Shown here: piece by piece, positions 1-64,000 of the stretch
Position numbering within the stretch: position 1 is the stretch's first letter
How the letters are laid out: every line of letters starts with the position of its first letter
NCBI GenBank assembly: GCA_028283825.1
Contig: JAPWJW010000004.1
Coordinates: 438,292 to 502,291, forward strand
DNA: 64,000 nucleotides
DNA from: Azospirillaceae bacterium
Lineage (GTDB): Bacteria > Pseudomonadota > Alphaproteobacteria > Azospirillales > Azospirillaceae
Direction: 5' to 3'
Notes under the pieces: model-generated
What the model was told of the DNA's origin: nothing
The model's input: the letters and a program-made list of their open reading frames with translations, nothing else
Databases searched by the model: none
Program-made: the position numbers and the translations under genes

Positions 1-633
1 GGGCGCATCCTTGAACAGGACCTCCAGGGCGGCTTCGGGCTGCCCGGGGGCGGGACGGAAACCCGCCCAATCGGTGAAAAGCGTCGCAAGCGCGCCGACT
101 TCCGCCGGTTGCAGCGGGCCCTCGGCAACACGGCGCGTCCTGAAGTTGGCAATCCGATTGGCCAGTTCCATCCGCGCCGTTGAAAAGGCTTCGCCGGTCA
201 GCGCTTCCAATCCGTTTTCTCGGACGCGGGCGACGGCCCAGGGCAGGCTTGAGACCTCCACCGTCTCGAACTGCGGGCAGGCGGCCGCGTCCAGCCGCAG
301 GCTGGCGATGCAAGTGCGCCCCTCAAGATCGCCGCGCTGTTCATCCTCATAACGGTCCCGGTCGTCTTGCCCTGGGCCCGCTGGTAGCGCCCGGCTGACG
401 ATGGCGGGCGCCTCCGACTTGTCGAACACGCCCAGATACAGCGTGTATCCCGCCACGACCTTGTTCGCGGGCGGATTGGCGAAGGTGACGGGAGTCGTTT
501 CCCCCTTGGCGCGCCACAGGCTCTTGCGCCCGTCCTTTTCACGCAGCCTGTCGTCCAGATCGAAGGGGATGAAAAATTCGGCCTTGTGCCAGAAACGCAG
601 GATATCCAGCAGGCGGTTCGTGTCTTCGCTCAT
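1..633 (-). CDS. Unknown protein, N-terminal part (cut by window edge)
   Basis: Reading from an ATG at 633 the frame stays open for 211 codons to the left edge without a stop, so this is the N-terminal part of a longer protein. The product starts MSEDTNRLLDILRFWHKAEF and has no signal peptide or membrane segment. The FWHKAEFF(I)PFDL opening resembles, from memory only, the N-termini of some large bacterial AAA/helicase-like proteins; I cannot place it firmly. Codon use matches the neighbours, and antisense reading frames over the same DNA are poorer. Function is unassigned. Confidence 0.6.
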   Translation of the reverse strand, partial: MSEDTNRLLDILRFWHKAEFFIPFDLDDRLREKDGRKSLWRAKGETTPVTFANPPANKVVAGYTLYLGVFDKSEAPAIVSRALPAGPGQDDRDRYEDEQRGDLEGRTCIASLRLDAAACPQFETVEVSSLPWAVARVRENGLEALTGEAFSTARMELANRIANFRTRRVAEGPLQPAEVGALATLFTDWAGFRPAPGQPEAALEVLFKDAP

Positions 634-752
634 CGGGCAGCGTAGCCGTGTCATTGACCCCAGGGCCAACCTTCACGTTCAGGTGTGGCGCCGGGGACCA
701 ACCATAAACGCGACACGCCGCGATGCGAAAACACATTGTGGTTCTGGGGGGA

Positions 753-1355
753 TCAGCCCCCCAGGCCCAGCATGCCGATGGCCCCCCCCGTGGCGCCCAT
801 CGTGTGGTCGTACAGCACCTTGGCGCCGATGGCGATCAGGCCGATGCCGCCTGCCACCTCGGCCCAGCGGCCCAGCACGGGGCCGGCGGCGCGGCCCAGC
901 ATCACCCCGCCGAACGCCATGGCGAAGGTGACCAGGCCGATCAGGGCGATGGTGGTGGGCACGTCCACGTTCATATAGCCCAGGGTGATGCCCACGGCGG
1001 TGGCGTCGATGCTGGTCGCCAGCGCCGTCATGACCAGGGTCAGGGGCGAATGCCGCTCCGCCTTGGGCGCGTCCTCGTCATGGTTGAACAGGGCCAGCCA
1101 GGCCATGCGGGCGCCGACGAACAGCAGCAGGCCGAAGGCGATCCAGTGGTCGTAGGCCTCGATATAGCGCGCGAAGGTCAGGCCCAGGCCCCAGCCGATG
1201 ATGGGGGCGGCCAGTTCGAACAGGCCGAAATAGGCGCCGACGCGCGCGGCCTCCCGTATGCCGGGGCGGTTCAGGGCGGCGCCCTTGCCCAATGAGGCGG
1301 CGAAGGCGTCCATGGACAGGCTGAACGCCAGGGCGAAAGACGTGGTGATGGGCAT
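753..1355 (-). CDS. mntP: Manganese efflux pump MntP
   Basis: A 200-residue inner-membrane protein of the MntP (YebN) family, which exports Mn2+ and protects against manganese excess. The start was chosen at 1355 because the N-terminus MPITTSFALAFSLSMDAFAA matches the usual MntP start and places the conserved Asp of SMDAFAAS at residue 16; an upstream in-frame ATG would add an atypical extension. The second conserved motif (ATSIDATAVG) lies in the C-terminal half, as expected of the two three-helix repeats. Length is normal for the family. A candidate yybP-ykoY manganese riboswitch sits in its leader, the standard control for this gene in proteobacteria, which strongly supports the call. Confidence 0.95.
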   Translation of the reverse strand: MPITTSFALAFSLSMDAFAASLGKGAALNRPGIREAARVGAYFGLFELAAPIIGWGLGLTFARYIEAYDHWIAFGLLLFVGARMAWLALFNHDEDAPKAERHSPLTLVMTALATSIDATAVGITLGYMNVDVPTTIALIGLVTFAMAFGGVMLGRAAGPVLGRWAEVAGGIGLIAIGAKVLYDHTMGATGGAIGMLGLGG

Positions 1356-1441
1356 GCGGGGCGGCCTCGATAACAACGACGGCCAGGCAAGAGACAGCGG
1401 CGACCCACGCATCCGCCTGGCCGGCCGGACGCGCTTCGTGC

Positions 1442-1571
1442 CACTGGTCTCGCCAACGATCCGATTGCGGCGGATCGTTCGCTCGCGCCATGGGTGCCCG
1501 GTTAAAGCCGGATCACACCAGGTCTGTTGACGCGGCGCCCGCTGAAGATCGCGGGCGGCTACTCCCCAATG
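1442..1571 (-). ncRNA. yybP-ykoY (manganese) riboswitch, candidate
   Basis: The minus-strand leader of mntP contains the blocks typical of this Mn2+-sensing riboswitch. A 5' segment CATTGGGGAGTAGCCG (ending near 1556) and a 3' segment GGCGAGACCAGTGG (near 1442-1455) close a P1 helix, CATTGG (1571-1566) with CCAGTG (1447-1442), including one G-U pair. Between them lie GC-rich hairpins including a CGCGTC block and GGCGCGAGCG. The element ends about 86 nt before the mntP start, leaving room for an expression platform. Family knowledge: these riboswitches turn on Mn exporters when Mn is high. The fold was judged by eye, not computed. Confidence 0.85.
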
Positions 1572-1659
1572 ATGGGGGGTGCTTAACGGGGAAGGGGTGT
1601 CGCTGTCAAGCGTGGGGGTGTGACATAGCACCGCGTTTTCGGGGCCGGCCGTCCTGCGG

Positions 1660-2226
1660 TCACGATGTCGGCCGGTCCAGCCAGGCGCGCGTGCCGGCCA
1701 GCAATTCATCCGCCAGGGCCGGATCATCGACCAGGCGCGCCAGGATCACGGCACCCACCATGGCCGACCACCCGCCGATGGCGGCCCGGCGCCGCTCTTC
1801 CGCCGTGTCGTCCGGGGCGCTGTCGGCGAAGGTGTCGATCCGTCGCCGGATGGACGCCGTCAGGGCCGCGCGCGTTTCCACCGAGGCGCGCGCCGCCTCC
1901 GTGCCCAGGGCGGCGAACACGCAGCCCTCCGCCGGATGGTCGCGGTGGTCGGTGCCCAGATAGACATCGGCGAAGTCCCGCATGCCCGCGGGGTAGGGCT
2001 TGCCGGCGGCGGCCCTTGCCGCCGGGTCCACCGCATGGGCGCAGGCCCGGGCCACCAGATCATCCTTGGAGGCGAAATGGCCGTAGAAGGCGCCGTGGGT
2101 CAGGCCGGCGGCCTTCATCACCGCCGCCACCGTCACGCGGTCGAACCCCCGTTCGCGGAACAGCCGGGATGCCGCCTCCAGGATGGCCTGGCGGTTTTCG
2201 GCGACCTGGTCGCGGCTGACTTTCAT
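1660..2226 (-). CDS. TetR/AcrR family transcriptional repressor
   Basis: A 188-residue TetR-family regulator. An N-terminal helix-turn-helix at about residues 12-55 (QAILEAASRLFRERGF, then VTVAAVMKAAGLTHGAFYGH) is followed by an all-helical ligand domain with two cysteine-free cores. GAFYGHFASKDDL is the usual recognition-helix signature. It is transcribed divergently from an SDR gene, and the 100-bp gap between them carries a large perfect inverted repeat, so it probably represses itself and the SDR until an unknown small molecule binds. The ligand cannot be told from sequence. Confidence 0.9.
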   Translation of the reverse strand: MKVSRDQVAENRQAILEAASRLFRERGFDRVTVAAVMKAAGLTHGAFYGHFASKDDLVARACAHAVDPAARAAAGKPYPAGMRDFADVYLGTDHRDHPAEGCVFAALGTEAARASVETRAALTASIRRRIDTFADSAPDDTAEERRRAAIGGWSAMVGAVILARLVDDPALADELLAGTRAWLDRPTS

Positions 2227-2260
2227 GGGGTGGGGCTCCTGACGGGACGGCTTGACTTTA

Positions 2261-2307
2261 TTCATGACGATCATCATGAATGCACTAATCATGATGATCG
2301 TCATGAA
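2261..2307. promoter_or_regulatory. Large dyad operator between TetR and SDR genes
   Basis: A perfect 18-bp inverted repeat (2261-2278 and 2290-2307) around an 11-nt spacer. Each arm region contains its own smaller dyad: TTCATGA-N6-TCATGAA at 2261-2280 and TCATGA-N6-TCATGAA at 2289-2307. It therefore looks like two adjacent operator units for the divergently encoded TetR repressor. Assignment to that regulator is inferred from position. Confidence 0.75.
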
Positions 2308-2328
2308 TAAGCCCCTCGGGAGATTTCC

Positions 2329-3126
2329 ATGAGCCCTTCGACCCTGCCCACCGCCCTGATCACCGGCGCCTCCACCGGCATCGGCGCCACCTATGCCGAC
2401 CGCCTGGCCCGTCGCGGCCATGACCTGGTGCTGGTGGCCCGTGACCAGGTCCGCATGGACGCCCTGGCGGCCCGGCTGCGGGCGGAGGCCGGCGTGGCCG
2501 TCGATGTGCTGCCCGCCGACCTGACCGATACGGCCAGCCTGGCCCGGGTGGAGGCACGCCTGCGCGACGACGCGGCCATCGGCCTGCTGGTCAACAATGC
2601 CGGTGCCGCCGCCCACGGCGGTTTCGCCGACGGGGATGTGGAGGCGTGGGATCGGCTGATCCGTCTGAACGTCACCGCCCTGACCCGCCTGACGGGGGCG
2701 GTGCTGCCCCGCTTCATCGCGCAAGGGGCGGGCAGCATCGTCAACGTCGCCTCCGTCGTCGGGCTGGCGCCGGAATTCCCGCTGGGTGTCTATGGCGCCA
2801 CCAAGGCCTATGTGCTGGCGATGTCCCAGGCCTTGCAGGCGGAACTGGGCCCGCGCGGCCTGTACGTGCAGGCGGTGCTGCCGGCCGCCACCCGCACCGA
2901 GATCTGGGAGAAATCGGGCCGCGACGTCGATAGCCTGGCCGGCGTGATGGAGGTGGGCGAGATGGTGGACGCCGCCCTGGTGGGCTTCGACCGGCGTGAG
3001 GCCGTGACCATCCCGTCGCTGCCGGAGGTGGGGCAGTGGCAGGCGTTCGACACCGCCCGCCGCGCCATGCTGCCCAACTTCGCCCAGGCGCACGCGGCCG
3101 AGCGCTATCGCGCCAAGACGGTTTAA
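2329..3126 (+). CDS. SDR-family NAD(P)-dependent oxidoreductase
   Basis: A 265-residue classical short-chain dehydrogenase/reductase. It has the Rossmann nucleotide site TGASTGIG at residues 13-20, the structural NNAG motif near residue 90, a Ser in the VNVASVVG strand and the catalytic YGATK near residue 155. There is no signal peptide, so it is cytosolic. The reaction cannot be fixed from sequence, though the family reduces carbonyls or oxidises alcohols. Start is the ATG after GGGAGATTTCC. Its promoter overlaps the dyad operator shared with the divergent TetR gene, implying inducible expression. Confidence 0.9.
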   Translation: MSPSTLPTALITGASTGIGATYADRLARRGHDLVLVARDQVRMDALAARLRAEAGVAVDVLPADLTDTASLARVEARLRDDAAIGLLVNNAGAAAHGGFADGDVEAWDRLIRLNVTALTRLTGAVLPRFIAQGAGSIVNVASVVGLAPEFPLGVYGATKAYVLAMSQALQAELGPRGLYVQAVLPAATRTEIWEKSGRDVDSLAGVMEVGEMVDAALVGFDRREAVTIPSLPEVGQWQAFDTARRAMLPNFAQAHAAERYRAKTV

Positions 3127-3128
3127 GC

Positions 3129-3311
<183 letters not shown>

Positions 3312-3418
3312 CTAGCGGCTGCGTCCATGCGTGCGCCATGACGCTTCGGCCAGCGCAACGAAGTCAGACAATCGTGCGACGTTTTGGCGGCTCTCGATCC
3401 TAGCCACGGCATCTTGAT

Positions 3419-3430
3419 GTTACCGGTAAC
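3419..3430. promoter_or_regulatory. 12-bp palindrome upstream of GH74 gene
   Basis: GTTACCGGTAAC is a perfect palindrome 53 bp before the GH74 start. Its CCGG-centred form resembles LacI-family operators that control sugar-polymer genes in Proteobacteria. No LacI gene is in the window, so the regulator would be encoded elsewhere. Inference from form and position. Confidence 0.5.
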
Positions 3431-3482
3431 TTCGGCAACAGTGGCGTGGAAAACGATTACAAATAGGGTTGGAAACGCTGTC

Positions 3483-5882
3483 ATGACGGGAAATGTGTTT
3501 ATCGGACGCGGGCGCCGCGCCCGCCGCCTGTTCGTGTCCACGGCCTTGGTCGCCCTGGCGCTGGGCGGTTGCCAGGACCGCACCGGCGCCTCGACCTCGC
3601 CGCCGCCGGCATCGGCCCTGGCCCCCCTGCCGGCGCTGATGGGCCAGGCGCCCTACCAGTGGAAAAGCGTGCAGATCGTGGGCGGCGGCTTCGTCGACGG
3701 CATCGTCTTCCACCCTACGGTGCCGGGCCTGCGCTACGCCCGCACCGACATGGGCGGCGCCTATCGCTGGGACGGGTCGGCCAAGCGCTGGCTGCCCATC
3801 CTGGACTGGGTGTCCTATGACGACACCAACCTGATGGGCGTGGAAAGCATCGCGGTCGATCCCCACAATCCCGATCGCGTCTACCTCGCCTGCGGCACCT
3901 ACACCGCGAAAGAGGCGCCGGACGGCGCCATCCTGCGCTCCGACGACCGGGGCCAGACCTTCCACCGCACCAACGTGCCCATCAAGTTCGGCGGCAACGA
4001 GAACGGCCGGGGCAATGGCGAACGGCTGATGGTGGATCCCAACGATCCCGACACCCTGTTCCTGGGCACCCGCCACGAAGGCCTGTGGGTCAGCCACGAC
4101 GGGTCCATGACCTGGACGCGGGTGGCCGGTTTCCCCGACGTGACGGAGGATACCTCGGCCGAGGCCAAGGCCGGCGTTTCCCCTTGGGGCCGGGGCGGGT
4201 CCGGTCTGGTGTTCGTGGTGTTCGATCCCAAGAGTACCGCCAAGGACGGGAAGGGCAGCCGCACCCTGTATGTCGGCGCCTCGCTGAAGGGCCGGGACAA
4301 TCTGTTCCGCAGCACCGACGGCGGCGTCACCTGGCAGGCGGTGCCGGGCCAGCCCACGGCCAACCGCCCGACGCGCGCCGTGCTGGCGTCCGACGGCACC
4401 CTCTACGTCGCCTACGGCAGCACCCCCGGCCCGTCGCGCATGACCGATGGCGCGGTGTGGAAGCTGGACACGCATACGGGCAAATGGACCGACATCACCC
4501 CGGAAAAGCCGGACGCCGCCCACGGCCGGCCCTTCGGCTATGCCGCCGTCTCGGTGGACGCGCACAATCCCAAGGTGGTGATCGCCAGCAGCTTTGACCG
4601 CAACCGCGACCCCAGCGCCCCGCCTGGTGCTGGCCACCACGGCGACGACATCTTCCGCAGCGTGGATGGCGGCAAAACCTGGAAGCCGGTGTTCACCGGC
4701 GCCCATGGCGGCCTCTATGACTACAGCCTGGCGCCCTATGTGAAACCCACGCCCATCCACTGGCTGTTCGATGTCGAGATCGACCCCGCCGACCCCGACC
4801 ACGCGATGTTCACCACCGGCTACGGCGGGTGGGAAACCTACGACTTGCGCGCGGTGGACCGGAACCAGCCCAGCCACTGGCAGGTGATGAGCACCGGTAT
4901 CGAGGAAACCGTGGGCATGGCGCTGAACAGCCCGGCCCAGGGCGCGCGCCTCATCTCCGCCATCGGCGACTACGGCGGGTTCGTGCACTGGGACCTGGAT
5001 AAGCCGGCGCCGGAAGGGGCGGCCAGTTCACCCCTGTTCGGCAACACTGACGGCGTGGTCTCCGCCCCCCTAAACCCGGGTGTCATCGTCCGTGTCGGCA
5101 TCCATGACGAACGTTATCCCGCCTCCAACATCGGCTATTCCCTGGACGGCGGGCACAGCTGGCAGCCGGCCGCCATGCCCACGCCGGAGGTGAAGCGCGG
5201 CAAGGTCGCGGTCTCGGCCGACGGCGCCACCTGGGTGTGGACGCCGCAGGGTGCGAAGGAAGGCATGGTGACGGGCGCCTATGTCACCACCGACCGGGGT
5301 GCCACCTGGACCTCGGCCCAGGGCCTGCCGGATGGGGTGAAGATCATCGCCGACGCGGTCGATCCCAGCACCTTCTACGCCTTGTCGCTGTTCGACGGGA
5401 AACTGTACGTCAGCACCGACCGTGCCGCCCACTTCCAGGCGCGGCCCTTCACCCTGCCGAACCCGCTGCCCACACCGGCGGTGGTGCGCAACGGCCGGGG
5501 CGATGTACGCGGCGGCCAGGACGCGCTGTACGCCACGCCGGGCGCCAAGGGTGACCTGTGGATCGCCGCCTTCGATGGCCTCTACCACGGCACGGCCCAG
5601 GGCGGTGCGTTCGAACGCATGGCCGGCGTGGACCAGGTGCACGCCTACGGCTTCGGCAAGGCGGCCCCCGGCGCGTCGGTGCCGGCGCAGTACCTGGTGG
5701 GCACCATCTCGGGGCAGCGGGGCATCTTCCGCTCCGACGACGGCGCCCGGCACTGGACGCGCATCAACGATGACCAGCACCAGTGGGGCCTGATCCTGCA
5801 GGTGACGGGCGATCCCAAGCAGTACGGCCGCGTCTATGTCGGGACCCACGGCCGGGGCGTCGTCTACGGCGATCCGCGTTGA
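3483..5882 (+). CDS. GH74-family xyloglucanase-like lipoprotein
   Basis: A 799-residue exported protein. The start at 3483 gives a signal peptide with a lipobox (LVALALGGC, Cys near residue 25), so it is probably an outer-membrane or periplasmic lipoprotein; upstream ATGs would bury the signal. The mature part is a double beta-propeller of BNR/sortilin-like repeats (repeated S-D-D/G-G-x-T-W units), typical of glycoside hydrolase family 74, which cuts xyloglucan backbones. The opening WKSVQIVGGGFVDGIVFHP and RTDMGGAYRWD is characteristic of GH74; an Asp in TDMGG and another in GDYGGFVHWD are plausible catalytic acids by analogy. It stands alone, with a palindrome upstream and a strong hairpin after its stop. 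Substrate specificity is inferred. Confidence 0.85.
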   Translation: MTGNVFIGRGRRARRLFVSTALVALALGGCQDRTGASTSPPPASALAPLPALMGQAPYQWKSVQIVGGGFVDGIVFHPTVPGLRYARTDMGGAYRWDGSAKRWLPILDWVSYDDTNLMGVESIAVDPHNPDRVYLACGTYTAKEAPDGAILRSDDRGQTFHRTNVPIKFGGNENGRGNGERLMVDPNDPDTLFLGTRHEGLWVSHDGSMTWTRVAGFPDVTEDTSAEAKAGVSPWGRGGSGLVFVVFDPKSTAKDGKGSRTLYVGASLKGRDNLFRSTDGGVTWQAVPGQPTANRPTRAVLASDGTLYVAYGSTPGPSRMTDGAVWKLDTHTGKWTDITPEKPDAAHGRPFGYAAVSVDAHNPKVVIASSFDRNRDPSAPPGAGHHGDDIFRSVDGGKTWKPVFTGAHGGLYDYSLAPYVKPTPIHWLFDVEIDPADPDHAMFTTGYGGWETYDLRAVDRNQPSHWQVMSTGIEETVGMALNSPAQGARLISAIGDYGGFVHWDLDKPAPEGAASSPLFGNTDGVVSAPLNPGVIVRVGIHDERYPASNIGYSLDGGHSWQPAAMPTPEVKRGKVAVSADGATWVWTPQGAKEGMVTGAYVTTDRGATWTSAQGLPDGVKIIADAVDPSTFYALSLFDGKLYVSTDRAAHFQARPFTLPNPLPTPAVVRNGRGDVRGGQDALYATPGAKGDLWIAAFDGLYHGTAQGGAFERMAGVDQVHAYGFGKAAPGASVPAQYLVGTISGQRGIFRSDDGARHWTRINDDQHQWGLILQVTGDPKQYGRVYVGTHGRGVVYGDPR

Positions 5883-5909
5883 GGGAATAACCCACTACTC
5901 CAAAGGGTT

Positions 5910-5940
5910 AGTGTCTTCCGGGCAACCCCCGGAAGACACT
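5910..5940 (+). terminator. Strong hairpin after GH74 gene
   Basis: A perfect 13-bp stem (AGTGTCTTCCGGG with CCCGGAAGACACT) and a 5-nt loop lie 28 nt after the GH74 stop. No T-run follows, so it may be a Rho-dependent terminator or a 3'-end stabiliser. Confidence 0.6.
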
Positions 5941-6003
5941 GAATCCGATATCGTTTGCATCTCTGCCATTATAGCATGGGGGCCCGCCGCCGGACCCGAC
6001 CCC

Positions 6004-9000
6004 ATGCCGACCCATCCCCCTGCCATCCCCCCTTCCGCCCCGCCGTCGCGCAGGGGGGCATGGTGGCGCCGCGTGGGCCCACCCCGCCTGTGGTGGGATG
6101 TGCGGCGTAAGCGCTTCTGGGCCGTCGCCTTTCTTCTGCTGTACACGCTGGCCGGCTTCCTCGTGGTGCCGCCCCTGGTGCGGCGGCAGGTGGTGGCGGT
6201 GGCGCAGAAGACCTTCCAGCGGCCTGCGGCACTGGACGGGGTGCGCATCAACCCCTTCCTGCTCAGCATCGACCTCAAAGGCTTTCGTTTGGGCGAGGCG
6301 GACGGCTCCGCCCTGCTGGGTTTCGACCGGCTGCACATTCGCCTGGCGCCCAGCGGCGTGCTGCACTGGGCCTGGGGCATCGGCGACATCCGGCTTGAAG
6401 GGCTGAAGGCCACCTTCATCCGTTATGGCGATACCGACACCAACATCGGGCGCCTGTTCCGCGGCGCGGCCCAGGCGGAAGGGGCGCCGGCCAAGGAGGA
6501 TACGGGCCTGCCGCGCCTGCTGATCCACCACCTGGCCATCGTGAATGCGGCGGCCGATGTTACCGATCAGGTGCCGGGCACCCCGTTCAAGACCAAGGTC
6601 GGCCCCGTGAGTGTGGAGTTCAACGACCTCAGCACCCTGCCGGAACGGCTGGGGCAACAGCATGTGCAGGTCGGGCTGGAAGGGGGCGCCACCCTGGAAT
6701 GGACGGGCAAGTCCGGCCTGAACCCCATTGTCTCCACTGGCCATGTGGCGGCGCGCGGACCCTATCTGCCCCTGCTGGCCCGCTACTTCGGTGACGCGCT
6801 GCACGTCGCCGTGCCCACGGGCACCGTCGCCGCCGACCTGGAATACCAGGTCAGCCGCCGGCCGGGCGGGGACTATGCCCTGGCAGTCGACCATCTCAGC
6901 CTGGCGGTGCGTGACCTGGCCGTGCGGGAGGGAAGCGGGGACGGGGCGCCGTTCCTGACCCTGCCGGACCTGCGCCTGGCCGGCGGCCACCTAGCCTGGC
7001 CGGAGATGAAGGCCGGCGCCGACAGCGTGGCCGTGAATGGCCTGGCCCTGGCCTTGCGGCGGCAGGAGGATGGCGGCATCGCGCCCCTGCCCCTTCCGCC
7101 GGCACCGGCCCCTGGGGGGGCCGTCCCTGGAGAGGCGGCCCCAGCCGGGCCCGCCTGGACGGCCACCCTGGGCAAACTCACGGTGCACGCTGCCCAGGCG
7201 GTGATCGAGGACCACGCGCTGCATGAGCCGACGCGACTTGAGATCACGCCCATCGACCTCACCGTCGATGGCCTGTCCAATCAGGCGGGGACGGCCTTCC
7301 CCTTCACCGGGTCGGCGGCATTGGCGTCGGGGGGCGAGGTCCAGGCCCAGGGCCAGGTGACGGTCCTGCCGGCGGTGCAGCTGGATGCCAAGCTGGCCGT
7401 GGCCGGCCTGCGCCTGGCCGCCCTTCAGCCCTATGTGCGCGAATGGTTGCGGGTGGATGTCAACGACGGCCAACTGAGCGGCGAGGGGGATGTGACCCTG
7501 GCGGGTCCCGCCGGTCTCAGCATCGTCGGCAAGGGTGAGGTGCAGGCGCTGGCGGTGACGGAGCAGGGGGGCGACACGCCCGTCGTCTCCTGGGACCGGC
7601 TGGAGGTCGACCGTTATGAATATCGCCAGGCGACCAACACGGTCAGCCTGTCCCGGGTCACCGTCACCGGCCCCTATCTGCGCCTTCAGGTGGCGGCCAA
7701 CCAGACCACCAATTTCAGCCATCTGGTGGTGGCGGGGGACAAGGCGGCACCCGCTTCCGCGCCGCCGGGGGCGGCCCCGATGGTCAGTGTCGGCCGGGTG
7801 GTGGTGGCCGGCGGCAAGGCGGACTATGGCGACGCGTCCTTGCCGCTGCCCTTCGCGGCCCACATCACCAGCCTGCAGGGGACGGTGTCGGCGCTGGCCA
7901 TCGGCACACGCTCGGCGGCGCGGTTGGCGCTGGTGGGCCAGGTGGGCGATTTCGGCCAGGTGACCGTCGACGGCCGGCTGCTGCCCACCGATCCCGGCGG
8001 CGACACCGATGTCGTCCTGAAGTTCCGCAATGTCGAATTCCCCAGCCTGTCGCCCTACACGGTGAAGTTCGCCGGCCGGCGCATCGCCCAGGGCCGGCTG
8101 GACGTCGATCTGCACTACGCCATCGACGACGGAAAGCTGAACGGCGCCAACCGCGTCGTCATCCGCGACATCAAGCTGGGCGACCGGGTGAATGTGCTGG
8201 GCGCCCTGGACCTGCCGCTGGATCTCGCCATCGCCCTGCTGAAGGATGAGGAGGGCCGGATCAATGTCGACCTGCCGGTCAGCGGCAACATCCACGACCC
8301 GCGCTTCGATATCGGCAGCGTCGTCTCCGCCGCCATCGGCGACATGCTGAGCAACCTGGTCACCGCCCCCTTCCGGGCGCTGGCGGCCCTGTTCGACGGG
8401 GCGGACGCGGACCAGTTGGACCATATCGATTTCGCCCCCGGGCGCGCGGACCTGTCCCCGCCGGGGCGGGAGAAGATCCTCCACCTGGCCCAGGCGCTGA
8501 CGGCGCGGCCGCAACTGGCCCTGGTGGTGCCCGGCGTCACGGCGCCCAAGGCCGACCGAGTCCAGCTGCAATATGACGCGCTGGATGCCCGCATGGTCCA
8601 CGACCTGGCGGACCGCGACACCGTCGAAGACCAGCGCCAGTACCTGGAAACCCTGTTCGCGCAGCGCCTGGACGCAGAGCAGCTGGCGCCCCTGCGCCTG
8701 TCCTTTACGCACGCGGCGGCCTCCCAACCCATCGATGCCAAGGCGCCCCCGCCGCCTGTGCTGGATCAGGCGGGCTATGTGGCGGCCCTGCGGGACCGCG
8801 TGGCCGGGACCGAAGCGGTGGACGATGCCGCCTTGGCGGCGCTGGCCCAGGCGCGGGCGGCGGCGGTGGCTGGTGCCCTGGCGCAGCAGCGTCCGGGCCT
8901 CGCCCCGGGCCGGATCAGCCTGCGCGGTGCCGTCCATACCCGGCCGGGCGAAGACGGCCTGATCCCCCTGAAGCTGGACGCCGCCAGCACGGGCGATTAG
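6004..9000 (+). CDS. DUF748 (AsmA-like) envelope protein
   Basis: A 998-residue protein of the DUF748 family. After a basic proline-rich N-terminus comes one membrane anchor (about residues 40-60, FWAVAFLLLYTLAGFLVVPP) followed by DUF748-type repeats with AsmA-like strands (INPFLLSIDLKGFRLGEADG, then LRIV/NFSHL and FRNVEFPSLSPYT blocks). Near the C-terminus FAPGRADLSPPGREKILHLA resembles an OmpA-like segment found in this family. AsmA-like proteins are periplasm-spanning and are thought to help lipid or outer-membrane homeostasis; the exact role here is unknown. The ATG at 6004 places the anchor normally; upstream in-frame codons run through the preceding hairpin and were rejected. Confidence 0.85.
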   Translation: MPTHPPAIPPSAPPSRRGAWWRRVGPPRLWWDVRRKRFWAVAFLLLYTLAGFLVVPPLVRRQVVAVAQKTFQRPAALDGVRINPFLLSIDLKGFRLGEADGSALLGFDRLHIRLAPSGVLHWAWGIGDIRLEGLKATFIRYGDTDTNIGRLFRGAAQAEGAPAKEDTGLPRLLIHHLAIVNAAADVTDQVPGTPFKTKVGPVSVEFNDLSTLPERLGQQHVQVGLEGGATLEWTGKSGLNPIVSTGHVAARGPYLPLLARYFGDALHVAVPTGTVAADLEYQVSRRPGGDYALAVDHLSLAVRDLAVREGSGDGAPFLTLPDLRLAGGHLAWPEMKAGADSVAVNGLALALRRQEDGGIAPLPLPPAPAPGGAVPGEAAPAGPAWTATLGKLTVHAAQAVIEDHALHEPTRLEITPIDLTVDGLSNQAGTAFPFTGSAALASGGEVQAQGQVTVLPAVQLDAKLAVAGLRLAALQPYVREWLRVDVNDGQLSGEGDVTLAGPAGLSIVGKGEVQALAVTEQGGDTPVVSWDRLEVDRYEYRQATNTVSLSRVTVTGPYLRLQVAANQTTNFSHLVVAGDKAAPASAPPGAAPMVSVGRVVVAGGKADYGDASLPLPFAAHITSLQGTVSALAIGTRSAARLALVGQVGDFGQVTVDGRLLPTDPGGDTDVVLKFRNVEFPSLSPYTVKFAGRRIAQGRLDVDLHYAIDDGKLNGANRVVIRDIKLGDRVNVLGALDLPLDLAIALLKDEEGRINVDLPVSGNIHDPRFDIGSVVSAAIGDMLSNLVTAPFRALAALFDGADADQLDHIDFAPGRADLSPPGREKILHLAQALTARPQLALVVPGVTAPKADRVQLQYDALDARMVHDLADRDTVEDQRQYLETLFAQRLDAEQLAPLRLSFTHAAASQPIDAKAPPPPVLDQAGYVAALRDRVAGTEAVDDAALAALAQARAAAVAGALAQQRPGLAPGRISLRGAVHTRPGEDGLIPLKLDAASTGD

Positions 9001-9009
9001 GGGAAGGTC

Positions 9010-9687
9010 TCACACCTCCGTCCATTCCCGCACCAGGTTGGCGTAGACGCGGGCGACGGCGTCGAATTGCGCGCTCTTGCCCTCGCGCTCGAACAGATGG
9101 GTGCGGGTCTTGGCCAGGTCGTACAGCATGGACCGGTGTTCCGTGTTGCGGATCATGCTTTGCAGCCAGCCGACCGCCGCCAGGCGGCTGCCCCGCGTCA
9201 CCTTGGCCACGCGGTGCAGGGTGCCCGACGGGTAGGCCAGCAGGGAACCGGCCGCCGGCTTGAACGCCTGCTCATGCCCGCCCAGGTCGATGACCAGTTC
9301 GCCGCCGTCGTAACTGGCGGGGTCGCACAGGAACAGGGTGAAGGAGATGTCGGCCCGGACCGCACCCCGGTCAGGGGTGAAGATCACCGGCATGTCGTTG
9401 TGGGTGCCGTACTCCATGCCTTCGTCATAGCGGTTGAAGGCCAGGGGCGCCATGAACAGGGGGAACAGCGCCTGGCGGAAGGCCTCGCACCGCTCGATCC
9501 CCCGCACCACCTGGCGGAAGGCGGCCTCATGGCCCGGCATGCCGGCCTGCAGTTGCAGGTTCTTCTTCACCTGCCGGATCTGCTCCCCCGCCGTGGCGGC
9601 GCCATCGGCGAAGGGGGTGCCGCGCAGGCCCGTCAGCAGCTGGCCGATCTCATGGTCCGACAGGATATGCGGGAAGATGGTGATCAT
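9010..9687 (-). CDS. PKHD-type Fe(II)/2-oxoglutarate hydroxylase (PiuC/YbiX family)
   Basis: A 225-residue Fe2+-dependent dioxygenase, the exact usual length of the PiuC/YbiX family. Iron ligands are visible as H-x-D (THNDMP, about residue 97) and a distal His (GTLHRVAKVTRG, near residue 160), with the 2-oxoglutarate-binding Arg in RGSRLAAVGW. The start ATG gives MITIFPHILSDHEI, as in homologues; a long upstream extension was rejected. The family is often next to and co-regulated with siderophore receptors under iron limitation, but here its neighbours are DUF748 and ParDE. Its substrate is unknown. Confidence 0.9.
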   Translation of the reverse strand: MITIFPHILSDHEIGQLLTGLRGTPFADGAATAGEQIRQVKKNLQLQAGMPGHEAAFRQVVRGIERCEAFRQALFPLFMAPLAFNRYDEGMEYGTHNDMPVIFTPDRGAVRADISFTLFLCDPASYDGGELVIDLGGHEQAFKPAAGSLLAYPSGTLHRVAKVTRGSRLAAVGWLQSMIRNTEHRSMLYDLAKTRTHLFEREGKSAQFDAVARVYANLVREWTEV

Positions 9688-9810
9688 GGATGCCCTGTTC
9701 CTGGCGCCGCCGCCTTGGTCCGGCGCGGCCTTCTTGATCCGGCCACCTTGGCTTGCCGTCCGCCTGCTGGCAACGGGGATGGTGTCGCGGGTAACACAGG
9801 CTTGGCGCAC

Positions 9811-9827
9811 ATACCAATCTTTGGTAT
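9811..9827. promoter_or_regulatory. Inverted repeat upstream of parDE
   Basis: ATACCAA-TCT-TTGGTAT is a perfect 7-bp inverted repeat 36 bp before the parD start, overlapping an AT-rich patch. ParD antitoxins usually bind such dyads to repress their own operon. Assignment is by position. Confidence 0.55.
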
Positions 9828-9862
9828 TTTGTCTTAGGCATTCTTGAGGCCGGAGGTATGGC

Positions 9863-10105
9863 ATGTCCGGAAAAAACACATCGGTCAGCCTCGGCGACCA
9901 TTTCACCCGTTTCGTGGAAAACCAAGTCGCCCAGGGGCGCTACAGCAATGCCAGTGACGTGATGCGCGCAGGGTTGCGTCTGCTGGAAGAGCATGAGGCC
10001 CAGCTGGCGACTTTGCGCGCGGCGCTGATCGAAGGGGAAGAAAGCGGAATCAGCGACCGCAATGTCCAGGATATCTGGGCTGCGGTGAAGTCCGGGAATG
10101 ACTGA
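9863..10105 (+). CDS. parD: ParD-type antitoxin
   Basis: An 80-residue antitoxin of a type II toxin-antitoxin pair. The N-terminal half (TSVSLGDHFTRFVENQVAQG, then YSNASDVMRAGLRLLEEHE) is the ribbon-helix-helix DNA-binding domain of the ParD/CC2985 family; the acidic C-terminal tail would wrap and block ParE. Its stop overlaps the ParE start by 8 nt, typical of translationally coupled antitoxin-toxin operons. A dyad upstream fits autoregulation. Confidence 0.92.
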   Translation: MSGKNTSVSLGDHFTRFVENQVAQGRYSNASDVMRAGLRLLEEHEAQLATLRAALIEGEESGISDRNVQDIWAAVKSGND

Positions 10106-10388
10106 ATACGCCCTCTCAAAAAGGGCGGACAGCGATCTGGTCCAGATCGCGCGCACATCATTGGCGCAGTGGGGGCCAGTGCAGGCCGAGCGATATATCG
10201 GCGGCCTGCATGAGTTGTTTCTACGCTTGGCCGAGTTTCCGAATCTTGGTCGGAACGCCGGGGATATTCGATCCGGCTATCTGCGCATTGAAAGCGCCGC
10301 TCACATCGTTTTCTACAAACAGACGGTCGATGGCATCCTGATTGTGCGTGTGCTGCACGAACGCATGGATTTCAGCCGACATCTTTAG
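10098..10388 (+). CDS. parE: ParE-type toxin (RelE/ParE superfamily)
   Basis: A 96-residue toxin with the RelE/ParE fold: SKRADSDLVQIARTSLAQWG, a central helical LFLRLAEFPNLGRNAGDIR, and the C-terminal strand pair YLRIESAAHIVFYKQTVDG...ILIVRVLHERMD. Typical ParE toxins poison DNA gyrase; the exact target here is inferred. It is encoded immediately after its antitoxin with overlapping frames and ends just before a convergent histidine-kinase gene. Confidence 0.92.
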   Translation: MTEYALSKRADSDLVQIARTSLAQWGPVQAERYIGGLHELFLRLAEFPNLGRNAGDIRSGYLRIESAAHIVFYKQTVDGILIVRVLHERMDFSRHL

Positions 10389-10412
10389 GGCGCGTTCCAT
10401 GCACCATACAGA

Positions 10413-11825
10413 TCAGGTCTTGGCCGTTATTAGCGTCGTACCTTCCGCCACCAGTTCCACCACGCAGCCCGGCTTGTTGTCGCCGATCTGCGCCCGCAGG
10501 CCGTGCAGGCGGGCGATGGCGGCCACCAGGCTCAGGCCCAGGCCGGTGCCGTCCAGGTGGCGGGTGCGGTCGGACCGGTAGAAGCGCGAGAACACCAGGT
10601 CGCGTTCCTCTTCCGCGATGCCGGGGCCGCTGTCGGCGATGCGGATGATGGGGGCGCCGTCGCCCTCGCGCAGGCCCAGGCTCAAATCCACGCGGCCGCC
10701 CTGGGGCGTGAACTTCAGGGCGTTGTCCACCAGGTTGCCCACCGCCTCCATCAACAGGTCGCGGTCGGCGTTCAGGGGCGGCACCGGGCCCACCGTGGCG
10801 GTGAAGGTGATGTCCTTGGTCTCGGCGATGGGCTGGTAGAGCTCTTCGATCAGCAGGATGATCTCCGCCGGGTCGACGGTGGCGAAACCGGTCCGGCGGG
10901 TGCTGTTCTCCAGGCCCCGGATGCGCAGCAGGGCGGTGATGATGGCCAGGGCCTGGTCCAGGCCGCCGATGGCCTTGTCCACGGTGTCGCGGGTCTCGGC
11001 GGCACCCATGTCGCCCTTCAGGGTGCGTTCCAGCCGGGCGCGCACGCGGGTCAGCGGCGTGCGCAAATCGTGGGCGATCTCATCGCCCGTGGCCTTGATC
11101 TCCCCCACCAGGCGTTCCGTCTCATCCAGGATGCCGTTGAACAGCATGGACAGGCGGTCCAGTTCGTCGCGCGGCCCCAGGCCGGCGATGGGCAGGCGTT
11201 CCTGCATCTGGCCGCCCATGATGCGTTCGGCCGCCCGGTGCACCGCCTTCAGGCGCTGCTGCGTGCGCCATGCCAGGAACATGCCGGCGACCAGCGCCAG
11301 GATGATGGCGGGGACGGCACCCAGGGCCAGGGCGTCCATCACCACTTCGCGCAGGATGACCATGTACTGGCCGTTGCGGCCGATCACCAGGACGTTGCCG
11401 TTGGGAATGTGCAGGGCCGCCAGCCGCACCTCCGTCTCGCCCATGGCGGGCAGGTCCAGGCGGGCGGCCATGACCACGTGCACCTGGCCGTCCACCGGCA
11501 GATCCTCCGGCACCTTTTCCAGGTTGCCGGCGATGCGGTCCCCGTTGGGCTTGAACAACGCCGCGTAACCCACGCGGTGGAAATCGCCCGTCACGTGGGT
11601 GTTGATCAGGGCCAGGATGGCGTCCTGGGTTTCACCGGCCAGGACGCGGGCGTCGTCGGTGATCAGGCCGTCGATGCGGTGGGTCTCGAAGACCGTGGCC
11701 CGCCAGTAGATGAAGCTGAACAGCAGCAGGGACGAACCGGCGAAGAAACAGGCGAACAGCAACGCCAGCCGGAAGCTGGAGGTGCGGACAATCTCATTGG
11801 GGTTCACGAAGGACGAACCCCACAT
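10413..11825 (-). CDS. Two-component sensor histidine kinase
   Basis: A 470-residue inner-membrane kinase. A first membrane helix lies at about residues 17-40 (LALLFACFFAGSSLLLFSFI), then a roughly 110-residue periplasmic sensor, a second helix (AVPAIILALVAGMFLAW), a HAMP segment, the phospho-acceptor box GDEIAHDLRTPLTRVRARLE and an ATPase domain with N-box GNLVDNALKFTP, G1 DSGPGIAEEE and G2 GTGLGLSLV. All catalytic motifs are intact. It overlaps the upstream response-regulator gene by 32 nt, so the two are co-translated. The signal is unknown; the periplasmic part has no recognised domain. Confidence 0.92.
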   Translation of the reverse strand: MWGSSFVNPNEIVRTSSFRLALLFACFFAGSSLLLFSFIYWRATVFETHRIDGLITDDARVLAGETQDAILALINTHVTGDFHRVGYAALFKPNGDRIAGNLEKVPEDLPVDGQVHVVMAARLDLPAMGETEVRLAALHIPNGNVLVIGRNGQYMVILREVVMDALALGAVPAIILALVAGMFLAWRTQQRLKAVHRAAERIMGGQMQERLPIAGLGPRDELDRLSMLFNGILDETERLVGEIKATGDEIAHDLRTPLTRVRARLERTLKGDMGAAETRDTVDKAIGGLDQALAIITALLRIRGLENSTRRTGFATVDPAEIILLIEELYQPIAETKDITFTATVGPVPPLNADRDLLMEAVGNLVDNALKFTPQGGRVDLSLGLREGDGAPIIRIADSGPGIAEEERDLVFSRFYRSDRTRHLDGTGLGLSLVAAIARLHGLRAQIGDNKPGCVVELVAEGTTLITAKT

Positions 11826-12519
11826 TGCGGATGTTGTAGATCATGGGATAGTCGCCGGGCGCATCCACCTTGCGGCGCAGCTTGCCGATATGGACGTCCA
11901 CCAGGTTGGTCTGCGGCGAGAAGCGATAGTTCCACACGTCTTCCAGCAGCATGGCCCGGGTGATCACCTGGGCCGGGTGGCGCATCAGATATTCCAGCAG
12001 CTTGAACTCGCGCGGCAGCAGTTCCACCGGCCGGCCGTCGCGGCTGGCCTCACGGCTGATCAGGTCCAGCTCCAGCGGGCCCACGCGCAGGCGGGTGGTG
12101 CGGATTTCCGCCGGACGGCGCAGCAGCGCCTCCACCCGGGCGGCCAGTTCGGTCAGGATGAAGGGCTTGGTCAGGTAATCGTCACCGCCGGCCTTCAGGC
12201 CGCGCACCCGCTCATCCACGTCGTTCAGCGCGCTCAGGAACAGGACCGGCACGCGGAAATCCTCGGCCCGCAATTGGCCGATGACGGCCAGGCCGTCCAG
12301 TTCCGGCAGCATGCGGTCCAGGATCAGCAGGTCGAAACGGCCTTCGCGGGCCCGTTCCAGGCCCAGGCGGCCGTTGTCGGCGTGGCTGATCATGTAACCG
12401 CGGTCGGACAGGTCGCGGATGATCTCCTCCGCGGTTTCCTGATCGTCCTCAACCAAAAGGATGTGGGCTCTGACGCTCACCGGGGGCCATCCTAGATCGT
12501 CGCTAATCTCGATGCTCAT
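11794..12519 (-). CDS. OmpR-family response regulator
   Basis: A two-domain regulator of about 241 residues. The receiver domain (ILLVEDDQETAEEI) has the acidic pair, phospho-Asp in LLILDRMLPELDG, Thr/Ser and Lys in YLTKPF; the C-terminal winged helix contains LLPREFKLLEYLMRHPAQVI and the NLVDVHIGKLRRKVD signature. It partners with the overlapping kinase gene. The start is uncertain: ATG at 12519 is used, but a GTG at 12480 (VSVRAHILLVEDD) would give a more usual short N-terminus. The long AT-rich gap upstream likely holds the operon promoter. Confidence 0.9.
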   Translation of the reverse strand: MSIEISDDLGWPPVSVRAHILLVEDDQETAEEIIRDLSDRGYMISHADNGRLGLERAREGRFDLLILDRMLPELDGLAVIGQLRAEDFRVPVLFLSALNDVDERVRGLKAGGDDYLTKPFILTELAARVEALLRRPAEIRTTRLRVGPLELDLISREASRDGRPVELLPREFKLLEYLMRHPAQVITRAMLLEDVWNYRFSPQTNLVDVHIGKLRRKVDAPGDYPMIYNIRNVGFVLREPQ

Positions 12520-12591
12520 CCCGCGCGGTCCACTGTCTCCAAGGGTCGAAACCCGACAATCCGCCAAGTGCGGATCGGTGACAATTGCCAA

Positions 12592-13060
12592 ACGGGATAG
12601 GGCGGAATGCGGCGGCGCCGCTGGGGTCGAGACGGTTTGGTTACAGGTCCGTGACGGTCGAAAAGTACGGCCCCACCATCCGCCTCTTTACGTGGGATCG
12701 CCAATTAAAATGGCGGCCGTATTTTTAAAAAAAATTATAATTCTGACTATACGCCCGCCATGGTACCGGATCCGCCATCGGAAATCCCATGACCGGTGGT
12801 TGTGAATTCAAGATATCACGATATCGGATAAATTACGGTCCTACGGTCTATTTTGTCGCACGCTGGTGGACAGGTTGTCGCACCTTGAGAAGGCGTTCGG
12901 CTTAAAATAATCGTAGCCATGTTCTTCTACGCGCGCGCATGTGTTTCCTGTCATATCGATCAGTGATTATCATGAAATTAGATTTAATAAATAAACTAGC
13001 CTTTAATTGCTCCGTGACTCACAAGGACTCATCTTCAATTCATCAGTCATCGTTTGACGC
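12592..13060. other. AT-rich intergenic region, no gene seen
   Basis: About 470 bp between the two-component operon and the small secreted-protein genes. It is markedly AT-richer than the rest of the window, with A/T runs at about 12720-12745 and 12900-13020 that could serve divergent promoters. It holds two direct copies of TTGTCGCAC (12854-12862 and 12884-12892). I see no credible ORF with a ribosome-binding site. Confidence 0.5.
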
Positions 13061-13474
13061 ATGGAGCGAACAATGAAGTCAGTTCTCGGTAAATGGCAGA
13101 TCAGCGGGGGCGCCTTAGCCCTTGTTCTGCTGGCCGCTGCTGGCGTTACCCACGCCGCGACCATCCCGGCCACACAGGTTGACACGGTGAAGCGCGTTTG
13201 CCGCGACACCATGGGCCTGACGGCGCCCAACACCGATTATGCGGCCTGCGTGGACAGCCTGACCGCGTCCCTGACCGAGGCCGCCGACAACCGGTCCGAG
13301 GCCAGCGCCGACCTGGCCGGTCAGTCCGCCTGCAGCCAGAAGGGCCTGAAGGCCGACACCGCCGACTACGCCACCTGTGTCCTGGACTATCGCAACAAGG
13401 TCCTGGGCGCCAGCCACCCGGCCCATGTCGCCTCGGTCGATGCCGGCCCCATCGCCATCACCGGGGGGAACTAA
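13061..13474 (+). CDS. Small secreted protein with paired-cysteine motifs
   Basis: A 137-residue protein with a cleavable signal peptide (residues 1 to about 32, LALVLLAAAGVTHA before the mature end). The mature part contains two copies of a paired-cysteine motif: C-RDTMGLTAPNTDYAAC-VDSL and C-SQKGLKADTADYATC-VLDY, that is C-x4-6-G-x3-x4-DYA-x-C. The pairs would form disulfides in the periplasm. A related single motif occurs in the next gene. Function is unknown. An alternative start 12 nt downstream (MKSVLGKW) is possible. Confidence 0.8.
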   Translation: MERTMKSVLGKWQISGGALALVLLAAAGVTHAATIPATQVDTVKRVCRDTMGLTAPNTDYAACVDSLTASLTEAADNRSEASADLAGQSACSQKGLKADTADYATCVLDYRNKVLGASHPAHVASVDAGPIAITGGN

Positions 13475-13478
13475 GATC

Positions 13479-13730
13479 ATGAAGCGCCTGTCTTTCGCCC
13501 ATTTGGCCATCACCCCGCGCATGGCCGCCGCCCTGGCCGCCATCACCCTGGTCGCCGGCATCGGCGGCAGCCTGGCCGCCTGCGCCGGCCAGACCTACGG
13601 CACCATCCGCCTAGCGCAGGAGAACCGCGCCTGTGCCGAGGTCGGCTTCACCCCCGGTTCGGGTGAGCATTCCCGCTGCGTCGCCAACCTGGACGCGGCC
13701 ATGACCCAGACCATGCTGCCCATCAACTGA
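13479..13730 (+). CDS. Small secreted protein with one paired-cysteine motif
   Basis: An 83-residue protein starting 4 nt after the previous stop, so probably in the same operon. The N-terminus is a signal peptide (MAAALAAITLVAGIGGSLAA) that may end in a lipobox-like SLAAC. The mature part carries C-AEVGFTPGSGEHSRC-VANLD, matching the motif found twice in the gene before it. The two genes look like related products built from one small disulfide module. Function is unknown. Confidence 0.75.
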   Translation: MKRLSFAHLAITPRMAAALAAITLVAGIGGSLAACAGQTYGTIRLAQENRACAEVGFTPGSGEHSRCVANLDAAMTQTMLPIN

Positions 13731-13745
13731 TTGGCGGTCCCGGTT

Positions 13746-13783
13746 CCGGCGGATCCTTCGTCCCGCTTAACGGGATCCACCGG
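13746..13783 (+). terminator. Hairpin after the cysteine-motif operon
   Basis: CCGG-C-GGATCC and GGATCC-A-CCGG face each other around a 16-nt loop shortly after the second small gene, an 11-bp stem with one mismatch. No T-run follows. The rest of the gap to about 14126 is AT-richer DNA with a GTTAGAGTTAAGT stretch near 13965-13977 and no gene; it probably holds the porin promoter. Confidence 0.45.
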
Positions 13784-14126
13784 AAAGGCCCCGGACTGGC
13801 AGGGGAGCCCCCTTCATCCCCCCTGCCGGCCGGGCGCTGGAGACCCGCCCCGGTACCGGCAGCTCCCCCGCAAGGCCGGAGACCGGGGCGTGCGTCTTGT
13901 TGTCGCAAGTAATATAGCACTATATCGCGCTATCGCTGTAAATGGATATCAGGACAGCATGAATGTTAGAGTTAAGTGTGATCAGAGCACGAAATTAAAA
14001 TCCGATTTAATTACCTAAAAGATCCTTTAGTCGACCGTCATATTTCTTCAGCAGAGAACTGATTAGAAAGGCCGACCGTCCCGGCGGGGGCGGATTAAGA
14101 AGCCAATGATGGTGGGAGTTGTCGTA

Positions 14127-15801
14127 ATGTCTGTTGAAGGAACGAAAGGTCGAATGACCATTTCGCACAATAAACGCCAGGCTGGTCTTTCGGCCTCGCG
14201 TATCGCCCTGACGGTCGCCGCTTGCGGCGCTTTCCTTGGCCTGGCTTCGCCGGCTTTCGCCGATGATGCCGCGACCACGACCTCTAAGCACAAGAAGACC
14301 ACCGAAGCTGCCGCCACCCCGGCGCAGATCGTGGCGACCCAGGCGCAGATCGATGCCCTGAACAAGCAGATCCAGGCGCTGCAGACCCAGCTGTCGGCGA
14401 TGGCCAACCAGCAGGACGCCAACGTCAAGGCGGTGGTGGCGTCCGAGGCCGCGGCCGAGAAGGCCGCCGTGGCCGCCACGCAGATCGCGGCCCAGCAGCC
14501 CAAGGTCACCGACCCGAACGACAACAGCATCCGCCTGGGCAAGGGCGTGAAGCTGACGTTCGGCGGCTTCCTGGAAGCGGCCAGCATCTACCGCTCGCGC
14601 AACATGACTTCGGACGTGGCGACCCCCTACGCTGCCATCCCGCTGAAGAACTCTTCCAACTACGATCGCGGTGAATTCCGCGGCACGGCGCGTCAGAGCC
14701 GCGTGACCATGCTGGCCGAAAGCGACGCCGGCGACGCGCACCTGGGCGCCTATTTCGAGTCCGACTTCCTGGGCGTCGGCACCAGTTCCAACAGCGGGCA
14801 GAGCAACAGCTACACGCCGCGCCTGCGCCAGGCCTTCATGACGGCCGACTGGAAGGATGCCGGCTGGCACCTGCTGGCCGGTCAGTCGTTCAGCCTGGTC
14901 ACCCCGACCAAGTCCGGCATGGGTTCGCGCAACGAAATCCTGCCCATGGGCCCCGACGCCCAGTACGCCGTGGGCTTCGATTGGACCCGCAACTGGGGTG
15001 TCCGCGTCGTCAAGGATTGGGACAACAAGTACTTCCTGGGCGTGGCGCTGGAAAGCCCGCAGGCTTCCATCACCGGTTCCACCTCGCTGGTCTCCGCCAG
15101 CTACACCAACACCGGCGGTTCGCTGCTGAACGCCACCGCCAACTACTCCACCGACATCGCCCCCGACCTGGTGGTGAAGTTCGCGGCGGATCCGGGCTAC
15201 GGCCACTATGAACTGTTCGGCCTGGCGCGTGAGTTCCAGAGCCGCGTGGGTGGCGAGAACTATACCGAGACCGGCTACGGCATCGGTGCGGCGGCCGTGC
15301 TGCCGGTGGTGGCGAAGTACCTGGACTTCCAGGCCAACGTCCTGGCCGGCCAGGGTGTGGGCCGCTACGGCTCGTCCAGCCTGCCCGACGTGGCGGTGTC
15401 GCCCTACGGCCACCTGGCGCCCATCACCGAGGTGATGGCCATGGCCGGCCTGGTCGCCCATCCGTCGTCGGATTGGGACCTGTACGCCTACTACGGGCTG
15501 GAACAGGACGACAGCAAGGCCTACATCGTCAACGGCAAGGCCTACGGCTACGGCAACCCGCTGTCGGTCAACACCGGCTGCTACAGCGAGAACTCCTCGC
15601 TCACCTGCACCGGCAACACCCGCTCGGTCCGTGAAATCACCGCCGGCTACTGGTGGAAGTTCTACCACGGCAACATGGGCACGATGCAGTTCGGCATGCA
15701 GGCCGAATACCTGAAGCGCGACGTGTTCCAGGGTATCGGCGGCAGCCCCAAGCACCGACGACACCGTGCTCTACACCGCGTTCCGTTTCTACCCGTTCTA
15801 A
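14127..15801 (+). CDS. Outer-membrane porin (one-base frameshift near the 3' end)
   Basis: A roughly 557-residue beta-barrel porin once a frameshift is corrected. It has a signal peptide ending PAFA, then a heptad coiled-coil stretch (ALNKQIQALQTQLSAMANQQ) as in Rhodospirillales porins, then beta-barrel strands (KLTFGGFLEAASIYRSRN, GYWWKFYHGNMGTMQFGMQ). At 15750-15751 an extra A switches frame; without it the protein ends TDDTVLYTAFRFYPF, with the terminal Phe that outer-membrane proteins need, and stops 8 nt before a terminator. As written, the frame instead reads through the terminator to 15872. The ATG at 14127 follows GGGAG; 14154 is also possible. Confidence 0.85.
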
Positions 15802-15809
15802 GCACCGCC

Positions 15810-15842
15810 GGCCCGGTTCCCCCAGGGGGGCCGGGCCTTTTT
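15810..15842 (+). terminator. Rho-independent terminator of the porin gene
   Basis: GGCCCGG-TTCCCCC pairs with GGGGGG-CCGGGCC and is followed by TTTTT. It lies just after the restored porin stop, which supports that stop rather than the read-through frame. Confidence 0.85.
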
Positions 15843-15902
15843 CACGTACGCCCTGCCATCATGAAAGCTTGATGGGGGCCAGCCCCGAAGAGGAGATCGA
15901 CC

Positions 15903-16364
15903 ATGACGGAGAAAGCCACGCCCAAGGCCAAGGACCAACGGGTCATGACCACCTTCCGCCTGGAACCCGACCTGCTGCGCCAGATCAAGATCCGCGCCGC
16001 ACTGGACGGCACCAGCATCAACGCGCTGATGGAACAGGGCATCCGCCATATCCTGCGCATCAACCGCGAAACGGACGAGGCGGTGCGCCGCTTCATCGTC
16101 TTCGTGGCGGAACTGAGCCCGGCGGAAATGCAGCGCCTGGGCGCCGGCCTGGACGACATCATGCAGGAGGAGAAGGGCGGGGAATTCTATCTGTGGGCCC
16201 ACGCCCTGTCGCGCGCCGCGACCGACCGCACCATCTTCGACAGCCACAGCCTGGCCGGTGCGCCGCTGGACGGGCGGCAGATCCGCCAGCACCTGCTGGA
16301 CCACGCCGACGCCCTGGTGAACGACCACCCGGTCCAGGCCGTGCGCGGCGCCGGCCGGGGCTGA
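15903..16364 (+). CDS. Ribbon-helix-helix (Arc-like) DNA-binding protein
   Basis: A 153-residue protein. Residues 15-55 (MTTFRLEPDLLRQIKIRAAL, then DGTSINALMEQGIRHIL) form an Arc/MetJ ribbon-helix-helix, in which the first strand contacts DNA. The remaining roughly 95 residues are helical and acidic and match nothing I recognise, so this is not a simple short antitoxin and no toxin follows. It lies between two porin genes and might regulate them; that is speculation from position. Confidence 0.75.
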   Translation: MTEKATPKAKDQRVMTTFRLEPDLLRQIKIRAALDGTSINALMEQGIRHILRINRETDEAVRRFIVFVAELSPAEMQRLGAGLDDIMQEEKGGEFYLWAHALSRAATDRTIFDSHSLAGAPLDGRQIRQHLLDHADALVNDHPVQAVRGAGRG

Positions 16365-16377
16365 CCCGGAAAAGGAC

Positions 16378-16414
16378 GCGGGCGGCCCCATGGGGACCGC
16401 CCGCGCCTTCCGTT
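16378..16414 (+). terminator. Terminator after the ribbon-helix-helix gene
   Basis: GCGGGCGG-CCCC faces GGGG-A-CCGCCCGC (12 bp with one bulged A), followed by CTTCCGTTTT. A good hairpin terminator 13 nt after the stop. Confidence 0.75.
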
Positions 16415-16418
16415 TTCA

Positions 16419-16580
16419 TACCAACCGCACAGGATTCCGTCTTGTGCCTCAATAGGCTGCGACCGCAGCCGCCGGAGCATTTCGGGGAGCCGAAGGCGGA
16501 CTGAAATGCGAGGAAGCCCAGCCAGCGGATGCTGGCGCCCGGCGCCTGAGGGGGCCTTTGATCCGTCAAGATCAAAGGCC
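16419..16580 (+). repeat. Structured intergenic repeat, copy A
   Basis: One of four related elements in the window (see also near 32.6, 55.75 and 56.67 kb). It contains a diverged first hairpin, then GGCTGC-GACC-GCAGCC, GCATTTC...GAAATGC, GCCAGC-GGAT-GCTGGC and GGCCTTTGATC...GATCAAAGGCC. Stem bases differ from other copies in a paired way. It lies between the 3' ends of two convergent genes, so it may end transcription from either side. Confidence 0.85.
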
Positions 16581-16587
16581 ACACGTA

Positions 16588-18240
16588 TCAGAAATTAAAG
16601 CGTACGCCGGTGGTGGGCGCGAAGTCGTTGTTGTACAGGTAGCCGGCGGCCTGGCCCCCGCTGACCTGTGAGTACATGAAGCCCAGATAGGCGTCGAACC
16701 GCTTGGCGAAGCGATAATCCGCCACCATCGACCAGGCGTTCAGCGTGCCGGAACAGGTGGCGGCACTGGTGTCCGAACAGCTTTTGGCGCCATAGCTGTT
16801 CTGCCCGTAATGGTAATAGGCGCCCGTCAGATCGACCTTGGAGGTCACGGCGTACTTGGCCCCACCCCACACCACCTGCAGGATCTTGTCGTGCGGGAAG
16901 GCCGTGTTGTTGACGATGGCCAGGGTATAGCCGCCGATGTCGGTGGTGCCCGCCTGCAAGGGCACCGACGGGTTGGAATAGTCGATGTACTCATAACCCG
17001 CGAAGAACTTCAGGTCGCGGTCCAGCGTGTATGAGGCCATCAGGCTGTAGGCGTCGTTGTCCGAGATGGTGCCGGCCAGCGAGGTGCGCGGGCTGTAGCC
17101 CAGCGCCTGCACCTGGGTGACCTGCGCCGCCGTCAGCGGGCCGACCGACACCGCGTTCTGCTTGTGGGCGAAGGCGGCGTCGAACGACAGGCCGCCGATG
17201 TCGCTGCCGACATCGAATTCCAGCGCGTTGCCGTGCATGCCGCCGTTGTCCTCACCGAACTGGTAGAGGGCGCCGACGCGCACCGGACCGATCTTGTTGG
17301 TGTATTTGACGGCGTTGTCCAGGCGGAAGTCTTCCGTGTCGCCGCCACCGCCGGCCACGCCGGAAAAACCGATGACCGAGAAGGCGTACGAGGCGCCCTG
17401 GGGGTCATAGGCGAAGACGTTGTCGGCGACCAGGGAGTTCTGGCGGCCCACGGTCAGCGTGCCCCACACCGGTGAACTGACGCCGGCGTAGGCGGCGCGG
17501 TTGAAGGCCTGGCCGGCGTGGCTGCTGTCGCCATAGCCGGTCTGCTTGGTGGTCGCCAGGCCGTTGTTGGCGGCGATCGATCCGGGGCCGTCGGCCAATT
17601 GGCCCGATTGCGGGTTGAAGCCGGTTTCCAGCTTGAACACCGCCGACCAGCCGTCGGCGATCTCCTCCGACCCCTTCAGGCCGATCTTGGACTGGCTGAG
17701 GCCGTTGGAGGTGAAGGTGGCGGTGCCCTTGTTGCCGTTCTTGCTGACCAGGTAGTTCACGGCGTCCGGCCAGTACTGGCTCAGCGGCGCGCCGTGGGAC
17801 TGATAGCCGAAGCCCACGTCCACCGTGCCGTACAGCGTGATGCCGTAATAGCTCAGGCTGCCGTCGCCCGGCGGCTTGGTGGAATGGGCCATGTCGTAGG
17901 CCGCCTTCTGCGCCGCGTCGGCCGCCACCTGGGCGGATTGTGCGCGATCGGCCGCCTGCTGCGCCGTCTGGGCGGTCGCGGCGGCGGTGGCCGTGCTTAG
18001 GCTGGTGGTCTGCGTCTGCTGCGTTTCCAGCGTGTTCAGCCGGTCCTGCATCGCCTGCATGGCCTTGGACTGGGCGGCCATCTGCTCCTGCGCCTGCTTC
18101 ATCTGGGCGCGCAGCTGGCGTAGTTCATCCGCGTCATTGGCCCAGGCTGGCTGGCTGGCGAGGGCCAGCAGGCCGCAGGCGGCCGTCATGGCCAAGCCGC
18201 GGCGCCATTTGGGGCGCCGGCGGACATCGTGTCGGTTCAT
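16588..18240 (-). CDS. Outer-membrane porin, porin_4/OmpC type
   Basis: A 550-residue porin. The start ATG at 18240 gives a basic n-region and a signal peptide ending QPAWA; a far upstream in-frame extension was rejected. The mature N-terminus holds a heptad coiled coil (ELRQLRAQMKQAQEQMAAQS, then an Ala/Gln-rich tract) as in periplasmic-anchored porins, then a trimeric-porin barrel (SYYGITLYGTVDVGFGYQSHG, GLKGSEEIADGWSAVFKLET, GTLTVGRQNSL). The last residues GVRFNF end in Phe. It would let small solutes cross the outer membrane. It has a 5' leader region of almost 500 bp shared with the divergent FecI-type sigma gene. Confidence 0.9.
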   Translation of the reverse strand: MNRHDVRRRPKWRRGLAMTAACGLLALASQPAWANDADELRQLRAQMKQAQEQMAAQSKAMQAMQDRLNTLETQQTQTTSLSTATAAATAQTAQQAADRAQSAQVAADAAQKAAYDMAHSTKPPGDGSLSYYGITLYGTVDVGFGYQSHGAPLSQYWPDAVNYLVSKNGNKGTATFTSNGLSQSKIGLKGSEEIADGWSAVFKLETGFNPQSGQLADGPGSIAANNGLATTKQTGYGDSSHAGQAFNRAAYAGVSSPVWGTLTVGRQNSLVADNVFAYDPQGASYAFSVIGFSGVAGGGGDTEDFRLDNAVKYTNKIGPVRVGALYQFGEDNGGMHGNALEFDVGSDIGGLSFDAAFAHKQNAVSVGPLTAAQVTQVQALGYSPRTSLAGTISDNDAYSLMASYTLDRDLKFFAGYEYIDYSNPSVPLQAGTTDIGGYTLAIVNNTAFPHDKILQVVWGGAKYAVTSKVDLTGAYYHYGQNSYGAKSCSDTSAATCSGTLNAWSMVADYRFAKRFDAYLGFMYSQVSGGQAAGYLYNNDFAPTTGVRFNF

Positions 18241-18732
18241 GGGTAAGTCAACTCCCTGGGCACCGCCCGCGCGGCCAACGCGCCGGCGGTGCCCTATCCG
18301 GTTACATGGGCGTGCGTTTTCGCCTGGCCGATCGGGCCAGGAGCCGCGACAAGTCCTGCTGCGACCGCGAAATAACGGCCCCATCAGGCGTATTGACCTG
18401 TTGCGGTGCACAAAAATTTTCAGGCATTCTAAAAGAGTTGTTAACTCTTCTTTAAAGAAGATATCGACGACGAAGCAATCGTCCGCGACATCCTGTACTG
18501 GGTAAGTTTCCTCTATCGACGTGCCATCTTCGGTGGTCGTCTTTTTTGTCAACGATACTTATGGGTAAGAACTACATGGATATTAAGTAGATGCTTGGGC
18601 GGCCAAGGCGACTAAATAATTTTTCAGTTAGATGAAACCCAATTTAATTGTCTGAAGCGCTGGGCCGCGCCGTCTTCCGGGCGCCCCGCCCTTCGGTTAT
18701 GGTGGACCCCTCTTTCCGGACGGAGCCCGCGC
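18241..18732. promoter_or_regulatory. Divergent control region between porin and ECF sigma genes
   Basis: A 490-bp gap without a credible gene. It contains a perfect AAGAGTT-GTT-AACTCTT inverted repeat at 18433-18449 followed on the minus side by TTTTAG, which could be an operator or a leader hairpin for the porin transcript. The part at 18540-18650 is AT-rich and suited to promoters. Confidence 0.5.
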
Positions 18733-19239
18733 ATGGACGATCCCTTGATGGCAGATCGACTGGCCAGCCCTGGCCTGTGGGCGCGTTTGCGCCGCCAGCT
18801 GACCCGCCTGACCGGGTCGCAGGACGTGGACGACCATCTGCATACCGCCTTCATGAAGCTTGAGGCCTATCGGGCGCGCGAACCGGTGCGGAACCCTGAG
18901 GCCTTCCTGGTGCGCGCCGCCGCCAACAGCGCGCTGGACGAACACCGCCGGGTGCAGCGCCAGGCGTCCCTGCCGTTGGGCGATGCCGATCTGGGCCCGT
19001 CCCTGGCGGACGAGGCCCCCTTGCAGGATGAGGTCTACGCCGCCCGCCAGCGGCTGGACCGGGTGCGCCAGAGCATTGCCCAACTGCCGCCGCGCACGCG
19101 GGAGATTTTCCTGATGCACCGCCTGGACGGCCTGAAATACCATGAGATCGCGGCGCGGCTGGGCATCAGCCAGAGTGCCGTGGAGAAACACATCGCCAAG
19201 GCGGCCCTGGCGCTGGCGGCGTGGACGAAGGGTTGGTGA
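18733..19239 (+). CDS. FecI-like ECF sigma factor
   Basis: A 168-residue ECF sigma factor. Region 2 lies in the first half (LTGSQDVDDHLHTAFMKLEA; VRNPEAFLVRAAANSALDEH) and region 4 in the second (IAQLPPRTREIFLMHRLDGL, then YHEIAARLGISQSAVEKHIA). It is followed by a FecR-type regulator with overlapping stop/start and then a TonB receptor carrying an N-terminal signalling domain. This is the classic FecI-FecR-FecA cell-surface signalling set: ligand at the receptor signals through FecR to free the sigma factor. GGAG lies 7 nt before the start. Confidence 0.93.
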   Translation: MDDPLMADRLASPGLWARLRRQLTRLTGSQDVDDHLHTAFMKLEAYRAREPVRNPEAFLVRAAANSALDEHRRVQRQASLPLGDADLGPSLADEAPLQDEVYAARQRLDRVRQSIAQLPPRTREIFLMHRLDGLKYHEIAARLGISQSAVEKHIAKAALALAAWTKGW

Positions 19240-20208
19240 GACAGGTGGCCCGGGCAGATATTCAGGATGCGGCTCCCCATACTGCCGCCGATGTCGAGGC
19301 CGCCGCCTGGATGGCGCGGCTGCGCGGGCCCGACCGGACGGAGGCGGCGTTGGCCGCCTTCCGCGCCTGGTGCGACGCTGACCCCGCGCACGCCGCCGCG
19401 TTTGAGCACATGACCGCCGTCTGGGACGTGGCTGGCGGCCTTCATGCCGAGCGTGCGGCCCTTTCGGGTGGCGCCACGCCGGCCGCCCGGCCCAGCCGCC
19501 GCCTGGTGTTGGCCGGCGTCGCCGGCGCCCTGGCGCTGGGCCTGGGCGGTGTGGGCTTCTGGCAGCGGGCGGGCGCCACCGTCTACAGCACGGCGGTGGG
19601 GGAGCAACGCCGGCTGTCGCTGGCCGACGGCACCCGCGTCATCCTGGATACCGACAGTGAGATCCGGGTGCGTCTCAGCGACCGGGCGCGGCGCGTGGCC
19701 CTGGTGCGCGGGCGCGCCAGCTTCGCGGTGGCCGACGACCGGCGGCCCTTACCTGGTGGACGCCGCCGACCGCCATATCGAGACCGACCCCGGTGCGGCC
19801 CAGTTCGACGTCCGCCGGGATGACGACATCGTCACCGTCACCCTGGTGGCGGGCGGTGCCCGGGTGCTGGGGCAGGTCGCCGCCCCGGTCACCCTGGCCG
19901 GTGGGCAGCAGTTGGTGGCGTTGCAGGCCGGAAACGAGGTCGACCAGCCCAACGTGGCCGACGCCACCGCCTGGCAAAGCGGCCGTGCCGTGTTCCGCGG
20001 TGACACCCTGGCGGCGGCGGCGGCGGAGATGAACCGCTACAGCCCGGTCAAGCTGACGGTGTCACCCCAGGCGGCGGGCTTGCGGGTCAGCGGCACCTAC
20101 CGCGTGGGCGACAACGCCGCCTTCGCCCATTCCGTCGGGACGCTGCTGTCGCTGCATGTCGTGGCCAGTGGGGGGCGGGGCGGCGACGGCTTGATGCTCA
20201 CCCCGTGA
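19236..20208 (+). CDS. FecR-family anti-sigma/sigma regulator (frameshifted)
   Basis: A single-pass membrane regulator of about 323 residues after correcting one extra T at 19749-19750. The N-terminal cytoplasmic domain (AAAWMARLRGPDRTEAALAA, DADPAHAAAFE) binds the sigma factor; a membrane helix (LVLAGVAGALALGLGGVGFW) is followed by the periplasmic FecR domain (VGEQRRLSLADGTRVILDTD) and, in the shifted frame, PYLVDAADRHIETDPGAAQF to the end. Read literally it stops at 19823. The GTG at 19236 overlaps the sigma stop as GTGA, a normal coupled start; a GTG at 19221 is the alternative. Confidence 0.88.
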
Positions 20209-20317
20209 CATATTCATGAAATTCCAAAAAATCCCCGAAAAAGGGATGAGGTAAATCCCGGCGCCCGCGTCGACGGGAAGGGGCTGCGGGGCAGCGCCCG
20301 TCATCTCGGGGGATATC

Positions 20318-22750
20318 ATGGGTTTCAAACAAGAAAGTCGGGCGGTCGGATCCCGTTTGCGTCGCGCCCTGGTCGTGGGTACGGCGCTGGCGCTGCTGAT
20401 GGGGGCGGGGATCGCCGGCGGTGCCGCCGCGCAGACCGGTGCCATCGCGCAAATCCAGCTGCCGTCGCAGGCGCTGGCCGCCTCGCTGGAGGCGGTGTCG
20501 CGCCAGACCGACACCAACATCCTGTTCACGCCCGACATGGTGGCCGGCCGCATCGCCCCGGCGCTCAGCGGCCCGATGACCGTGCGCGACGCCGTGGCCC
20601 GCTTGCTGGCCGGCAGCGGGCTTGAGGCCGTGCCGGACGCCGGCGGCGGCCTGGTGGTGCGCAAGATGGTGCCGCACGCGGCGGCTGGCGGCTCGCAGCC
20701 TGAGGTCCAACTGGCGGCGGCGGACCTGTCGGAAATCGTCGTCACCGCCCAGCGGCGGGCGGAAAATTTGCAGGACGTGCCGGTGGCGGTGACCGCCCTG
20801 CCGGCCAAGACGCTGCGCGACCAGCGCATCACCAACCTGCAGGACGTGTCGCGGGTCACACCGGGCCTGCTGGTCTCCTCCTTCAGCTACAGCAGCCCGA
20901 CCATCGCCATCCGCGGCGCCAGCAACACCTTCACCCAGATCGGGGTGAACCGCCCGGTGGCGGTGGTGCTGGACGACGTGTTCATCACCCGCAGCTCGGC
21001 CGCCATGTTCGATCTGTTCGATCTGGATTCCGTGCAGGTTCTGCGCGGGCCACAGGGCACGCTGTTCGGCCGCAATGTCACCGGCGGCGCCATCCTGCTG
21101 AACACCCGCAAGCCATCCTTCACCACGCCGGAGGTCGCGGGCTCCATCGGCTACGGCAACTACAACGCCTTCGACGTCAACGCGTTGGTCAGCGGCCCCA
21201 TCAGTGACGACGTGGCGGCCAAGCTGGTGGTCTCCCGCCACAGCCATGACGGTTACGGCCAGGATCGGCTGACCGGCCGGCCGGAGGACGATCTGGACAA
21301 CACCAATTTGCGCGGCCAGCTGCGCGCCCGCGCCGGCCGGGTCGACACCCTGTTCACCCTGGACTACAGCGACGACCACAACGGTGGGCGCACCCTGTCG
21401 TCCCTGGGCGGCGGTGATGACGGCAACCCGCGCACCTCCGAACTGGGCTTCCCGCAGAGTTTCACCCGCCACATGGCGGGCTTCGCCAACACCACCGACA
21501 TTGATGTGGGCCAGGGCACGGTCACCGCCATCACCGCCTACCGCCTGTCGCGCGCGGTGGAGCGCTATTCGTCCACCGGCACCAACTACGCCTTCCTGAC
21601 GACCGGCAGCCAGCAGATGAACGACGATGCCGACAACGTGAAGGATTTCTCCGAAGAGGTGCGCTACACCAGCCCGGAATGGGATCTGGGCCACTTCGTC
21701 GCCGGCGTCTATTACCTGAACGAGGACGCGACCCGGCAGCTGGGCGTGCGCAACTACGCGGCGCGCACCGGTGCGCTGACCGCCAACACCCTGGCCAACC
21801 AGTCGGTGGGCACCAACAGCATCTCCGGTTTCCTGGACGGCACCGTCAACCTGCCGGCGGATGTCAAGCTGACCCTGGGCGGCCGCTACACCCTGGATGA
21901 GAAGCAGGGCGACCTGATCCGCACCAACTACCTGACACCGGCCCTGGGCTTCAGCACCGGTGACCTCAACAGCGCCTGGGCGCAGTTCACGCCCCGCGCC
22001 GTGCTGTCGTGGCAGCCGACGCCGGATTACATGCTGTACGCCAGCATGGCCAAGGGCTTCACCTCCGGCGGCTACAATACGGAGGCGACCACGCTGGCCG
22101 CCATCGCCACCCCCTTCAATCCTGAAAAGGTGACGAATTATGAGGTGGGCGCCAAGACCAGCTGGTGGGACCAGCGCCTGACCGCCAACCTGGCGCTGTT
22201 CCACCTGGATTACCGGGACAAGCAGGAATACGTGCAGAACACCGTCACCGGCATCGGCACCATCCTGAACGCCGCCAAGGCGACGTCGCAGGGGGCGGAA
22301 CTGGAACTGGGTTTCCACCCCCTCCAGGGCTTGGACCTGACCGCCGCCTATTCCTACCTGGACACCGCCTATGATGATTTCTTCATCGCCCGGGTGGTGA
22401 ACAACACCGGCCATCCGCTGGGCTCCTCGCCCAAGCACAAGCTGGCGCTGACCGCCAATTATGAGACGGCGGTGGGCACCCTGGGCTACGTCGGCGGCAA
22501 CCTCAGTTATTCGTGGATGGACGACTATTACACCGGCGCCACCAAAAGCCCGCAGCTGTTCGTGCCGGTCTACTACCTGGTCAACGCCAGCCTGACCTTC
22601 CAGACGCCGGACCGCCATTACCGCCTGACGCTGTGGGGCAAGAACCTGCTGGACCGGGATTATCTGCAGACGCCGTCCACCGCCGGCGTGCTGTCGGAAT
22701 ATCTGGGCGCCCCCCGCACCTACGGCGCCACCCTGTCGGCGGACTTCTGA
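20318..22750 (+). CDS. TonB-dependent receptor with FecA-type signalling domain
   Basis: An 810-residue outer-membrane receptor. A signal peptide (ending about GGAAA) is followed by a secretin/TonB short N-terminal domain (IQLPSQALAASLEAVSRQTD) that signals to FecR, a plug domain (EIVVTAQRRAENLQDVPVAV; LRGPQGTLFGRNVTGGAI) and a 22-strand barrel ending GATLSADF. It imports an unknown ligand, such as a siderophore, heme or glycan, using TonB energy. The plug style resembles sugar- or drug-type receptors common in Alphaproteobacteria, so iron is not certain. It is preceded by its sigma/anti-sigma pair, and a secreted hydrolase gene starts 2 nt after its stop. Confidence 0.93.
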   Translation: MGFKQESRAVGSRLRRALVVGTALALLMGAGIAGGAAAQTGAIAQIQLPSQALAASLEAVSRQTDTNILFTPDMVAGRIAPALSGPMTVRDAVARLLAGSGLEAVPDAGGGLVVRKMVPHAAAGGSQPEVQLAAADLSEIVVTAQRRAENLQDVPVAVTALPAKTLRDQRITNLQDVSRVTPGLLVSSFSYSSPTIAIRGASNTFTQIGVNRPVAVVLDDVFITRSSAAMFDLFDLDSVQVLRGPQGTLFGRNVTGGAILLNTRKPSFTTPEVAGSIGYGNYNAFDVNALVSGPISDDVAAKLVVSRHSHDGYGQDRLTGRPEDDLDNTNLRGQLRARAGRVDTLFTLDYSDDHNGGRTLSSLGGGDDGNPRTSELGFPQSFTRHMAGFANTTDIDVGQGTVTAITAYRLSRAVERYSSTGTNYAFLTTGSQQMNDDADNVKDFSEEVRYTSPEWDLGHFVAGVYYLNEDATRQLGVRNYAARTGALTANTLANQSVGTNSISGFLDGTVNLPADVKLTLGGRYTLDEKQGDLIRTNYLTPALGFSTGDLNSAWAQFTPRAVLSWQPTPDYMLYASMAKGFTSGGYNTEATTLAAIATPFNPEKVTNYEVGAKTSWWDQRLTANLALFHLDYRDKQEYVQNTVTGIGTILNAAKATSQGAELELGFHPLQGLDLTAAYSYLDTAYDDFFIARVVNNTGHPLGSSPKHKLALTANYETAVGTLGYVGGNLSYSWMDDYYTGATKSPQLFVPVYYLVNASLTFQTPDRHYRLTLWGKNLLDRDYLQTPSTAGVLSEYLGAPRTYGATLSADF

Positions 22751-22752
22751 CC

Positions 22753-23982
22753 ATGGCGACTGTTGATCGCCGCCGCTTCTGCCAGGGTTTGGCCGGGGCG
22801 GCGGGCCTGGCGGCCTTTCCCGTCCGGGCCCAGGCCGCCGGTTTGCCGCCCTGGACACCGGGCACGCTGGACATCCACCACATCGACATCGGGCGGGGCA
22901 ACGCCACCTTCATCCTGGGGCCGGACGGCACCACGATGCTGGTCGATTGCGGCGCCAGCGACGACGGGCCGGAATTGTCGGCACCGGCCCGGCCCGACGC
23001 CAGCCGGGGGCCGGGCGAATGGGTGGCGCGCTATGCTTTGCGCCAGGCCGCGGCGGCGGGGCGCGACAGCCTGGACTATCTGGTGGTCACCCACGTCCAC
23101 CCCGACCACATCGGCGACGTGGCGGCGAACTTGGCACGGGCGCCGGACGGCGACTATCGCCTGACGGGGGTCAGCGAGGTTGACCGCCATATGCCGGCGG
23201 CCCTGGTGATCGACCGCGCCTATCCCGACTACGGCGCCTTGCCGCCGCCGCCGGCCCCCTTCACCGCCAACTACCGCGCCTGGCTGGACGCGCGCTCACG
23301 CGCCGGCCGGCCGGTGCAGGCGGCGCGGGTGGGCTCGACCGACCAGATCACCGCCAAGGGCGGCCTCACCGTGCGGATGCTGGCCGGCAACGGCCGGGTG
23401 TGGACGGGGCGGGAGGGTGAAAGCCGCCCCCTGTTCCCCGACCTCACCACCCTGGCGCCCGCCGACCGGCCAAGCGAGAACATGGCTTCCCTGGCCCTGC
23501 GCCTGGACTACGGCCGCTTCCGCTATTTCACCGGCGGCGACCTGACGGCCAGCACCCGCGACGGCCGTTTCCCCTGGATGGACGTGGAAACGCCGGTGGC
23601 CCAGGCGGCCGGGCGGGTGGAGGTGGCGGTGGCCGACCATCACGGCTATTTCGACGCCTGCGGGCCGGATTTCGTGCGCCTGCTGGACGCCCAGGCCTAT
23701 GTCATCCCGTCCTGGCACGCCACCCACCCCGGCATGGCCCAGATGGAACGCCTGACCGGCGCCTGGCCCGGTGCCACCCCGCGCGACGTCTACGCCACCG
23801 AACTGCTGCCGGCGGCGGCCCAGGTGAACCAACGCTTCCTGCCGGCCCTGCGCAGCCGCCAGGGCCACGTGGTGGTGCGGGTGGCACCCGGCGGCGCCAG
23901 CTACACGATCCACGTGCTGGATTCGACGCGCGAGGACGGCGGCGTGGTCCTCAGCCGGGGGCCGTATCTGTGCCGGGGATAG
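22753..23982 (+). CDS. Tat-exported metallo-beta-lactamase-fold hydrolase
   Basis: A 409-residue protein. The N-terminus (VDRRRFCQGLAGAAGLAAFP) is a twin-arginine signal, so it folds in the cytoplasm and is exported with its metals. The fold is metallo-beta-lactamase of the ComEC/Rec2-like branch: IDIGRGNATFILGPDGTTML, the metal motif TH-V-H-PDHIGD near residue 115, the later FRYFTGGD and the His in VADHHGYFDAC. Substrate unknown. It begins 2 nt after the TonB receptor stop and so belongs to that operon, suggesting it processes the imported ligand or its carrier. Confidence 0.82.
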   Translation: MATVDRRRFCQGLAGAAGLAAFPVRAQAAGLPPWTPGTLDIHHIDIGRGNATFILGPDGTTMLVDCGASDDGPELSAPARPDASRGPGEWVARYALRQAAAAGRDSLDYLVVTHVHPDHIGDVAANLARAPDGDYRLTGVSEVDRHMPAALVIDRAYPDYGALPPPPAPFTANYRAWLDARSRAGRPVQAARVGSTDQITAKGGLTVRMLAGNGRVWTGREGESRPLFPDLTTLAPADRPSENMASLALRLDYGRFRYFTGGDLTASTRDGRFPWMDVETPVAQAAGRVEVAVADHHGYFDACGPDFVRLLDAQAYVIPSWHATHPGMAQMERLTGAWPGATPRDVYATELLPAAAQVNQRFLPALRSRQGHVVVRVAPGGASYTIHVLDSTREDGGVVLSRGPYLCRG

Positions 23983-23988
23983 GCTGGG

Positions 23989-25422
23989 TCAATGCGGCTG
24001 CAACCAATACAGCCGATCATCCTTGTCGAAGCCGGCCAGCAGGCTGTCCATCCCGTTGGGCGCCACGGCGCGGTAACGGCGCATCCGGCCCTGCTGCACG
24101 GAATATTCCTCGATAGGGGTCAGCGTGACGGGTGGCTTGAAGGCCGGCAGGACGTCCCGGCGTGCAGTGGGATCCGACAGCCCCGCCATCATTTCAGGCG
24201 CGAAGATCTTGGTGTCCAGCCGGGGTGCTTCGCTCATGTCCAGGATGGCGGCCAGGCGCTTGTCCACCGGGTCGGCGGCGATTGGGGCCAAGGTCAGGGG
24301 CGTGCCGCCCGGTGCCGAGAGCTCCGCTACGACCCAGGCCATGCGGCGCAAGGCGGCGTCGGCACCCCCGACATTGGCGCAGACGGTGACGGCGATGTCG
24401 TCCGCCGGCAGGCGCAATGTGGCGGCGCTGTATCCCGGGATGCTGCCGGCCCTCAGATGATAGACCCGCCCCCGTGTCTGGCCCAGGTGCCAGCCCAGGC
24501 CATAGGGGATGGACCGGCCGGTGGCCAGCGGTGTGGGCGCCAACATGGGGGCCAAATCCACGGCTGCTATCCTGCCCTGCTTCCAGCCGCCGTCCCAGCG
24601 GGCGATGTCATCGGCATCGAACAGGATGCCGCCGGTGCCGGCGTAAGGGGCGCCCCCATAGGATAGGGGCGCATGGATATAGGTGGGGCCGAGGCTGTCT
24701 CTTGACCGTTCATAAGGTTCGGCGCGTCGCTCAATGATCTGCTCCCCGGCATCGGTCTGGCCGGTGGGGACATACGCCTGCGGGAAGATCCGGTTCGCCA
24801 GGAAGGCGGCGAAGGGCTGTTTTGCGACCGTTTCCACCAGCCAGCCCAGCAGCAGGTCATCTGTGTTGGATGGCGCCCATGCCTCGCCTGCGCTGAAGCG
24901 GGGTGGGGGCGGGCTGGTGATCCGTTGGAAGGCGTCGCGCCGGGGTGGGTGGAATGGATCGGGCAGGATATCCAGGTAATCGGGCAATCCGCTGGTATGG
25001 GTCAGCAAGGATTGGATCGGCGCATCGGCCCAGGCCGGCGGCAGGTCGGGCAGGTAATGGCCGATGGATTGGCCGCGATCGACCAACCCATCCTCGGCCA
25101 GGCGAAGGACACAGAGCGCGGTGACATGCCGGCTCGCCGGCCCCAGATTGAAGAATGTCTGCGCGGTGACGGGAACGCTGAAGGGCAAGGATGCCCAGCC
25201 CCAGCCGTGGAAAGCGGTACGGCCATGGCTGGTGACCGTCAGCGCCACGCCGGGACTGCCGACTTCCTGGATCACCCCTGCCAGCCGCTGCACGGTATCG
25301 ACGGGCAGGGCGTCAAGCATCAGCAGGGGCGGCCTGAGCGTGGTTGACGATGCCCACCCCCGGCCTGTTTGTGCCATCAACGCCGCCGCCATTCCCGCGG
25401 CCAGCACATCCCGTCGTCGCAT
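23989..25422 (-). CDS. Serine beta-lactamase/esterase-like protein lacking catalytic motifs
   Basis: A 477-residue exported protein of the serine beta-lactamase/penicillin-binding-protein superfamily. MRRRDVLAAGMAAALM is a Tat-type signal; the start at 25422 has GGGGGA 8 nt upstream. In the family the active-site motif reads G-S-x-x-K after F-x-x-G; here it is FFNLGPASRHVTAL, with Pro where Ser is expected and Arg where Lys is expected. The second motif, usually Y-S/A-N, reads APSN. The fold landmarks (LLTHTSGLPDYLD; GLGWHLGQ; IPGYSAATLRLP) are present. It may be a binding or structural pseudo-enzyme. It is convergent with the metallo-hydrolase gene. Confidence 0.82.
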   Translation of the reverse strand: MRRRDVLAAGMAAALMAQTGRGWASSTTLRPPLLMLDALPVDTVQRLAGVIQEVGSPGVALTVTSHGRTAFHGWGWASLPFSVPVTAQTFFNLGPASRHVTALCVLRLAEDGLVDRGQSIGHYLPDLPPAWADAPIQSLLTHTSGLPDYLDILPDPFHPPRRDAFQRITSPPPPRFSAGEAWAPSNTDDLLLGWLVETVAKQPFAAFLANRIFPQAYVPTGQTDAGEQIIERRAEPYERSRDSLGPTYIHAPLSYGGAPYAGTGGILFDADDIARWDGGWKQGRIAAVDLAPMLAPTPLATGRSIPYGLGWHLGQTRGRVYHLRAGSIPGYSAATLRLPADDIAVTVCANVGGADAALRRMAWVVAELSAPGGTPLTLAPIAADPVDKRLAAILDMSEAPRLDTKIFAPEMMAGLSDPTARRDVLPAFKPPVTLTPIEEYSVQQGRMRRYRAVAPNGMDSLLAGFDKDDRLYWLQPH

Positions 25423-25518
25423 TTCATCCATTCCCCCAAACGCTACCATGGTCCGCCATCATCCGCCTTTTTTCGGCGGAACCAGGGCGGTGGCGTGGTT
25501 TTCAGACGGCGCCTTCTG

Positions 25519-26360
25519 TCACCCCATCGCCGCCCGGTGGGCGGCCAGGACGCGGATGTCGGTCTCGTGCAGGACGATGGCGGACAGGCGGCCGCTGCGA
25601 TAGGCGCCGGTGTCGACGGCGATGCGCTGGGGCAGGATGTCGACCTCGGGCACGATGGTGTGGCCGTGGACGATGACCTTCTCATGCGGGCCCGGTGCCA
25701 GCATGAAGGGCGCGCGGATCCACAGCAGGTCTTCCGGGGCCTGTTCGTCCAAGGGCACGCCGGGGCGGATGCCGGCATGGACGAAGGCATAGTCGCCATA
25801 GGTGACGCTGTATTCCAGCCCTTCCAGGAAGCGCCGGTGTGAGGGCGGCAGCTGGGCGGCCAGCGCCTCGGCCAGGGCCAGGCCCTGCTGTGCCGCCGGC
25901 CCGTCCATCACCGCCGGGATGCCGTAGCTGCGCAGGGTGGCGGGCCCGCCGAACTCCAGCCAGCGCAGGGCCGCCAGCGGGTTGTTCAGGAAGTCCAGCA
26001 TGGACTGCTCATGGTTGCCGCGCAGGCAATGGCGGGTGAAACCGGGCAGCAGGTCGTCCAGGGCATGGCCGTCCATGGCCGCACCCCCGCGCAGCAGGTC
26101 GATCACCCCCCGGCTGTCCGGCCCCCGGTCGACATAGTCGCCCAGCATGACCAGCACGGGCTTCAGCCCCGGGGTTCGCGTCCGGACCCGTTCGAAGTCG
26201 CGGGCGATGATGTCCAGCAGGGCGCGCAGCAGCGCCAGTTCGCCGTGCACGACTCGCCGACGGCATAAACGATGTGCCCGGCGGGTGGGCGCGGGGCGTT
26301 CGGGCCGCCGGGGGCGGGGGCCCTCGAGGGCCGCAGGGCGTCGCGCAGTCGGTTCAGCAT
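25519..26360 (-). CDS. Metallophosphoesterase, serine/threonine-phosphatase type (two-base insertion)
   Basis: A PPP-family metallophosphatase (ApaH/PrpE-like) of about 279 residues after correction. Metal motifs are D-x-H, GDYVDRGPDSRGV and LRGNHEQSM, then a downstream His pair (FVHAGIRPG; VHGHTIVPEVD). The first motif is broken: at about 26250-26254 a 2-nt insertion turns the expected V-G-D-V-H-G-E-L (GACGTGCACGGC) into another frame, so literal reading from the upstream ATG (26360) fails. All other residues are normal, so it may be an error rather than true loss. It could hydrolyse phosphoproteins or dinucleotides. It follows nsrR on the same strand. Confidence 0.85.
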
Positions 26361-26486
26361 CGCGGGCGGCCGGCATCCCTGTTGGATGGTTCGCGGGTGT
26401 AATGGTTAAGGACGGTAGGGACGTCCGCCGCCCTTGTCACCACCCCATGGGGATAAGGGCAGCGCAGGGCCGGGATGTGAAAAGTG

Positions 26487-26960
26487 TCAGGTCGCCGATT
26501 GAGCCCCGCCGGGCGGCGTCAGCTGCGGCAGGCCCAACAGGCTGACCAGGGTGCGTCGGGGCTTCACCAGGTCGGCCAGGGTATAGTCGTCCAGCACCGC
26601 CAGGAAGGCCTGCAACGCCTCCTTCAGGGCGGATTTCAGCACGCAGGTGGGGCTGAGGCGGCAGAATTCGGGGTCGGCGTCGCCGAAGCATTCCAGCAGG
26701 TCCAGCTCCTGCTCCGTCGCGCGCACCACCTCGCCGACGCGGATATCCTCCGCCTTGCGGCCCAGGCGCAGGCCGCCGCCCCGGCCGCGGACGGCCTCGA
26801 CGTAGCCCAGCTGGCTCAACTGGTGCACCACCTTCATCAGGTGGTTCTTGGAAATGCCGTAGATCTGGGCCACGTCGTTGATGGTGGCCAGCCCGTCGGG
26901 CTTCAGGGCCAGGTACACCAGGGTGCGCAGCGCATAATCCGTGTAGCTCGACAGCCGCAT
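26487..26960 (-). CDS. nsrR: NsrR, nitric-oxide-sensing Rrf2-family repressor
   Basis: A 157-residue Rrf2-family regulator. The N-terminus MRLSSYTDYALRTLVYLALK and the winged helix (INDVAQIYGISKNHLMKVVH) are typical, and three cysteines (CF, EFC, PTC in LECFGDADPEFCRLSPTCVL) have the spacing and context of NsrR, which binds a NO-sensitive iron-sulfur cluster. NsrR represses NO-detoxification genes and releases DNA on NO exposure. It is downstream of hemerythrin and truncated-hemoglobin genes, with an NsrR-like operator before the first, implying a negative feedback loop. The 5' ATG-rich AT extension was not used. Confidence 0.92.
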   Translation of the reverse strand: MRLSSYTDYALRTLVYLALKPDGLATINDVAQIYGISKNHLMKVVHQLSQLGYVEAVRGRGGGLRLGRKAEDIRVGEVVRATEQELDLLECFGDADPEFCRLSPTCVLKSALKEALQAFLAVLDDYTLADLVKPRRTLVSLLGLPQLTPPGGAQSAT

Positions 26961-27034
26961 CACCGCCTCAGGAAAAACAGCATGGCCAATACATATATAT
27001 AATCTGGGCATTTAAGCCAGCCAGCCGCCCGCGT

Positions 27035-27469
27035 TCAATGCCCATTTGTTGCGGGCCGCTCCACGGCGGCCTTCAGCGTGGCCGCCACGCGGTCGGCGCG
27101 GTCCATGAAAAAGGCGGCGGCCTGGGGGCTGGGGGCGATATCGGCCAGGGTGTCGCGGAACAGGGCCAGCCAAGGTGGGAACAGTGCCGGCGTCAGGCCG
27201 GGCATGGATTGGTGCGCCCGCACCGGCTTGCCGTGATAACGCCCGGTCCACAGCGCCAGCGACGACCAGAAATCCTTCATGCGGGCCAGGTGGGCGGGCC
27301 AGTCGGCGATCGCGGTGTTGAAGACCGGCCCCAGCAGCGGGTGTACCCGCACCCGGGCGTAAAAGGTCTCCACCAGGTCATCGATGAACGCCTCCGTTAT
27401 GCCCATGCCGGCCGCCTGCGCCGCCAGCATCTGGCGTGTCCGCTCACCATCCAGGCGGGGGTTTTCCAT
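27035..27469 (-). CDS. Group III truncated hemoglobin
   Basis: A 144-residue group III truncated hemoglobin. The family signature is visible: ITEAFIDDLVETFYARVRVH, PLLGPVFNTAIADWPAHLAR with the F-W-S-S/A-L block, and the GRYHGKPVRAHQSM segment containing the proximal His region. These heme proteins bind NO and O2; NO turnover is inferred from context. It starts 10 nt after the hemerythrin stop and lies upstream of nsrR, so the three genes form one operon. A second, related globin is encoded at 50.6-51.0 kb. Confidence 0.93.
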   Translation of the reverse strand: MENPRLDGERTRQMLAAQAAGMGITEAFIDDLVETFYARVRVHPLLGPVFNTAIADWPAHLARMKDFWSSLALWTGRYHGKPVRAHQSMPGLTPALFPPWLALFRDTLADIAPSPQAAAFFMDRADRVAATLKAAVERPATNGH

Positions 27470-27479
27470 GCCATCCTCC

Positions 27480-27893
27480 TCAGGCGGCGGCGGTTTCGGC
27501 CAGGCGGTCGTGGCGGGCGTACAGGATGGATTCCTCCTTGTGCCAGCGCAGGTGCAGCATGGCGTGCATCCGGCCGAAATCGATGGCGAATTCCAGGCCC
27601 GAGCCGCCGTCGCGGTACTTGTCGAAGAAGGCCAGGATGTCGCCGCTGATCTTCGTCATCTCCGCGCTGAACTGGTCGGCGTGGGCGCGGGCGCCGGGGT
27701 CGATGCGGGCCAGGTTGCGCAATGCGGGATAGAACTCCGCATCCTCGCGCTGGATGTGGTCCACGAACAGGGCGCGGGCGTCCAGCAGGGCGGCGCGGCC
27801 CTGGGGTGTGCCGATGCCCAGGTCGCGCACGCGCTCCAGCACGGAACGCAGGTCGGCATGGTCGTGGCGCAGGCGGTCGGTCAGGGTGGACAT
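27480..27893 (-). CDS. Hemerythrin-domain protein
   Basis: A 137-residue hemerythrin HHE-type cation-binding protein. Di-iron ligands are seen as H in RHDHADLRSVLE, H/E in FVDHIQREDAEFYPAL and H-x-x-x-H/E in HAMLHLRWHKEESILYA. It is a four-helix bundle that may bind O2 or NO or repair NO-damaged iron-sulfur proteins, as do other hemerythrins near nsrR. The start at 27893 fits MSTLTDRLRHDHADLR. It is the first gene of the NO operon, downstream of an NsrR-type operator. Confidence 0.9.
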   Translation of the reverse strand: MSTLTDRLRHDHADLRSVLERVRDLGIGTPQGRAALLDARALFVDHIQREDAEFYPALRNLARIDPGARAHADQFSAEMTKISGDILAFFDKYRDGGSGLEFAIDFGRMHAMLHLRWHKEESILYARHDRLAETAAA

Positions 27894-27941
27894 GGGGGCT
27901 CTCCGGTTGGCCCTCCCGGCGGGGGGCGTTGCGATGGGATA

Positions 27942-27964
27942 AAGATGCATCATAAATACATCTT
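27942..27964 (-). promoter_or_regulatory. NsrR-type operator upstream of the hemerythrin gene
   Basis: A 23-bp site with arms AAGATGCAT and ATACATCTT around CATAA, matching the known 11-1-11 NsrR box (AAGATGCATTT-N-AAATGCATCTT) at all but three of the 22 arm positions. It starts 49 bp before the hemerythrin start, as expected for a repressor of this operon. The consensus is from E. coli and related work; binding here is inferred. Confidence 0.8.
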
Positions 27965-28278
27965 TAAGGATGTCGAATTTGCGGATGGATGGCATGCGCG
28001 GCCGGCTGTGACGGCCATCGCTTCCCGACCGACTGGGCCGTCGTTGCCGCCAAACGCAACGACAATGACCGGTGGGTTCCCTGTTATGGGCTATCCGCCC
28101 GCGCTAGTTTTCAAGCGACGAAAATGGGGTCCTACTGATTGCGGTTCCAATGGTTGGGGGCCTGGACAATTCGTCCGGTCGACGCTTGTCCGCCCTGGGG
28201 GGACCTTGGCCGCACGTCAACGCCTGGGGGCATGTAAAGGCTCCACCCTGGGCGGCACAAATCAAGGAGACCAGTCCC
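27965..28278. other. Divergent gap between NO operon and cydAB
   Basis: About 310 bp with no credible gene. It would contain the cydA promoter. I looked for an FNR/NsrR box for cydA and found none convincing; TTGCGGTTCCAA (28139-28150) has half-sites 2 bp too close for an FNR box. GGAGACC precedes the cydA ATG. Confidence 0.45.
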
Positions 28279-29683
28279 ATGGATGCGGTAATCCTCTCGC
28301 GTCTACAGTTCGTGTGGGTGGTGGCGTGGCACATCCTGCTGCCCGCCTTCACCGTCGGCATCGCCTCCTACATCGCCCTGCTGGAAGGGCTGCACACCTG
28401 GACGCGGCGTCCGGTCTACCTGGCCGTTTCCAAGTTCTGGATCCGCCTGTTCGCCGTCACCTTCGGCATGGGTGTGGTCAGCGGCATCGTCATGCCCTTC
28501 CAGTTCGGCACGAACTGGAGCCGCTTCACCGACGCCGTGTCCAACGTCGTCGGGCCCCTGTTCGCCTATGAAGGGCTGACCGCCTTCTTCCTGGAGGCGG
28601 CGTTCCTGGGCGTGCTGCTGTTCGGGCGCAAGCTGGTGCCGCCCTGGGCGCATTTCGTGGCCGCCACCATGGTGGCGCTGGGCACCTTGCTGTCCACCTT
28701 CTGGATCCTGGCGGTGAACAGCTGGATGCAGACGCCCCAGGGCTACACCGTCGATTGACGGGCGTTTCTTCCCGGCCAGCTGGGTCGATATCATCTTCAG
28801 CCCCAGCTTCCCCTTCCGCCTGGCCCATGTGGTCAGCGGCTTCTACGTCACCACCGCCTTCGTCGTGCTGGCGGTGGGTGCCTACACCGTGCGCAAGGCC
28901 CGTTTCCCGGAAGAGGGGCGGGTGATGATGCGCATGGCGCTGGGGTTCCTCACGCTGTTCGTGCCCATCCAGATCGTGCTGGGCGACATGCACGGCCTGA
29001 ACACCCTGGAACACCAGCCGGCCAAGCTGGCCGCCATGGAAGGCCTGTGGGAAGGGGGGACGGGCGTCCCCGCCTCCCTCTTCGGGTTCCCCGACCAGAA
29101 GGCCGAGACCAACCATTTCGAGATCGCCGTGCCCAAGCTGGGCAGCCTGTACCTGACCCACCATTGGGACGGGGCGGTGAAGGGCCTGAAGGACTTTCCG
29201 CCCGATGAACGCCCGCCGGTAATCGTCGTCTATTGGGCCTTCCGCATCATGGTGGGGATCGGCCTGCTGATGCTGGCCATCGTCGCCGTCGGCTGGCTGT
29301 TGCGCTGGCGCGGGCGGCTGTACGACACCGCCTGGTATCTGCGTGGGGTGCAATGGGCGGGCGCCTTCGGTTTCATCGCCGTGCTGGCCGGCTGGACGAC
29401 GACCGAGGTGGGGCGCCAGCCTTGGACCGTCTACGGCCTGATGCGCACCGCCGATTCCGTGACGCCGTCGCTGACCGTGTGGGACGTGGTGCTGTCGCTG
29501 CTGATGTACATGGCGGTCTACCTGCTGATCTACCCGACCGGCCTGATGTTCCTGCGGCGCATCGTGCGCAACGGCCCGCTGGACCATGACGCCCAGAACG
29601 ACACGCCGGTGGAAAGCGGCCGGCCGGCCCAGCCGGTGGTGGCCCTGCCGCTGGCCCATATTCCTGAAGGAGACGCCCGATGA
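28279..29683 (+). CDS. cydA: Cytochrome bd-type quinol oxidase subunit I (frameshifted)
   Basis: Subunit I of a bd-type oxygen reductase, about 467 residues after removing one extra T at 28755-28756; read literally it stops at 28758. The N-terminal part holds LSRLQFVWVVAWHILLPAFT with the heme His, and EGLTAFFLEAAFLGVLLFG. The restored part reads DGRFFPASWVDIIFSPSFPF, then HVVSGFYVTT, the Q-loop GRQPW motif (TEVGRQPWTVYGLMRT) and late helices. The protein has about 9 membrane segments. Its short quinol loop suits the cyanide-insensitive (CioA) branch. It oxidises ubiquinol and reduces O2, tolerating NO, which fits its NO-gene neighbours. Downstream cydB overlaps by 4 nt. Confidence 0.93.
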
Positions 29684-30693
29684 ACGGCCCCATCCTCGAT
29701 CTGGTCGGCGTCTGGACGGTGATCCTGGGCGCCGGCGTCTTCTTCTACGTGCTGCTGGACGGTTTCGACCTGGGGGTCGGCATGCTGTACGGCCTGAACC
29801 CCGACAGCCGGTCGCGCGGCATCATCATGAATTCCATCGCCCCCATCTGGGACGGGAACGAGACCTGGCTGATCCTGGGCGGGGTCGCCTTGCTGGCGGC
29901 CTTCCCCCTGGCCTTCGCCATCATCATCCCGGCCCTGTATTTCCCCGTGCTGCTGATGCTGCTGGCCCTGATCTTCCGGGGCGTGGCGTTCGAATTCCGC
30001 TTCAAGGACAAGGAACACCGGGGCTTCTGGGACAACGCCTTCTGTTATGGCTCCGCCGTCGCCACCTTCGCCCAGGGCACGGTGCTGGGCGCCTATATCC
30101 AGGGTTTCCAGGTGGTGGGGCGGCAGTTCACCGGCGGTTCGTTCGACTGGCTGACGCCCTTTTCCGTGGTGACGGGCGTGGGCCTGATGGCGGGGTACGC
30201 CCTGCTGGGGGCCGGCTGGCTGATCCTGAAGACGGAAGGGGACCTGCAGGTCTGGGCGCGCAAACAGGCGCGGCGCGCCCTGGTGCTGGTGCTGGTCGGC
30301 ATCGCGATCGTCAGCCTGTGGACGCCCTACGCCTTGCCGGACATCGCCCAGCGCTGGTTCAGCTGGCCCAACATCGCCTTCCTGGCGCCGGTGCCGCTGG
30401 CCAGCCTGGTCCTGGCCTTCGCCACCTGGCGCAGCCTGGGCCGGGACCATCACGCCTGGCCTTTCGTCTTTTCCATCGGGCTGTTCGTGACGGCCTATCT
30501 GGGCCTGGCCATCAGCCTGTGGCCCAACATCGTGCCCCACAAATATTCCCTGTGGGACGCCGCCAGTTCGGAAAGCACCCAGGCCTTCCTGCTGGTGGGC
30601 ACCCTGTTCCTGCTGCCGGTCATCCTGCTGTACAGCGGCTGGTCCTACTGGGTCTTCCGCGGCAAGGTGAAGGCCGACGCAGGCTATCACTGA
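29680..30693 (+). CDS. cydB: Cytochrome bd-type quinol oxidase subunit II
   Basis: A 337-residue membrane subunit with the usual eight helices. Conserved signatures include LDGFDLGVGML, the NSIAPIWDGNETWLILGG block and a C-terminal SLWPNIVPHKYSLWDAASS. ATG overlaps the cydA stop as ATGA, so both subunits are co-translated. No cydX-like small subunit gene follows; the next gene is convergent. Normal length and no defects. Confidence 0.95.
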   Translation: MNGPILDLVGVWTVILGAGVFFYVLLDGFDLGVGMLYGLNPDSRSRGIIMNSIAPIWDGNETWLILGGVALLAAFPLAFAIIIPALYFPVLLMLLALIFRGVAFEFRFKDKEHRGFWDNAFCYGSAVATFAQGTVLGAYIQGFQVVGRQFTGGSFDWLTPFSVVTGVGLMAGYALLGAGWLILKTEGDLQVWARKQARRALVLVLVGIAIVSLWTPYALPDIAQRWFSWPNIAFLAPVPLASLVLAFATWRSLGRDHHAWPFVFSIGLFVTAYLGLAISLWPNIVPHKYSLWDAASSESTQAFLLVGTLFLLPVILLYSGWSYWVFRGKVKADAGYH

Positions 30694-30712
30694 TGGCAAG
30701 GCGGGGGCCGGT

Positions 30713-31904
30713 TCACGCCGCCAGGCGCGGCCGGCCCCAATAGGGCAGGTAGCGGCCGGCGAACAGGGCGAAGGCCGCCACCCACAGCAGCGCCGATAGC
30801 GCCAGCAGGGCCAGCGGCAGGCCGCCCGACAGGCTGGCGACGATGCGGGCCAGGGCGGCACCATTGACCAGCAGGTAACAGCAGGTGGTGGTCCGGTCGG
30901 CCGTCAGCGTCCGGCCGGTGTGGCCCAGCGATGCCCGGCTCATGACCGCCAGCACCATGGTGCCGATGGACCCGGCGGTCAGGGCGTGGATGGCGGCGGC
31001 GGGTGGCACGGCCGGGGACAGCAGCGTGGCCCCCAGCAGGGCCGCCCCCGCGACCACCCACAGGTAACCGACGTGCAGCACGGCCAGCAGCGGTTCCGCC
31101 GCCGTGGCCCAGCCCCGCCAACGGATGAGGCGCGCCAGGTTCAAAGCGGCGGCGGCCAGCAGCAGCCAGCCCACCGCCTGGACCGTAGGCGCGAAGGCCC
31201 AGCCCAGCAGGCCGGTGTGCAGGCTGGCCAGGGCCAGTTTGTCCACCAGGCCGGGGGGTGGTCGGCGGCAGGGCGGTCCCGCCCCGCTTCACCAGCCAGT
31301 TGCGGGTGAAGGCGGGGATGATGCGCCCGCCGATGGCGGAAATCAGGATGACGATGGCCGCCAGGCCCAGGCGCCAGCCCAGGCCGGCCGGGACGGTGGC
31401 GCCGGCGGCCTCGGCATACATGGCCAAGTCGGCGATGGTCAGCACGGCCAGGGGCACCGTCATCACCAGGTTGCGCCAGTTGCGGGCGATGATGACCTGG
31501 CGCGCCGCGATGACGCCCAGGGTGGCCGGCAAGGCTGCGTCCACCATTGCGGCCAGGGCCGGCGGCACCGTCACGACCAGGCCGGCCAGGGCCAGCAGGC
31601 GGCCCGCCAGCCACAGGGCGACCAGCAGGGCCAGCGGCCGGCCGCGCAGGGGTGGGCGCCCGGTCCAATTGGGCACGGCGGTCAGGATGAACCCGGCCAC
31701 CGCTGCCATGACGAAACCGAACAGCATCTCATGGATGTGCCAGGCCAGCGGGTCCAGCCCGGCGGGCCCCGTCAGCGCGCCGGACAGCAGCGCCACCCAC
31801 AGGGCCAGCGCGATGGCGGCCCAGGATGAGGCCGCCAGGAAGAACGGCCGGAAGCCCTCGGCCAGCAGGGACGGGCCGGTATAGGCGGATGCAGGCGTGG
31901 CCAT
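30713..31904 (-). CDS. nnrS: NnrS family membrane protein (frameshifted)
   Basis: A heme- and copper-binding membrane protein of the NnrS family, about 396 residues after removing one extra C (minus strand) in the C6 run at 31253-31258. It has about 12 helices. Family motifs are GPSLLAEGFRPFFLAASSWA, HIHEMLFGFVMAAVAGFILTA and, in the restored frame, HALTAGSIGTMVLAVMSRAS, LGHTGR. NnrS relieves NO stress and is normally controlled by NO-responsive regulators. An FNR/NnrR-type box lies upstream of its start. It is convergent with cydB. Read literally, the C-terminal half would be lost. Confidence 0.9.
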
Positions 31905-31977
31905 GGGATCTCTCCGGGCAAGGGGCGCCGATGGGGCGCCGACCGGGCCAGGATGGCGCGTGCGTGTCGGCCGAACG

Positions 31978-31991
31978 TTGTGCTGGCGCAA
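31978..31991 (-). promoter_or_regulatory. FNR/NnrR-type box upstream of nnrS
   Basis: TTGTG-CTGG-CGCAA has the 14-bp TTG-N8-CAA geometry of Crp/Fnr-family sites and lies 74 bp before the nnrS start. NO-responsive members (NnrR/Dnr) commonly control nnrS; a Crp/Fnr-family gene occurs at 39.8-40.5 kb. Binding is inferred. Confidence 0.5.
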
Positions 31992-32012
31992 ACAAACGGC
32001 GCATGATGTCCC

Positions 32013-32543
32013 ATGCCTGAGCCCGCGTTTGCCTTGCGGCGATTGTCCCCGGACGACGTGCCGGCCATCGCCGACCTGTATGCCCGCTGCCGGGACTATT
32101 TCCTGCTGGAAGGGGGCGCGCCGCCGACCGTGGATGACGCGCACGTGCTGTTCACCGACATTCCGGAATCGAAACAAGCCGTTGACCAGGCCGTATTCGG
32201 CTGGGGACAAGGCGGCCGGCTGGATGCGGTCGCGGCGGTGCTGTCCGACTATCCGGTGGTGGGGGAATGGTATCTGGGGGTCCTGCTTGTCGACCCGGCA
32301 CGGCGCGGCCAAGGTGTCGGCCGCACCATCTACGGGATGGTCGAGGCCTGGGCGGTGGCGCGCGGCGCCCGTCACATGCGGGTGGCGGTGCTGGAGGCCA
32401 ACACCGCCGCGCATGGATTCTGGCGATCCCTGGGATTTGCCGACCTGCGCACCGTCGCCGCCGAACGGTTCGGGCGCAAATGGCACCGCCGCGTCGAATT
32501 GCGGCGGGATCTGGTGGGCTATGCCAGCGGCACGAGAGTCTGA
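32013..32543 (+). CDS. GNAT-family N-acetyltransferase
   Basis: A 176-residue GNAT acetyltransferase using acetyl-CoA. The core is ALRRLSPDDVPAIADLYARC, the strand GEWYLGVLLVDPARRGQGVG (acetyl-CoA loop R-R-G-Q-G-V-G) and AVLEANTAAHGFWRSLGFAD. The substrate cannot be predicted. The last eight codons and stop are encoded inside the first stem of intergenic repeat copy B. Confidence 0.88.
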   Translation: MPEPAFALRRLSPDDVPAIADLYARCRDYFLLEGGAPPTVDDAHVLFTDIPESKQAVDQAVFGWGQGGRLDAVAAVLSDYPVVGEWYLGVLLVDPARRGQGVGRTIYGMVEAWAVARGARHMRVAVLEANTAAHGFWRSLGFADLRTVAAERFGRKWHRRVELRRDLVGYASGTRV

Positions 32544-32685
32544 CTCGTGCCGCTGTAAGCTGCGACCGCAGCCGCCGGAGCTTTCCGGGGAGCGTAGCGG
32601 ACTGGAAAGCGAGGATGAGCCAAGCGACCGGATGGCAGCAAGCGGCGTCTGAGGGGCGGCATTTGATCCATCAAGATCAAATGCC
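32524..32685 (+). repeat. Structured intergenic repeat, copy B
   Basis: Second copy of the element. Its first hairpin is perfect (CAGCGGCACGAG with CTCGTGCCGCTG) and overlaps the 3' end of the GNAT gene. Then GCTGC-GACC-GCAGC, GCTTTCC...GGAAAGC (against GCATTCC/GGAATGC in copies C and D), GCGACC-GGAT-GGCAGC (a less well-paired fourth stem) and GGCATTTGATC...GATCAAATGCC. It lies between convergent gene ends. Confidence 0.87.
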
Positions 32686-32692
32686 GAGCGTA

Positions 32693-33217
32693 TTAGAGCG
32701 GCCAGTCGCTGCCGGCGACGAAGGCCAGGGCCAGGGCTTCGATGCCGGCCTGGTCCTGCGCGTCGAACCGCGCCGGGTTGGGGCTGTCCAGGTCGATGAC
32801 GCCCAGCACCTGGCCGTCCAGGATCAGCGGCACCACCAGTTCGGAGCGCGAGGCCGCGTCACAGGCGATGTGGCCGGGGAAGGCGTGCACGTCCTCCACC
32901 AGCACGGACTGGCGGCGTTCCACCGCCGTGCCGCAGACGCCGCGCCCCACGGCGATGCGCACGCAGGCCGGCTTGCCCTGGAACGGGCCCAGCACCAGCT
33001 CGCGCGTGCCGCCCAGGTTGCCTTTGGCCGCGTTGCGCATGAAATAGAATCCGGCCCAGTTCAGGTCGGGCAGGGTGGTGAACAGCAGGGCCGACAGGTT
33101 GGCGGCATTGGCGATGGCGTCGCGCTCATCCGTCAGCAGGCCGGACAGGTCCAGGGCCAGGTCGCTGTAGAGGGTGGCCTTGTCGCGCGGCGTGTCGATG
33201 GTGCGGGCTTCGAACAT
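32693..33217 (-). CDS. Free methionine-(R)-sulfoxide reductase (GAF-domain)
   Basis: A 174-residue single-GAF enzyme of the fRMsr (MsrC) family, which reduces free methionine-R-sulfoxide. The signature LNWAGFYFMRNAAKGNLG, LGPFQGKPACVRIAVGRGVC, and IACDAASRSELVVPLILDGQ with the family cysteines are present. It repairs oxidised methionine and draws electrons from thioredoxin in known cases. Start at 33217 has no alternative nearby. Its stop is just after repeat copy B on the opposite side. Confidence 0.92.
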   Translation of the reverse strand: MFEARTIDTPRDKATLYSDLALDLSGLLTDERDAIANAANLSALLFTTLPDLNWAGFYFMRNAAKGNLGGTRELVLGPFQGKPACVRIAVGRGVCGTAVERRQSVLVEDVHAFPGHIACDAASRSELVVPLILDGQVLGVIDLDSPNPARFDAQDQAGIEALALAFVAGSDWPL

Positions 33218-33251
33218 GGGGAAACGAACCTCGGGAGAGACAGGAAGGGTG

Positions 33252-33962
33252 TCAGGCGAATTGTGCCAGCCAGGGGGCGATTATAGCGCGCGCCTGATCG
33301 GCCGCGCGGGTCGCCATCACAGCGCCCTCGCGGCGCAAATCGGGCACCGACAGGCCGGCGGCCGACAGTTCAGCCGCATGGCCCACATACCACAGATCCA
33401 GCCGCGCGGGATCGGCCTCGACATGGAATTGCAGGGCCAGGGCATGGGCGCCATAGCCATAGGCCTGGTTGGCGTAAAGGTGGTTGGACGCCAGGCGCGT
33501 GGCCCCCTGCGGCAGGTCGAAGGTGTCGCCGTGCCAGTGCAGCACCTTGGCACCATCCTCGCCCAACGGCGCCAGGCAGGACGCGCGCCCCACCTCGGTC
33601 AATGCCACCGCCCCCCAGCCGATCTCCTTGGCCGGCCCGGCATAGACCCGGGCGCCCAGGGCGCGGGCCATCAGCTGCGCGCCCAGGCAGATGCCCAGGG
33701 TCGGCCGCCCGGCCGCCAGGCGGCGTTCCAGCAGGGCGATCTCCGCCGTCAGGAAGGGATATGCGGCTTCCTCATAAACCCCGATGGGCCCGCCCAGCAC
33801 CACCAGCAGGTCGGCATCGGCCAAGGCGGGGTCGGCCAGGTCGTCCACCGGCGCCTCGCGATATTCCACCGCCCAGCCTTGCTCCGCCAGCACCGGGCCC
33901 AGCAGCCCCAGATCCTCGAACGCCACATGGCGCAGCGCTATGGCTTTCTTCGGGCTGGGCAT
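33252..33962 (-). CDS. Class I glutamine amidotransferase-like protein
   Basis: A 236-residue class I glutamine amidotransferase (GATase1) domain. The nucleophile is in GICLGAQLMARALG and the catalytic His/Glu in LQFHVEADPARL. An oxyanion strand VVLGGPIGVYEE is typical. GGAGGTTCCGCCC precedes the ATG at 33962, a strong ribosome-binding site that rejects the longer upstream start. Homologues are stand-alone amidotransferases annotated like GMP-synthase domains; the acceptor substrate is unknown. It precedes the fRMsr gene by 34 nt, so they may be co-transcribed. Confidence 0.88.
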   Translation of the reverse strand: MPSPKKAIALRHVAFEDLGLLGPVLAEQGWAVEYREAPVDDLADPALADADLLVVLGGPIGVYEEAAYPFLTAEIALLERRLAAGRPTLGICLGAQLMARALGARVYAGPAKEIGWGAVALTEVGRASCLAPLGEDGAKVLHWHGDTFDLPQGATRLASNHLYANQAYGYGAHALALQFHVEADPARLDLWYVGHAAELSAAGLSVPDLRREGAVMATRAADQARAIIAPWLAQFA

Positions 33963-34046
33963 GGGCGGAACCTCCGGCGGCGGGTTAGAGGTTCTTATAA
34001 ACAGTCGCCTATGGCGCTGGCTCAAGGTTTTTCGTTCCGCTGATGC

Positions 34047-34328
34047 TTACCCGTGCCGTTGCTGGCGCTGCATATAGTCCCGCAGCACGGCATTAATCCG
34101 TGTCTGATAACCATCCCCTTGCTCTTTGAACCAGGCGAGAACATCGGCATCGAGACGAAGGGCGATCGGTTTCTTGATCGGCTTGAACAGAAGGCCGCGC
34201 ACAGCACCGGACCAGTCGGTCACTTCCGGAGCGTCGGGATCTGTAAGGTCAATGTCGCTGTCGGGAAGATCGCGGACCGCATCCAGGGCCGCTTGCTCCT
34301 CAGCCGTCAGTTTTCTAGTGCTCGCCAT
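34047..34328 (-). CDS. brnA: BrnA-type antitoxin
   Basis: A 93-residue antitoxin. The C-terminal half (FKPIKKPIALRLDADVLAWF, then GDGYQTRINAVLRDYM) is the BrnA/ribbon-helix-helix DNA-binding segment seen in CopG-like antitoxins of BrnT. It overlaps the toxin gene by 14 nt on the same strand and the toxin comes first, the usual BrnTA order. Confidence 0.9.
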   Translation of the reverse strand: MASTRKLTAEEQAALDAVRDLPDSDIDLTDPDAPEVTDWSGAVRGLLFKPIKKPIALRLDADVLAWFKEQGDGYQTRINAVLRDYMQRQQRHG

Positions 34329-34590
34329 GCTTGTATGCCTTTCTTTCCGTCCGGTCGGCCCGGCGAACACTGATGATCCGGCCAGGGGCGTCGTCATCGG
34401 GCAAGGTGTGCACGATGAAGAGGGTGACGCCGCTGATCGAGGCCAGGGTATTCCAGCGATCGCCATCCGGATGAGGATCAGGGACGGAAACGGCTAAAGG
34501 GTCATCCAACGCTGCTCGGCCCACGCTAAGGGGCAGGCCATGCTTGCGGCGGTTGGCCTCATCCTTCTTGGGATCCCAGATCCACGCCAT
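34315..34590 (-). CDS. brnT: BrnT-type ribonuclease toxin
   Basis: A 91-residue toxin of the BrnT family, RNA-cleaving proteins of RelE-like fold. Family features: WIWDPKKDEANRRKHGLPLS, followed by ALDDPLAVSVPDPHPDGDRW and a final IISVRRADRTERKAY. The start at 34590 (MAWIWDPKK) follows GAGGG by 5 nt; 34602 is an alternative. Upstream there is a perfect 15-bp inverted repeat suited to BrnA autorepression. Confidence 0.9.
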   Translation of the reverse strand: MAWIWDPKKDEANRRKHGLPLSVGRAALDDPLAVSVPDPHPDGDRWNTLASISGVTLFIVHTLPDDDAPGRIISVRRADRTERKAYKHGEH

Positions 34591-34595
34591 CCGAA

Positions 34596-34631
34596 CCCTC
34601 ATGTCTATACGATAATGTATAGACATGAGGG
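34596..34631. promoter_or_regulatory. Perfect 15-bp inverted repeat between brnT and the OMF gene
   Basis: CCCTCATGTCTATAC and GTATAGACATGAGGG (34596-34610 and 34617-34631) flank a 6-nt spacer. The GTATAGACAT core is the probable operator for brnTA; as a hairpin it could also end the efflux transcript, whose restored stop is at 34639-34641, 8 bp away. No T-run is seen, so an operator is preferred. Confidence 0.7.
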
Positions 34632-34638
34632 CCCGCAA

Positions 34639-36104
34639 TCAAGGCGCGGGCGTTGTCGATGTGACGACTTCCGGAAACGTCCCTTCCCAGCCGCCGCCCA
34701 ACGCCTTGTACAGCCCCACCATGGCCAGCGAGATGGATGTCGTGGCCTCTATCCGATTGCGCCTGGGTGCGCAGCAGGGCGGTCTGCACGGTCAGGACGC
34801 GCAGGTAGGTGGCGGCCCCCTGGCGGTACTGCATCTCGGCGGCGTCCAGGGCGGCCTGGTTCTGGCGCACGGCCTCGTCCAGGCGGTCGCGGCGCTTTTG
34901 CGAGGCCGCCAGGCTGGTCAGGGCGTCGTCGATCTCATGCCAGGCGCGCAGCACCGTCTGCTGATAGGTCAGGGCGGCCGCCTGCTGTTCGCCTTTGCGC
35001 AGTTCCAGGGTGCCCCGGCGCTGGCCGCCGTCGAACAGCGGCAGGCTGACGCTGGGCCCCACCGAATATTGCCGCGATCCCCAGGCGCCCAGTTCGGTGA
35101 AACGCGTGGTCTGCAAATCCAGGTCGGCGGTCAGGGTGATACGGGGGTAGAAGTCGGCCTCCGCCACGCCCACGCCGGCCGTGGCGGCGTGCAGCCGGGC
35201 GCTGGCGGCACGGATGTCGGGCCGGCGGGTGGCCAGTTCGGATGGCAGGCCCACGGGGTACGACCGCCGGCACGGGCGGGATGGGCTGGCCGGTGCGCAG
35301 CTCCGCCGCCAGGGCGCCCGGCGCCTCCGCCGCCAGCTGGCTCAGCGCGTTGATCAGGCGGGCCTGCTGTTCCTCCAGCGCCGGCAGCCGCGCCTCGATG
35401 GTGGCGACCTCCGCCGCGGCCGAGGCCACGTCCAGGGTGGTGGCGACCCCGTTTCCCTGGCGGGTGTGGGTCAGGTCCAGCAGGTGGCGGGCGATGTCCA
35501 GGTTGCGTCGGGTCAGGTCCAGGTCGGCCTGCACGCCGCGCAGCTGGATGTAGTCACGCGCCGTCTCCGCCGCCACGGCCACCAGCACGTCACGCCGCTG
35601 GTCGGCGGTGGCCTCCACCGTGGCGGCCATGCCCTCCACCGCGCGGGCGGTATGGCCCCAGAAATCCAGTTCCCACGCGGCGTCGATGCCCGGCTGGAAC
35701 AGGTCCAGCGCGGAGGAGGGCGCGCCCAGCAGGCCGTACAGGCCGGTGGGGCTGACGCGTTCGCGCTGATAGGCGGCGTTCAGCCCGACATTGGGCTGGC
35801 CGGCGGCGTCCGCCACCGTCAGGCCGGCGCGCGCCTGGACCAGGCGGCTGGTGGCCAGCGCCAAATCCAGGTTGGCGGCGGCCACCTTGGCTTCCAGCGC
35901 CGTCAGCCGGGCGTCGCCGTACAGGTTCCACCAGTCGGGCGTGATGGCGGCCTCAACCGCCCGGGACGGCGTCCCGGTATCGGGTGCGGCGGGGTCCTGC
36001 CAATGATCGGGCACCGTGGCGGTGGGCGCCTGGAAATCCGGGCCCAGGGTGCAGCCGGCCAGCAGGGCCAGCGTGGCGGCGGCTGTCAGAAGGGGGCGCC
36101 TCAT
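34639..36104 (-). CDS. NodT/OprM-type outer-membrane efflux lipoprotein (two frameshifts)
   Basis: An outer-membrane factor of about 487 residues after removing two extra bases (G in a GG pair at 34753-34754, minus-strand, and C in the C4 run at 35255-35258). The signal peptide has a lipobox LLAGC (Cys near residue 18), then GPDFQAPTATVPDHWQDPAA. Both OEP helical repeats are present: ANLDLALATSRLVQARAGLT, and in restored frame GLPSELATRRPDIRAASARL, then VGPSVSLPLFDGG, and C-terminal LRTQAQSIEATTSISLAMVG. It is the outer channel of the pump encoded upstream. Start overlaps the membrane-fusion gene stop as ATGA. Confidence 0.9.
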
Positions 36105-37154
36105 TTGCCGTTCCCCTTGGCGGTCGTATCGATTTGAGTGATGACCGACAGGCCGACGCGCAGGGCGGCGGCGCCGTCCTGGCCGGGTTCCAGGACGATC
36201 TTCACCGGCAGGCGCTGCACCACCTTGGTGAAGTTGCCGGTGGCGTTGTCAGGCCCCGACGGGGGCGAAGGTCACGCCGGTTGCGGGCGCCACGCTGTCG
36301 ACATGGCCGCGCAGGGTGACGCCCGGCAGGGCATCGACGTTGACCGTTACCGGCTGCCCGGCGCGGACATGGGCCAGCTGCACTTCCCGGTAATTGGCCA
36401 GCACATAGGCCTGGGCCAGGGGCAGGACGGCCAGCAGGGGGTGGCCGATGTTGACATAGGCGCCCACGCGCACCTCACGCTGGCCCACGGTGCCGGCGAT
36501 GGGGGCGGTGATGCGGGTGTAGTCCAGGTTCAGCTGCGCCTGGTCGCGCGCGGCCTGGGCCTTTTGCAGCGCGCCGGCGGCACTGGCCTTCTGCGCCTCC
36601 AGCACCGGCACCTGCTTGCGGGTGGCGTCCACGCTGGCGACGTCACGCTGGCGGCCGGCCAACTGCTGGTCCAGCTGGGCGTCGGCCTGCTGTTGCTGTT
36701 CCAGGGTGCCGGCCCCGCTGCTGGCCAGGGCGCGGTAACGGTTGGCGCCGGCATGGGCCAGGGTCAGGGCAGCGTCGTCCGCCCGCACCCGCGCTTCCGC
36801 CTCGGTGATCAGGGCCTGCTGCCGGTCCAGGTCGGCGCTCAGATGGTCCAGCTGGGCGGCGGCGGTCGCCACGTCGGCCTCCGCCGCCGCCAGGGCGGTG
36901 CGGTAATCGCGGTCGTCGATGCGGGCCAGCAACTGGCCGGCCTGGACCGCCTGGTTATCTTCCACCAGCACCTCGGCGATCAGGCCGGACACCTTGGGCG
37001 CCACCAGGGTGTAGTCGGCGGCGACATAGGCGTCGTCGGTCACGGGGCGGGCGGGGTCGCCCAGCAGGCGCGTGCCGCCGGCATAGGCGCCACCGGCCAG
37101 CAGCAGCACGGCCCCGGCGATGCCCGCCCGCTTCACGGTCTGGGATGTGGTCAT
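36101..37154 (-). CDS. EmrA-like membrane-fusion protein (frameshifted)
   Basis: A HlyD/EmrA-type periplasmic adaptor of about 350 residues after removing one extra C (minus strand) in the C5 run at 36261-36265; read literally it ends at 36249. A membrane anchor (residues 10-30) is followed by TDDAYVAADYTLVAPKVSGL, a coiled-coil hairpin and RITAPIAGTVGQREVRVGAY; restored frame gives SGPDNATGNFTKVVQRLPVK, as in EmrA. It links the MFS pump to the NodT-type channel. It starts 31 bp after the MFS stop. Confidence 0.9.
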
Positions 37155-37185
37155 GGGTCTGTTTCCTAAATGAATTGGGGGCCGG

Positions 37186-38727
37186 TCAGGCGGCGGGCCG
37201 GGCCGCCGGTCGGGGCGGATAGACCCGCACCGGCATGACGGGGATGAGCACGATCAGGGCCAGGGCCACCACGGCCATGACGCCGTAGATGTCGGCCACG
37301 GTCAGGACCAGGGCCTGCTCCCGCACCCGGTTGCCCAGGCGGGTCAGGTCCCCCATCGCGCTGTCCAGGATGGGCAGGTTGCCCAGCCGATCCAGCAGGG
37401 TGTTGGAATGCAGATGCTCCCGCGCGGTGCCCAGGCCCTCCACCACCGCGGTGCCGATGACGGCGGCCAGGCCCTTCACGCTGTTGAACATGGCGGACGC
37501 GAAGGGCCCGTCGGTGGGCGTCAGGCTGCCCGTGGCCTGCATCAGCAGGGGGATGACGGCCATGGGCTGGCCGAACACCTGCAGAAGCTGCAGCAGGTAG
37601 AAATTCTCACGCGACCAGTCGCTGGTGACCTGGGTGGCGCCCAGGCAGGACAGGGCGATCAGGACCAGGCCGGTGGCCAGCACCCAGCGGCAATCGATCC
37701 AGCGGATGTTCAGCAACGCGGCCACCAGCGGCAAGGCCACCAGTTGCGGCAGGGCTACCATCAGGGCCAGGGGCGTGGTTTCCAGCGGGCGATAGCCCCA
37801 CACCTCCCCCAGATACAGCGACGGCAGGGCGCCCACGGCCGACAGCACCACCAGCACGCCGGCCAGGGTGATCAGCGCGTGGCTGAAGTTCCGGATGCGC
37901 AGCAGGCGCAACTGGATGAAGGGCAGGGCGTGCGACCATTCGTTCACCAGGAACAGGACGAACAGCCCGGCCCCGCCCAGGGCCGTGCCTACGATGAGGG
38001 GTGAATTGAACCCATCCAGCCGGTCGGCCTGCATCAGGGCCACCACGATCATGCAGATGGCGGGAAAGCCGGTCAGCAGGCCCGGCCAGTCGAACCGGTG
38101 GAAGCGTTCCAGCCGTATGGGATCCTGCGGCAGGCCATAGGCGCAGGCGGCTGCCGCGACGGCGCAGAACGGCACCACCTGCCAGAAGGCGAAACGCCAG
38201 TCGAACACCTCCGTCCACAGGGCGGCCAGGGGCACGCCCAGGTTGGGGCCGAAGGTGGCGGTCAGGGCATACGCGCCCAGGCCGTACAGCTTGATGCCCG
38301 GCGGCAGGAAGCGCAGCGCCGACGACATCAGCATGGGCGGCAGGCAGCCGCCCACCAGCCCCTGCGTCGCGCGCAGCAGGATCAGGCTTTCGGCGTCGGG
38401 CGCGAAGGGGCACAGGATGCCCAGGGTGGCGAACGCCAGGATGACGCCGACGATGAAGCGGCGCATGGAAAAGGTGACGGCGAACCAGGGCGCGAACAGC
38501 ATGCCCGCCACCTGTGTGGCCTCGTACGCCGTGGTCAGCCAGGTGCCATCGTCGTGGCCGATGCCCATGCCGCCCCGGATGTCGGCCATGGCGACCTCCG
38601 TCACGTGCTCATTCAAGCCTGCGACCAGGGATGCCAGCAGCACGCCCAGCAGGGCGATGACGATGCGGGGGCCGAAGGGCGGCGGCATGGGCGGGGCGTG
38701 GGGGTGGGCCTGGGGATGGGCGGACAT
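37186..38727 (-). CDS. DHA2-type MFS multidrug transporter (EmrB-like)
   Basis: A 513-residue inner-membrane transporter of the 14-helix DHA2 family of proton antiporters. Motifs include the first helix pair IALLGVLLASLVAGLNEHVT, LRATQGLVGGCLPPMLMSSA (motif with R-G-L-Q-G type spacing), and the late FASAMFNSVKGLAAVIGTAV block. A His-rich short N-terminus (HPQAHPHAPP) is notable. With the following adaptor and NodT-type gene it makes a tripartite pump; a LysR gene upstream in the same direction may control it. Confidence 0.9.
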   Translation of the reverse strand: MSAHPQAHPHAPPMPPPFGPRIVIALLGVLLASLVAGLNEHVTEVAMADIRGGMGIGHDDGTWLTTAYEATQVAGMLFAPWFAVTFSMRRFIVGVILAFATLGILCPFAPDAESLILLRATQGLVGGCLPPMLMSSALRFLPPGIKLYGLGAYALTATFGPNLGVPLAALWTEVFDWRFAFWQVVPFCAVAAAACAYGLPQDPIRLERFHRFDWPGLLTGFPAICMIVVALMQADRLDGFNSPLIVGTALGGAGLFVLFLVNEWSHALPFIQLRLLRIRNFSHALITLAGVLVVLSAVGALPSLYLGEVWGYRPLETTPLALMVALPQLVALPLVAALLNIRWIDCRWVLATGLVLIALSCLGATQVTSDWSRENFYLLQLLQVFGQPMAVIPLLMQATGSLTPTDGPFASAMFNSVKGLAAVIGTAVVEGLGTAREHLHSNTLLDRLGNLPILDSAMGDLTRLGNRVREQALVLTVADIYGVMAVVALALIVLIPVMPVRVYPPRPAARPAA

Positions 38728-38804
38728 GATGCCAACGGACTTTCAAAAGGGTCGCCCTGCTATAGTCCCCTTGTGACCGTTCAAAAACTGAATGTATCTG
38801 AATG

Positions 38805-38829
38805 AATAAGTGCGTTAGACGCACTTATT
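38805..38829 (-). terminator. Inverted repeat between LysR gene and pump operon
   Basis: AATAAGTGCGT-TAG-ACGCACTTATT is a perfect 11-bp inverted repeat with a 3-nt loop, 14 bp after the LysR stop and 78 bp before the pump start. On the minus strand it ends in TTATT, suiting a terminator for the LysR gene, or it may be an operator of the pump. Confidence 0.6.
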
Positions 38830-38842
38830 GTCAGCGGAAGGA

Positions 38843-39772
38843 TCACCCTTCGATCTGTCCCAGGGCGATGGCGCGGGTGGTCTGGCGCAGCCAGCGGTGG
38901 GCGGGGTCGTTGTCGAACCGGGGGTGCCAGGACTGGCGCACCACCACCGCCGCCAGCGGCAGGGGGATGGGGAAGATGCGCACGGCCAGGCCCAGGCGCT
39001 TCATGCTGGGCAGCATCATGTCCGGCAGGGGCAGCAGCAGGTCGGATTGCGACAATGCCGCCAGCGCCGTGTACAGCGACCCCGTCACCAGCGCCACGTG
39101 TGAGGTCAGGCCCATGGCTGAAAGCGCCTGGTCCACCGGCGTGTGGAACAGGCCACGGCGCGAGATGCTGATGCGGGGATAGGCTGCGAACCGGGCGGCG
39201 GTGATGTCCTCGCCATCGCCATGACCGCCGTCGCCGAAGATGGGGTGGTCGGGCCGGGCCACGCCGACGAAGCCTTCGGTCGCCAGGGTCTGCACCCGCA
39301 TTTCCGGGCCGGACGGCGGGTTGGAGGCGATCAGCAGGTCGACGCGCCCCTCGCGCAGGGCGGCGTCATCGCCCTCCCCCTCCGGTGCGAAGCGCAGCTT
39401 CACGTTTGGTGCCCGGGCCTGCAGGGTCTTCAGCAGCAGGCCGCCGTGGGCGCTGGCGTAGAAGTCGTTGCCCCGGATGGTGAAGGTGCGGTCCAGGCGG
39501 CTGAACTCCGGCTCCCCCTCCGCGCGCAGCAGGCCGGTGGCCTCCGCCACCATGGTGCGCACCCGCTCGCGCAGTTCCAGGGCGCGGGGCGTGGGCACCA
39601 GGCGGCGGCCGGCCCGCACCAGGATGGGGTCGCCCACCGTCTCGCGGATGCGGGCCAGGGTGCGGCTCATGGCCGGCGCGCTCAGGTGCAGGCGGCGGGC
39701 GGCACCCGCCACGCTGCCTTCCTCCAGCAGCAGGTCCAGGGCGATCAGCAGGTTCAGGTCGGGGTATTGCAT
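38843..39772 (-). CDS. LysR-family transcriptional regulator
   Basis: A 309-residue LysR-type regulator. The N-terminal helix-turn-helix reads LLIALDLLLEEGSVAGAARR, LHLSAPAMSRTLARIRETVG; the C-terminal ligand domain contains FTIRGNDFYASAHGGLLLKT and VDLLIASNPPSGPEM. It is directly upstream of the EmrAB-NodT operon in the same direction, separated by a hairpin, so it likely regulates it, as known for efflux LysR genes. The start ATG after GGGGTATTGC... was chosen for the typical MQYPDLNLLIALD opening. Confidence 0.9.
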   Translation of the reverse strand: MQYPDLNLLIALDLLLEEGSVAGAARRLHLSAPAMSRTLARIRETVGDPILVRAGRRLVPTPRALELRERVRTMVAEATGLLRAEGEPEFSRLDRTFTIRGNDFYASAHGGLLLKTLQARAPNVKLRFAPEGEGDDAALREGRVDLLIASNPPSGPEMRVQTLATEGFVGVARPDHPIFGDGGHGDGEDITAARFAAYPRISISRRGLFHTPVDQALSAMGLTSHVALVTGSLYTALAALSQSDLLLPLPDMMLPSMKRLGLAVRIFPIPLPLAAVVVRQSWHPRFDNDPAHRWLRQTTRAIALGQIEG

Positions 39773-39799
39773 GGCACGCAATGATAGCGCGCCCATGCA

Positions 39800-40528
39800 T
39801 CAGGATAAATCATCTTCCGCCACCCGGCGCAGGGCGTCGGTGTCGCACAGGGTCAGGTGCTGCCGCTCGCCGGATATCCAGCCCTGCTTCGCCCACGCCG
39901 CCAGGGTGCGGCTGGCGGTGTGCAGGGTGGTGCCGGACAATTCCGCCAGGTCCCGCCGCGTCAGGGGGAAGGCGATGGCGGTGGCGCCTGATCCGTTCCT
40001 GGCCGATTGGGCGGCCAGGCGCAGCAGGGCGCGGGCCAGGCGCTGTTCCACCCGGCCGGTGGTGGCCTCGCGCAGGCGTTCCTGCACCTCCATCAGCCGC
40101 CGGCCGATGACGCCCACCAGGTTCAGGGCGATGGTGGGGTGCCGGGTGATCAGGTCGCGCAAGGCGGCCTCGGTCCAGCTGATCTCCACGCTGTCGGCCA
40201 CCGTCTCGGCATCGGCGGGATACAGGCGGTCGGTGAACAGGGGCACGGTGCCGAACATCTCCCCGGCACCGATGAAGCGCAGGGCCACCTGGCCGCCGGC
40301 GGCCCCCGACTGGCTGATGCGCACCCCGCCGCTCAGCAGGGCGTGGCAATGCTGGGCCGGGTCGCCCTGGTGGAACAGCCGGGTGTGGCGGGGCACGGTG
40401 CGGATGCGGGCGGCGGCCATCACCTGGGCCAGGGCCGGCGGCGCCAGGCCCTGGAACAGCTCCATTCCCGCCAGTGCTGCGGGGGGCCAGGCATTGGTTT
40501 GGGAAGGCATGGTGGACATGGCCGGCAT
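39800..40528 (-). CDS. Crp/Fnr-family transcriptional regulator
   Basis: A 242-residue Crp/Fnr-family protein. It has an N-terminal cyclic-nucleotide-binding-type sensor (LFHQGDPAQHCHALLSGGVR, FIGAGEMFGTVPLFTDRLYP) without FNR's cysteine cluster, and a C-terminal winged helix (FPLTRRDLAELSGTTLHTAS with recognition helix RTLAAWAKQG). Style resembles the NO-responsive NnrR/Dnr/FixK branches, but the ligand is not proven. GGGG precedes the ATG at 40528 by about 5 nt. It is divergent from the PanE-like gene. It might act on the FNR-type box upstream of nnrS. Confidence 0.88.
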   Translation of the reverse strand: MPAMSTMPSQTNAWPPAALAGMELFQGLAPPALAQVMAAARIRTVPRHTRLFHQGDPAQHCHALLSGGVRISQSGAAGGQVALRFIGAGEMFGTVPLFTDRLYPADAETVADSVEISWTEAALRDLITRHPTIALNLVGVIGRRLMEVQERLREATTGRVEQRLARALLRLAAQSARNGSGATAIAFPLTRRDLAELSGTTLHTASRTLAAWAKQGWISGERQHLTLCDTDALRRVAEDDLS

Positions 40529-40628
40529 TGTACCCCATGGGACGCAATGCCGGCCTGCCATGTTCGCGCGCACAGCCAAGATGTTTTTCGGTCCTATCCT
40601 GTCGGCGCAATCAGTTGAGGGAACGGGT

Positions 40629-41522
40629 ATGCACATCGGCATCATGGGCGCCGGCGCGGTCGGCTGTTTCTACGGGGCCTTGCTGGCGCGGGCGGGGCAC
40701 GACGTCACCCTGGTCGGGCGGCCGGCCTTGGTGGCGGGCGTGGCGGCGCAAGGTGGCCTGCGGCTGGAGATGGCGGGTTTCGACGGCATCGTGCCCATCA
40801 ATGCTGCGGCCGATCCCTCGGCGCTGGCCGAGGCCGACCTGGTGCTGTTCTGCGTGAAGTCAGCCGACACCGTGCCCACCGGCCGGGCGATGGCCCCATA
40901 CCTTAAGCCGGGCGTGCCCGTGCTGACCCTGCAGAACGGCGTGGACAATGCGGAACGCTTGAGCACCGCGCTGGGCCGGCCGGCAGTGCCGGTGGTGGTC
41001 TATGTCGCCACCGGCATGGGCGGCCCGGCCCATGTGCAGCACCACGGGCGCGGCGACCTGATCATCGGCCCGTCGGCGGACAGTGATGCCATCGCCGCCG
41101 CGCTCAGCGCTGCCGGCATCCCGACCACCGTGTCGCACGGCGTGGTCGCGGCGCTGTGGGACAAGCTGATCATCAACTGCGCCCACAACCCGCTGTCGGC
41201 GGTGGGGCAGGTGACCTATGGCCAGATGGTGGCGGTCGAGGGCGTCACCGATGTCATGACCGACGTGGTCCATGAATGCGTGGCCGTGGCCCATGCCCTG
41301 GGCATCGCGGTGCAGGACGACATCCTGGACCGCGTGCTGGCCCTGTCGCGCAGCATGCCCAACCAGTACGCCTCCACCGCCCAGGATCTGGCGCGGGGCA
41401 AGCGGACGGAGATCGACTATCTCAACGGCCATATCGTGCGGAAGGGCGGCGACCTGGGCATCGCGACACCGGTGAACCGCACGCTGCTGGCCCTGGTGAA
41501 ACTGCTGGAATCTAAAGCCTGA
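40629..41522 (+). CDS. 2-dehydropantoate 2-reductase family protein
   Basis: A 297-residue ketopantoate reductase (PanE/ApbA) family protein. The Rossmann start MHIGIMGAGAVGCFYGALLA, the substrate Lys region LVLFCVKSADT, QNGVDNAE and the C-terminal KLIINCAHNPLSAV (conserved Lys/Asn), ARGKRTEIDYLNGHIV are present. It reduces ketopantoate for vitamin B5, or an alternative 2-keto acid, with NADPH. Annotated at the ATG after GAACGGGT; the long 5' extension reads through the divergent Crp gene and was rejected. Its stop overlaps the convergent DUF5009 gene by 11 nt. Confidence 0.87.
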   Translation: MHIGIMGAGAVGCFYGALLARAGHDVTLVGRPALVAGVAAQGGLRLEMAGFDGIVPINAAADPSALAEADLVLFCVKSADTVPTGRAMAPYLKPGVPVLTLQNGVDNAERLSTALGRPAVPVVVYVATGMGGPAHVQHHGRGDLIIGPSADSDAIAAALSAAGIPTTVSHGVVAALWDKLIINCAHNPLSAVGQVTYGQMVAVEGVTDVMTDVVHECVAVAHALGIAVQDDILDRVLALSRSMPNQYASTAQDLARGKRTEIDYLNGHIVRKGGDLGIATPVNRTLLALVKLLESKA

Positions 41523-42720
41523 CATGCAGGCCCCGGCGGTGCAGCGGCACCAGCAGGGCGATGATCAGGGCCAGGATGCCAAGGGCGCAGATGAAGGAAG
41601 CCAGGTAGGGCTCCGTCACCACCCGGCCCACCAGGCGATAACCCCAGGCCTGCGGCGTCAGCGGCCCCTCTGTTGTGGGGATCAGCGGCAGGCCGCCCAG
41701 GGCGTCCAGCACCTGTGACAGGCTGAAGGCCAGGATGGCGTTGCCGCCCAGCACGCGGCAGGGATACGCGGCCGCTGACCATCCCGGATGCACCGCCGGC
41801 CGGTCCAGCAGGGCCGACAGCAGCATCAGGGTGGTCAGGGAAAAGCCGCCGCTGAACAGGGCGAAGCTGGCGGTCCATAGCCGCTTGTTGATGGGCAAAA
41901 CCGGGTCCAGCGCCAGCCCGGTCCCCATCAGGGCCAGGCCCACCGTCAGCAGCACGGATTTGCGGTCGGTTCGCTTCAGGAAAGCGCCGGCCAGCACGCC
42001 CATGGCCACGTTGGCGCTGGCCGGCAGGGTGGAGGGCAGGCCGTCCGGGTCATAGGTCACCAATCCGGCGGCGTTCGTGCCGTAGGGCCACAGATGGGGC
42101 ACGGTGAAGACCTGACGGTCGATCCAGGCGAACAGGTTCCCGTCCGGGTCCAGCTGGCCGGGGCCGAAGCCCGGCACCGGTATCCACACCAGCGCCGCCC
42201 AGGACCCCAGCAACAGCACGGCGATGGCGCCGGCCACGGCCCCCAGGTTCAACGCCGGCGCCCCATCGGCGCCCTGGCGTCTGGTCAGCAGGCACAGGCC
42301 CGCCACCAGGGCATAGCACAGGGCGATGCGCTGCAGGATGCCGGGCAGGCGCAGATGCGCCAGGTCGAAGGCCGGCAGGGCGTTCAGGAACAGGCCCAGC
42401 AGGATCAGGGACAGCGCCCGCCGCCCGATCTGCCGTGCCGCGGCGGCGGGATCGGCCGCCATGCGGGGGAAGGACAGGGCGATGGCCAGGCCGATGCCGA
42501 ACAGGAAACCCGGCGCCACCATGTCCGCCAGGGTCCAGCCGTTCCAGGCGGCGTGCTTCAGCTGGGCGTAATATTTGTCCCAGTCGCCCGGGCTGGTCAC
42601 CAGGATCATGCCGGCCACGGCCAGGCCGCGCAGCACGTCCAGGGAGGCCAGGCGGATCTTGGCGCCGGCGCCCGCCAGGGCGGGTGCGGCGATGGCTGTC
42701 ACGGTCATGGCGGCGGACAC
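41512..42720 (-). CDS. HGSNAT/DUF5009-type membrane acyltransferase
   Basis: A 402-residue inner-membrane protein with about 11 helices. It begins RLASLDVLRGLAVAGMILVT, the signature of the NagX/heparan-alpha-glucosaminide N-acetyltransferase (DUF1624/DUF5009) family; further marks are TLADMVAPGFLFGIGLAIAL and YPCRVLGGNAILAFSLSQVL. Members transfer acetyl groups from acetyl-CoA across the membrane onto amino sugars; the substrate here is unknown. The frame is intact. Confidence 0.85.
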   Translation of the reverse strand: MSAAMTVTAIAAPALAGAGAKIRLASLDVLRGLAVAGMILVTSPGDWDKYYAQLKHAAWNGWTLADMVAPGFLFGIGLAIALSFPRMAADPAAAARQIGRRALSLILLGLFLNALPAFDLAHLRLPGILQRIALCYALVAGLCLLTRRQGADGAPALNLGAVAGAIAVLLLGSWAALVWIPVPGFGPGQLDPDGNLFAWIDRQVFTVPHLWPYGTNAAGLVTYDPDGLPSTLPASANVAMGVLAGAFLKRTDRKSVLLTVGLALMGTGLALDPVLPINKRLWTASFALFSGGFSLTTLMLLSALLDRPAVHPGWSAAAYPCRVLGGNAILAFSLSQVLDALGGLPLIPTTEGPLTPQAWGYRLVGRVVTEPYLASFICALGILALIIALLVPLHRRGLHVRL

Positions 42721-42774
42721 CCCCCTTTGATTATGGGGAAACCCTAGCAGGTTGTGACAACGTTGTCACAAACC

Positions 42775-43251
42775 TTATTCGGGGGCGCCCGGCAGGCGGC
42801 GCGCCCCGGGGCCCAGCGCGCCCAGCTTGTCCGCCGGGTTGTGCAGGCGGCAGACCTCGATGGACAGGCAGCCGCAGCCGATGCACTGGTCCAGCGTGTC
42901 ACGCAGCGCGGTCAGGGTGAGGATCTGCTGGTCCAGGCGTTCACGCCATAGCGCGGACAGGCGGGCCCAGTCGGCGCGGGTGGGGGTGCGGCCGTCGGGC
43001 AGGCCGGCCAAGGCGGCGGCGATATCGGCCAGCGGAATGCCCACTGCCTGTGCGGCCTTGATGAAGGCGACGCGGCGCAGCACGTCGCGGGCATAGCGCC
43101 GCTGGTTGCCGCCCGACCGCAGGCTGCTGATCAGGCCCTGGCGTTCGTAGAAGTGCAGGGCGGACACCGCCACCCCCGCCCGCTCCGCCACCTGGCCGAC
43201 GGACATCAGGGCCTTGATGTTGAAGGGTTTGCCCGTCGACGCATCCGCCAT
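42775..43251 (-). CDS. soxR: SoxR, redox-sensitive MerR-family activator
   Basis: A 158-residue MerR-family protein. The N-terminal helix-turn-helix ([20 protein letters not shown]) is followed by a dimerisation helix and the C-terminal cluster [12 protein letters not shown], which matches the CIGCGCxSxxxC [2Fe-2S] signature of SoxR. It senses superoxide-generating and redox-cycling drugs and activates defence genes. A SoxR-box-like sequence lies just upstream of its start, implying self-control. No soxS is present, as is normal outside enteric bacteria. Confidence 0.95.
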
Positions 43252-43268
43252 GATCCATCCCACCTTAT

Positions 43269-43285
43269 CCCAACATATATTGAGG
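43269..43285 (-). promoter_or_regulatory. SoxR-box-like site upstream of soxR
   Basis: Minus strand: CCTCAA-TATATG-TTGGG, close to the SoxR box CCTCAAG-N4-CTTGAGG but with the second arm imperfect. It lies 18 bp before the soxR start, where an autoregulatory site is expected. Binding not tested. Confidence 0.5.
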
Positions 43286-43362
43286 TTTTAGCCCGGCGGC
43301 TCGGCAATTTGAATGGCCTTTTGGGAAAGGTCATGTGCTGAGCGATGCTTGAGAAGGGTTGG

Positions 43363-43385
43363 CCGGTACGATATCATCATACCGG
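43363..43385. promoter_or_regulatory. Inverted repeat upstream of orphan parD
   Basis: CCGGTACGA and TCATACCGG (one mismatch) face each other around a 5-nt centre, 28 bp before the parD start. It fits an autoregulatory operator for this ribbon-helix-helix protein. Confidence 0.55.
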
Positions 43386-43413
43386 CTTCATGACATGGCG
43401 AGGGAAGGTCCGC

Positions 43414-43695
43414 ATGGCGGCACCCGAGAAACGGTCATTCACCCTGCCGACCGAACAGACCGCCTACATCGATGACATGGTCGCGACCGGCGCTTACGCC
43501 AGTGCCAGCGAAGTGGTGCGCGCCGGCATCCGTGCTTTGCAGGAGCGTGACGCCGCTGTGGAGCGGTGGCTGCGCGAAGAGGTGGTGCCGGTTTATGACG
43601 CGATGAAGGCCGACCCATCGCGGGGCGTGCCGGCGGAGGATGTGTACGCCGCCATTCGTGCCCGCCATGCGGACCGGCGCAAGGGAAGCGTGTGA
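43414..43695 (+). CDS. ParD-type antitoxin, orphan (no toxin gene next to it)
   Basis: A 93-residue ribbon-helix-helix antitoxin with EKRSFTLPTEQTAYIDDMVA and YASASEVVRAGIRALQERDA, the ParD/CC2985 signature. The tail EEVVPVYDAMKADPSRGVPA is the typical toxin-binding part. Unlike the pair at 9.9 kb, no ParE/RelE gene follows: 13 nt later comes the end of a convergent TetR gene. The start at 43414 was chosen for the usual short N-terminus. It may regulate other genes or neutralise a toxin encoded elsewhere. Confidence 0.85.
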   Translation: MAAPEKRSFTLPTEQTAYIDDMVATGAYASASEVVRAGIRALQERDAAVERWLREEVVPVYDAMKADPSRGVPAEDVYAAIRARHADRRKGSV

Positions 43696-43708
43696 TCCCT
43701 AGCCTCGT

Positions 43709-44290
43709 TTACTCCCCCTTGGCTGCGATGCCGTGGATCATGATGTCCACGATGCCCTCGGTCCATGCCTCTTCCAGCGGGATGTTCAGGATCAGCCGGT
43801 AGTAGAGCGACCCGAAGGTCAGGTCCAGGATGGTGTTGGGGTCCAGGTTGGGCCGCAGCGCCCCTTCCTCCATGCCCCGTTGCAGCAGCTGGATGGCCTT
43901 GGCCCGGCGCGGAATCAGGAAACCTTCCTGGAACAGGCGCAGGGTTTCCGGGTCGCGCTGGCATTCCGCCAGGATGCCGGCGACGATGCGGCCGGTCGCA
44001 CCCCGCATGGCGCGGGTCACCGACCGCAACAGGCGGGCGAAGGTGTCCAGCGTGGAGGCCCCGCTGATGTCCAGGGGCGCCTCCACCGCGATGCGGTCCA
44101 GCACCGCCTCCATGGCGATGGCGCCGCGGCTGGGCCACCAGCGATAGAGGGTGCTGCGCGACACGCCGGCGCGGCTGGCCACCTTGTCCAGGGTCAGGTG
44201 GGCCAGGCCGTTTTCCTGCAACAGCTCGTACGTGGCTTTCAGGATGGCGGCGTGGCTGGCATCGCTGCGCGGACGGCCGACGGAGGCCAT
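43709..44290 (-). CDS. TetR-family repressor of the EmrAB pump
   Basis: A 193-residue TetR-family protein. Helix-turn-helix: AILKATYELLQENGLAHLTL, DKVASRAGVSRSTLYRWWPS. The C-terminal ligand domain (LFQEGFLIPRRAKAIQLLQR; LTFGSLYYRLILNIPLEE) is typical of the TetR_C_16/AcrR-like group controlling efflux. It is divergent from the EmrA-EmrB pair and the gap holds a dyad; repression relieved by a drug is the inferred mode. Confidence 0.9.
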   Translation of the reverse strand: MASVGRPRSDASHAAILKATYELLQENGLAHLTLDKVASRAGVSRSTLYRWWPSRGAIAMEAVLDRIAVEAPLDISGASTLDTFARLLRSVTRAMRGATGRIVAGILAECQRDPETLRLFQEGFLIPRRAKAIQLLQRGMEEGALRPNLDPNTILDLTFGSLYYRLILNIPLEEAWTEGIVDIMIHGIAAKGE

Positions 44291-44407
44291 GGTGCTTCTC
44301 CCGATGGGGTAGGGACGGGCGGGTGACATCCCACCCTAACCCCGCCTGTGATTACCGACACATTCCGGTACAGCATGTCTCGTATTCAAACGCGGCGCTG
44401 CCGGCTA

Positions 44408-44437
44408 ATTTCGAAACAGTACATCTTGTATCGAAAT
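44408..44437. promoter_or_regulatory. Dyad in the TetR-EmrA intergenic region
   Basis: ATTTCGA (44408-44414) and TCGAAAT (44431-44437) face each other across 16 bp, with inner AACA and TGTA. A further GTATTCAAA-type AT segment lies next to it. Candidate operator for the TetR gene, which starts 118 bp away, and for emrA, which starts 54 bp away. Confidence 0.55.
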
Positions 44438-44490
44438 TTGAACACGGGCGTCTTCGGCCCCACCCGATCCGATCTTTGAGGAGGCTTCCC

Positions 44491-45609
44491 ATGGCCAACA
44501 TCACCGACACCGCCGCCGGCATCCCGTCGGCCTCAAATCCCGCCGCCACCTCGAAGGTCGGTGGCATCGTGAAGCGCGTGCTGCTGGCCGGCGCCGGCCT
44601 GGCCGCCCTGGCTTATGCCGCCCATGCCGGCGTTGATTACTGGACCACCGGCCGCTTCCTGGTGGAAACGGACGACGCCTATGTCGATGCCGACGCCTCC
44701 ACCATCGCGCCGCACGTGTCCGGCTACATCGCCCGGGTGCTGGTGGATGACAACCAGGTGGTGAAGGCCGGCCAGCCGCTGGCCACCATCGATGACAGAG
44801 ATCTGGTCACCGCCCTGGCGCAGGCCCGCGCCGCCCGCCAGACGGCGGAGGCCAAGGTGGTCAACATCGTCAGCCAGATCACCATGCAGCAGGCGCTGAT
44901 CGACCAGGCCGGTGCCCGCCGCGTCTCGGCCAAGGCGGCGGCGGCCTTCGCCGCCCAGGACAATGACCGTTTCAGCCAGCTGGTCATCACCGGCGCCGGC
45001 AGCGCCCAGAAGGCGCAGCAGGCGGCATCGGTGCACCGCCAGGCCGATGCCGACGTCAGCAATGCGGAAGCCGCCTTGGTCGCCACCCGCCAGCAGGTCG
45101 CCGTGCTGGAAACCCAGCGCGCCACGGCGCTGACGGAGGTGGAACAGGCCAAGGCCGCGGAACACCAGGCCGAACTGAACCTGGGCTACGCCACCATCAC
45201 CGCCCCGGTGGACGGGGTGGTGGGCGCCCGCTCCGTCCGGGTCGGCCGCTACGTCCAGGCGGGCACGCAGCTGATGGCGGTGGTGCCGCTGAAACAGGTC
45301 TACGTCGTCGCCAACCTGAAGGAAACGCAGCTGACCAACGTGAAGCCCGGCCAGTCGGTGGACATCGCCGTCGACACCTACCCCGGCGCGGTCGTCCACG
45401 GCCGGGTGGACAGCATCTCCCCCGCCAGCGGGCTGAAGTTCGCGCTGTTGCCGGCCGACAACGCCACCGGCAACTTCACCAAGATCGTCCAGCGCGTGCC
45501 GGTGAAGATCGTGCTGGACGCCGATGCCGCCGCCGGCAAGGGCGCGGTGCAACTGCGCCCCGGCATGTCGGTCGAACCCAGCATCAACACCAAGGACGCG
45601 GCGAACTGA
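44491..45609 (+). CDS. EmrA-type membrane-fusion protein
   Basis: A 372-residue HlyD/EmrA adaptor protein. A membrane anchor (VKRVLLAGAGLAALAYAAHA) is followed by FLVETDDAYVDADASTIAPH, coiled-coil hairpin segments and LGYATITAPVDGVVGARSVR, and the EmrA-type ending with LPADNATGNFTKIVQRVPVK. GAGGAGG gives a strong start. It would join the EmrB pump to an outer-membrane channel; no channel gene is nearby, so it may borrow the NodT-type one at 34.6-36.1 kb. Confidence 0.93.
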   Translation: MANITDTAAGIPSASNPAATSKVGGIVKRVLLAGAGLAALAYAAHAGVDYWTTGRFLVETDDAYVDADASTIAPHVSGYIARVLVDDNQVVKAGQPLATIDDRDLVTALAQARAARQTAEAKVVNIVSQITMQQALIDQAGARRVSAKAAAAFAAQDNDRFSQLVITGAGSAQKAQQAASVHRQADADVSNAEAALVATRQQVAVLETQRATALTEVEQAKAAEHQAELNLGYATITAPVDGVVGARSVRVGRYVQAGTQLMAVVPLKQVYVVANLKETQLTNVKPGQSVDIAVDTYPGAVVHGRVDSISPASGLKFALLPADNATGNFTKIVQRVPVKIVLDADAAAGKGAVQLRPGMSVEPSINTKDAAN

Positions 45610-45641
45610 ACGGTTCGCGCGCGGGATCGGGAGTAAGGGTC

Positions 45642-47222
45642 ATGGCAAACGCGGTGCCCAATACAGCGCCCGGCGCGGAAGCGCCCATCGGCTTCAGGAC
45701 ATGGGCGGCGGTGGTGGGGTCGATGATCGGCGCCTTCATGGCGGTGCTGAACATCCAGATCACCAACGCCTCGCTGCCCGACATTCAGGGCGCCATCGGC
45801 GCCGGCATCGATGACGGCGGCTGGATCTCGACATCATACCTGGTGGCGGAGATCGTGGTCATCCCGCTGACCGGTTTCCTGGTGCCGGTGTTCTCGCTGC
45901 GCCGCTACCTGCTGACCAACACGGTGTTGTTCCTGGTGCTGTCGGTCGCCTGCGCCTTCGCCGGCAATCTGCAGCAGATGATCGTGCTGCGGGCCTTGCA
46001 GGGTTTCTTCGGCGGCGTGCTGATCCCGCTGGCCTTCACCATCACCCTGACCATGCTGCCCCGCTCCAAACAGCCGGTGGGTCTGGCGCTGTTCGCCGTG
46101 TCGGCCACCTTCGCCCCGGCCATCGGCCCCACCATCGGCGGTTACCTGACCCAGACTTATGGCTGGAAGTACATCTTCTACGTCAACATCGCCCCCGGCC
46201 TGGTCATGCTGGCGGCCCTCATCCCCACCCTGCCGGCGTCGCGCATGAACCTATCGCTGCTGAAAAAGGGCGATTGGCCCGGCATCGCCACCCTGGCCAT
46301 CGGCCTGGCGGCCCTGCAAACGGTGCTGGAGGAGGGCAACAAGGATGACTGGTTCGGTTCCCCCTTCATTCTGAAGCTGTCGGTGGTGGCGGTGCTGTCG
46401 CTGGCCGCCTTCCTGTGGATCGAACTGACGGTGGCCCATCCGCTGCTGAACCTGCGCCTCTTGAGGCAGCGCAACTTCGGCCTGGGCAGCGTCAGCAACA
46501 TCATCCTGGGCATGGCGCTTTACGGTTCGGTCTACCTGCTGCCCAGCTACCTGTCGCAGATGCAGGGCTACAACTCCCAGCAGGTGGGTGAGGTGCTGGC
46601 CTGGACCGGCCTGCCGCAGTTGGCCATCATTCCCTTCATCCCCTACCTGATGAAGAAATTCGACACGCGGGTCCTGGTGGGCGCCGGCTTCGTCCTGTTC
46701 GCCGCCAGCTGTTTCCTGAACATCCACCTGACCAAGGACTATGCCGCCGACCAGCTGTTGCTGCCCAACGTGGTGCGCGCCGTGGGCCAGTCGCTGGTGA
46801 TGGCGCCCCTGTCGGCGCTGGCCACCGGCGCCATCGCCAAGGAGAACGCGGGCTCCGCCTCGGCCCTGTTCAACATGATGCGCAATTTGGGCGGTTCCAT
46901 CGGCATCGCCGGCTTGCAGACCATCCTGACCAAGCGGGAACAGTTCCACTCCACCGTCATCACCACCCACGTGACGGGGTTCAGTGAGGCCACCGCCGAC
47001 CGGATCCAGCAGTTGCAGCAGTATTTCATGTCGCTGGGCACGGTCGATCCCGATGCCGCCTGGAACCAGGCGATCCAGGCCATCGGTAAATCGGTGAAGC
47101 TGCAATCCTTCCTGCTGGCCTACGGCGACGCCTTCTACCTGATGGGGGCCGCCCTGCTGCTGGCGCTCGCCGCCGCCCTGTTCATGCAGAAGACCGCCGG
47201 CAGCGGGGCGGGCGCGCACTGA
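45642..47222 (+). CDS. EmrB-type MFS multidrug transporter
   Basis: A 526-residue, 14-helix DHA2 transporter. Signatures include GSMIGAFMAVLNIQITNASL, IDDGGWISTSYLVAEIVVIP, LQGFFGGVLIPLAFTITLTM and NMMRNLGGSIGIAGLQTILT. It is encoded 32 nt after emrA and moves drugs such as uncouplers or phenolics outward using protons. Frame intact. Confidence 0.94.
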   Translation: MANAVPNTAPGAEAPIGFRTWAAVVGSMIGAFMAVLNIQITNASLPDIQGAIGAGIDDGGWISTSYLVAEIVVIPLTGFLVPVFSLRRYLLTNTVLFLVLSVACAFAGNLQQMIVLRALQGFFGGVLIPLAFTITLTMLPRSKQPVGLALFAVSATFAPAIGPTIGGYLTQTYGWKYIFYVNIAPGLVMLAALIPTLPASRMNLSLLKKGDWPGIATLAIGLAALQTVLEEGNKDDWFGSPFILKLSVVAVLSLAAFLWIELTVAHPLLNLRLLRQRNFGLGSVSNIILGMALYGSVYLLPSYLSQMQGYNSQQVGEVLAWTGLPQLAIIPFIPYLMKKFDTRVLVGAGFVLFAASCFLNIHLTKDYAADQLLLPNVVRAVGQSLVMAPLSALATGAIAKENAGSASALFNMMRNLGGSIGIAGLQTILTKREQFHSTVITTHVTGFSEATADRIQQLQQYFMSLGTVDPDAAWNQAIQAIGKSVKLQSFLLAYGDAFYLMGAALLLALAAALFMQKTAGSGAGAH

Positions 47223-47248
47223 GCCGCTGTTCCCGTCAGATGCCAGAC

Positions 47249-47283
47249 GCCTCCACCCACCGGTGGGGGCGCTTTGGTTTTGG
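47249..47283 (+). terminator. Terminator of the EmrAB operon
   Basis: GCCTCCACC pairs with GGTGGGGGC (one T-G pair) after a short loop, followed by GCTTTGGTTTTGG. It lies 27 bp after the emrB stop. Confidence 0.7.
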
Positions 47284-47353
47284 GGGCGCCGGCTTGAATG
47301 AAAGGCGATTTTGCCTTACATTTTGACTGTCTCCACACAGCGGGAAAACGTCA

Positions 47354-47605
47354 ATGGGCATCGTTCTAACCGTCACCGCCAAGGGCCAGGTCACGTTGCG
47401 CAAGGACGTTCTGGATCATTTGGGCATTCGGCCTGGCGATAAGCTTGAAGTGGATCTGCTCCCGTCGGGGCGGGCGCAGGTGCGGGCGCGGCCGGGGCAG
47501 CCGGTTTCCAGCATTTTTGACATGCTGAAACGGCCTGGTCAGCCGACGCTGTCGGTTGAAGAAATCAATGAGGCCACCGCTGCCGGATGGGCTGGCGAGC
47601 GGTGA
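47354..47605 (+). CDS. vapB: AbrB/MazE-like antitoxin (VapB type)
   Basis: An 83-residue SpoVT/AbrB-fold DNA-binding antitoxin: LTVTAKGQVTLRKDVLDHLG, IRPGDKLEVDLLPSGRAQVR; the acidic tail ILSVEEINEATAAGWAGER-like part binds the toxin. It overlaps the PIN-domain toxin gene by 4 nt (GTGA) and precedes it, the normal VapBC order. Confidence 0.9.
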   Translation: MGIVLTVTAKGQVTLRKDVLDHLGIRPGDKLEVDLLPSGRAQVRARPGQPVSSIFDMLKRPGQPTLSVEEINEATAAGWAGER

Positions 47606-48000
47606 AGATCATTGTCGATACCAATGTCTTGCTGCGCGCCTTCCTGGGCGATGACGCGAAACAGGCGGCGGTCGCAAAACGGACTTTGGAGCAGGCGAGC
47701 CTCATCGCCATACCCGTGCCGGCATTTTGTGAATTCGTGTGGGTGCTGCGACGGCAATACAAGGTGCCGGGGGCGGATATAGCCGCCGCGATCGAGGCAT
47801 TGTTGGTGATCGAAACCGTCCAGACGGACTTGCCTGCGGTTGAGGCTGGTTTGGCGGTCTTGAAAGCGGGCGGTGATTTCGCCGATGGCGCCATCGCGGC
47901 CCAGGGTGGTCCCTTGGGCGGGGCGTTGTTCGCCACCTTCGACCAAACGGCGCGCCTCCTTTGGCAGCGCCAGGGTGGACAGGTGGCCATGCTGGAATAG
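47602..48000 (+). CDS. vapC: PIN-domain toxin VapC
   Basis: A 132-residue PIN-domain endoribonuclease toxin. Acidic active-site residues appear in VKIIVDTNVLLRAFLGDD, PAFCEFVWVLRRQY, GDFADGAIAAQG and ATFDQTARLL. It cleaves RNA, typically tRNA, when released from its antitoxin. A GTG start at 47602 gives a 4-nt overlap with the antitoxin stop; a 47587 ATG is the alternative. Normal length. Confidence 0.92.
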   Translation: MKIIVDTNVLLRAFLGDDAKQAAVAKRTLEQASLIAIPVPAFCEFVWVLRRQYKVPGADIAAAIEALLVIETVQTDLPAVEAGLAVLKAGGDFADGAIAAQGGPLGGALFATFDQTARLLWQRQGGQVAMLE

Positions 48001-48049
48001 GGGGCTGGGGGCTGCTGATGGCATTGCGCCCCCTCCCGCTACCCGCCCA

Positions 48050-48640
48050 TCACTCCGCCAGCAAATGGTTCAGGTCGTCGATCCGCCGTTGCAGGCGGGC
48101 TGCACCCAGCAGGCTGGCCAGCCAGACCACCACCAGGCAAAGGGCGGCGATGGTGAGGGCCAGGGCCAGGATGGCGTAGGCCGTCCCGATATCGCCGCCG
48201 CCGTGGATGGCGACCCCGCTGCCGGCCGCCATCAGCACGATGCCGGGAACGTAGGGCAGCAGGTACCAGCGCCAGACGGCGGTCATCTCATCGCGCTGGT
48301 GGATCAGCGCGCCGCGATAGGCGTCCACCACCTCCACCGGCCGGCCGTCGGCCACGGTGGCCTTTGGCGGCGCCCGGCGCGGAATCTGGGTCAGGGTGTA
48401 AAGGACGGCCAGCATTTCCAGAGCCCCGCCGGCCTTCAGCATCCAGCCGGGCATGAACCAGACATAGGTGCAGAACAGCAGGATGCTGAGGGCGGCACTG
48501 CCGTATTGCCAGCGGGCGCGGTGGCGGACGAGGTGTTCGAACCGGGCGGCCTTCGCCTTGATGTCGTTCAGGGTCATGGCGTCGATCTCCTGTTTCTGGC
48601 TTTGCCAAAGGGTTTGCAGGGTGTCGGGCTCGGGTGTCAT
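48050..48640 (-). CDS. Membrane protein partnered with ECF sigma
   Basis: A 196-residue membrane protein with about four helices (YGSAALSILLFCTYVWFMPG, MLKAGGALEMLAVLYTL, YLLPYVPGIVLMAAGSGVAI, and YAILALALTIAALCLVVVWL) plus a short cytoplasmic N-terminus with a Trp/His-rich segment. Its start overlaps the upstream ECF sigma gene stop as ATGA. By position it is a candidate anti-sigma factor, but it lacks a recognised zinc-type anti-sigma motif. Confidence 0.75.
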   Translation of the reverse strand: MTPEPDTLQTLWQSQKQEIDAMTLNDIKAKAARFEHLVRHRARWQYGSAALSILLFCTYVWFMPGWMLKAGGALEMLAVLYTLTQIPRRAPPKATVADGRPVEVVDAYRGALIHQRDEMTAVWRWYLLPYVPGIVLMAAGSGVAIHGGGDIGTAYAILALALTIAALCLVVVWLASLLGAARLQRRIDDLNHLLAE

Positions 48641-49179
48641 GCCTGGCCTCCCTGGTGGAAGTGCGGGGGGTGGAAGTGCCGGGCCAGCACGGCCTTGGCG
48701 CGGTGGATCTTGGTGGCGACGGCGCCGGGGGACAGGCCGGTGATCTCGCCGATGGCGGCGGCGTCCATCCCCTCCAGGTACAGCAGCATCACCTGCTGGT
48801 CCGGGGCCTTCAGGCGGCGCACCAGGTCGTACAGCCGGGCCACGGTGCGCTGGCGGTCGGCGGCGTCCTCGGGGTTGTCGGCGGCCGGCAGGTCGGCCAG
48901 TTCGTCCAGGCTGGCGGCCTGGTCGGGCCGTGATTTGCGTTGGCGCAGGGCATGGCCGGCGCCGACGTTGTGGGCCACGCGGTACACCCAGGTGCGCATG
49001 GAACAGCGGCCGTCGAATCCACCCAGGCTGCGCCACAGGGCCAGATGGATGTCCTGCAGCAGGTCGCGGGCCAAGTCGGCGTCGCGCTCATAGGCGCGTG
49101 CCAGCCGTTCCAGCGCGGCGCCGAAGCTGTCGGCGGCCCGCTGGTAGCGCGCATCCTGGTCTTCATCCCCGCCGTCCAT
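48637..49179 (-). CDS. ECF sigma factor
   Basis: A 180-residue ECF sigma factor. Region 2: AYERDADLARDLLQDIHLAL and CSMRTWVYRVAHNVG; region 4: RRLKAPDQQVMLLYLEGMDA, AIGEITGLSPGAVATKIHRA. The C-terminal FHPPHFHQGGQA is His-rich. The start ATG at 49179 gives MDGGDEDQDARYQR. Its target genes are not evident; the co-translated membrane gene is likely its regulator. Confidence 0.9.
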   Translation of the reverse strand: MDGGDEDQDARYQRAADSFGAALERLARAYERDADLARDLLQDIHLALWRSLGGFDGRCSMRTWVYRVAHNVGAGHALRQRKSRPDQAASLDELADLPAADNPEDAADRQRTVARLYDLVRRLKAPDQQVMLLYLEGMDAAAIGEITGLSPGAVATKIHRAKAVLARHFHPPHFHQGGQA

Positions 49180-49244
49180 GTCCCGTCCCTCGGTGGTGCT
49201 GACAAGGTAGTCCGACCGGCTGGCGATTTCTTTCAGGGCATACG

Positions 49245-49280
49245 AAAAAAAGCCCCTGTCCCGGGATCGGGCAGGGGCTT
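49245..49280 (-). terminator. Rho-independent terminator after hmp
   Basis: On the minus strand AAGCCCCTG pairs with CAGGGGCTT across a GC-rich loop, followed by a T8 run. A strong terminator 27 bp after the flavohemoglobin stop. Confidence 0.9.
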
Positions 49281-49307
49281 CAGGGTGTGATGGGGGCGGG
49301 GGGGCTG

Positions 49308-50552
49308 CTACGCCGCCATCAGTTCCTCGGCGGGGCCGAAGAATTCGTAATGGATTTGGGATGCCGCCACGCCCGCCTGGGCCAGGCCGGTGACGAAGGT
49401 CCGCAGGAAGGGCTTGGGCCCGCACAGATAGATGTCGGCCCCGGCCAGCGGCGTGTTGGTCCTGAGCCAGTCCAGGGTGACCAGGCCCCGGGTGACTGGC
49501 CCGGCGTCGTGGCTGACGCCGACCGCGTCACCCGCCAGCGGGTCGGCGTAGAAGGTGGCGACCTTGATGTGGGGCCGCGTCGCCGCCAGAGCGCGCACGT
49601 GGCCATCCAGGGCGTGGGTGGCGCTGTTGGCGGCACCGTGGATGTAGTGTGTCTCCAGACCCGGGTGCCGGTCGGCGATGGTTTCCAGCATGGCGACCAT
49701 GGGTGTCAGGCCGACCCCGCCCGACAGCAGAATCACCGGCCGCTGCGGCCGTTCCGCCAGGAAGAAGTCGCCGGCGGGCGGGGACACCTGCAGGACATCG
49801 CCCACCGCCACCCGGTCGTGCAGCCAGGGGGAGGCGGCACCGCCCACCTCTCGCTTCACGGTGATGCGATAGCTGCGGCCATTGGCGGCGGTGGAGATGC
49901 TGTAGTTGCGGCGCACCGGCGCCTGGTTGGCGCCGTGCACCGGCAGCAGGAAGGTCAAATACTGCCCCGCCTTGTGGCGCAGCACGGGGCCGCCGTCCTT
50001 GGGCGCCAGGACCAGGCTGGTGATGACGGCGCTTTCCACGATCTTCTCGGCCACGATGAAGTCGCGCCAGCCGGCCCAGCCGCCCTCCGCACCGGCCACG
50101 GCGTCATAGATCACCTGTTCGCGCGCCATCAGCACGCGCGCCAGGAACCAGTACGCCTCACCCCAGGCGTTCAGCACGGGCGGCGTGGCGGCATCACCCA
50201 AAACCTCCTGGATGGCGGCCAGCAGGGCGGTGGCCACGAAGGGGTAATGTTCCGGCAGGATGCGCAGGCCCACATGCTTCTGCGCGATGCGCTCCACCGC
50301 CGAACCCAGGGCGCCCAAATTCTCGATATTGCGGGCATAGCCCAGGATGGCGTCGGCCAGGGCCTTGGCCTGCGCCCCGCCGCCCTCGCCACCGGGCGTG
50401 TGGTGGTGGGATTGGTTGAACAGCGCCGCGATATGCGTGTCCTGGAACAGGCGCGCATACATGGCGCGGGTGATGGCGGGGCCGTGGTCGGCCAGGGCGG
50501 GCACGGTGGCCTTGACGATGGCGATGGTCGCGGCGCTCAGGGGCTGGGGCAT
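49308..50552 (-). CDS. hmp: Flavohemoglobin (nitric oxide dioxygenase)
   Basis: A 414-residue flavohemoglobin, which turns NO and O2 into nitrate with NAD(P)H. The N-terminal globin (MPQPLSAATIAIVKATVPAL...NIENLGALGSAVERIAQKHV with proximal His) is followed by a reductase with FAD site RRNYSIS, NAD site GGVGLTP and C-terminal YLCGPKPFLR and FEFFGPAEEL-like end. Length is normal. It shares a minus-strand transcript with a truncated hemoglobin upstream (gap 88 bp), preceded by two NsrR-type operators. No frame defects. Confidence 0.95.
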   Translation of the reverse strand: MPQPLSAATIAIVKATVPALADHGPAITRAMYARLFQDTHIAALFNQSHHHTPGGEGGGAQAKALADAILGYARNIENLGALGSAVERIAQKHVGLRILPEHYPFVATALLAAIQEVLGDAATPPVLNAWGEAYWFLARVLMAREQVIYDAVAGAEGGWAGWRDFIVAEKIVESAVITSLVLAPKDGGPVLRHKAGQYLTFLLPVHGANQAPVRRNYSISTAANGRSYRITVKREVGGAASPWLHDRVAVGDVLQVSPPAGDFFLAERPQRPVILLSGGVGLTPMVAMLETIADRHPGLETHYIHGAANSATHALDGHVRALAATRPHIKVATFYADPLAGDAVGVSHDAGPVTRGLVTLDWLRTNTPLAGADIYLCGPKPFLRTFVTGLAQAGVAASQIHYEFFGPAEELMAA

Positions 50553-50640
50553 GGTGGTTCCTCATCTGCGGTGGGCAAAAGGCTCCGCCCTCAGGCCGGC
50601 CGCGTGGCCGCCCGCTGGGGCGAAGGGAAGGGGCGGGGAT

Positions 50641-51015
50641 TTAGGCGGCGGGCCGGTAGAACAGGCCCAGTTGCAGGCTGGTGGCGATGCGGGCCGCCTT
50701 GGCCAGGGCGTCGGCCGCGGCCTCCGGCGGCAGCACCTCCGCCGTCGTCTGCGACCACAGGGCCAGCCAGCGGTCGAACATGGCGGGTGTCAGCCGCTGC
50801 AAGTGCTTCAGGTGGGCGGCCATGGGGTTGCCCTTGTAACGGGGACCGGCCAGCCTTTCGGGCGGCAGCATCAGGGCCGACCAGAAGGCCGTCAGGGTTT
50901 CCAGATGCTGGTCCCAGTCGGTGATGGCGCGGTTGAACACCGGCCCCAAATCGGGATCCTGCCGCACCCGGGCATAGAAGCGGGACACCAGCGTGGCCAA
51001 GAGGCGCTCATCCAT
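50641..51015 (-). CDS. Group III truncated hemoglobin, second copy
   Basis: A 124-residue truncated hemoglobin related to that at 27.0-27.5 kb: LVSRFYARVRQDPDLGPVFN, TDWDQHLETLTAFWSALMLP, RYKGNPMAAHLKHLQRLTPA. Both copies share FYARVR and FWS. It is upstream of hmp on the same strand, with two NsrR-type operators just before its start. The role is probably NO handling under NsrR control. Confidence 0.93.
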   Translation of the reverse strand: MDERLLATLVSRFYARVRQDPDLGPVFNRAITDWDQHLETLTAFWSALMLPPERLAGPRYKGNPMAAHLKHLQRLTPAMFDRWLALWSQTTAEVLPPEAAADALAKAARIATSLQLGLFYRPAA

Positions 51016-51029
51016 GGCTTGCTCTCTAA

Positions 51030-51052
51030 ATCATGTATTTTGAATACATGTT
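51030..51052 (-). promoter_or_regulatory. NsrR-type operator 1 upstream of globin-hmp operon
   Basis: Minus strand AACATGTATTC-A-AAATACATGAT, close to the NsrR 11-1-11 consensus AANATGCATTT-N-AAATGCATNTT. It lies 14 bp before the globin start. Confidence 0.8.
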
Positions 51053-51066
51053 ATTGGGCGACCAAA

Positions 51067-51089
51067 AAGATGCGTCATGAATATATGTT
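51067..51089 (-). promoter_or_regulatory. NsrR-type operator 2 upstream of globin-hmp operon
   Basis: Plus-strand reading AAGATGCGTCA-T-GAATATATGTT has the same dyad shape as the other two sites. It follows the first site by 14 bp, about 3.5 helical turns centre to centre. It looks weaker than operator 1 but is well placed to act together with it. Confidence 0.7.
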
Positions 51090-51128
51090 ATGTCGGCTAT
51101 GTGGGATTGGCCTGGCGCGGCCGGACGC

Positions 51129-51731
51129 CTACCGCCCGGCGATGCCCAGCAGGCGCCGCGTGGTCTGAAGTGCCGTCTCGAACGGGTCGTGGGTGCGCAC
51201 GATCTTGACCATGACGCTGGCGCCCAGCCACAGGTAATAGAGCGAGGCCGCCAGGTCCGTCGCCGGCTCCGTGACGGACAGCGACCCGTCCTGGACACCG
51301 GCGTCGATGGCGCGCGTCAGCCGCGCGATGATGCCGTTGGTCCCCGCCTTCAGCACCAGCCGCATCGGTTCCGACAGGTCCGACACCTCGGCCCCCAGCT
51401 TCACCGCCAGGCAGCGCCCCTGGCAGTCGTAGGCGCCCTGGTTCTCGCGCCACAGGGCCCAGTAGGTCATCAGCCGCTCCGCCATTGTCAGGCCGGGGCG
51501 GGCCAGCAGCGTGTCCATCTCACCGTGATAATCGGTGAAATACTCCACCAGCATGGCCTCGCCAAAGGCGTCCTTGGAGGCGAAGTAATGATAGAAGGAC
51601 CCCTTCGGCACGCCGGCATCCTTCAGGATCTCGGTCAGGCCGACGGCGGAGAAGCCCTTCCGGCTCATGATCTTCTGGCCGGAGGCGAGGATGGTCTCGC
51701 GGGCGTCGGGTTCGTGAAGTGCGATCATCAT
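51129..51731 (-). CDS. NemR/AcuR-like TetR-family electrophile-responsive repressor
   Basis: A 200-residue TetR-family repressor. Helix-turn-helix: ILASGQKIMSRKGFSAVGLT, EILKDAGVPKGSFYHYFASK, the form seen in NemR/AcuR-type regulators. A Cys pair DCQGRC lies in the ligand domain (about residues 100-105), plausible for electrophile sensing as in NemR. It is divergent from the glyoxalase-OYE-ALDH operon with three identical-type dyads in the gap. Ligand identity is inferred from the genes controlled. Confidence 0.88.
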   Translation of the reverse strand: MMIALHEPDARETILASGQKIMSRKGFSAVGLTEILKDAGVPKGSFYHYFASKDAFGEAMLVEYFTDYHGEMDTLLARPGLTMAERLMTYWALWRENQGAYDCQGRCLAVKLGAEVSDLSEPMRLVLKAGTNGIIARLTRAIDAGVQDGSLSVTEPATDLAASLYYLWLGASVMVKIVRTHDPFETALQTTRRLLGIAGR

Positions 51732-51751
51732 GGCGCCAACCTACCGTTCAT

Positions 51752-51766
51752 TAGACCAGTCGTCTA
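51752..51766. promoter_or_regulatory. TetR-type operator O1
   Basis: TAGAC-CAGTC-GTCTA, a perfect dyad 20 bp before the start of the NemR-like gene. First of three copies of TAGAC-N5-GTCTA in the divergent gap. Confidence 0.75.
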
Positions 51767-51904
51767 CAACATAGTGCGCCGTTCGCGCTGCGCTAGGCCG
51801 GTTAACGCGAATCTCCGTCTCATTGGGCAAAACTGCCGAGCCGATCTGCGAGGAAGGTGTGCCGGGCTCGCGCCAGAAAAATCGACCTTGAGCAAAATAG
51901 GCAC

Positions 51905-51919
51905 TAGACGACCGGTCTA
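51905..51919. promoter_or_regulatory. TetR-type operator O2
   Basis: TAGAC-GACCG-GTCTA, a perfect dyad centred 150 bp before the first structural gene; the strongest match of the three. Confidence 0.75.
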
Positions 51920-51998
51920 ATCGCAGTTAGTTAAATGTCCATCGGCGCCACCGACGGTCCGACGGACGATCCGGTGGCGGTGAATGTCTTCAAGGGTC

Positions 51999-52013
51999 AA
52001 GACGACCGGTCTA
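51999..52013. promoter_or_regulatory. TetR-type operator O3
   Basis: AAGAC-GACCG-GTCTA (one mismatch from the dyad) 49 bp before the DJ-1-like gene. The rest of the roughly 330-bp gap between the TetR gene and this operon holds no gene. Confidence 0.7.
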
Positions 52014-52062
52014 ATCAATCGGCCACTCCTGGCCGCCCCAACAAGATGAAGGAACTTTCCCC

Positions 52063-52749
52063 ATGAAAATCCTGATGGTGCTTACCTCGCACGACACGCT
52101 GGGCGATACCGGCCGCAAGACCGGCTTCTGGCTGGAGGAGCTGGCGGCCCCCTACTACACGTTCAAGGATGCCGGGGCGGAGATCGTCCTGGCCTCGCCC
52201 AAGGGCGGCCGTCCGCCCCTGGACCCGAAGAGCAATGAGCCCGATTTCCAGACCGCCGACACCCACCGGTTCGAGGCGGACGCGGAGGCAACCGAGGCGC
52301 TGTCCCACACCGTCAAGCTGTCCGATGTTTCAGCGGCCGACTTCGACACCGTGTTTTATCCCGGTGGCCATGGCCCGCTGTGGGACCTGGCGGAAGATGG
52401 CAACTCGATCAACCTGATCGAAAGCTTCGTGGCCGCCGGCAAGCCCGTCGCCTTCGTCTGTCACGCCCCCGGCGTCCTGCGCCATGTGAAGACCGCCGGC
52501 GGGCGGCCGCTGGTGGAGGGCAAGAAGGTCACCGGTTTCACCAACACCGAGGAAGAAGCGGTCGGCCTGACCCAGGTCGTGCCCTTCCTGGTCGAGGATG
52601 AGCTGAAGGCCAAGGGCGGCCTCTATTCCAAGGGTCCCGACTGGGCATCCTACGTGATCCAGGACGGTCAACTGATCACCGGCCAGAATCCCGGTTCCTC
52701 GCCCGCCACGGCCCGGGCGCTGATGGACGCGCTGAAGGTCGGCGCCTGA
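52063..52749 (+). CDS. DJ-1/PfpI-family protein (Hsp31/glyoxalase-III-like)
   Basis: A 228-residue protein of the type 1 GATase/DJ-1 superfamily. The nucleophile elbow is AFVCHAPGVL with Cys near residue 130, preceded by the DTVFYPGGHGPLWDLAED loop with conserved Gly/His/Asp, as in Hsp31/HchA and other glutathione-independent glyoxalases. It probably detoxifies methylglyoxal or other reactive carbonyls. It is first in a NemR-type operon, in which E. coli uses a glyoxalase as partner, supporting that role. Direct activity is unproven. Confidence 0.85.
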   Translation: MKILMVLTSHDTLGDTGRKTGFWLEELAAPYYTFKDAGAEIVLASPKGGRPPLDPKSNEPDFQTADTHRFEADAEATEALSHTVKLSDVSAADFDTVFYPGGHGPLWDLAEDGNSINLIESFVAAGKPVAFVCHAPGVLRHVKTAGGRPLVEGKKVTGFTNTEEEAVGLTQVVPFLVEDELKAKGGLYSKGPDWASYVIQDGQLITGQNPGSSPATARALMDALKVGA

Positions 52750-52781
52750 TCACCTGAAAACGGCAGGCGGGGGCATCCGAC

Positions 52782-52922
52782 ATGCGCACCCTTTGGCACT
52801 GGGTTGGCACCGCCTTGGTGGCGCAGCCCTTCTATTCTGAAGAAATCAGGATGGTCCAGCTGCTGCTCCAGCCCTGGATCCATCGGCTGCCGCACGTCGC
52901 CTTGCCCCGCCTGGGCCGATAG
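52782..52922 (+). CDS. Possible small ORF between DJ-1-like and OYE genes
   Basis: A 46-residue ORF MRTLWHWVGTALVAQPFYSE ending HVALPRLGR. It follows GGCAGGCGGGGGC by about 11 nt, is basic and has no homology I recognise. Weak coding evidence; listed because it fills much of the 288-bp gap. Confidence 0.25.
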   Translation: MRTLWHWVGTALVAQPFYSEEIRMVQLLLQPWIHRLPHVALPRLGR

Positions 52923-53037
52923 GCCCCAACCACCCACCACACATCCCCGTACCATCACCCCCGGCGCCGACCGCGCCGGGGGACGGGTCCCCGCATGCCC
53001 GCCCCGGGCGGCGGCGGACCCGGGAGGAGACCAGACG

Positions 53038-54186
53038 ATGACCGGAAACCACATCTATTTCTCGCCCGTCCAGCTGGGCCGCCACACGCTGGCCAACCGC
53101 ATCGTGCTGCCGCCGCTGACCCGCCAGCGTGCGGCCCAGCCGGGCGATGTGCCCACCGACCTGATGGCCGACTATTACCGCCAGCGCGCCAGCGCCGGCT
53201 TCATGGTGACGGAGGGTGCGCAGATCGAGCCGCGCGGCCAGGGCTACGCCTGGACGCCGGGCATCCACACCCCGGCCCAGGTCGCCGGCTGGCGCAAGGT
53301 GACCGACGCGGTCCATGCCGAGGGTGGGGTGATCTTCGCCCAGCTGTGGCACGTCGGCCGCGTGTCGCACCACGCGCTGCAGCCGGATGGGGCGTCCCCT
53401 GTCGCCCCGTCCGCCATCGCCCCCGACAAGGTGCGCGCCTTCATCGAGACGGCACCCGGCGCCGGTGTGCTGGTGCCGCCGCCCACGCCCCGCGCGCTGA
53501 CGGTTCCGGAGATCGAGGAACTGGTCGGCCTTTACGCCCAGGCGGCGCGCAACGCCATCGCCGCCGGCTTCGATGGGGTGGAGATCCACGCGGCCAATGG
53601 CTATCTGGTCAACCAGTTCATCTCCGCCCACGCCAACCAGCGCGACGACGCATATGGCGGCTCGCTGGACAACCGCCTGCGTTTCCTGCGTGAGATCGTG
53701 GCCGCCGTGTCCGACGCCGTCGGCGCCGACCGGCTGGGCGTGCGCTTCACGCCGCTGTTCGAAAGCACCGACCAGGATCGCGTCTATATCGGCCTGGTGG
53801 AGGATGATCCGCACGCCACCTACATCCAGGCGATCAAGGTGCTGGACGACGCCGGTGTCGCCTATCTTTCCATCGCCGAGGCCGATTGGGACAACGCGCC
53901 CGACCTGCCCCCCCGTTTCCGCCAGGCGGTGCGCGCGGCCTATCGCGGCCGGATCATCTATGCCGGCCGGTACACCGTGGAACGCGGCGCCCGCCTGCTG
54001 GAAAGCGGCCTGGCGGACATGGTCGCCTTCGGCCGCCCCTTCGTCGCCAATCCCGACCTGCCGGCGCGCATCGCCAACGGCTGGCCCTTGAACCCGGTGG
54101 ACACCGCGACGCTCTACGGCGGCGGCGCCAAGGGCTACATCGACTACCCGACCTATGGGGCCCCGGCCACGCAAGCCGCGGAATAG
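53038..54186 (+). CDS. Old yellow enzyme (NemA-like alkene reductase)
   Basis: A 382-residue FMN-dependent ene-reductase of the OYE family. Signatures: ANRIVLPPLTRQRA, FAQLWHVGRVSHHALQPDGA, and the substrate-binding His/Asn pair in VEIHAANGYLVNQFIS, HANQRDDAYGGSLDNRLRFL, and YAGRYTVERGARLLESGLAD. It reduces activated C=C bonds (N-ethylmaleimide, enals) with NAD(P)H. This is the target type of NemR, matching its TetR neighbour. It starts after GGAGGAGA. Confidence 0.95.
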   Translation: MTGNHIYFSPVQLGRHTLANRIVLPPLTRQRAAQPGDVPTDLMADYYRQRASAGFMVTEGAQIEPRGQGYAWTPGIHTPAQVAGWRKVTDAVHAEGGVIFAQLWHVGRVSHHALQPDGASPVAPSAIAPDKVRAFIETAPGAGVLVPPPTPRALTVPEIEELVGLYAQAARNAIAAGFDGVEIHAANGYLVNQFISAHANQRDDAYGGSLDNRLRFLREIVAAVSDAVGADRLGVRFTPLFESTDQDRVYIGLVEDDPHATYIQAIKVLDDAGVAYLSIAEADWDNAPDLPPRFRQAVRAAYRGRIIYAGRYTVERGARLLESGLADMVAFGRPFVANPDLPARIANGWPLNPVDTATLYGGGAKGYIDYPTYGAPATQAAE

Positions 54187-54220
54187 TCCCCGACCCCTTT
54201 CAGAAGAAGGATTGAGCACC

Positions 54221-55684
54221 ATGGACATCCTGAACAATCTCAAGGCGGCCGGCTGGCTACGTGAGCGGAACGCGATCGGCGGCACCTGGCGTGATGCGGA
54301 AGGCGGCGCGCGGTACGACGTCGGCAATCCGGCGACGGGGGCCGTGATCGGCACCATCCCCTGGGCAGGCGCGGTTGAGACCAAGGCCGCCATCGATGCC
54401 GCCCAGGCCGCGTTCGGCCCGTGGTCGCGCGAACTGGCGACCACCCGCGCCGACGCCCTGTTGCGCATGGCGGCGGTCATCCGCGACAATGCCGACCTGC
54501 TGGCGTCCATGCTGACGCTGGAACAGGGCAAACCCCTGGCCGAGGCGCGCGGCGAAATCCAGCTGGGCGCCAATTACGTGCAGTGGTTCGCGGAAGAGGC
54601 GCGCCGCGTCAATGGTGAGATCATCCCCTCGCCCTGGCAGGGGCGCCAGCTTCTGGTCATGCGCGAACCGGTGGGCGTGGTCGCCGCCATCTCCCCCTGG
54701 AACTTCCCCTTCTCCATGCTGTCGCGCAAGATCGCCCCGGCGCTGGCGGCCGGCTGCACCGTGGTGGTGAAGCCGTCGGAATTCACGCCCTATTGCGGGC
54801 TGGTCTGGGCCATCCTGGCGGAAAAGGCGGGCATTCCCGCCGGCGTGGTTAATGTCGTCACCGGCGACGCGGTGGCCATCGGTGGTGAGCTGACCGCCAA
54901 TCCGCTGGTGCGCAAGCTGACCTTCACCGGCTCCACCCGGGTGGGCAAGCTGCTGTACCAGCAGTCGGGCGCCACGATGAAGAAGCTGTCGATGGAACTG
55001 GGCGGCAACGCCCCCTTCATCGTCTTCGACGACGCCGACCTGGACCGGGCGGTCGAGGGCGCCATCGCGGCCAAGTACCGCAACGCCGGCCAGACCTGCG
55101 TCTGCGCCAACCGCTTCTATATCCAGGACGGCATCTACGAGGCCTTCGCCCAGCGCTTCACCGAGCGGGTGAAACAGCTGAAGGTCGGCGACGGTTTCGA
55201 GGACGGCGTGCAGCAGGGCCCGCTGATCAATGAGGCGGCGGTGGCCAAGGTCGCCGCCCATGTCGCGGATGCGCTGGCCAAGGGCGGCACGCTGCTGGCC
55301 GGCGGCCGGCGCCACGCGCGGGGCGGCACCTTTTTCGAGCCGACGGTGATCCGCGACGCCACCGACGACATGGTGGTCGCGCATGAGGAGACGTTCGGCC
55401 CCCTGTCGGCCCTGTTCCGCTTCAAGGACGAACAGGACGCCATCGATGCCGCCAACGCGTCGGAATTCGGGCTGGCCGCCTATTTCTACACCACCAACCT
55501 GGCCCGCACCTTCCGCGTCGCCCGGGCGCTGGAAAGCGGCATGGTCGGCATCAACGAAGGCATCATCACCAATGAGGCCGCCCCCTTCGGCGGCGTGAAG
55601 GACAGCGGCATCGGCCGTGAAGGCTCCAGCCACGGCATCGAAGAATTCCTCCAGCTGAAATATCTGAGCCTCGGCGGGCTCTGA
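54221..55684 (+). CDS. Succinate-semialdehyde dehydrogenase-type aldehyde dehydrogenase
   Basis: A 487-residue NAD(P)-dependent aldehyde dehydrogenase. It is closest to the GabD/SSADH group: TFTGSTRVGKLLYQQSGATM, MELGGNAPFIVFDDADLDRA with the catalytic Glu, and NAGQTCVCANRFYIQDG with the catalytic Cys. It oxidises aldehydes to acids, fitting aldehyde clearance in this operon, or 4-aminobutyrate breakdown. A start at 54221 after GAAGAAGGATTG is clear. Repeat copy D follows its stop. Confidence 0.92.
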   Translation: MDILNNLKAAGWLRERNAIGGTWRDAEGGARYDVGNPATGAVIGTIPWAGAVETKAAIDAAQAAFGPWSRELATTRADALLRMAAVIRDNADLLASMLTLEQGKPLAEARGEIQLGANYVQWFAEEARRVNGEIIPSPWQGRQLLVMREPVGVVAAISPWNFPFSMLSRKIAPALAAGCTVVVKPSEFTPYCGLVWAILAEKAGIPAGVVNVVTGDAVAIGGELTANPLVRKLTFTGSTRVGKLLYQQSGATMKKLSMELGGNAPFIVFDDADLDRAVEGAIAAKYRNAGQTCVCANRFYIQDGIYEAFAQRFTERVKQLKVGDGFEDGVQQGPLINEAAVAKVAAHVADALAKGGTLLAGGRRHARGGTFFEPTVIRDATDDMVVAHEETFGPLSALFRFKDEQDAIDAANASEFGLAAYFYTTNLARTFRVARALESGMVGINEGIITNEAAPFGGVKDSGIGREGSSHGIEEFLQLKYLSLGGL

Positions 55685-55693
55685 TACTGAGCG

Positions 55694-55815
55694 CCCTCAG
55701 GCGCCGGGCGCCCGCATCCGCGGGCTGGGCTTCCTCGCATTCCAGTCCACTCCCGTTCCCCGGAATGCTCCGGCGGACACGGCGTCGTGTCCTACCAGCG
55801 GCTCGTGCCGCTGTG
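55694..55815 (-). repeat. Structured intergenic repeat, copy D
   Basis: Fourth copy, in opposite orientation to the others. It has a shortened first stem (AGCGGC-ACGA-GCCGCT), then GGACAC-GACGCC-GTGTCC, GCATTCC...GGAATGC and GCCCGC-GGAT-GCGGGC, and it ends with CGCCCGGCGCCTGAGGG. The last TTTGATC hairpin is missing. It lies in the 162-bp gap between the ALDH and SDR genes. Confidence 0.82.
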
Positions 55816-55846
55816 GGCCCCATTTGCAAAACAGGAGAGTGACATC

Positions 55847-56587
55847 ATGAGCAAGGGTATCGAAGGCAAGGTCGTCCTCATCACCGGCGGCAGCACGGGC
55901 ATCGGGGCGGAAACCGCCCAGTTGCTGGCCCAGCGCGGCGCCAAGGTGGCCATCGCCGCCCGCCGCAAGGACAAGCTGGACGGGGTCGTGGCCGATATCA
56001 CCGCCAGCGGCGGCAGCGCCCGGGCCTATGTGCTGGACGTGACCGACAAGGCCCAGGTGCAGGCCGTCGTGGCCGCCGTGGTGGCGGATTTCGGCCGGCT
56101 GGACGTGCTGATCAACAATGCCGGCCTCATGCCCATCCGCCCGATGGCGGAGGTCAACACCGACGAATGGGATCAGATGATCGACGTGAACCTGAAGGGG
56201 ACGCTGTACGGCATCGCCGCCGTGCTGCCGCGCTTCCTGGCGCAGGACGGCGGCCACATCATCAACCTCAGTTCCGTCGCCGGCATCAAGGTCTTCGCGC
56301 CCGGCGGAACGGTCTATTCGGGCACCAAGTTCGCGGTGCGCGCCATTTCCGAAGGGCTGCGGCAGGAGGTCGGCGAAAAGGTCCGCGTCACCTCGATCGA
56401 GCCGGGCGCGGTAGAGAGTGACCTCAAGCATTCCACCACCGGCACCGCCCAGGAAACGGTGCTTCAGTTCTACAAGCAGGCGATCCCCGCCGCCTCGGTC
56501 GCGCGCGCCATCGCGTTCGCCATCGAACAGCCGGACGATGTGGATGTGAATGAGATCGTCATCCGCCCGACCCGGCAGGAATTTTGA
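55847..56587 (+). CDS. SDR-family oxidoreductase
   Basis: A 246-residue short-chain dehydrogenase: Rossmann GGSTGIGAETAQLLAQRGAK, NNAG near residue 90, catalytic YSGTKFAVRAISEGLRQE. It is the last gene of the electrophile operon and likely reduces reactive carbonyls with NAD(P)H. The start ATG after GGAGAGTGACATC is clear. Its stop is immediately followed by repeat copy C. Confidence 0.92.
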   Translation: MSKGIEGKVVLITGGSTGIGAETAQLLAQRGAKVAIAARRKDKLDGVVADITASGGSARAYVLDVTDKAQVQAVVAAVVADFGRLDVLINNAGLMPIRPMAEVNTDEWDQMIDVNLKGTLYGIAAVLPRFLAQDGGHIINLSSVAGIKVFAPGGTVYSGTKFAVRAISEGLRQEVGEKVRVTSIEPGAVESDLKHSTTGTAQETVLQFYKQAIPAASVARAIAFAIEQPDDVDVNEIVIRPTRQEF

Positions 56588-56747
56588 TACCAGCGGCATG
56601 AGACAACGACTCATACCGCTGTAGGACGCGACCGCGTCCGCCGCAGCATTCCGGGGAGCCGCAGGCGGACTGGAATGCGAGGAAGCCCAGTCGCCGGATG
56701 GCGACGCCCGGCGTCTGAGGGGGCTTTGATCGGTCAAGATTAAAGCC
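56588..56747 (+). repeat. Structured intergenic repeat, copy C
   Basis: The clearest copy. Hairpins: AGCGGCATGAG...CTCATACCGCT (56592-56602/56610-56620, one mismatch), GGACGC-GACC-GCGTCC (56624-56629/56634-56639), GCATTCC...GGAATGC (56646-56652/56672-56678), GTCGCC-GGAT-GGCGAC (56690-56695/56700-56705) and GGCTTTGATC...GATTAAAGCC (56722-56731/56738-56747). It begins right after the SDR stop. The remaining 166 bp before the ABC permease gene show only an AT-rich leader. Confidence 0.88.
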
Positions 56748-56913
56748 ATTGGCATGAGGTTTCCGGGGCGCCGCGCCAGCGGTGCCCCGCACCCTTGAGA
56801 AATTTCAAACAATCAACAAACGAAAAGTCCATTGCCGGAAAAATTTCCACGGCATTTAATGGAGAATATCGAACGCAGAACACCACATTCTTTATGTGAA
56901 ATGAGGTGCGGCC

Positions 56914-57753
56914 TTGTCCTTGACCCTCGACGCCAACACCGGATCCTTGCCGGCCGCCGCGCCCCCTGCCACGCCGCTGGTGTGGCGGGCGCTGGGCCGG
57001 ATCGGCAATTCGCGCTGGACCGTGCCCCTGGTCCTGCTGCTGGCGTGGGAGGCGGGGTCGCGCCTGGGCCTGATCCCGGCGCGTGTCCTGGCCGCACCCA
57101 GTGCCGTGGCGGGCACCTTCTGGTCGCTGCTGGTGTCGGGTGAACTGGTGTCCAACCTGCTGGTGTCGTTGGCGCGCGTCGCCATCGGCCTTGGCATCGG
57201 CGTCGCCGTGGGCACGGTGCTGGCCGTGGTGTCGGGCCTGTTCCGCCGGGGGGAGACGCTGGTCGATCCCTTGATGCAGATGCTGCGCACCTTGCCCTTC
57301 CTGGCGCTGGTGCCCCTGTTCATCGTCTGGTTCGGCATTGGTGAGGTGCCCAAGGTGGCGCTGATCGCCCTGGGTGCCGCCTTCCCGACATACCTCACCC
57401 TGTTCTCCGGCATCCGCGCCATCGAGGCCAAGCTGGTGGAGGCGGGGCGCAGCTTCGGCCTGTCGCGGCTGGAACTGATCACCAACGTGGTGCTGCCGGG
57501 GGCGGCCCCGTCCTTCCTGGTGGGCCTGCGCTACGCCCTGGGGCACGCCTGGCTCAGCCTGGTGGTGGCGGAACAGATCAACGCCTCGGCCGGCCTGGGC
57601 TACCTGATCAACAACGCGCGCGACTTCATGCGCACCGACATCATCGTCGTCTGCCTGGGCGTCTATGCCGTCCTGGGCCTTGGCACCGACTTCCTCGTCC
57701 GCCTGCTGGAACGCCGCCTCCTGGCCTGGCGTCCCACCTTCCTGGAGCGCTGA
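56914..57753 (+). CDS. ABC transporter permease, SsuC-type (sulfonate/taurine)
   Basis: A 279-residue inner-membrane permease of the SsuC/TauC/NitT family with about six helices; the cytoplasmic loop EAGRSFGLSRLELITNVVLP carries the EAA motif that docks the ATPase. The frame begins at a TTG at 56914, 7 nt after a GAGG ribosome-binding site; no ATG is available, so a TTG start is proposed. First gene of a sulfonate uptake and use operon. Confidence 0.9.
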   Translation: MSLTLDANTGSLPAAAPPATPLVWRALGRIGNSRWTVPLVLLLAWEAGSRLGLIPARVLAAPSAVAGTFWSLLVSGELVSNLLVSLARVAIGLGIGVAVGTVLAVVSGLFRRGETLVDPLMQMLRTLPFLALVPLFIVWFGIGEVPKVALIALGAAFPTYLTLFSGIRAIEAKLVEAGRSFGLSRLELITNVVLPGAAPSFLVGLRYALGHAWLSLVVAEQINASAGLGYLINNARDFMRTDIIVVCLGVYAVLGLGTDFLVRLLERRLLAWRPTFLER

Positions 57754-57756
57754 CCC

Positions 57757-58654
57757 ATGGACCCAATCCAACGCCGCCGCTGCCGCCCCCCGTACTGCAG
57801 ACAAGGACGCCGCCGCCGTCCGTGTGCGCGGCTTCACCCGTAGTTTCGGTGACGTCACCGTGCTGCGCGACCTGGACCTGGACATCGCGCCCGGTGAGTT
57901 CGTGGCCCTGCTGGGCCGCAGCGGGTCGGGCAAGACCACGCTGTTGCGCACCCTGGCCGGCCTGGACGCGGCACCGGCGGAACAGGTATCGACCCCCGGC
58001 GCCCGCGCCGTGGTGTTCCAGGAACCGCGCCTGCTCCCCTGGAAGCGGGTCTGGCGCAACGTCACCCTGGGCTTGCGGCAGAACGCCGGCCGCAAACAGG
58101 CGGCCGCGGCGCTGGAAGAGGTGGGGCTGGGCCACCGGGTGGACGCCTGGCCCGCCACCCTGTCGGGGGGTGAGGCGCAGCGCGCCGCCCTGGCCCGCGC
58201 CCTGGTGCGCGAACCGCAATTGCTGCTGCTGGACGAACCGTTCGCGGCGCTGGACGCGCTGACCCGCATCCGCATGCACCAGCTGGTGCTGTCCTTGTGG
58301 CGGGCGCACAACCCGGCCGTCCTGCTGGTCACCCACGATGTGGATGAGGCGATCTCCCTGGCCGACCGCATCCTGGTGCTGGCCGACGGGCAATTGGCGG
58401 TGGAGGAAAAGGTGACCCTGGCCCGTCCGCGTGAGGCGGGGCCGGAGTTCCAGGCCCTGCGCCGCCGCCTGTTGGCCCATCTGGGGGTGGAGCAGGCGCC
58501 GGTGCGCGAGCCGGTACCCCTGTCCTTCGTGCCGCCGGTGGCGGTGCGCCCCCGGCATGTGGGTGCTGGCGTCAACGGCCATAACGGCGGCCATCATACC
58601 GCCAACTGTTCCGCGCCTTCGGCCGGCACCTATGTGGGTGGGGGGCTGGCATGA
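57757..58654 (+). CDS. ABC transporter ATP-binding protein, SsuB-type (frameshift at codon 1)
   Basis: A 298-residue ATPase once one extra G at 57759-57760 is removed; as written, the ATG at 57757 is out of frame. Restored, it starts MTQSNAAAAAPRTADKDAAA. Walker A GRSGSGKTTLL, the Q-loop, signature LSGGEAQRAALARALVREPQ, Walker B LLLLDEPFAALD and H-loop are all intact. It powers the SsuC-type permease for sulfonate import and overlaps the next gene by 4 nt. Confidence 0.9.
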
Positions 58655-59832
58655 CCGCCACCGCCCTGCGCGCCGTCACCGAACCGGACGACCTGAACGG
58701 CCCGGCCCTGGACCGTGTCCTGGCCGGCCTGACGGCGGAATTCGCCGCCGGTGCCGCCCTGCACGACCGCGACAGCAGCTTCCCGTTTGAGAATTTCAGA
58801 AGCCTGCACGCCCACGGCCTGCTGGGCCTGACGGTGGGGCCCGCCTGGGGTGGGGCCGGCGCCGACCTCGCCACCACGCTGAAGGTGGTGCGGGCGGTGG
58901 CCAAGGGCGATCCCGCCACTGCCCTGGTGCTGGTGATGCAGTACCTGTTCCACGCCTCATTGGGGGCGGGGGCCGAAAGCCGCGTGGTGCCGGAGGATCT
59001 GTATGCCCGCGTGGCGCGCGACGCGGTGGAGAACGGCGCCCTGATCAACGCGCTGCGCGTGGAGCCCGACCTGGGCACGCCGGCACGCGGCGGCCTGCCG
59101 GCCACGGTGGCGCGGCGCACCGCTGACGGCTGGTCCATCAGCGGGCACAAGCTTTATTCCACTGGCATCCCGGCCCTGACCTGGCTGGTGGTCTGGGCCC
59201 GCACTGATGAGCCGGAGCCGCGCATGGGCGGCTTCCTGGTGCACCGCGACGCCCCCGGCATCCGGGTGGAGGAGACCTGGGACCATCTGGGCCTGCGCGC
59301 CAGCGGCAGCCACGACGTGATCCTGGAGAATGTGCCCACCCCTCTGGACCATGGGCTGGATCTCCGCGTGCCCGGCGCACCCACCCCGCGCGACGCCCTG
59401 TTCGGCGCCTGGGCCGCTGTCCTGACCGCCGGCATCTATGACGCGGTGGCGCATGCCGCGCGCGACTGGTTCGTGGGCTGGGCCAAGCAACGTATGCCGT
59501 CGAATCTGGGGGCTGCCCTGTCCACCCTGCCGCGTTTCCAGGAAACGGTCGGCGCCATCGACGGCCTGCTGCTGTCCAACCGCGTGCTGCAGGATGCCGC
59601 AGCACGGGGTGACACCACTACGGTGGAATCCGGACTGGTGAAGCACCTGGTGACGGAAAATGCCATCCAGGTGGTGGAAAAGATCATTCAAATCACCGGA
59701 AATCCCGGCATCACCCGCCACAACCCCCTGGAACGCCATTACCGCGACGTGCTGTGCGGCCGCATCCACACGCCCCAGGCGGACGTGGTGCTGACCGGCG
59801 CCGGCCGCGCCGCCTTCGCCGCACATCCTTGA
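58651..59832 (+). CDS. Acyl-CoA dehydrogenase-like flavoprotein
   Basis: A 393-residue flavin-dependent protein of the acyl-CoA dehydrogenase superfamily, of the type often found with sulfonate or sulfur-source operons (SfnB/DszC-like monooxygenase relatives). Signatures: GLLGLTVGPAWGGAGADLAT, WSISGHKLYSTGIPALTWLV, LGLRASGSHDVILENV and ITGNPGITRHNPLERHYRDV. It is likely an FMN- or FAD-dependent oxygenase in organosulfur use; the exact reaction is unknown. It is encoded between the transporter and the LLM monooxygenase. Confidence 0.85.
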   Translation: MTATALRAVTEPDDLNGPALDRVLAGLTAEFAAGAALHDRDSSFPFENFRSLHAHGLLGLTVGPAWGGAGADLATTLKVVRAVAKGDPATALVLVMQYLFHASLGAGAESRVVPEDLYARVARDAVENGALINALRVEPDLGTPARGGLPATVARRTADGWSISGHKLYSTGIPALTWLVVWARTDEPEPRMGGFLVHRDAPGIRVEETWDHLGLRASGSHDVILENVPTPLDHGLDLRVPGAPTPRDALFGAWAAVLTAGIYDAVAHAARDWFVGWAKQRMPSNLGAALSTLPRFQETVGAIDGLLLSNRVLQDAAARGDTTTVESGLVKHLVTENAIQVVEKIIQITGNPGITRHNPLERHYRDVLCGRIHTPQADVVLTGAGRAAFAAHP

Positions 59833-59847
59833 GGAAGGGTCGCCCCC

Positions 59848-60969
59848 ATGTCCCAGACGCTTCAGTTCATCGGCATGATCGGCCACCGCAACGGCTCGGA
59901 ATCCCGGGCGCCCAGCGGTCCCATCGTTGATCGTGAGTACATCGGCGCCGTTGCCCGTGCCCATGAATATGCCGGCTTCGACCGCATCCTGATCGGTTAT
60001 TACAGCACGGCGCCCGACGGTTTCCAGATCGCGGCCTATGCCGTGCAGCAGACGGAGCGGCTGGGCATCCTGTTGGCCCACCGGCCGGGCTTCGTGGCGC
60101 CCACGCTGGCGGCGCGCCAACTGGCCTCGCTGGACCATTTCGCCAAGGGCCGCCTGGCGGTGCACATCATCACCGGCGGCTCGGACGAGGAACAGCAGCG
60201 CGACGGCGATTTCCTGACCAAGGCCGACCGCTACGCCCGCACCGACGACTACCTGGACGTGGTGCGCAAGGTCTGGTCCAGCGACACGCCTTTCGACCAT
60301 GACGGCCCCTATTACAAGACGCGCGGCTCCCTCTCCTACGTGAAGCCGGTGGCGGGATCCCTGCCAGTCTATTTCGGCGGCTCGTCGGAGGAGGCCATCG
60401 CCATCGCCGGCCGTCACGCCGACGTCTACGCCTTGTGGGGGGAGCCGCTGGACGACGCCCGCGACACCATCACCCGGGTCCGGGCGTCCGCCGCCCTGCA
60501 CGGCCGCCACGACCAGGTCGGCTTCAGCCTGTCGCTGCGCCCCATCCTGGGCCGGACGGAGGAGGAGGCCTGGGCCAAGGCCGACCGCATCCTGGAAAAG
60601 GCCCGCGCCCTGCGCGAGGCCAACCCCGGCGGCTGGGGGGAGAAGCGCGCGGGTGAGCCACAGAATGTGGGCTCCCAACGCCTGCTGGCGGCGGCATCCG
60701 CCGGCAAGGTGCGCGACCAGCGCCTGTGGACGGAGATCGCGGCCCTGACGGGGGCCCAGGGCAATTCCACCAGCCTGGTGGGCACGCCCGAGCAGGTGGC
60801 GGAATCGCTGTTGGATTATTACGACCTGGGCATCCGCACCTTCCTCATCCGGGGTTTCGACCCGCTGGAAGATGCCATCGAATACGGCCGCGACCTGATC
60901 CCCCTGGTGCGCCAGGCGGTGGCGGCGCGCGAGACGGCGCCCCTCAAGTCGGTGGTGGCCGCCGAATGA
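59848..60969 (+). CDS. LLM-class FMNH2-dependent monooxygenase, SsuD-like
   Basis: A 373-residue luciferase-like monooxygenase. Features of the alkanesulfonate monooxygenase group include LRILLAHRPGF-type FMN region (LGILLAHRPGFVAPTLAARQ), HIITGGSDEEQQRDGDFLTK and the late NSTSLVGTPEQVAESLLDYY. It cleaves C-S bonds of sulfonates to release sulfite, needing reduced flavin from a partner reductase. No flavin reductase is encoded in this operon. Overlaps the next gene by 4 nt. Confidence 0.92.
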   Translation: MSQTLQFIGMIGHRNGSESRAPSGPIVDREYIGAVARAHEYAGFDRILIGYYSTAPDGFQIAAYAVQQTERLGILLAHRPGFVAPTLAARQLASLDHFAKGRLAVHIITGGSDEEQQRDGDFLTKADRYARTDDYLDVVRKVWSSDTPFDHDGPYYKTRGSLSYVKPVAGSLPVYFGGSSEEAIAIAGRHADVYALWGEPLDDARDTITRVRASAALHGRHDQVGFSLSLRPILGRTEEEAWAKADRILEKARALREANPGGWGEKRAGEPQNVGSQRLLAAASAGKVRDQRLWTEIAALTGAQGNSTSLVGTPEQVAESLLDYYDLGIRTFLIRGFDPLEDAIEYGRDLIPLVRQAVAARETAPLKSVVAAE

Positions 60970-61931
60970 CGACCCTGCGTGTCGCCAGCCAGTTGCCCGA
61001 ACCCATCAATGCCGAGGTGCTGCGCCAGGTCAGCGCCTCGGCCGGCGACGGCAGCGTCGAATTGATCACCCTGCCGCGCGGCGTGCCCGCCGACTGGCCG
61101 CGGGAGGCCGACGTGTTCGTGGCCGCCCCCTTCCGCCGCGCCGGCGGTGATCTGCCGGTCCAGCCCCTGGGCTGGCCCTTCAACCTGCGTTGGGTGCAGT
61201 TGATCTCCGTCGGTATCGACTTCTATCCCGAATGGCTGTTCGACGGCCCGGTGGTGACGGCGGCCAAGCGCTCGTCGGCCACGGCGCTGGCCGAATTCTC
61301 CCTGGCCGCCATCTTCGCCGCCGCCAAGCGTTTCCCCGACATCTGGATCAGGAACGCCGCCGCCTGGCAGCCAACGCCGTTGGGCCTGGTGGATGGCGCC
61401 ACCCTGGGCATCGTCGGCTTCGGCGGTATCGGCCAGGCGCTGGCGCCGCGCGCCCAGGCCCTGGGCATGAAGGTGCTGGCCACCCGGCGTGGCCCCGGCG
61501 ACCTGGGTGTGCCGGGGGTGGAACGGGTGGACGGCGTGGCGGACCTGTTCGCCCGTGCCGACCATGTGGTGCTGGCGGCACCGGCCACGGCGGAGACGCA
61601 CCATCTGGTGAACCGCGCCGTTCTGGCGGGCGCCAAGCCGGGCCTGCACCTGGTGAACGTGGCGCGCGGCATCCTGATCGACGACGCGGCGCTGCTGGAC
61701 GCCCTGGCCGACGGCCGGGTGTCGCTGGCCACGCTGGACGTGACCCACCCCGAACCGCTGCCCGATGGTCATCCGTTCTACAGCCACCCGCGCGTGCGCC
61801 TGTCGCCCCACACCTCCGTCTTCACACCCGACACCCATGCCAACCTGGCGGCCAAGCTGGCCGGCAACCTGATCCGTTTCCATAAGGGCGAACCCTTGGA
61901 GGACGTGGTCGATCTGGCGCGCGGCTACTAG
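60966..61931 (+). CDS. D-2-hydroxyacid dehydrogenase family protein
   Basis: A 321-residue NAD-dependent D-isomer-specific 2-hydroxyacid dehydrogenase. Rossmann TLGIVGFGGIGQALAPRAQA, the Arg/Glu/His triad region NVARGILIDDAAL, DVTHPEPLPDGHPFYSHPRV and LSPHTS (catalytic His) are visible. Partner reaction in the sulfonate operon is unclear; it may recycle or convert the carbon skeleton left after desulfonation. The stop is followed 23 bp later by the substrate-binding protein gene. Confidence 0.85.
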   Translation: MTTLRVASQLPEPINAEVLRQVSASAGDGSVELITLPRGVPADWPREADVFVAAPFRRAGGDLPVQPLGWPFNLRWVQLISVGIDFYPEWLFDGPVVTAAKRSSATALAEFSLAAIFAAAKRFPDIWIRNAAAWQPTPLGLVDGATLGIVGFGGIGQALAPRAQALGMKVLATRRGPGDLGVPGVERVDGVADLFARADHVVLAAPATAETHHLVNRAVLAGAKPGLHLVNVARGILIDDAALLDALADGRVSLATLDVTHPEPLPDGHPFYSHPRVRLSPHTSVFTPDTHANLAAKLAGNLIRFHKGEPLEDVVDLARGY

Positions 61932-61954
61932 CCCTTTCCAAGAAAGCCCCACCG

Positions 61955-62936
61955 ATGACCCTGATCACGCGCCGGTCCGCTTTACTGGGACTGGGCAGCC
62001 TGCCCCTGTTCGCCGGCGCGCTCAGCCTCGGCGCCTGCGACCGCAAGGACGCGGACCTGGCTGGTGTCACCCTGCGGGCGGCGACGTACCGGGGCAACCC
62101 CGACGCCTTCTTTGACAAGGCGGGTGTGGCCGACTTTCCCTACCAGCTGGAAACGGCGCAGTTCGCCGGCGGCAACCTGATCGCCGAGGCGATCAACGCC
62201 CATTCCCTGGACGTGGGCGGCATGAGTGAGATTCCGCCCATCTTCGTGGCCGCCGCCAACCACGGTGCTGCGCATCGTCGCCGTGCTGCAGGGTGACGTG
62301 AACAACCAGGTGGTGCTGGTGCCGGGCGATAGCCCGCTGAAGACCAATGCCGACCTGAAGGGCAAACGCGTGGGCTATGTCCGCGCCACCACCTCGCAAT
62401 ACATGCTGCTGAAGATCCTGAAGGAACAGGGCCTGACCTTCGCCGACATAACACCCGTGGCCCTGTCGCCGCAGGACGGCCTGGCGGCCTTCCAGCAGGG
62501 CAGCCTGGATGCCTGGGTCATCTACGGCGTGGTGGTGCAACTGGCCCGGCAGGCGGGGGCCCGCGTGCTGACCACCGGCCTGAACCGCCTGTCCGGCAAC
62601 TACCTGGTGGCGGCCTCCAAGGACGCGCTGGCCGACCCGCTGAAGAAACGCGCCCTGGCCGATTACTTCCAGCGCTACGCCAAGGTGCTGGCTTGGATCG
62701 AGGCGGATCCCAAACGCTGGATCGGCATCCGCGCCCAACTGACCAGCATCACCGAGGCGGCGTACGAGCAGGAATACCGGGAACGCAGCGCCGGCTATCG
62801 CCTGCTGCCGGTCAGCGACGCGGCCATCGCCTCACAGCAGGACGTGGCCGACACCTTCGCCGCCGCCGGCGTCATTCCCGCCCCCATCGACGTGCGCCCC
62901 CTGTGGGACGACAGCCTGCATGAGGCGCTGGTCTAG
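61955..62936 (+). CDS. ABC substrate-binding protein, SsuA/TauA-like (frameshifted)
   Basis: About 326 residues after removing one extra G at 62264-62265; read literally it stops at 62296. The N-terminus (TRRSALLGLGSLPLFAGALS, then LGAC) is a Tat-type signal with a lipobox, so it is a periplasm-side lipoprotein. Then DVGGMSEIPPIFVAAAN joins VLRIVAVLQGDVNNQVVLVP in the restored frame, and the rest (LKGKRVGYVRATTSQYMLLK) is a normal NMT1/SsuA fold. It delivers sulfonates to the permease. Normal operon position in many bacteria is first; here it is last. Confidence 0.9.
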
Positions 62937-63003
62937 GGGTAATTACCATTCCGGTAACTGGGAGTTTTCCAGAGAGGAAATTCTTGGTAATTTAAGAGGG
63001 CAA

Positions 63004-63030
63004 CCGGGGAGAGTTCGTACCTCTCCCCGG
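63004..63030 (+). terminator. Hairpin terminator after the sulfonate operon
   Basis: CCGGGGAGAG pairs with CTCTCCCCGG around a 7-nt loop, 68 bp after the substrate-binding protein stop. Extended outer pairing AGGGC/GCCCT is partial. The gap to 63328 has no gene; an AATTACCA...TGGTAATT pair flanks 62941-62992. Confidence 0.7.
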
Positions 63031-63261
63031 CGCCCTTCACCTCCCTAGCTTCAGTTCAACGGCCATGCCGAGGAACCGGAAGCGGAGATGAAGGAAGAAG
63101 GACCGGATTAGCATCCAGGTGTTCCTCTTCCTGTGGCGGGGAGGCGGCCCATCCGCCCCCTGACCACGGGGGAGATATTCCCCGAAAATCGAAGCGCGCA
63201 TCACAGCCTGCCAGGAACATTCTGGCAGTTCTTGGCTGTCCGCGATTTTTCCTGACCCCCA

Positions 63262-63289
63262 TGTCACACCGGGCCCCCGCCATCTCGTC
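63262..63289 (+). promoter_or_regulatory. ECF41-type sigma promoter upstream of ahpD-like gene
   Basis: TGTCACA (-35) and CGTC (-10) are separated by 17 bp, the spacing and sequence reported for ECF41 promoters. It lies 40 bp before the AhpD-like gene, upstream of the ECF41-like sigma gene, so the operon is probably self-activated. Confidence 0.8.
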
Positions 63290-63328
63290 TTTAGGGCGTG
63301 CACTGACGCACGACCCTGACCGGAGACG

Positions 63329-63799
63329 ATGATGACCACCTCCCACCATGCCCCCCGTCTGCCCAACCATTTCAAGCTGGCGCCCGACACCATCAAGGCC
63401 ATGCTGGCGGTCGAGGCCAGCATCCGGGCCAGCGGGCTGGAGCATAGCCTGTTGGAATTGGTGAAGACCCGCGCCGCGCAGATCAACGGCTGCGCCTTCT
63501 GCCTGCACATGCACGCGACCGATGCCCGTGCGGCCGGTGAGACGGAGATGCGGCTTTACATGCTGCCGGCCTGGCGGGAATCTACCCTGTACACGGATCG
63601 CGAGCGGGCGGCCCTGGCCTGGACCGAGAGCCTGACCCTGTTGGCCCAGACCGGGGCGCCGGATGAGGATTACGCCGTGCTGAAGGCCCAGTTCACCGAC
63701 GTGGAGCAGGTGCAGCTGACGCTGGCCATCGGCGCCATCAATCTGTGGAACCGCTTGCAGGTGGGTTTCCGCGCTGGCCATCCGGAGGTGAAGGCGTGA
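63329..63799 (+). CDS. AhpD/carboxymuconolactone-decarboxylase-family protein
   Basis: A 156-residue AhpD-like protein. The redox CxxC motif is in QINGCAFCLHMHATDARAAG with the downstream His, and the family helices ERAALAWTESLTLLAQ and VQLTLAIGAINLWNRLQVGF. It likely acts in peroxide or thiol redox chemistry. It is upstream of an ECF41-type sigma gene with which it overlaps by 4 nt, the usual ECF41 arrangement, and behind an ECF41-type promoter. Confidence 0.93.
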   Translation: MMTTSHHAPRLPNHFKLAPDTIKAMLAVEASIRASGLEHSLLELVKTRAAQINGCAFCLHMHATDARAAGETEMRLYMLPAWRESTLYTDRERAALAWTESLTLLAQTGAPDEDYAVLKAQFTDVEQVQLTLAIGAINLWNRLQVGFRAGHPEVKA

Positions 63800-64000
63800 C
63801 GCAGGCGGAGGTGACGCCGGACCCCACCGCAGTCTTCCAGGCGCAGCGGCCCCGGCTGGTGCGCCTGGCTTATCGCATGCTGGGGTCGGTGGCGGAGGCG
63901 GAGGACGTGGTGCAGGACGCGTGGCTGCGCTGGTGCCAGGCGGACCACGCGACCGTGACGGCGCCTGCCTCCTTCCTGTCGCGCATCGTCACCCGCCTGT
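63796..64000 (+). CDS. ECF41-type sigma factor, N-terminal part (runs off the window)
   Basis: The first 68 codons of an ECF sigma factor from a GTG that overlaps the AhpD-like stop (GTGA). The visible part is region 2: FQAQRPRLVRLAYRMLGSVA, EAEDVVQDAWLRWCQADHA, SFLSRIVTRL. Its layout behind an AhpD gene is the ECF41 pattern; that family has a SnoaL-like C-terminal extension that would lie outside the window. Confidence 0.9.
   Translation, partial: MTQAEVTPDPTAVFQAQRPRLVRLAYRMLGSVAEAEDVVQDAWLRWCQADHATVTAPASFLSRIVTRL

Follow-up and report, generated by a model that had tools for sequence, protein, structure and literature searches.

The four intergenic repeat copies (A-D) found in the analysed window, a 64-kb stretch of DNA, belong to an interspersed family present in many copies in a Nitrospirillum genome (hereafter the source genome), and we consider it probable that these repeats are non-autonomous, MITE-like mobile elements, moved in trans by an IS630-family transposase that would duplicate a 3-bp TNA target. 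Since the element possesses terminal inverted repeats and 3-bp TNA flanks, is present or absent at given sites in different species, and in some genomes has IS630-like ends, our data are best read as a mobile DNA element and not just as a new RNA. A preliminary description had presented copies A-D as a candidate structured RNA or repeat family; the repeat family under structural constraint stands, while a mobile DNA element is now favored over the RNA nature.

Copy A (16419..16587, + strand, 169 bp, TACCAA...CGTA), delimited by sequence, fold, model R1, and end parse, lies between two identical triplets, TCA at 16416..16418 and TCA at 16588..16590 (- strand), the latter being the TGA stop codon of a minus-strand gene ending at 16588. 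Its hairpins, all on the + strand, occupy about 16427-16447 (H1), 16455-16470 (H2), 16477-16509 (H3), 16521-16536 (H4, followed by the tail CTGAGGG), and about 16552-16579 (H5). Copy B (32522..32692, +, 171 bp, TGCCAG...GCGTA; same four lines of evidence) has flanks that differ by one mismatch, namely CTA (32519..32521) and TTA (32693..32695, -), which is the TAA stop codon of the minus-strand gene 32693-33217. Copy C (56588..56754, +, 167 bp, TACCAG...TTGGCA; sequence, fold, and R1) follows the TGA stop codon (56585..56587, +) of the gene ending at 56587, and comprises, on the + strand, H1 (about 56591-56621), H2 (56624-56639), H3 (56646-56678), H4 (56690-56705), the motif TGAGGG (56716-56721), and H5 (56722-56747). 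The right end of copy C is atypical (GGCA), was placed by eye, and was rejected by the automated end parse; the right flank, TGA (56755..56757, +), identical to the left one, was likewise read by eye. Copy D (55685..55815, - strand; sequence, fold, and R1) has a degenerate left end with a short H1 and a right end reading ...CAGTA, and adjoins TGA (55682..55684, +), the stop codon of a plus-strand gene ending at 55684. Hence, in all four window copies, one flank is the stop codon of a neighboring gene. Model R1 at E<=0.01 recovered exactly A, B, C, and D in the window and no further copies there, and the positions given for them earlier were correct to within a few bases.

The complete element, about 146-171 bp in length and thus too short for a transposase gene, consists of a left terminal hairpin (H1) starting with TACCA, a three-hairpin core, and a right terminal hairpin (H5) finishing with TGGTA; within the core, H2 (loop GAC[C/G/T]) and H3 are followed by the linker AAGCCAAG, H4 (loop GGA[T]), and the tail CCCGGCGNYTGAGGG. 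Each window copy folded better than its dinucleotide shuffles (z of -4.8, -4.1, -5.3, and -3.4 for A to D, respectively). Among 28 source-genome copies, 97.6% of the cells were paired, compared with 87.1% in shuffles and 30-48% in slid controls, and 18 of the 40 pairs had changed on both sides. The covarying stem pairs quoted in the preliminary description proved correct where checked; stem 4 is imperfect in copy B, and copy D no longer has an intact left end. An outer helix, P3 (GCCGG/CCGGC), is not supported as a conserved pairing: it is near-invariant in Nitrospirillum, where three of its four pairs never vary, and its 5' strand was unseen (by eye) in most copies from other genera, hence it has no covariation support. 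Rfam 15 at the gathering threshold returned only RF00080 in the window, located elsewhere than the copies, and no match for eight loci was obtained at E<=0.5; a known RNA family was rejected on these results. The many copies, the strong compensated changes, the class-wide relatives, and the absence of an Rfam match support the earlier proposal of a new repeat family under structural constraint.

The repeat is abundant in the source genome. With blastn, it was found in at least 43 places (40 of 417 candidates scored), and the search for further copies that had been suggested earlier, run with model R1, gave matches for 150 of 150 scored candidates drawn from 15771, i.e., at least 150 copies, any number above 150 being an extrapolation. 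We analyzed the genomic setting in a 1.02-Mb sample comprising 620 kb of one replicon, with 31 copies, and a 400-kb block picked for richness, with 64. According to simple in-house gene calls, 92 of these 95 copies adjoin a gene 3' end, at a median distance of 8.5 bp; location at gene 3' ends, previously noted for A-D, is true of those copies and of nearly the whole sample. Convergent gaps contained 37 copies, compared with 14.3 expected from intergenic bases or 14.9 from the number of gaps, and divergent gaps contained 3, compared with 24.0 or 14.7, respectively. Both ends were recognised in 26 of the 95 copies, and neither end was recognisable in 29.

The terminal inverted repeats read TACCA...TGGTA overall, TACYA...TGGTA in genome G045, and TRCCA...RYGTA in the source genome. 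G045 yielded 26 matches. In 15 of them both ends were recognised (146 bp), and 12 of these 15 had both flanks in the contig; ten of the 12 young copies have identical 3-bp flanks, the triplet being TTA, TAA, or TGA in each case (4.8 on average in shuffles, with 7 of 5000 reaching this count). Thus, we observed the target-site duplication that characterizes MITEs, here of 3 bp, the source-genome copies showing it only within one mismatch. In these older copies, the left triplet is TNA in 19 of 53 cases and the right one in 19 of 39, against an intergenic background of 4.3%. Their flanks agree with at most one mismatch in 16 of 26 copies (9.8 on average in shuffles, a count reached by 5 of 5000), and exact identity, seen in 4 of 26, does not exceed the shuffled expectation (reached by 785 of 5000). 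With a cruder parse of source-genome flanks, none of 16 pairs was identical and 7 agreed to within a single mismatch (5.3 on average in shuffles); in G078, flank agreement was partial, as judged by eye. Moreover, copies are gained and lost between species. When 26 source-genome copies were placed in sister species, the gap was shorter in every sister placed at 18 sites, by 42-265 bp, in one sister only at 5 sites, and in none at 3; relics persist at some sites with a shorter gap, so that a shorter gap does not always represent an empty site.

What could move an element that has no transposase of its own? In a 2.25-Mb scan for TNA-TACC inverted repeats 0.5-3.5 kb apart, one of three hits was filled by an IS630 transposase; the third hit, L308, contains between its TACC ends a reading frame for which Pfam gave no match, and probably represents two adjacent copies. 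The source genome contains three full IS630 copies, all flanked by TAA, with one more in G006 (TTA flanks) and one in G358 (TAA flanks); a convincing end pair was seen in 5 of the 15 IS630 loci inspected, and others had right ends reading TGGTA-TNA. Classical IS630 duplicates TA. The copies found here resemble the element in their ends (TACCAA..TTGGTA), which are partly identical to its own, and in their TNA flanks, and differ from it in having a transposase. The left end of the G358 IS630 is identical to the Nitrospirillum H1 at 21 of 26 positions and to the H1 of L066 at 20 of 26 (0 of 5000 shuffles as good in both cases), these being the best of 15 comparisons. In G041, whose draft assembly is fragmented and 7% contaminated, the right end of IS630 is similar to that of elements of the same genome, with scores of 19-21 in six copies and 17 at one more site (other tails 4-10, one 14). 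The source-genome IS630 ends are weakly like its elements (14 of 26 with the Nitrospirillum H1; 160 of 5000 shuffles as good), and the G358 element L366 is not close to the left end of the IS630 in that genome (a hand count gave 13 of 26; the core was placed in 5 of 9 G358 stretches). Relatives of IS630 at E<=1e-20 occur in only 8 of 28 element-bearing genomes; at E<=1e-5, the family gave nothing in the element-rich G078 and G114 and one fragment in the element-rich G045. Given the IS630-like terminal hairpins in some genomes, together with the same kind of flanks, we infer a partnership in which an IS630 transposase acting in trans is the likely mover. Among 43 H1-like places in the 1.02-Mb sample, none stood alone as an autonomous partner with the element's own H1, and the flanks of one source-genome IS630 copy were unmatched in two sister blocks, so that no empty site was seen there. 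A second IS630 family, with ends CTAGAGCATT, was also found. On contig C51 of G045, an IS630 fragment is joined to an element tail, a joint not used as evidence since it could reflect a chance deletion. IS5/IS1031, which we had considered as the source of the TNA duplications, was displaced by the IS630 finding.

The conserved fold could be explained without mobility being primary, if the repeats formed a family of cis-acting RNAs that served as 3' UTR stabilisers, terminators, or regulators and were selected site by site. The heavy compensated change fits this explanation, as do orthologous copies in which pairing is kept though the stem letters differ, and the excess of GT pairs over AC mismatches (16 vs 11 in alignment A3; 66 vs 25 in the best 60 of A4 as fitted by the model). 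However, codirectional copies share the strand of the neighboring genes in 29 cases and oppose it in 26, species differ through gain and loss of sites, and Rfam has no match, and we therefore regard a primarily cis-acting RNA as quite unlikely. The compensated changes might, alternatively, reflect palindrome correction or gene conversion between copies rather than selection on structure. One-sided wobble is indeed rare (1 cell, compared with 71 both-sided and 21 unpaired, in alignment A7), stems at orthologous sites diverge considerably where the flanking genes are alike, and the loops of H2 and H3 are not clearly more fixed than their stems, that of H1 being less so. Correction alone is unlikely to suffice, since it would not keep the H4 loop, which is fixed while its stem varies (identity 0.98 vs 0.68; linkers and tail 0.85), nor the hairpin order and linker, which recur in other families.

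Known repeat systems offer further comparisons. REP/BIME-type elements, short palindromes with a GTAG start that are moved in trans by the Y1 transposase RAYT, resemble our element in forming numerous palindromes in intergenic DNA next to gene 3' ends. By eye, many Nitrospirillum copies have GTAGG ahead of H2, and 7 of the 28 genomes tested contain PF01797, including element-bearing ones such as G010 and G033. In contrast, inverted ends with 3-bp flank repeats are unfit for RAYT, and PF01797 was found in 0 of 7 Nitrospirillum and 0 of 5 g12 genomes, the control being positive in 5 of 14 genomes; such an origin is very improbable and, with the Y1 transposase absent, was rejected for Nitrospirillum, where it is largely refuted. 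Possibly, although we hold this only tentatively, the elements belong to the CIR repeats known from Caulobacter and Brucella, which PMC2229807 describes as intergenic, alphaproteobacterial, about 110 bp long, with two hairpin arms, TA ends, and GANTC near the loop, their mobility mechanism being said to need more work. The likeness, drawn by description only, extends to the class, the intergenic location, the TA at both ends, the hairpin arms, and GANTC, which exceeds shuffles in the left end (H1) of source-genome copies (17 of 53; 6.6 shuffled) and of elements in G045 (12 of 14; 1.9) and G041 (5 of 5; 0.7), and is also found near the terminus of all four IS630 left ends. Against it, CIR has two arms and a linker where the element has up to five hairpins, and GANTC is present in only 2 of 7 left ends in G078 and 6 of 20 of L066-L084; for the G358 elements, the GANTC count located no left end. 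Compared with MITEs as outlined in PMC10969869, PMC2229807, and PMC5896051, the element is similarly small, non-coding, and intergenic, with terminal inverted repeats, target duplication, a stable predicted fold, and, in some genomes, ends resembling an IS family. Unlike a typical MITE, it is G+C-rich (58-77% across 103 matches), lacking the A+T-richness that is usual for MITEs though not required, has TNA/stop-codon flanks, forms H1 and H5 as separate hairpins that are sometimes absent, and carries an inner core found in many families of the class.

For the MITE-like element, we suggest that an IS630-family transposase would act in trans on the H1 and H5 ends and duplicate a 3-bp TNA target. 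TAA, TGA, TTA, and TCA each read as a stop codon on one of the two strands, and in a dense genome insertion at such a site would be little harmful; hence, copies would accumulate at gene 3' ends. For the core, our best guess is a fold, adopted either by extruded single-stranded DNA or by RNA, that the element needs for its spread, with the tail sometimes serving as a ribosome-binding site for the downstream gene; the structure may act in either form or may persist through palindrome correction or exchange among copies. Dam sites link the movement of some other transposons to replication. We speculate, with considerable reservation, that the class-wide core (H2-H3-AAGCCAAG-H4-CCCGGCGNYTGAGGG) might be a selfish or domesticated module that borrows IS630 ends, inserts with duplication of stop-codon triplets, and thereby colonises gene 3' ends, creating new 3' UTRs and at times ribosome-binding sites, with GANTC possibly tying movement to replication via CcrM methylation. 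The MITE-like element proposed here would explain a dense repeat family shaping gene 3' ends in Nitrospirillum, with related forms in many Alphaproteobacteria, and would give both a target rule (TNA, often a stop codon) and a candidate mover, IS630; the many natural copies would make it possible to ask whether selection acts on the folded core of a mobile element at the DNA or the RNA level.

Among 385 genomes of the class, 34 contained matches to the inner core (three hairpins, linker, and tail); several of the 20 families concerned are represented by one weak match each. A pattern search identified the core in 20 of the 24 survey loci; it gave none in L244, L245, and L248, and a wrong position in L235. 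We found no recognisable description of the repeat in the open-licence library searched. Plasmid records of Niveispirillum and Azospirillum also contain matches, and the three stretches examined are unannotated.

The four repeat copies of the window (A–D) belong to a family that is real, abundant, mobile and MITE-like (MITEs being small non-autonomous mobile elements). Its folded core is unusually widespread, and its target is of the stop-codon type. We consider its members to be mobile elements at gene 3′ ends, probably mobilised by an IS630 transposase. Re-reading and folding of the window bore out the positions and hairpins first described for the four copies. The paired stem changes reported between them extend to an alignment of 28 copies from the same genome (chosen by blastn and aligned with MAFFT; 26 of the 30 blastn loci plus copies B and D, with L010, L017, L018 and L027 left out), in which 18 of 40 consensus pairs vary on both sides, and both-sided changes fill 109 cells vs. 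28 in shuffles; the outer helix is near-invariant and lacks covariation support in this alignment. One flank is the neighbouring gene's stop codon in all four window copies. The flanks are identical in copy A (TCA on both sides) and in copy C (TGA on both sides, with the right end placed by eye), they differ in copy B (CTA/TTA), and copy D retains one end.

Further copies proved numerous when the 7.16-Mb genome (five contigs) and its relatives were searched: all 150 candidates scored in this genome (at least 150 copies) match the covariance model of Nitrospirillum copies, as do all those scored in each of seven genomes of the genus. Exact core-pattern matches among named genomes comprise 51 stretches, all from Nitrospirillum or 'Azospirillum sp. 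B4'; on these two grounds we assign the host to Nitrospirillum (Azospirillaceae). For positional analysis we used 95 non-overlapping copies in 1.02 Mb (matches with E ≤ 0.01 in a block of contig C3, most of contig C4 and the window, plus further matches with E ≤ 0.001), a count that includes a C3 block picked for its richness in copies. Any overlap with called genes is at most 60 bp, and the location at gene 3′ ends, previously noted for four copies, holds for 92 of the 95, at a median distance of 8.5 bp and within 15 bp in 61 (genes were called with a simple script, hence individual distances may be off). Their gene neighbours are convergent in 37 cases, codirectional in 55 and divergent in 3, against expectations of 14.3 convergent and 24.0 divergent by intergenic bases, or 14.9 and 14.7 by number of gaps. 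Copy density was 64 in 400 kb of the rich block (C3, 1.74–2.14 Mb) vs. 31 in 620 kb of C4, and pieces of sister genomes held 9 copies per 200 kb each (E ≤ 0.001). On contig 5 of another alphaproteobacterium (G337; L274, 1533–5003), near-identical copies lie in tandem, about 115 bp apart.

The element ends are best defined in the G045 genome, which belongs to another family; its near-identical copies run from TACYAAG to CTGGTA over 146 bp. Among its 26 matches, both ends were recognised in 15, both flanks lay within the contig in 12 of these, and 10 of the 12 carry identical flank triplets, each TTA, TAA or TGA. A solo palindrome resembling the right terminal hairpin (H5) lies between TAA and TTA in the same genome (L300). 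The copies in the window's genome are old. Among the 95, both ends were recognised in 26, only the left terminal hairpin (H1) in 27, only H5 in 13 and neither in 29, so that the two terminal hairpins appear to be detachable modules. Here TNA triplets flank 19 ends on each side, out of 53 left and 39 right ones (intergenic background 4.3%), and the triplet is exactly a called stop codon at 9 of the 53 and 11 of the 39. Exact flank identity (4/26) showed no excess over chance, and an earlier, cruder parse gave no clear excess of matching triplets; agreement within one base was found in 16/26, a level reached in 5 of 5000 shuffles.

Comparison with sister species placed 26 copies in at least one sister (the block is syntenic with G006 and G003); the sister gap was shorter by 42–265 bp in every sister placed for 18 of them, in one sister only for 5 and in none for 3. 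Aligned sites (15 and further ones) include clear absences, but also element relics at some and replacements at others. At the C3 array 321104–321223 and the orthologous site of G003, copies occupy the same gene end in opposite orientation, which suggests that this spot received insertions more than once. Copies shared at orthologous sites have different stem letters, with pairing mostly kept, which could reflect in-place compensation or exchange between copies. Other genera keep the order H1 and core hairpins H2, H3 and H4 with quite different stems (L066–L084): in 17 such copies both-sided changes occur in 15 of 20 core pairs, and 93.4% of cells pair vs. 68.5% in shuffles. Searched against 385 genomes of the class, a core model built from L066–L084 matched 34 (E ≤ 1e-4). 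By our count of rows these belong to 27 of 277 genera and to 20 families, several of which rest on one weak match. The loop is far more fixed than the stem in H4 (0.98 vs. 0.68), a contrast that H1, H2 and H3 lack.

As for the mover, an IS630 transposase would act on the element ends, leading to movement and duplication of the stop-codon-type (TNA) target. When 2.25 Mb was scanned for 16-bp inverted TACC ends 0.5–3.5 kb apart and adjoined by TNA, three hits emerged, one being an IS630-family transposon. Another, at C4 357610–358919 (L156:17610–18919), is a copy of the element whose AAGCCAAGC linker is broken by a gene for an IS110-family transposase, an RNA-guided type. Of 15 IS630 loci examined, 5 have convincingly paired ends with the same triplet on either side (TAA in three copies of the window's genome, TTA in G006, TAA in G358), and right ends of the same kind occur at other IS630 loci. 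The G358 IS630 left end shares 21 of 26 bases with Nitrospirillum H1 (the best of 15 comparisons), and in G041 the IS630 right end resembles the element right end of the same genome. The main weak point of this reading is the mismatch in IS630 presence and ends: such IS630 is present in only 8 of 28 element-bearing genomes, the family was not found in element-bearing G078 and G114, the IS630 ends of the window's genome bear only a weak likeness to its elements, and in G358 an element and the resident IS630 are not closely alike. Partners may have been lost, be missing from drafts or be different. A second IS630 family at six places in the window's genome (e.g., C3:46318–47180) has CTAGAGCATT ends (three of six copies compared), unlike the TACCAA type.

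GANTC, the CcrM site, lies near the left end in 17 of 53 elements of this genome vs. 6.6 in shuffles, in 12/14, 5/5 and 2/7 elements of G045, G041 and G078, and in all four IS630 left ends examined. This placement is reminiscent of the CIR (Caulobacter/Brucella) intergenic repeats as described in PMC2229807, and it is possible that the elements, compared with CIR by description only, are identical with them. The preliminary description had proposed a new structured RNA or repeat family; the repeat family stands, being abundant and mobile, and a structured RNA is a less probable reading than a mobile DNA element. One-sided wobble is rare relative to both-sided changes (1 to 71 in alignment A7), a pattern as compatible with structure at the DNA level or with palindrome correction as with RNA. 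GT vs. AC counts were 16 to 11 in alignment A3; among the 60 best model-fitted entries of alignment A4 they were 66 to 25. Within the window, 1455–1579 (minus strand) matches the manganese (yybP-ykoY) riboswitch at 47.3 bits (gathering score 45). Judged from sequence, a copy close to a gene can provide it with a Shine-Dalgarno-like GAGG: of 83 copies that contain TGAGGR, 9 have an ATG or GTG 2–13 nt beyond this motif that opens a frame of at least 100 codons, and by eye most, not all, of these nine starts resemble real gene starts.
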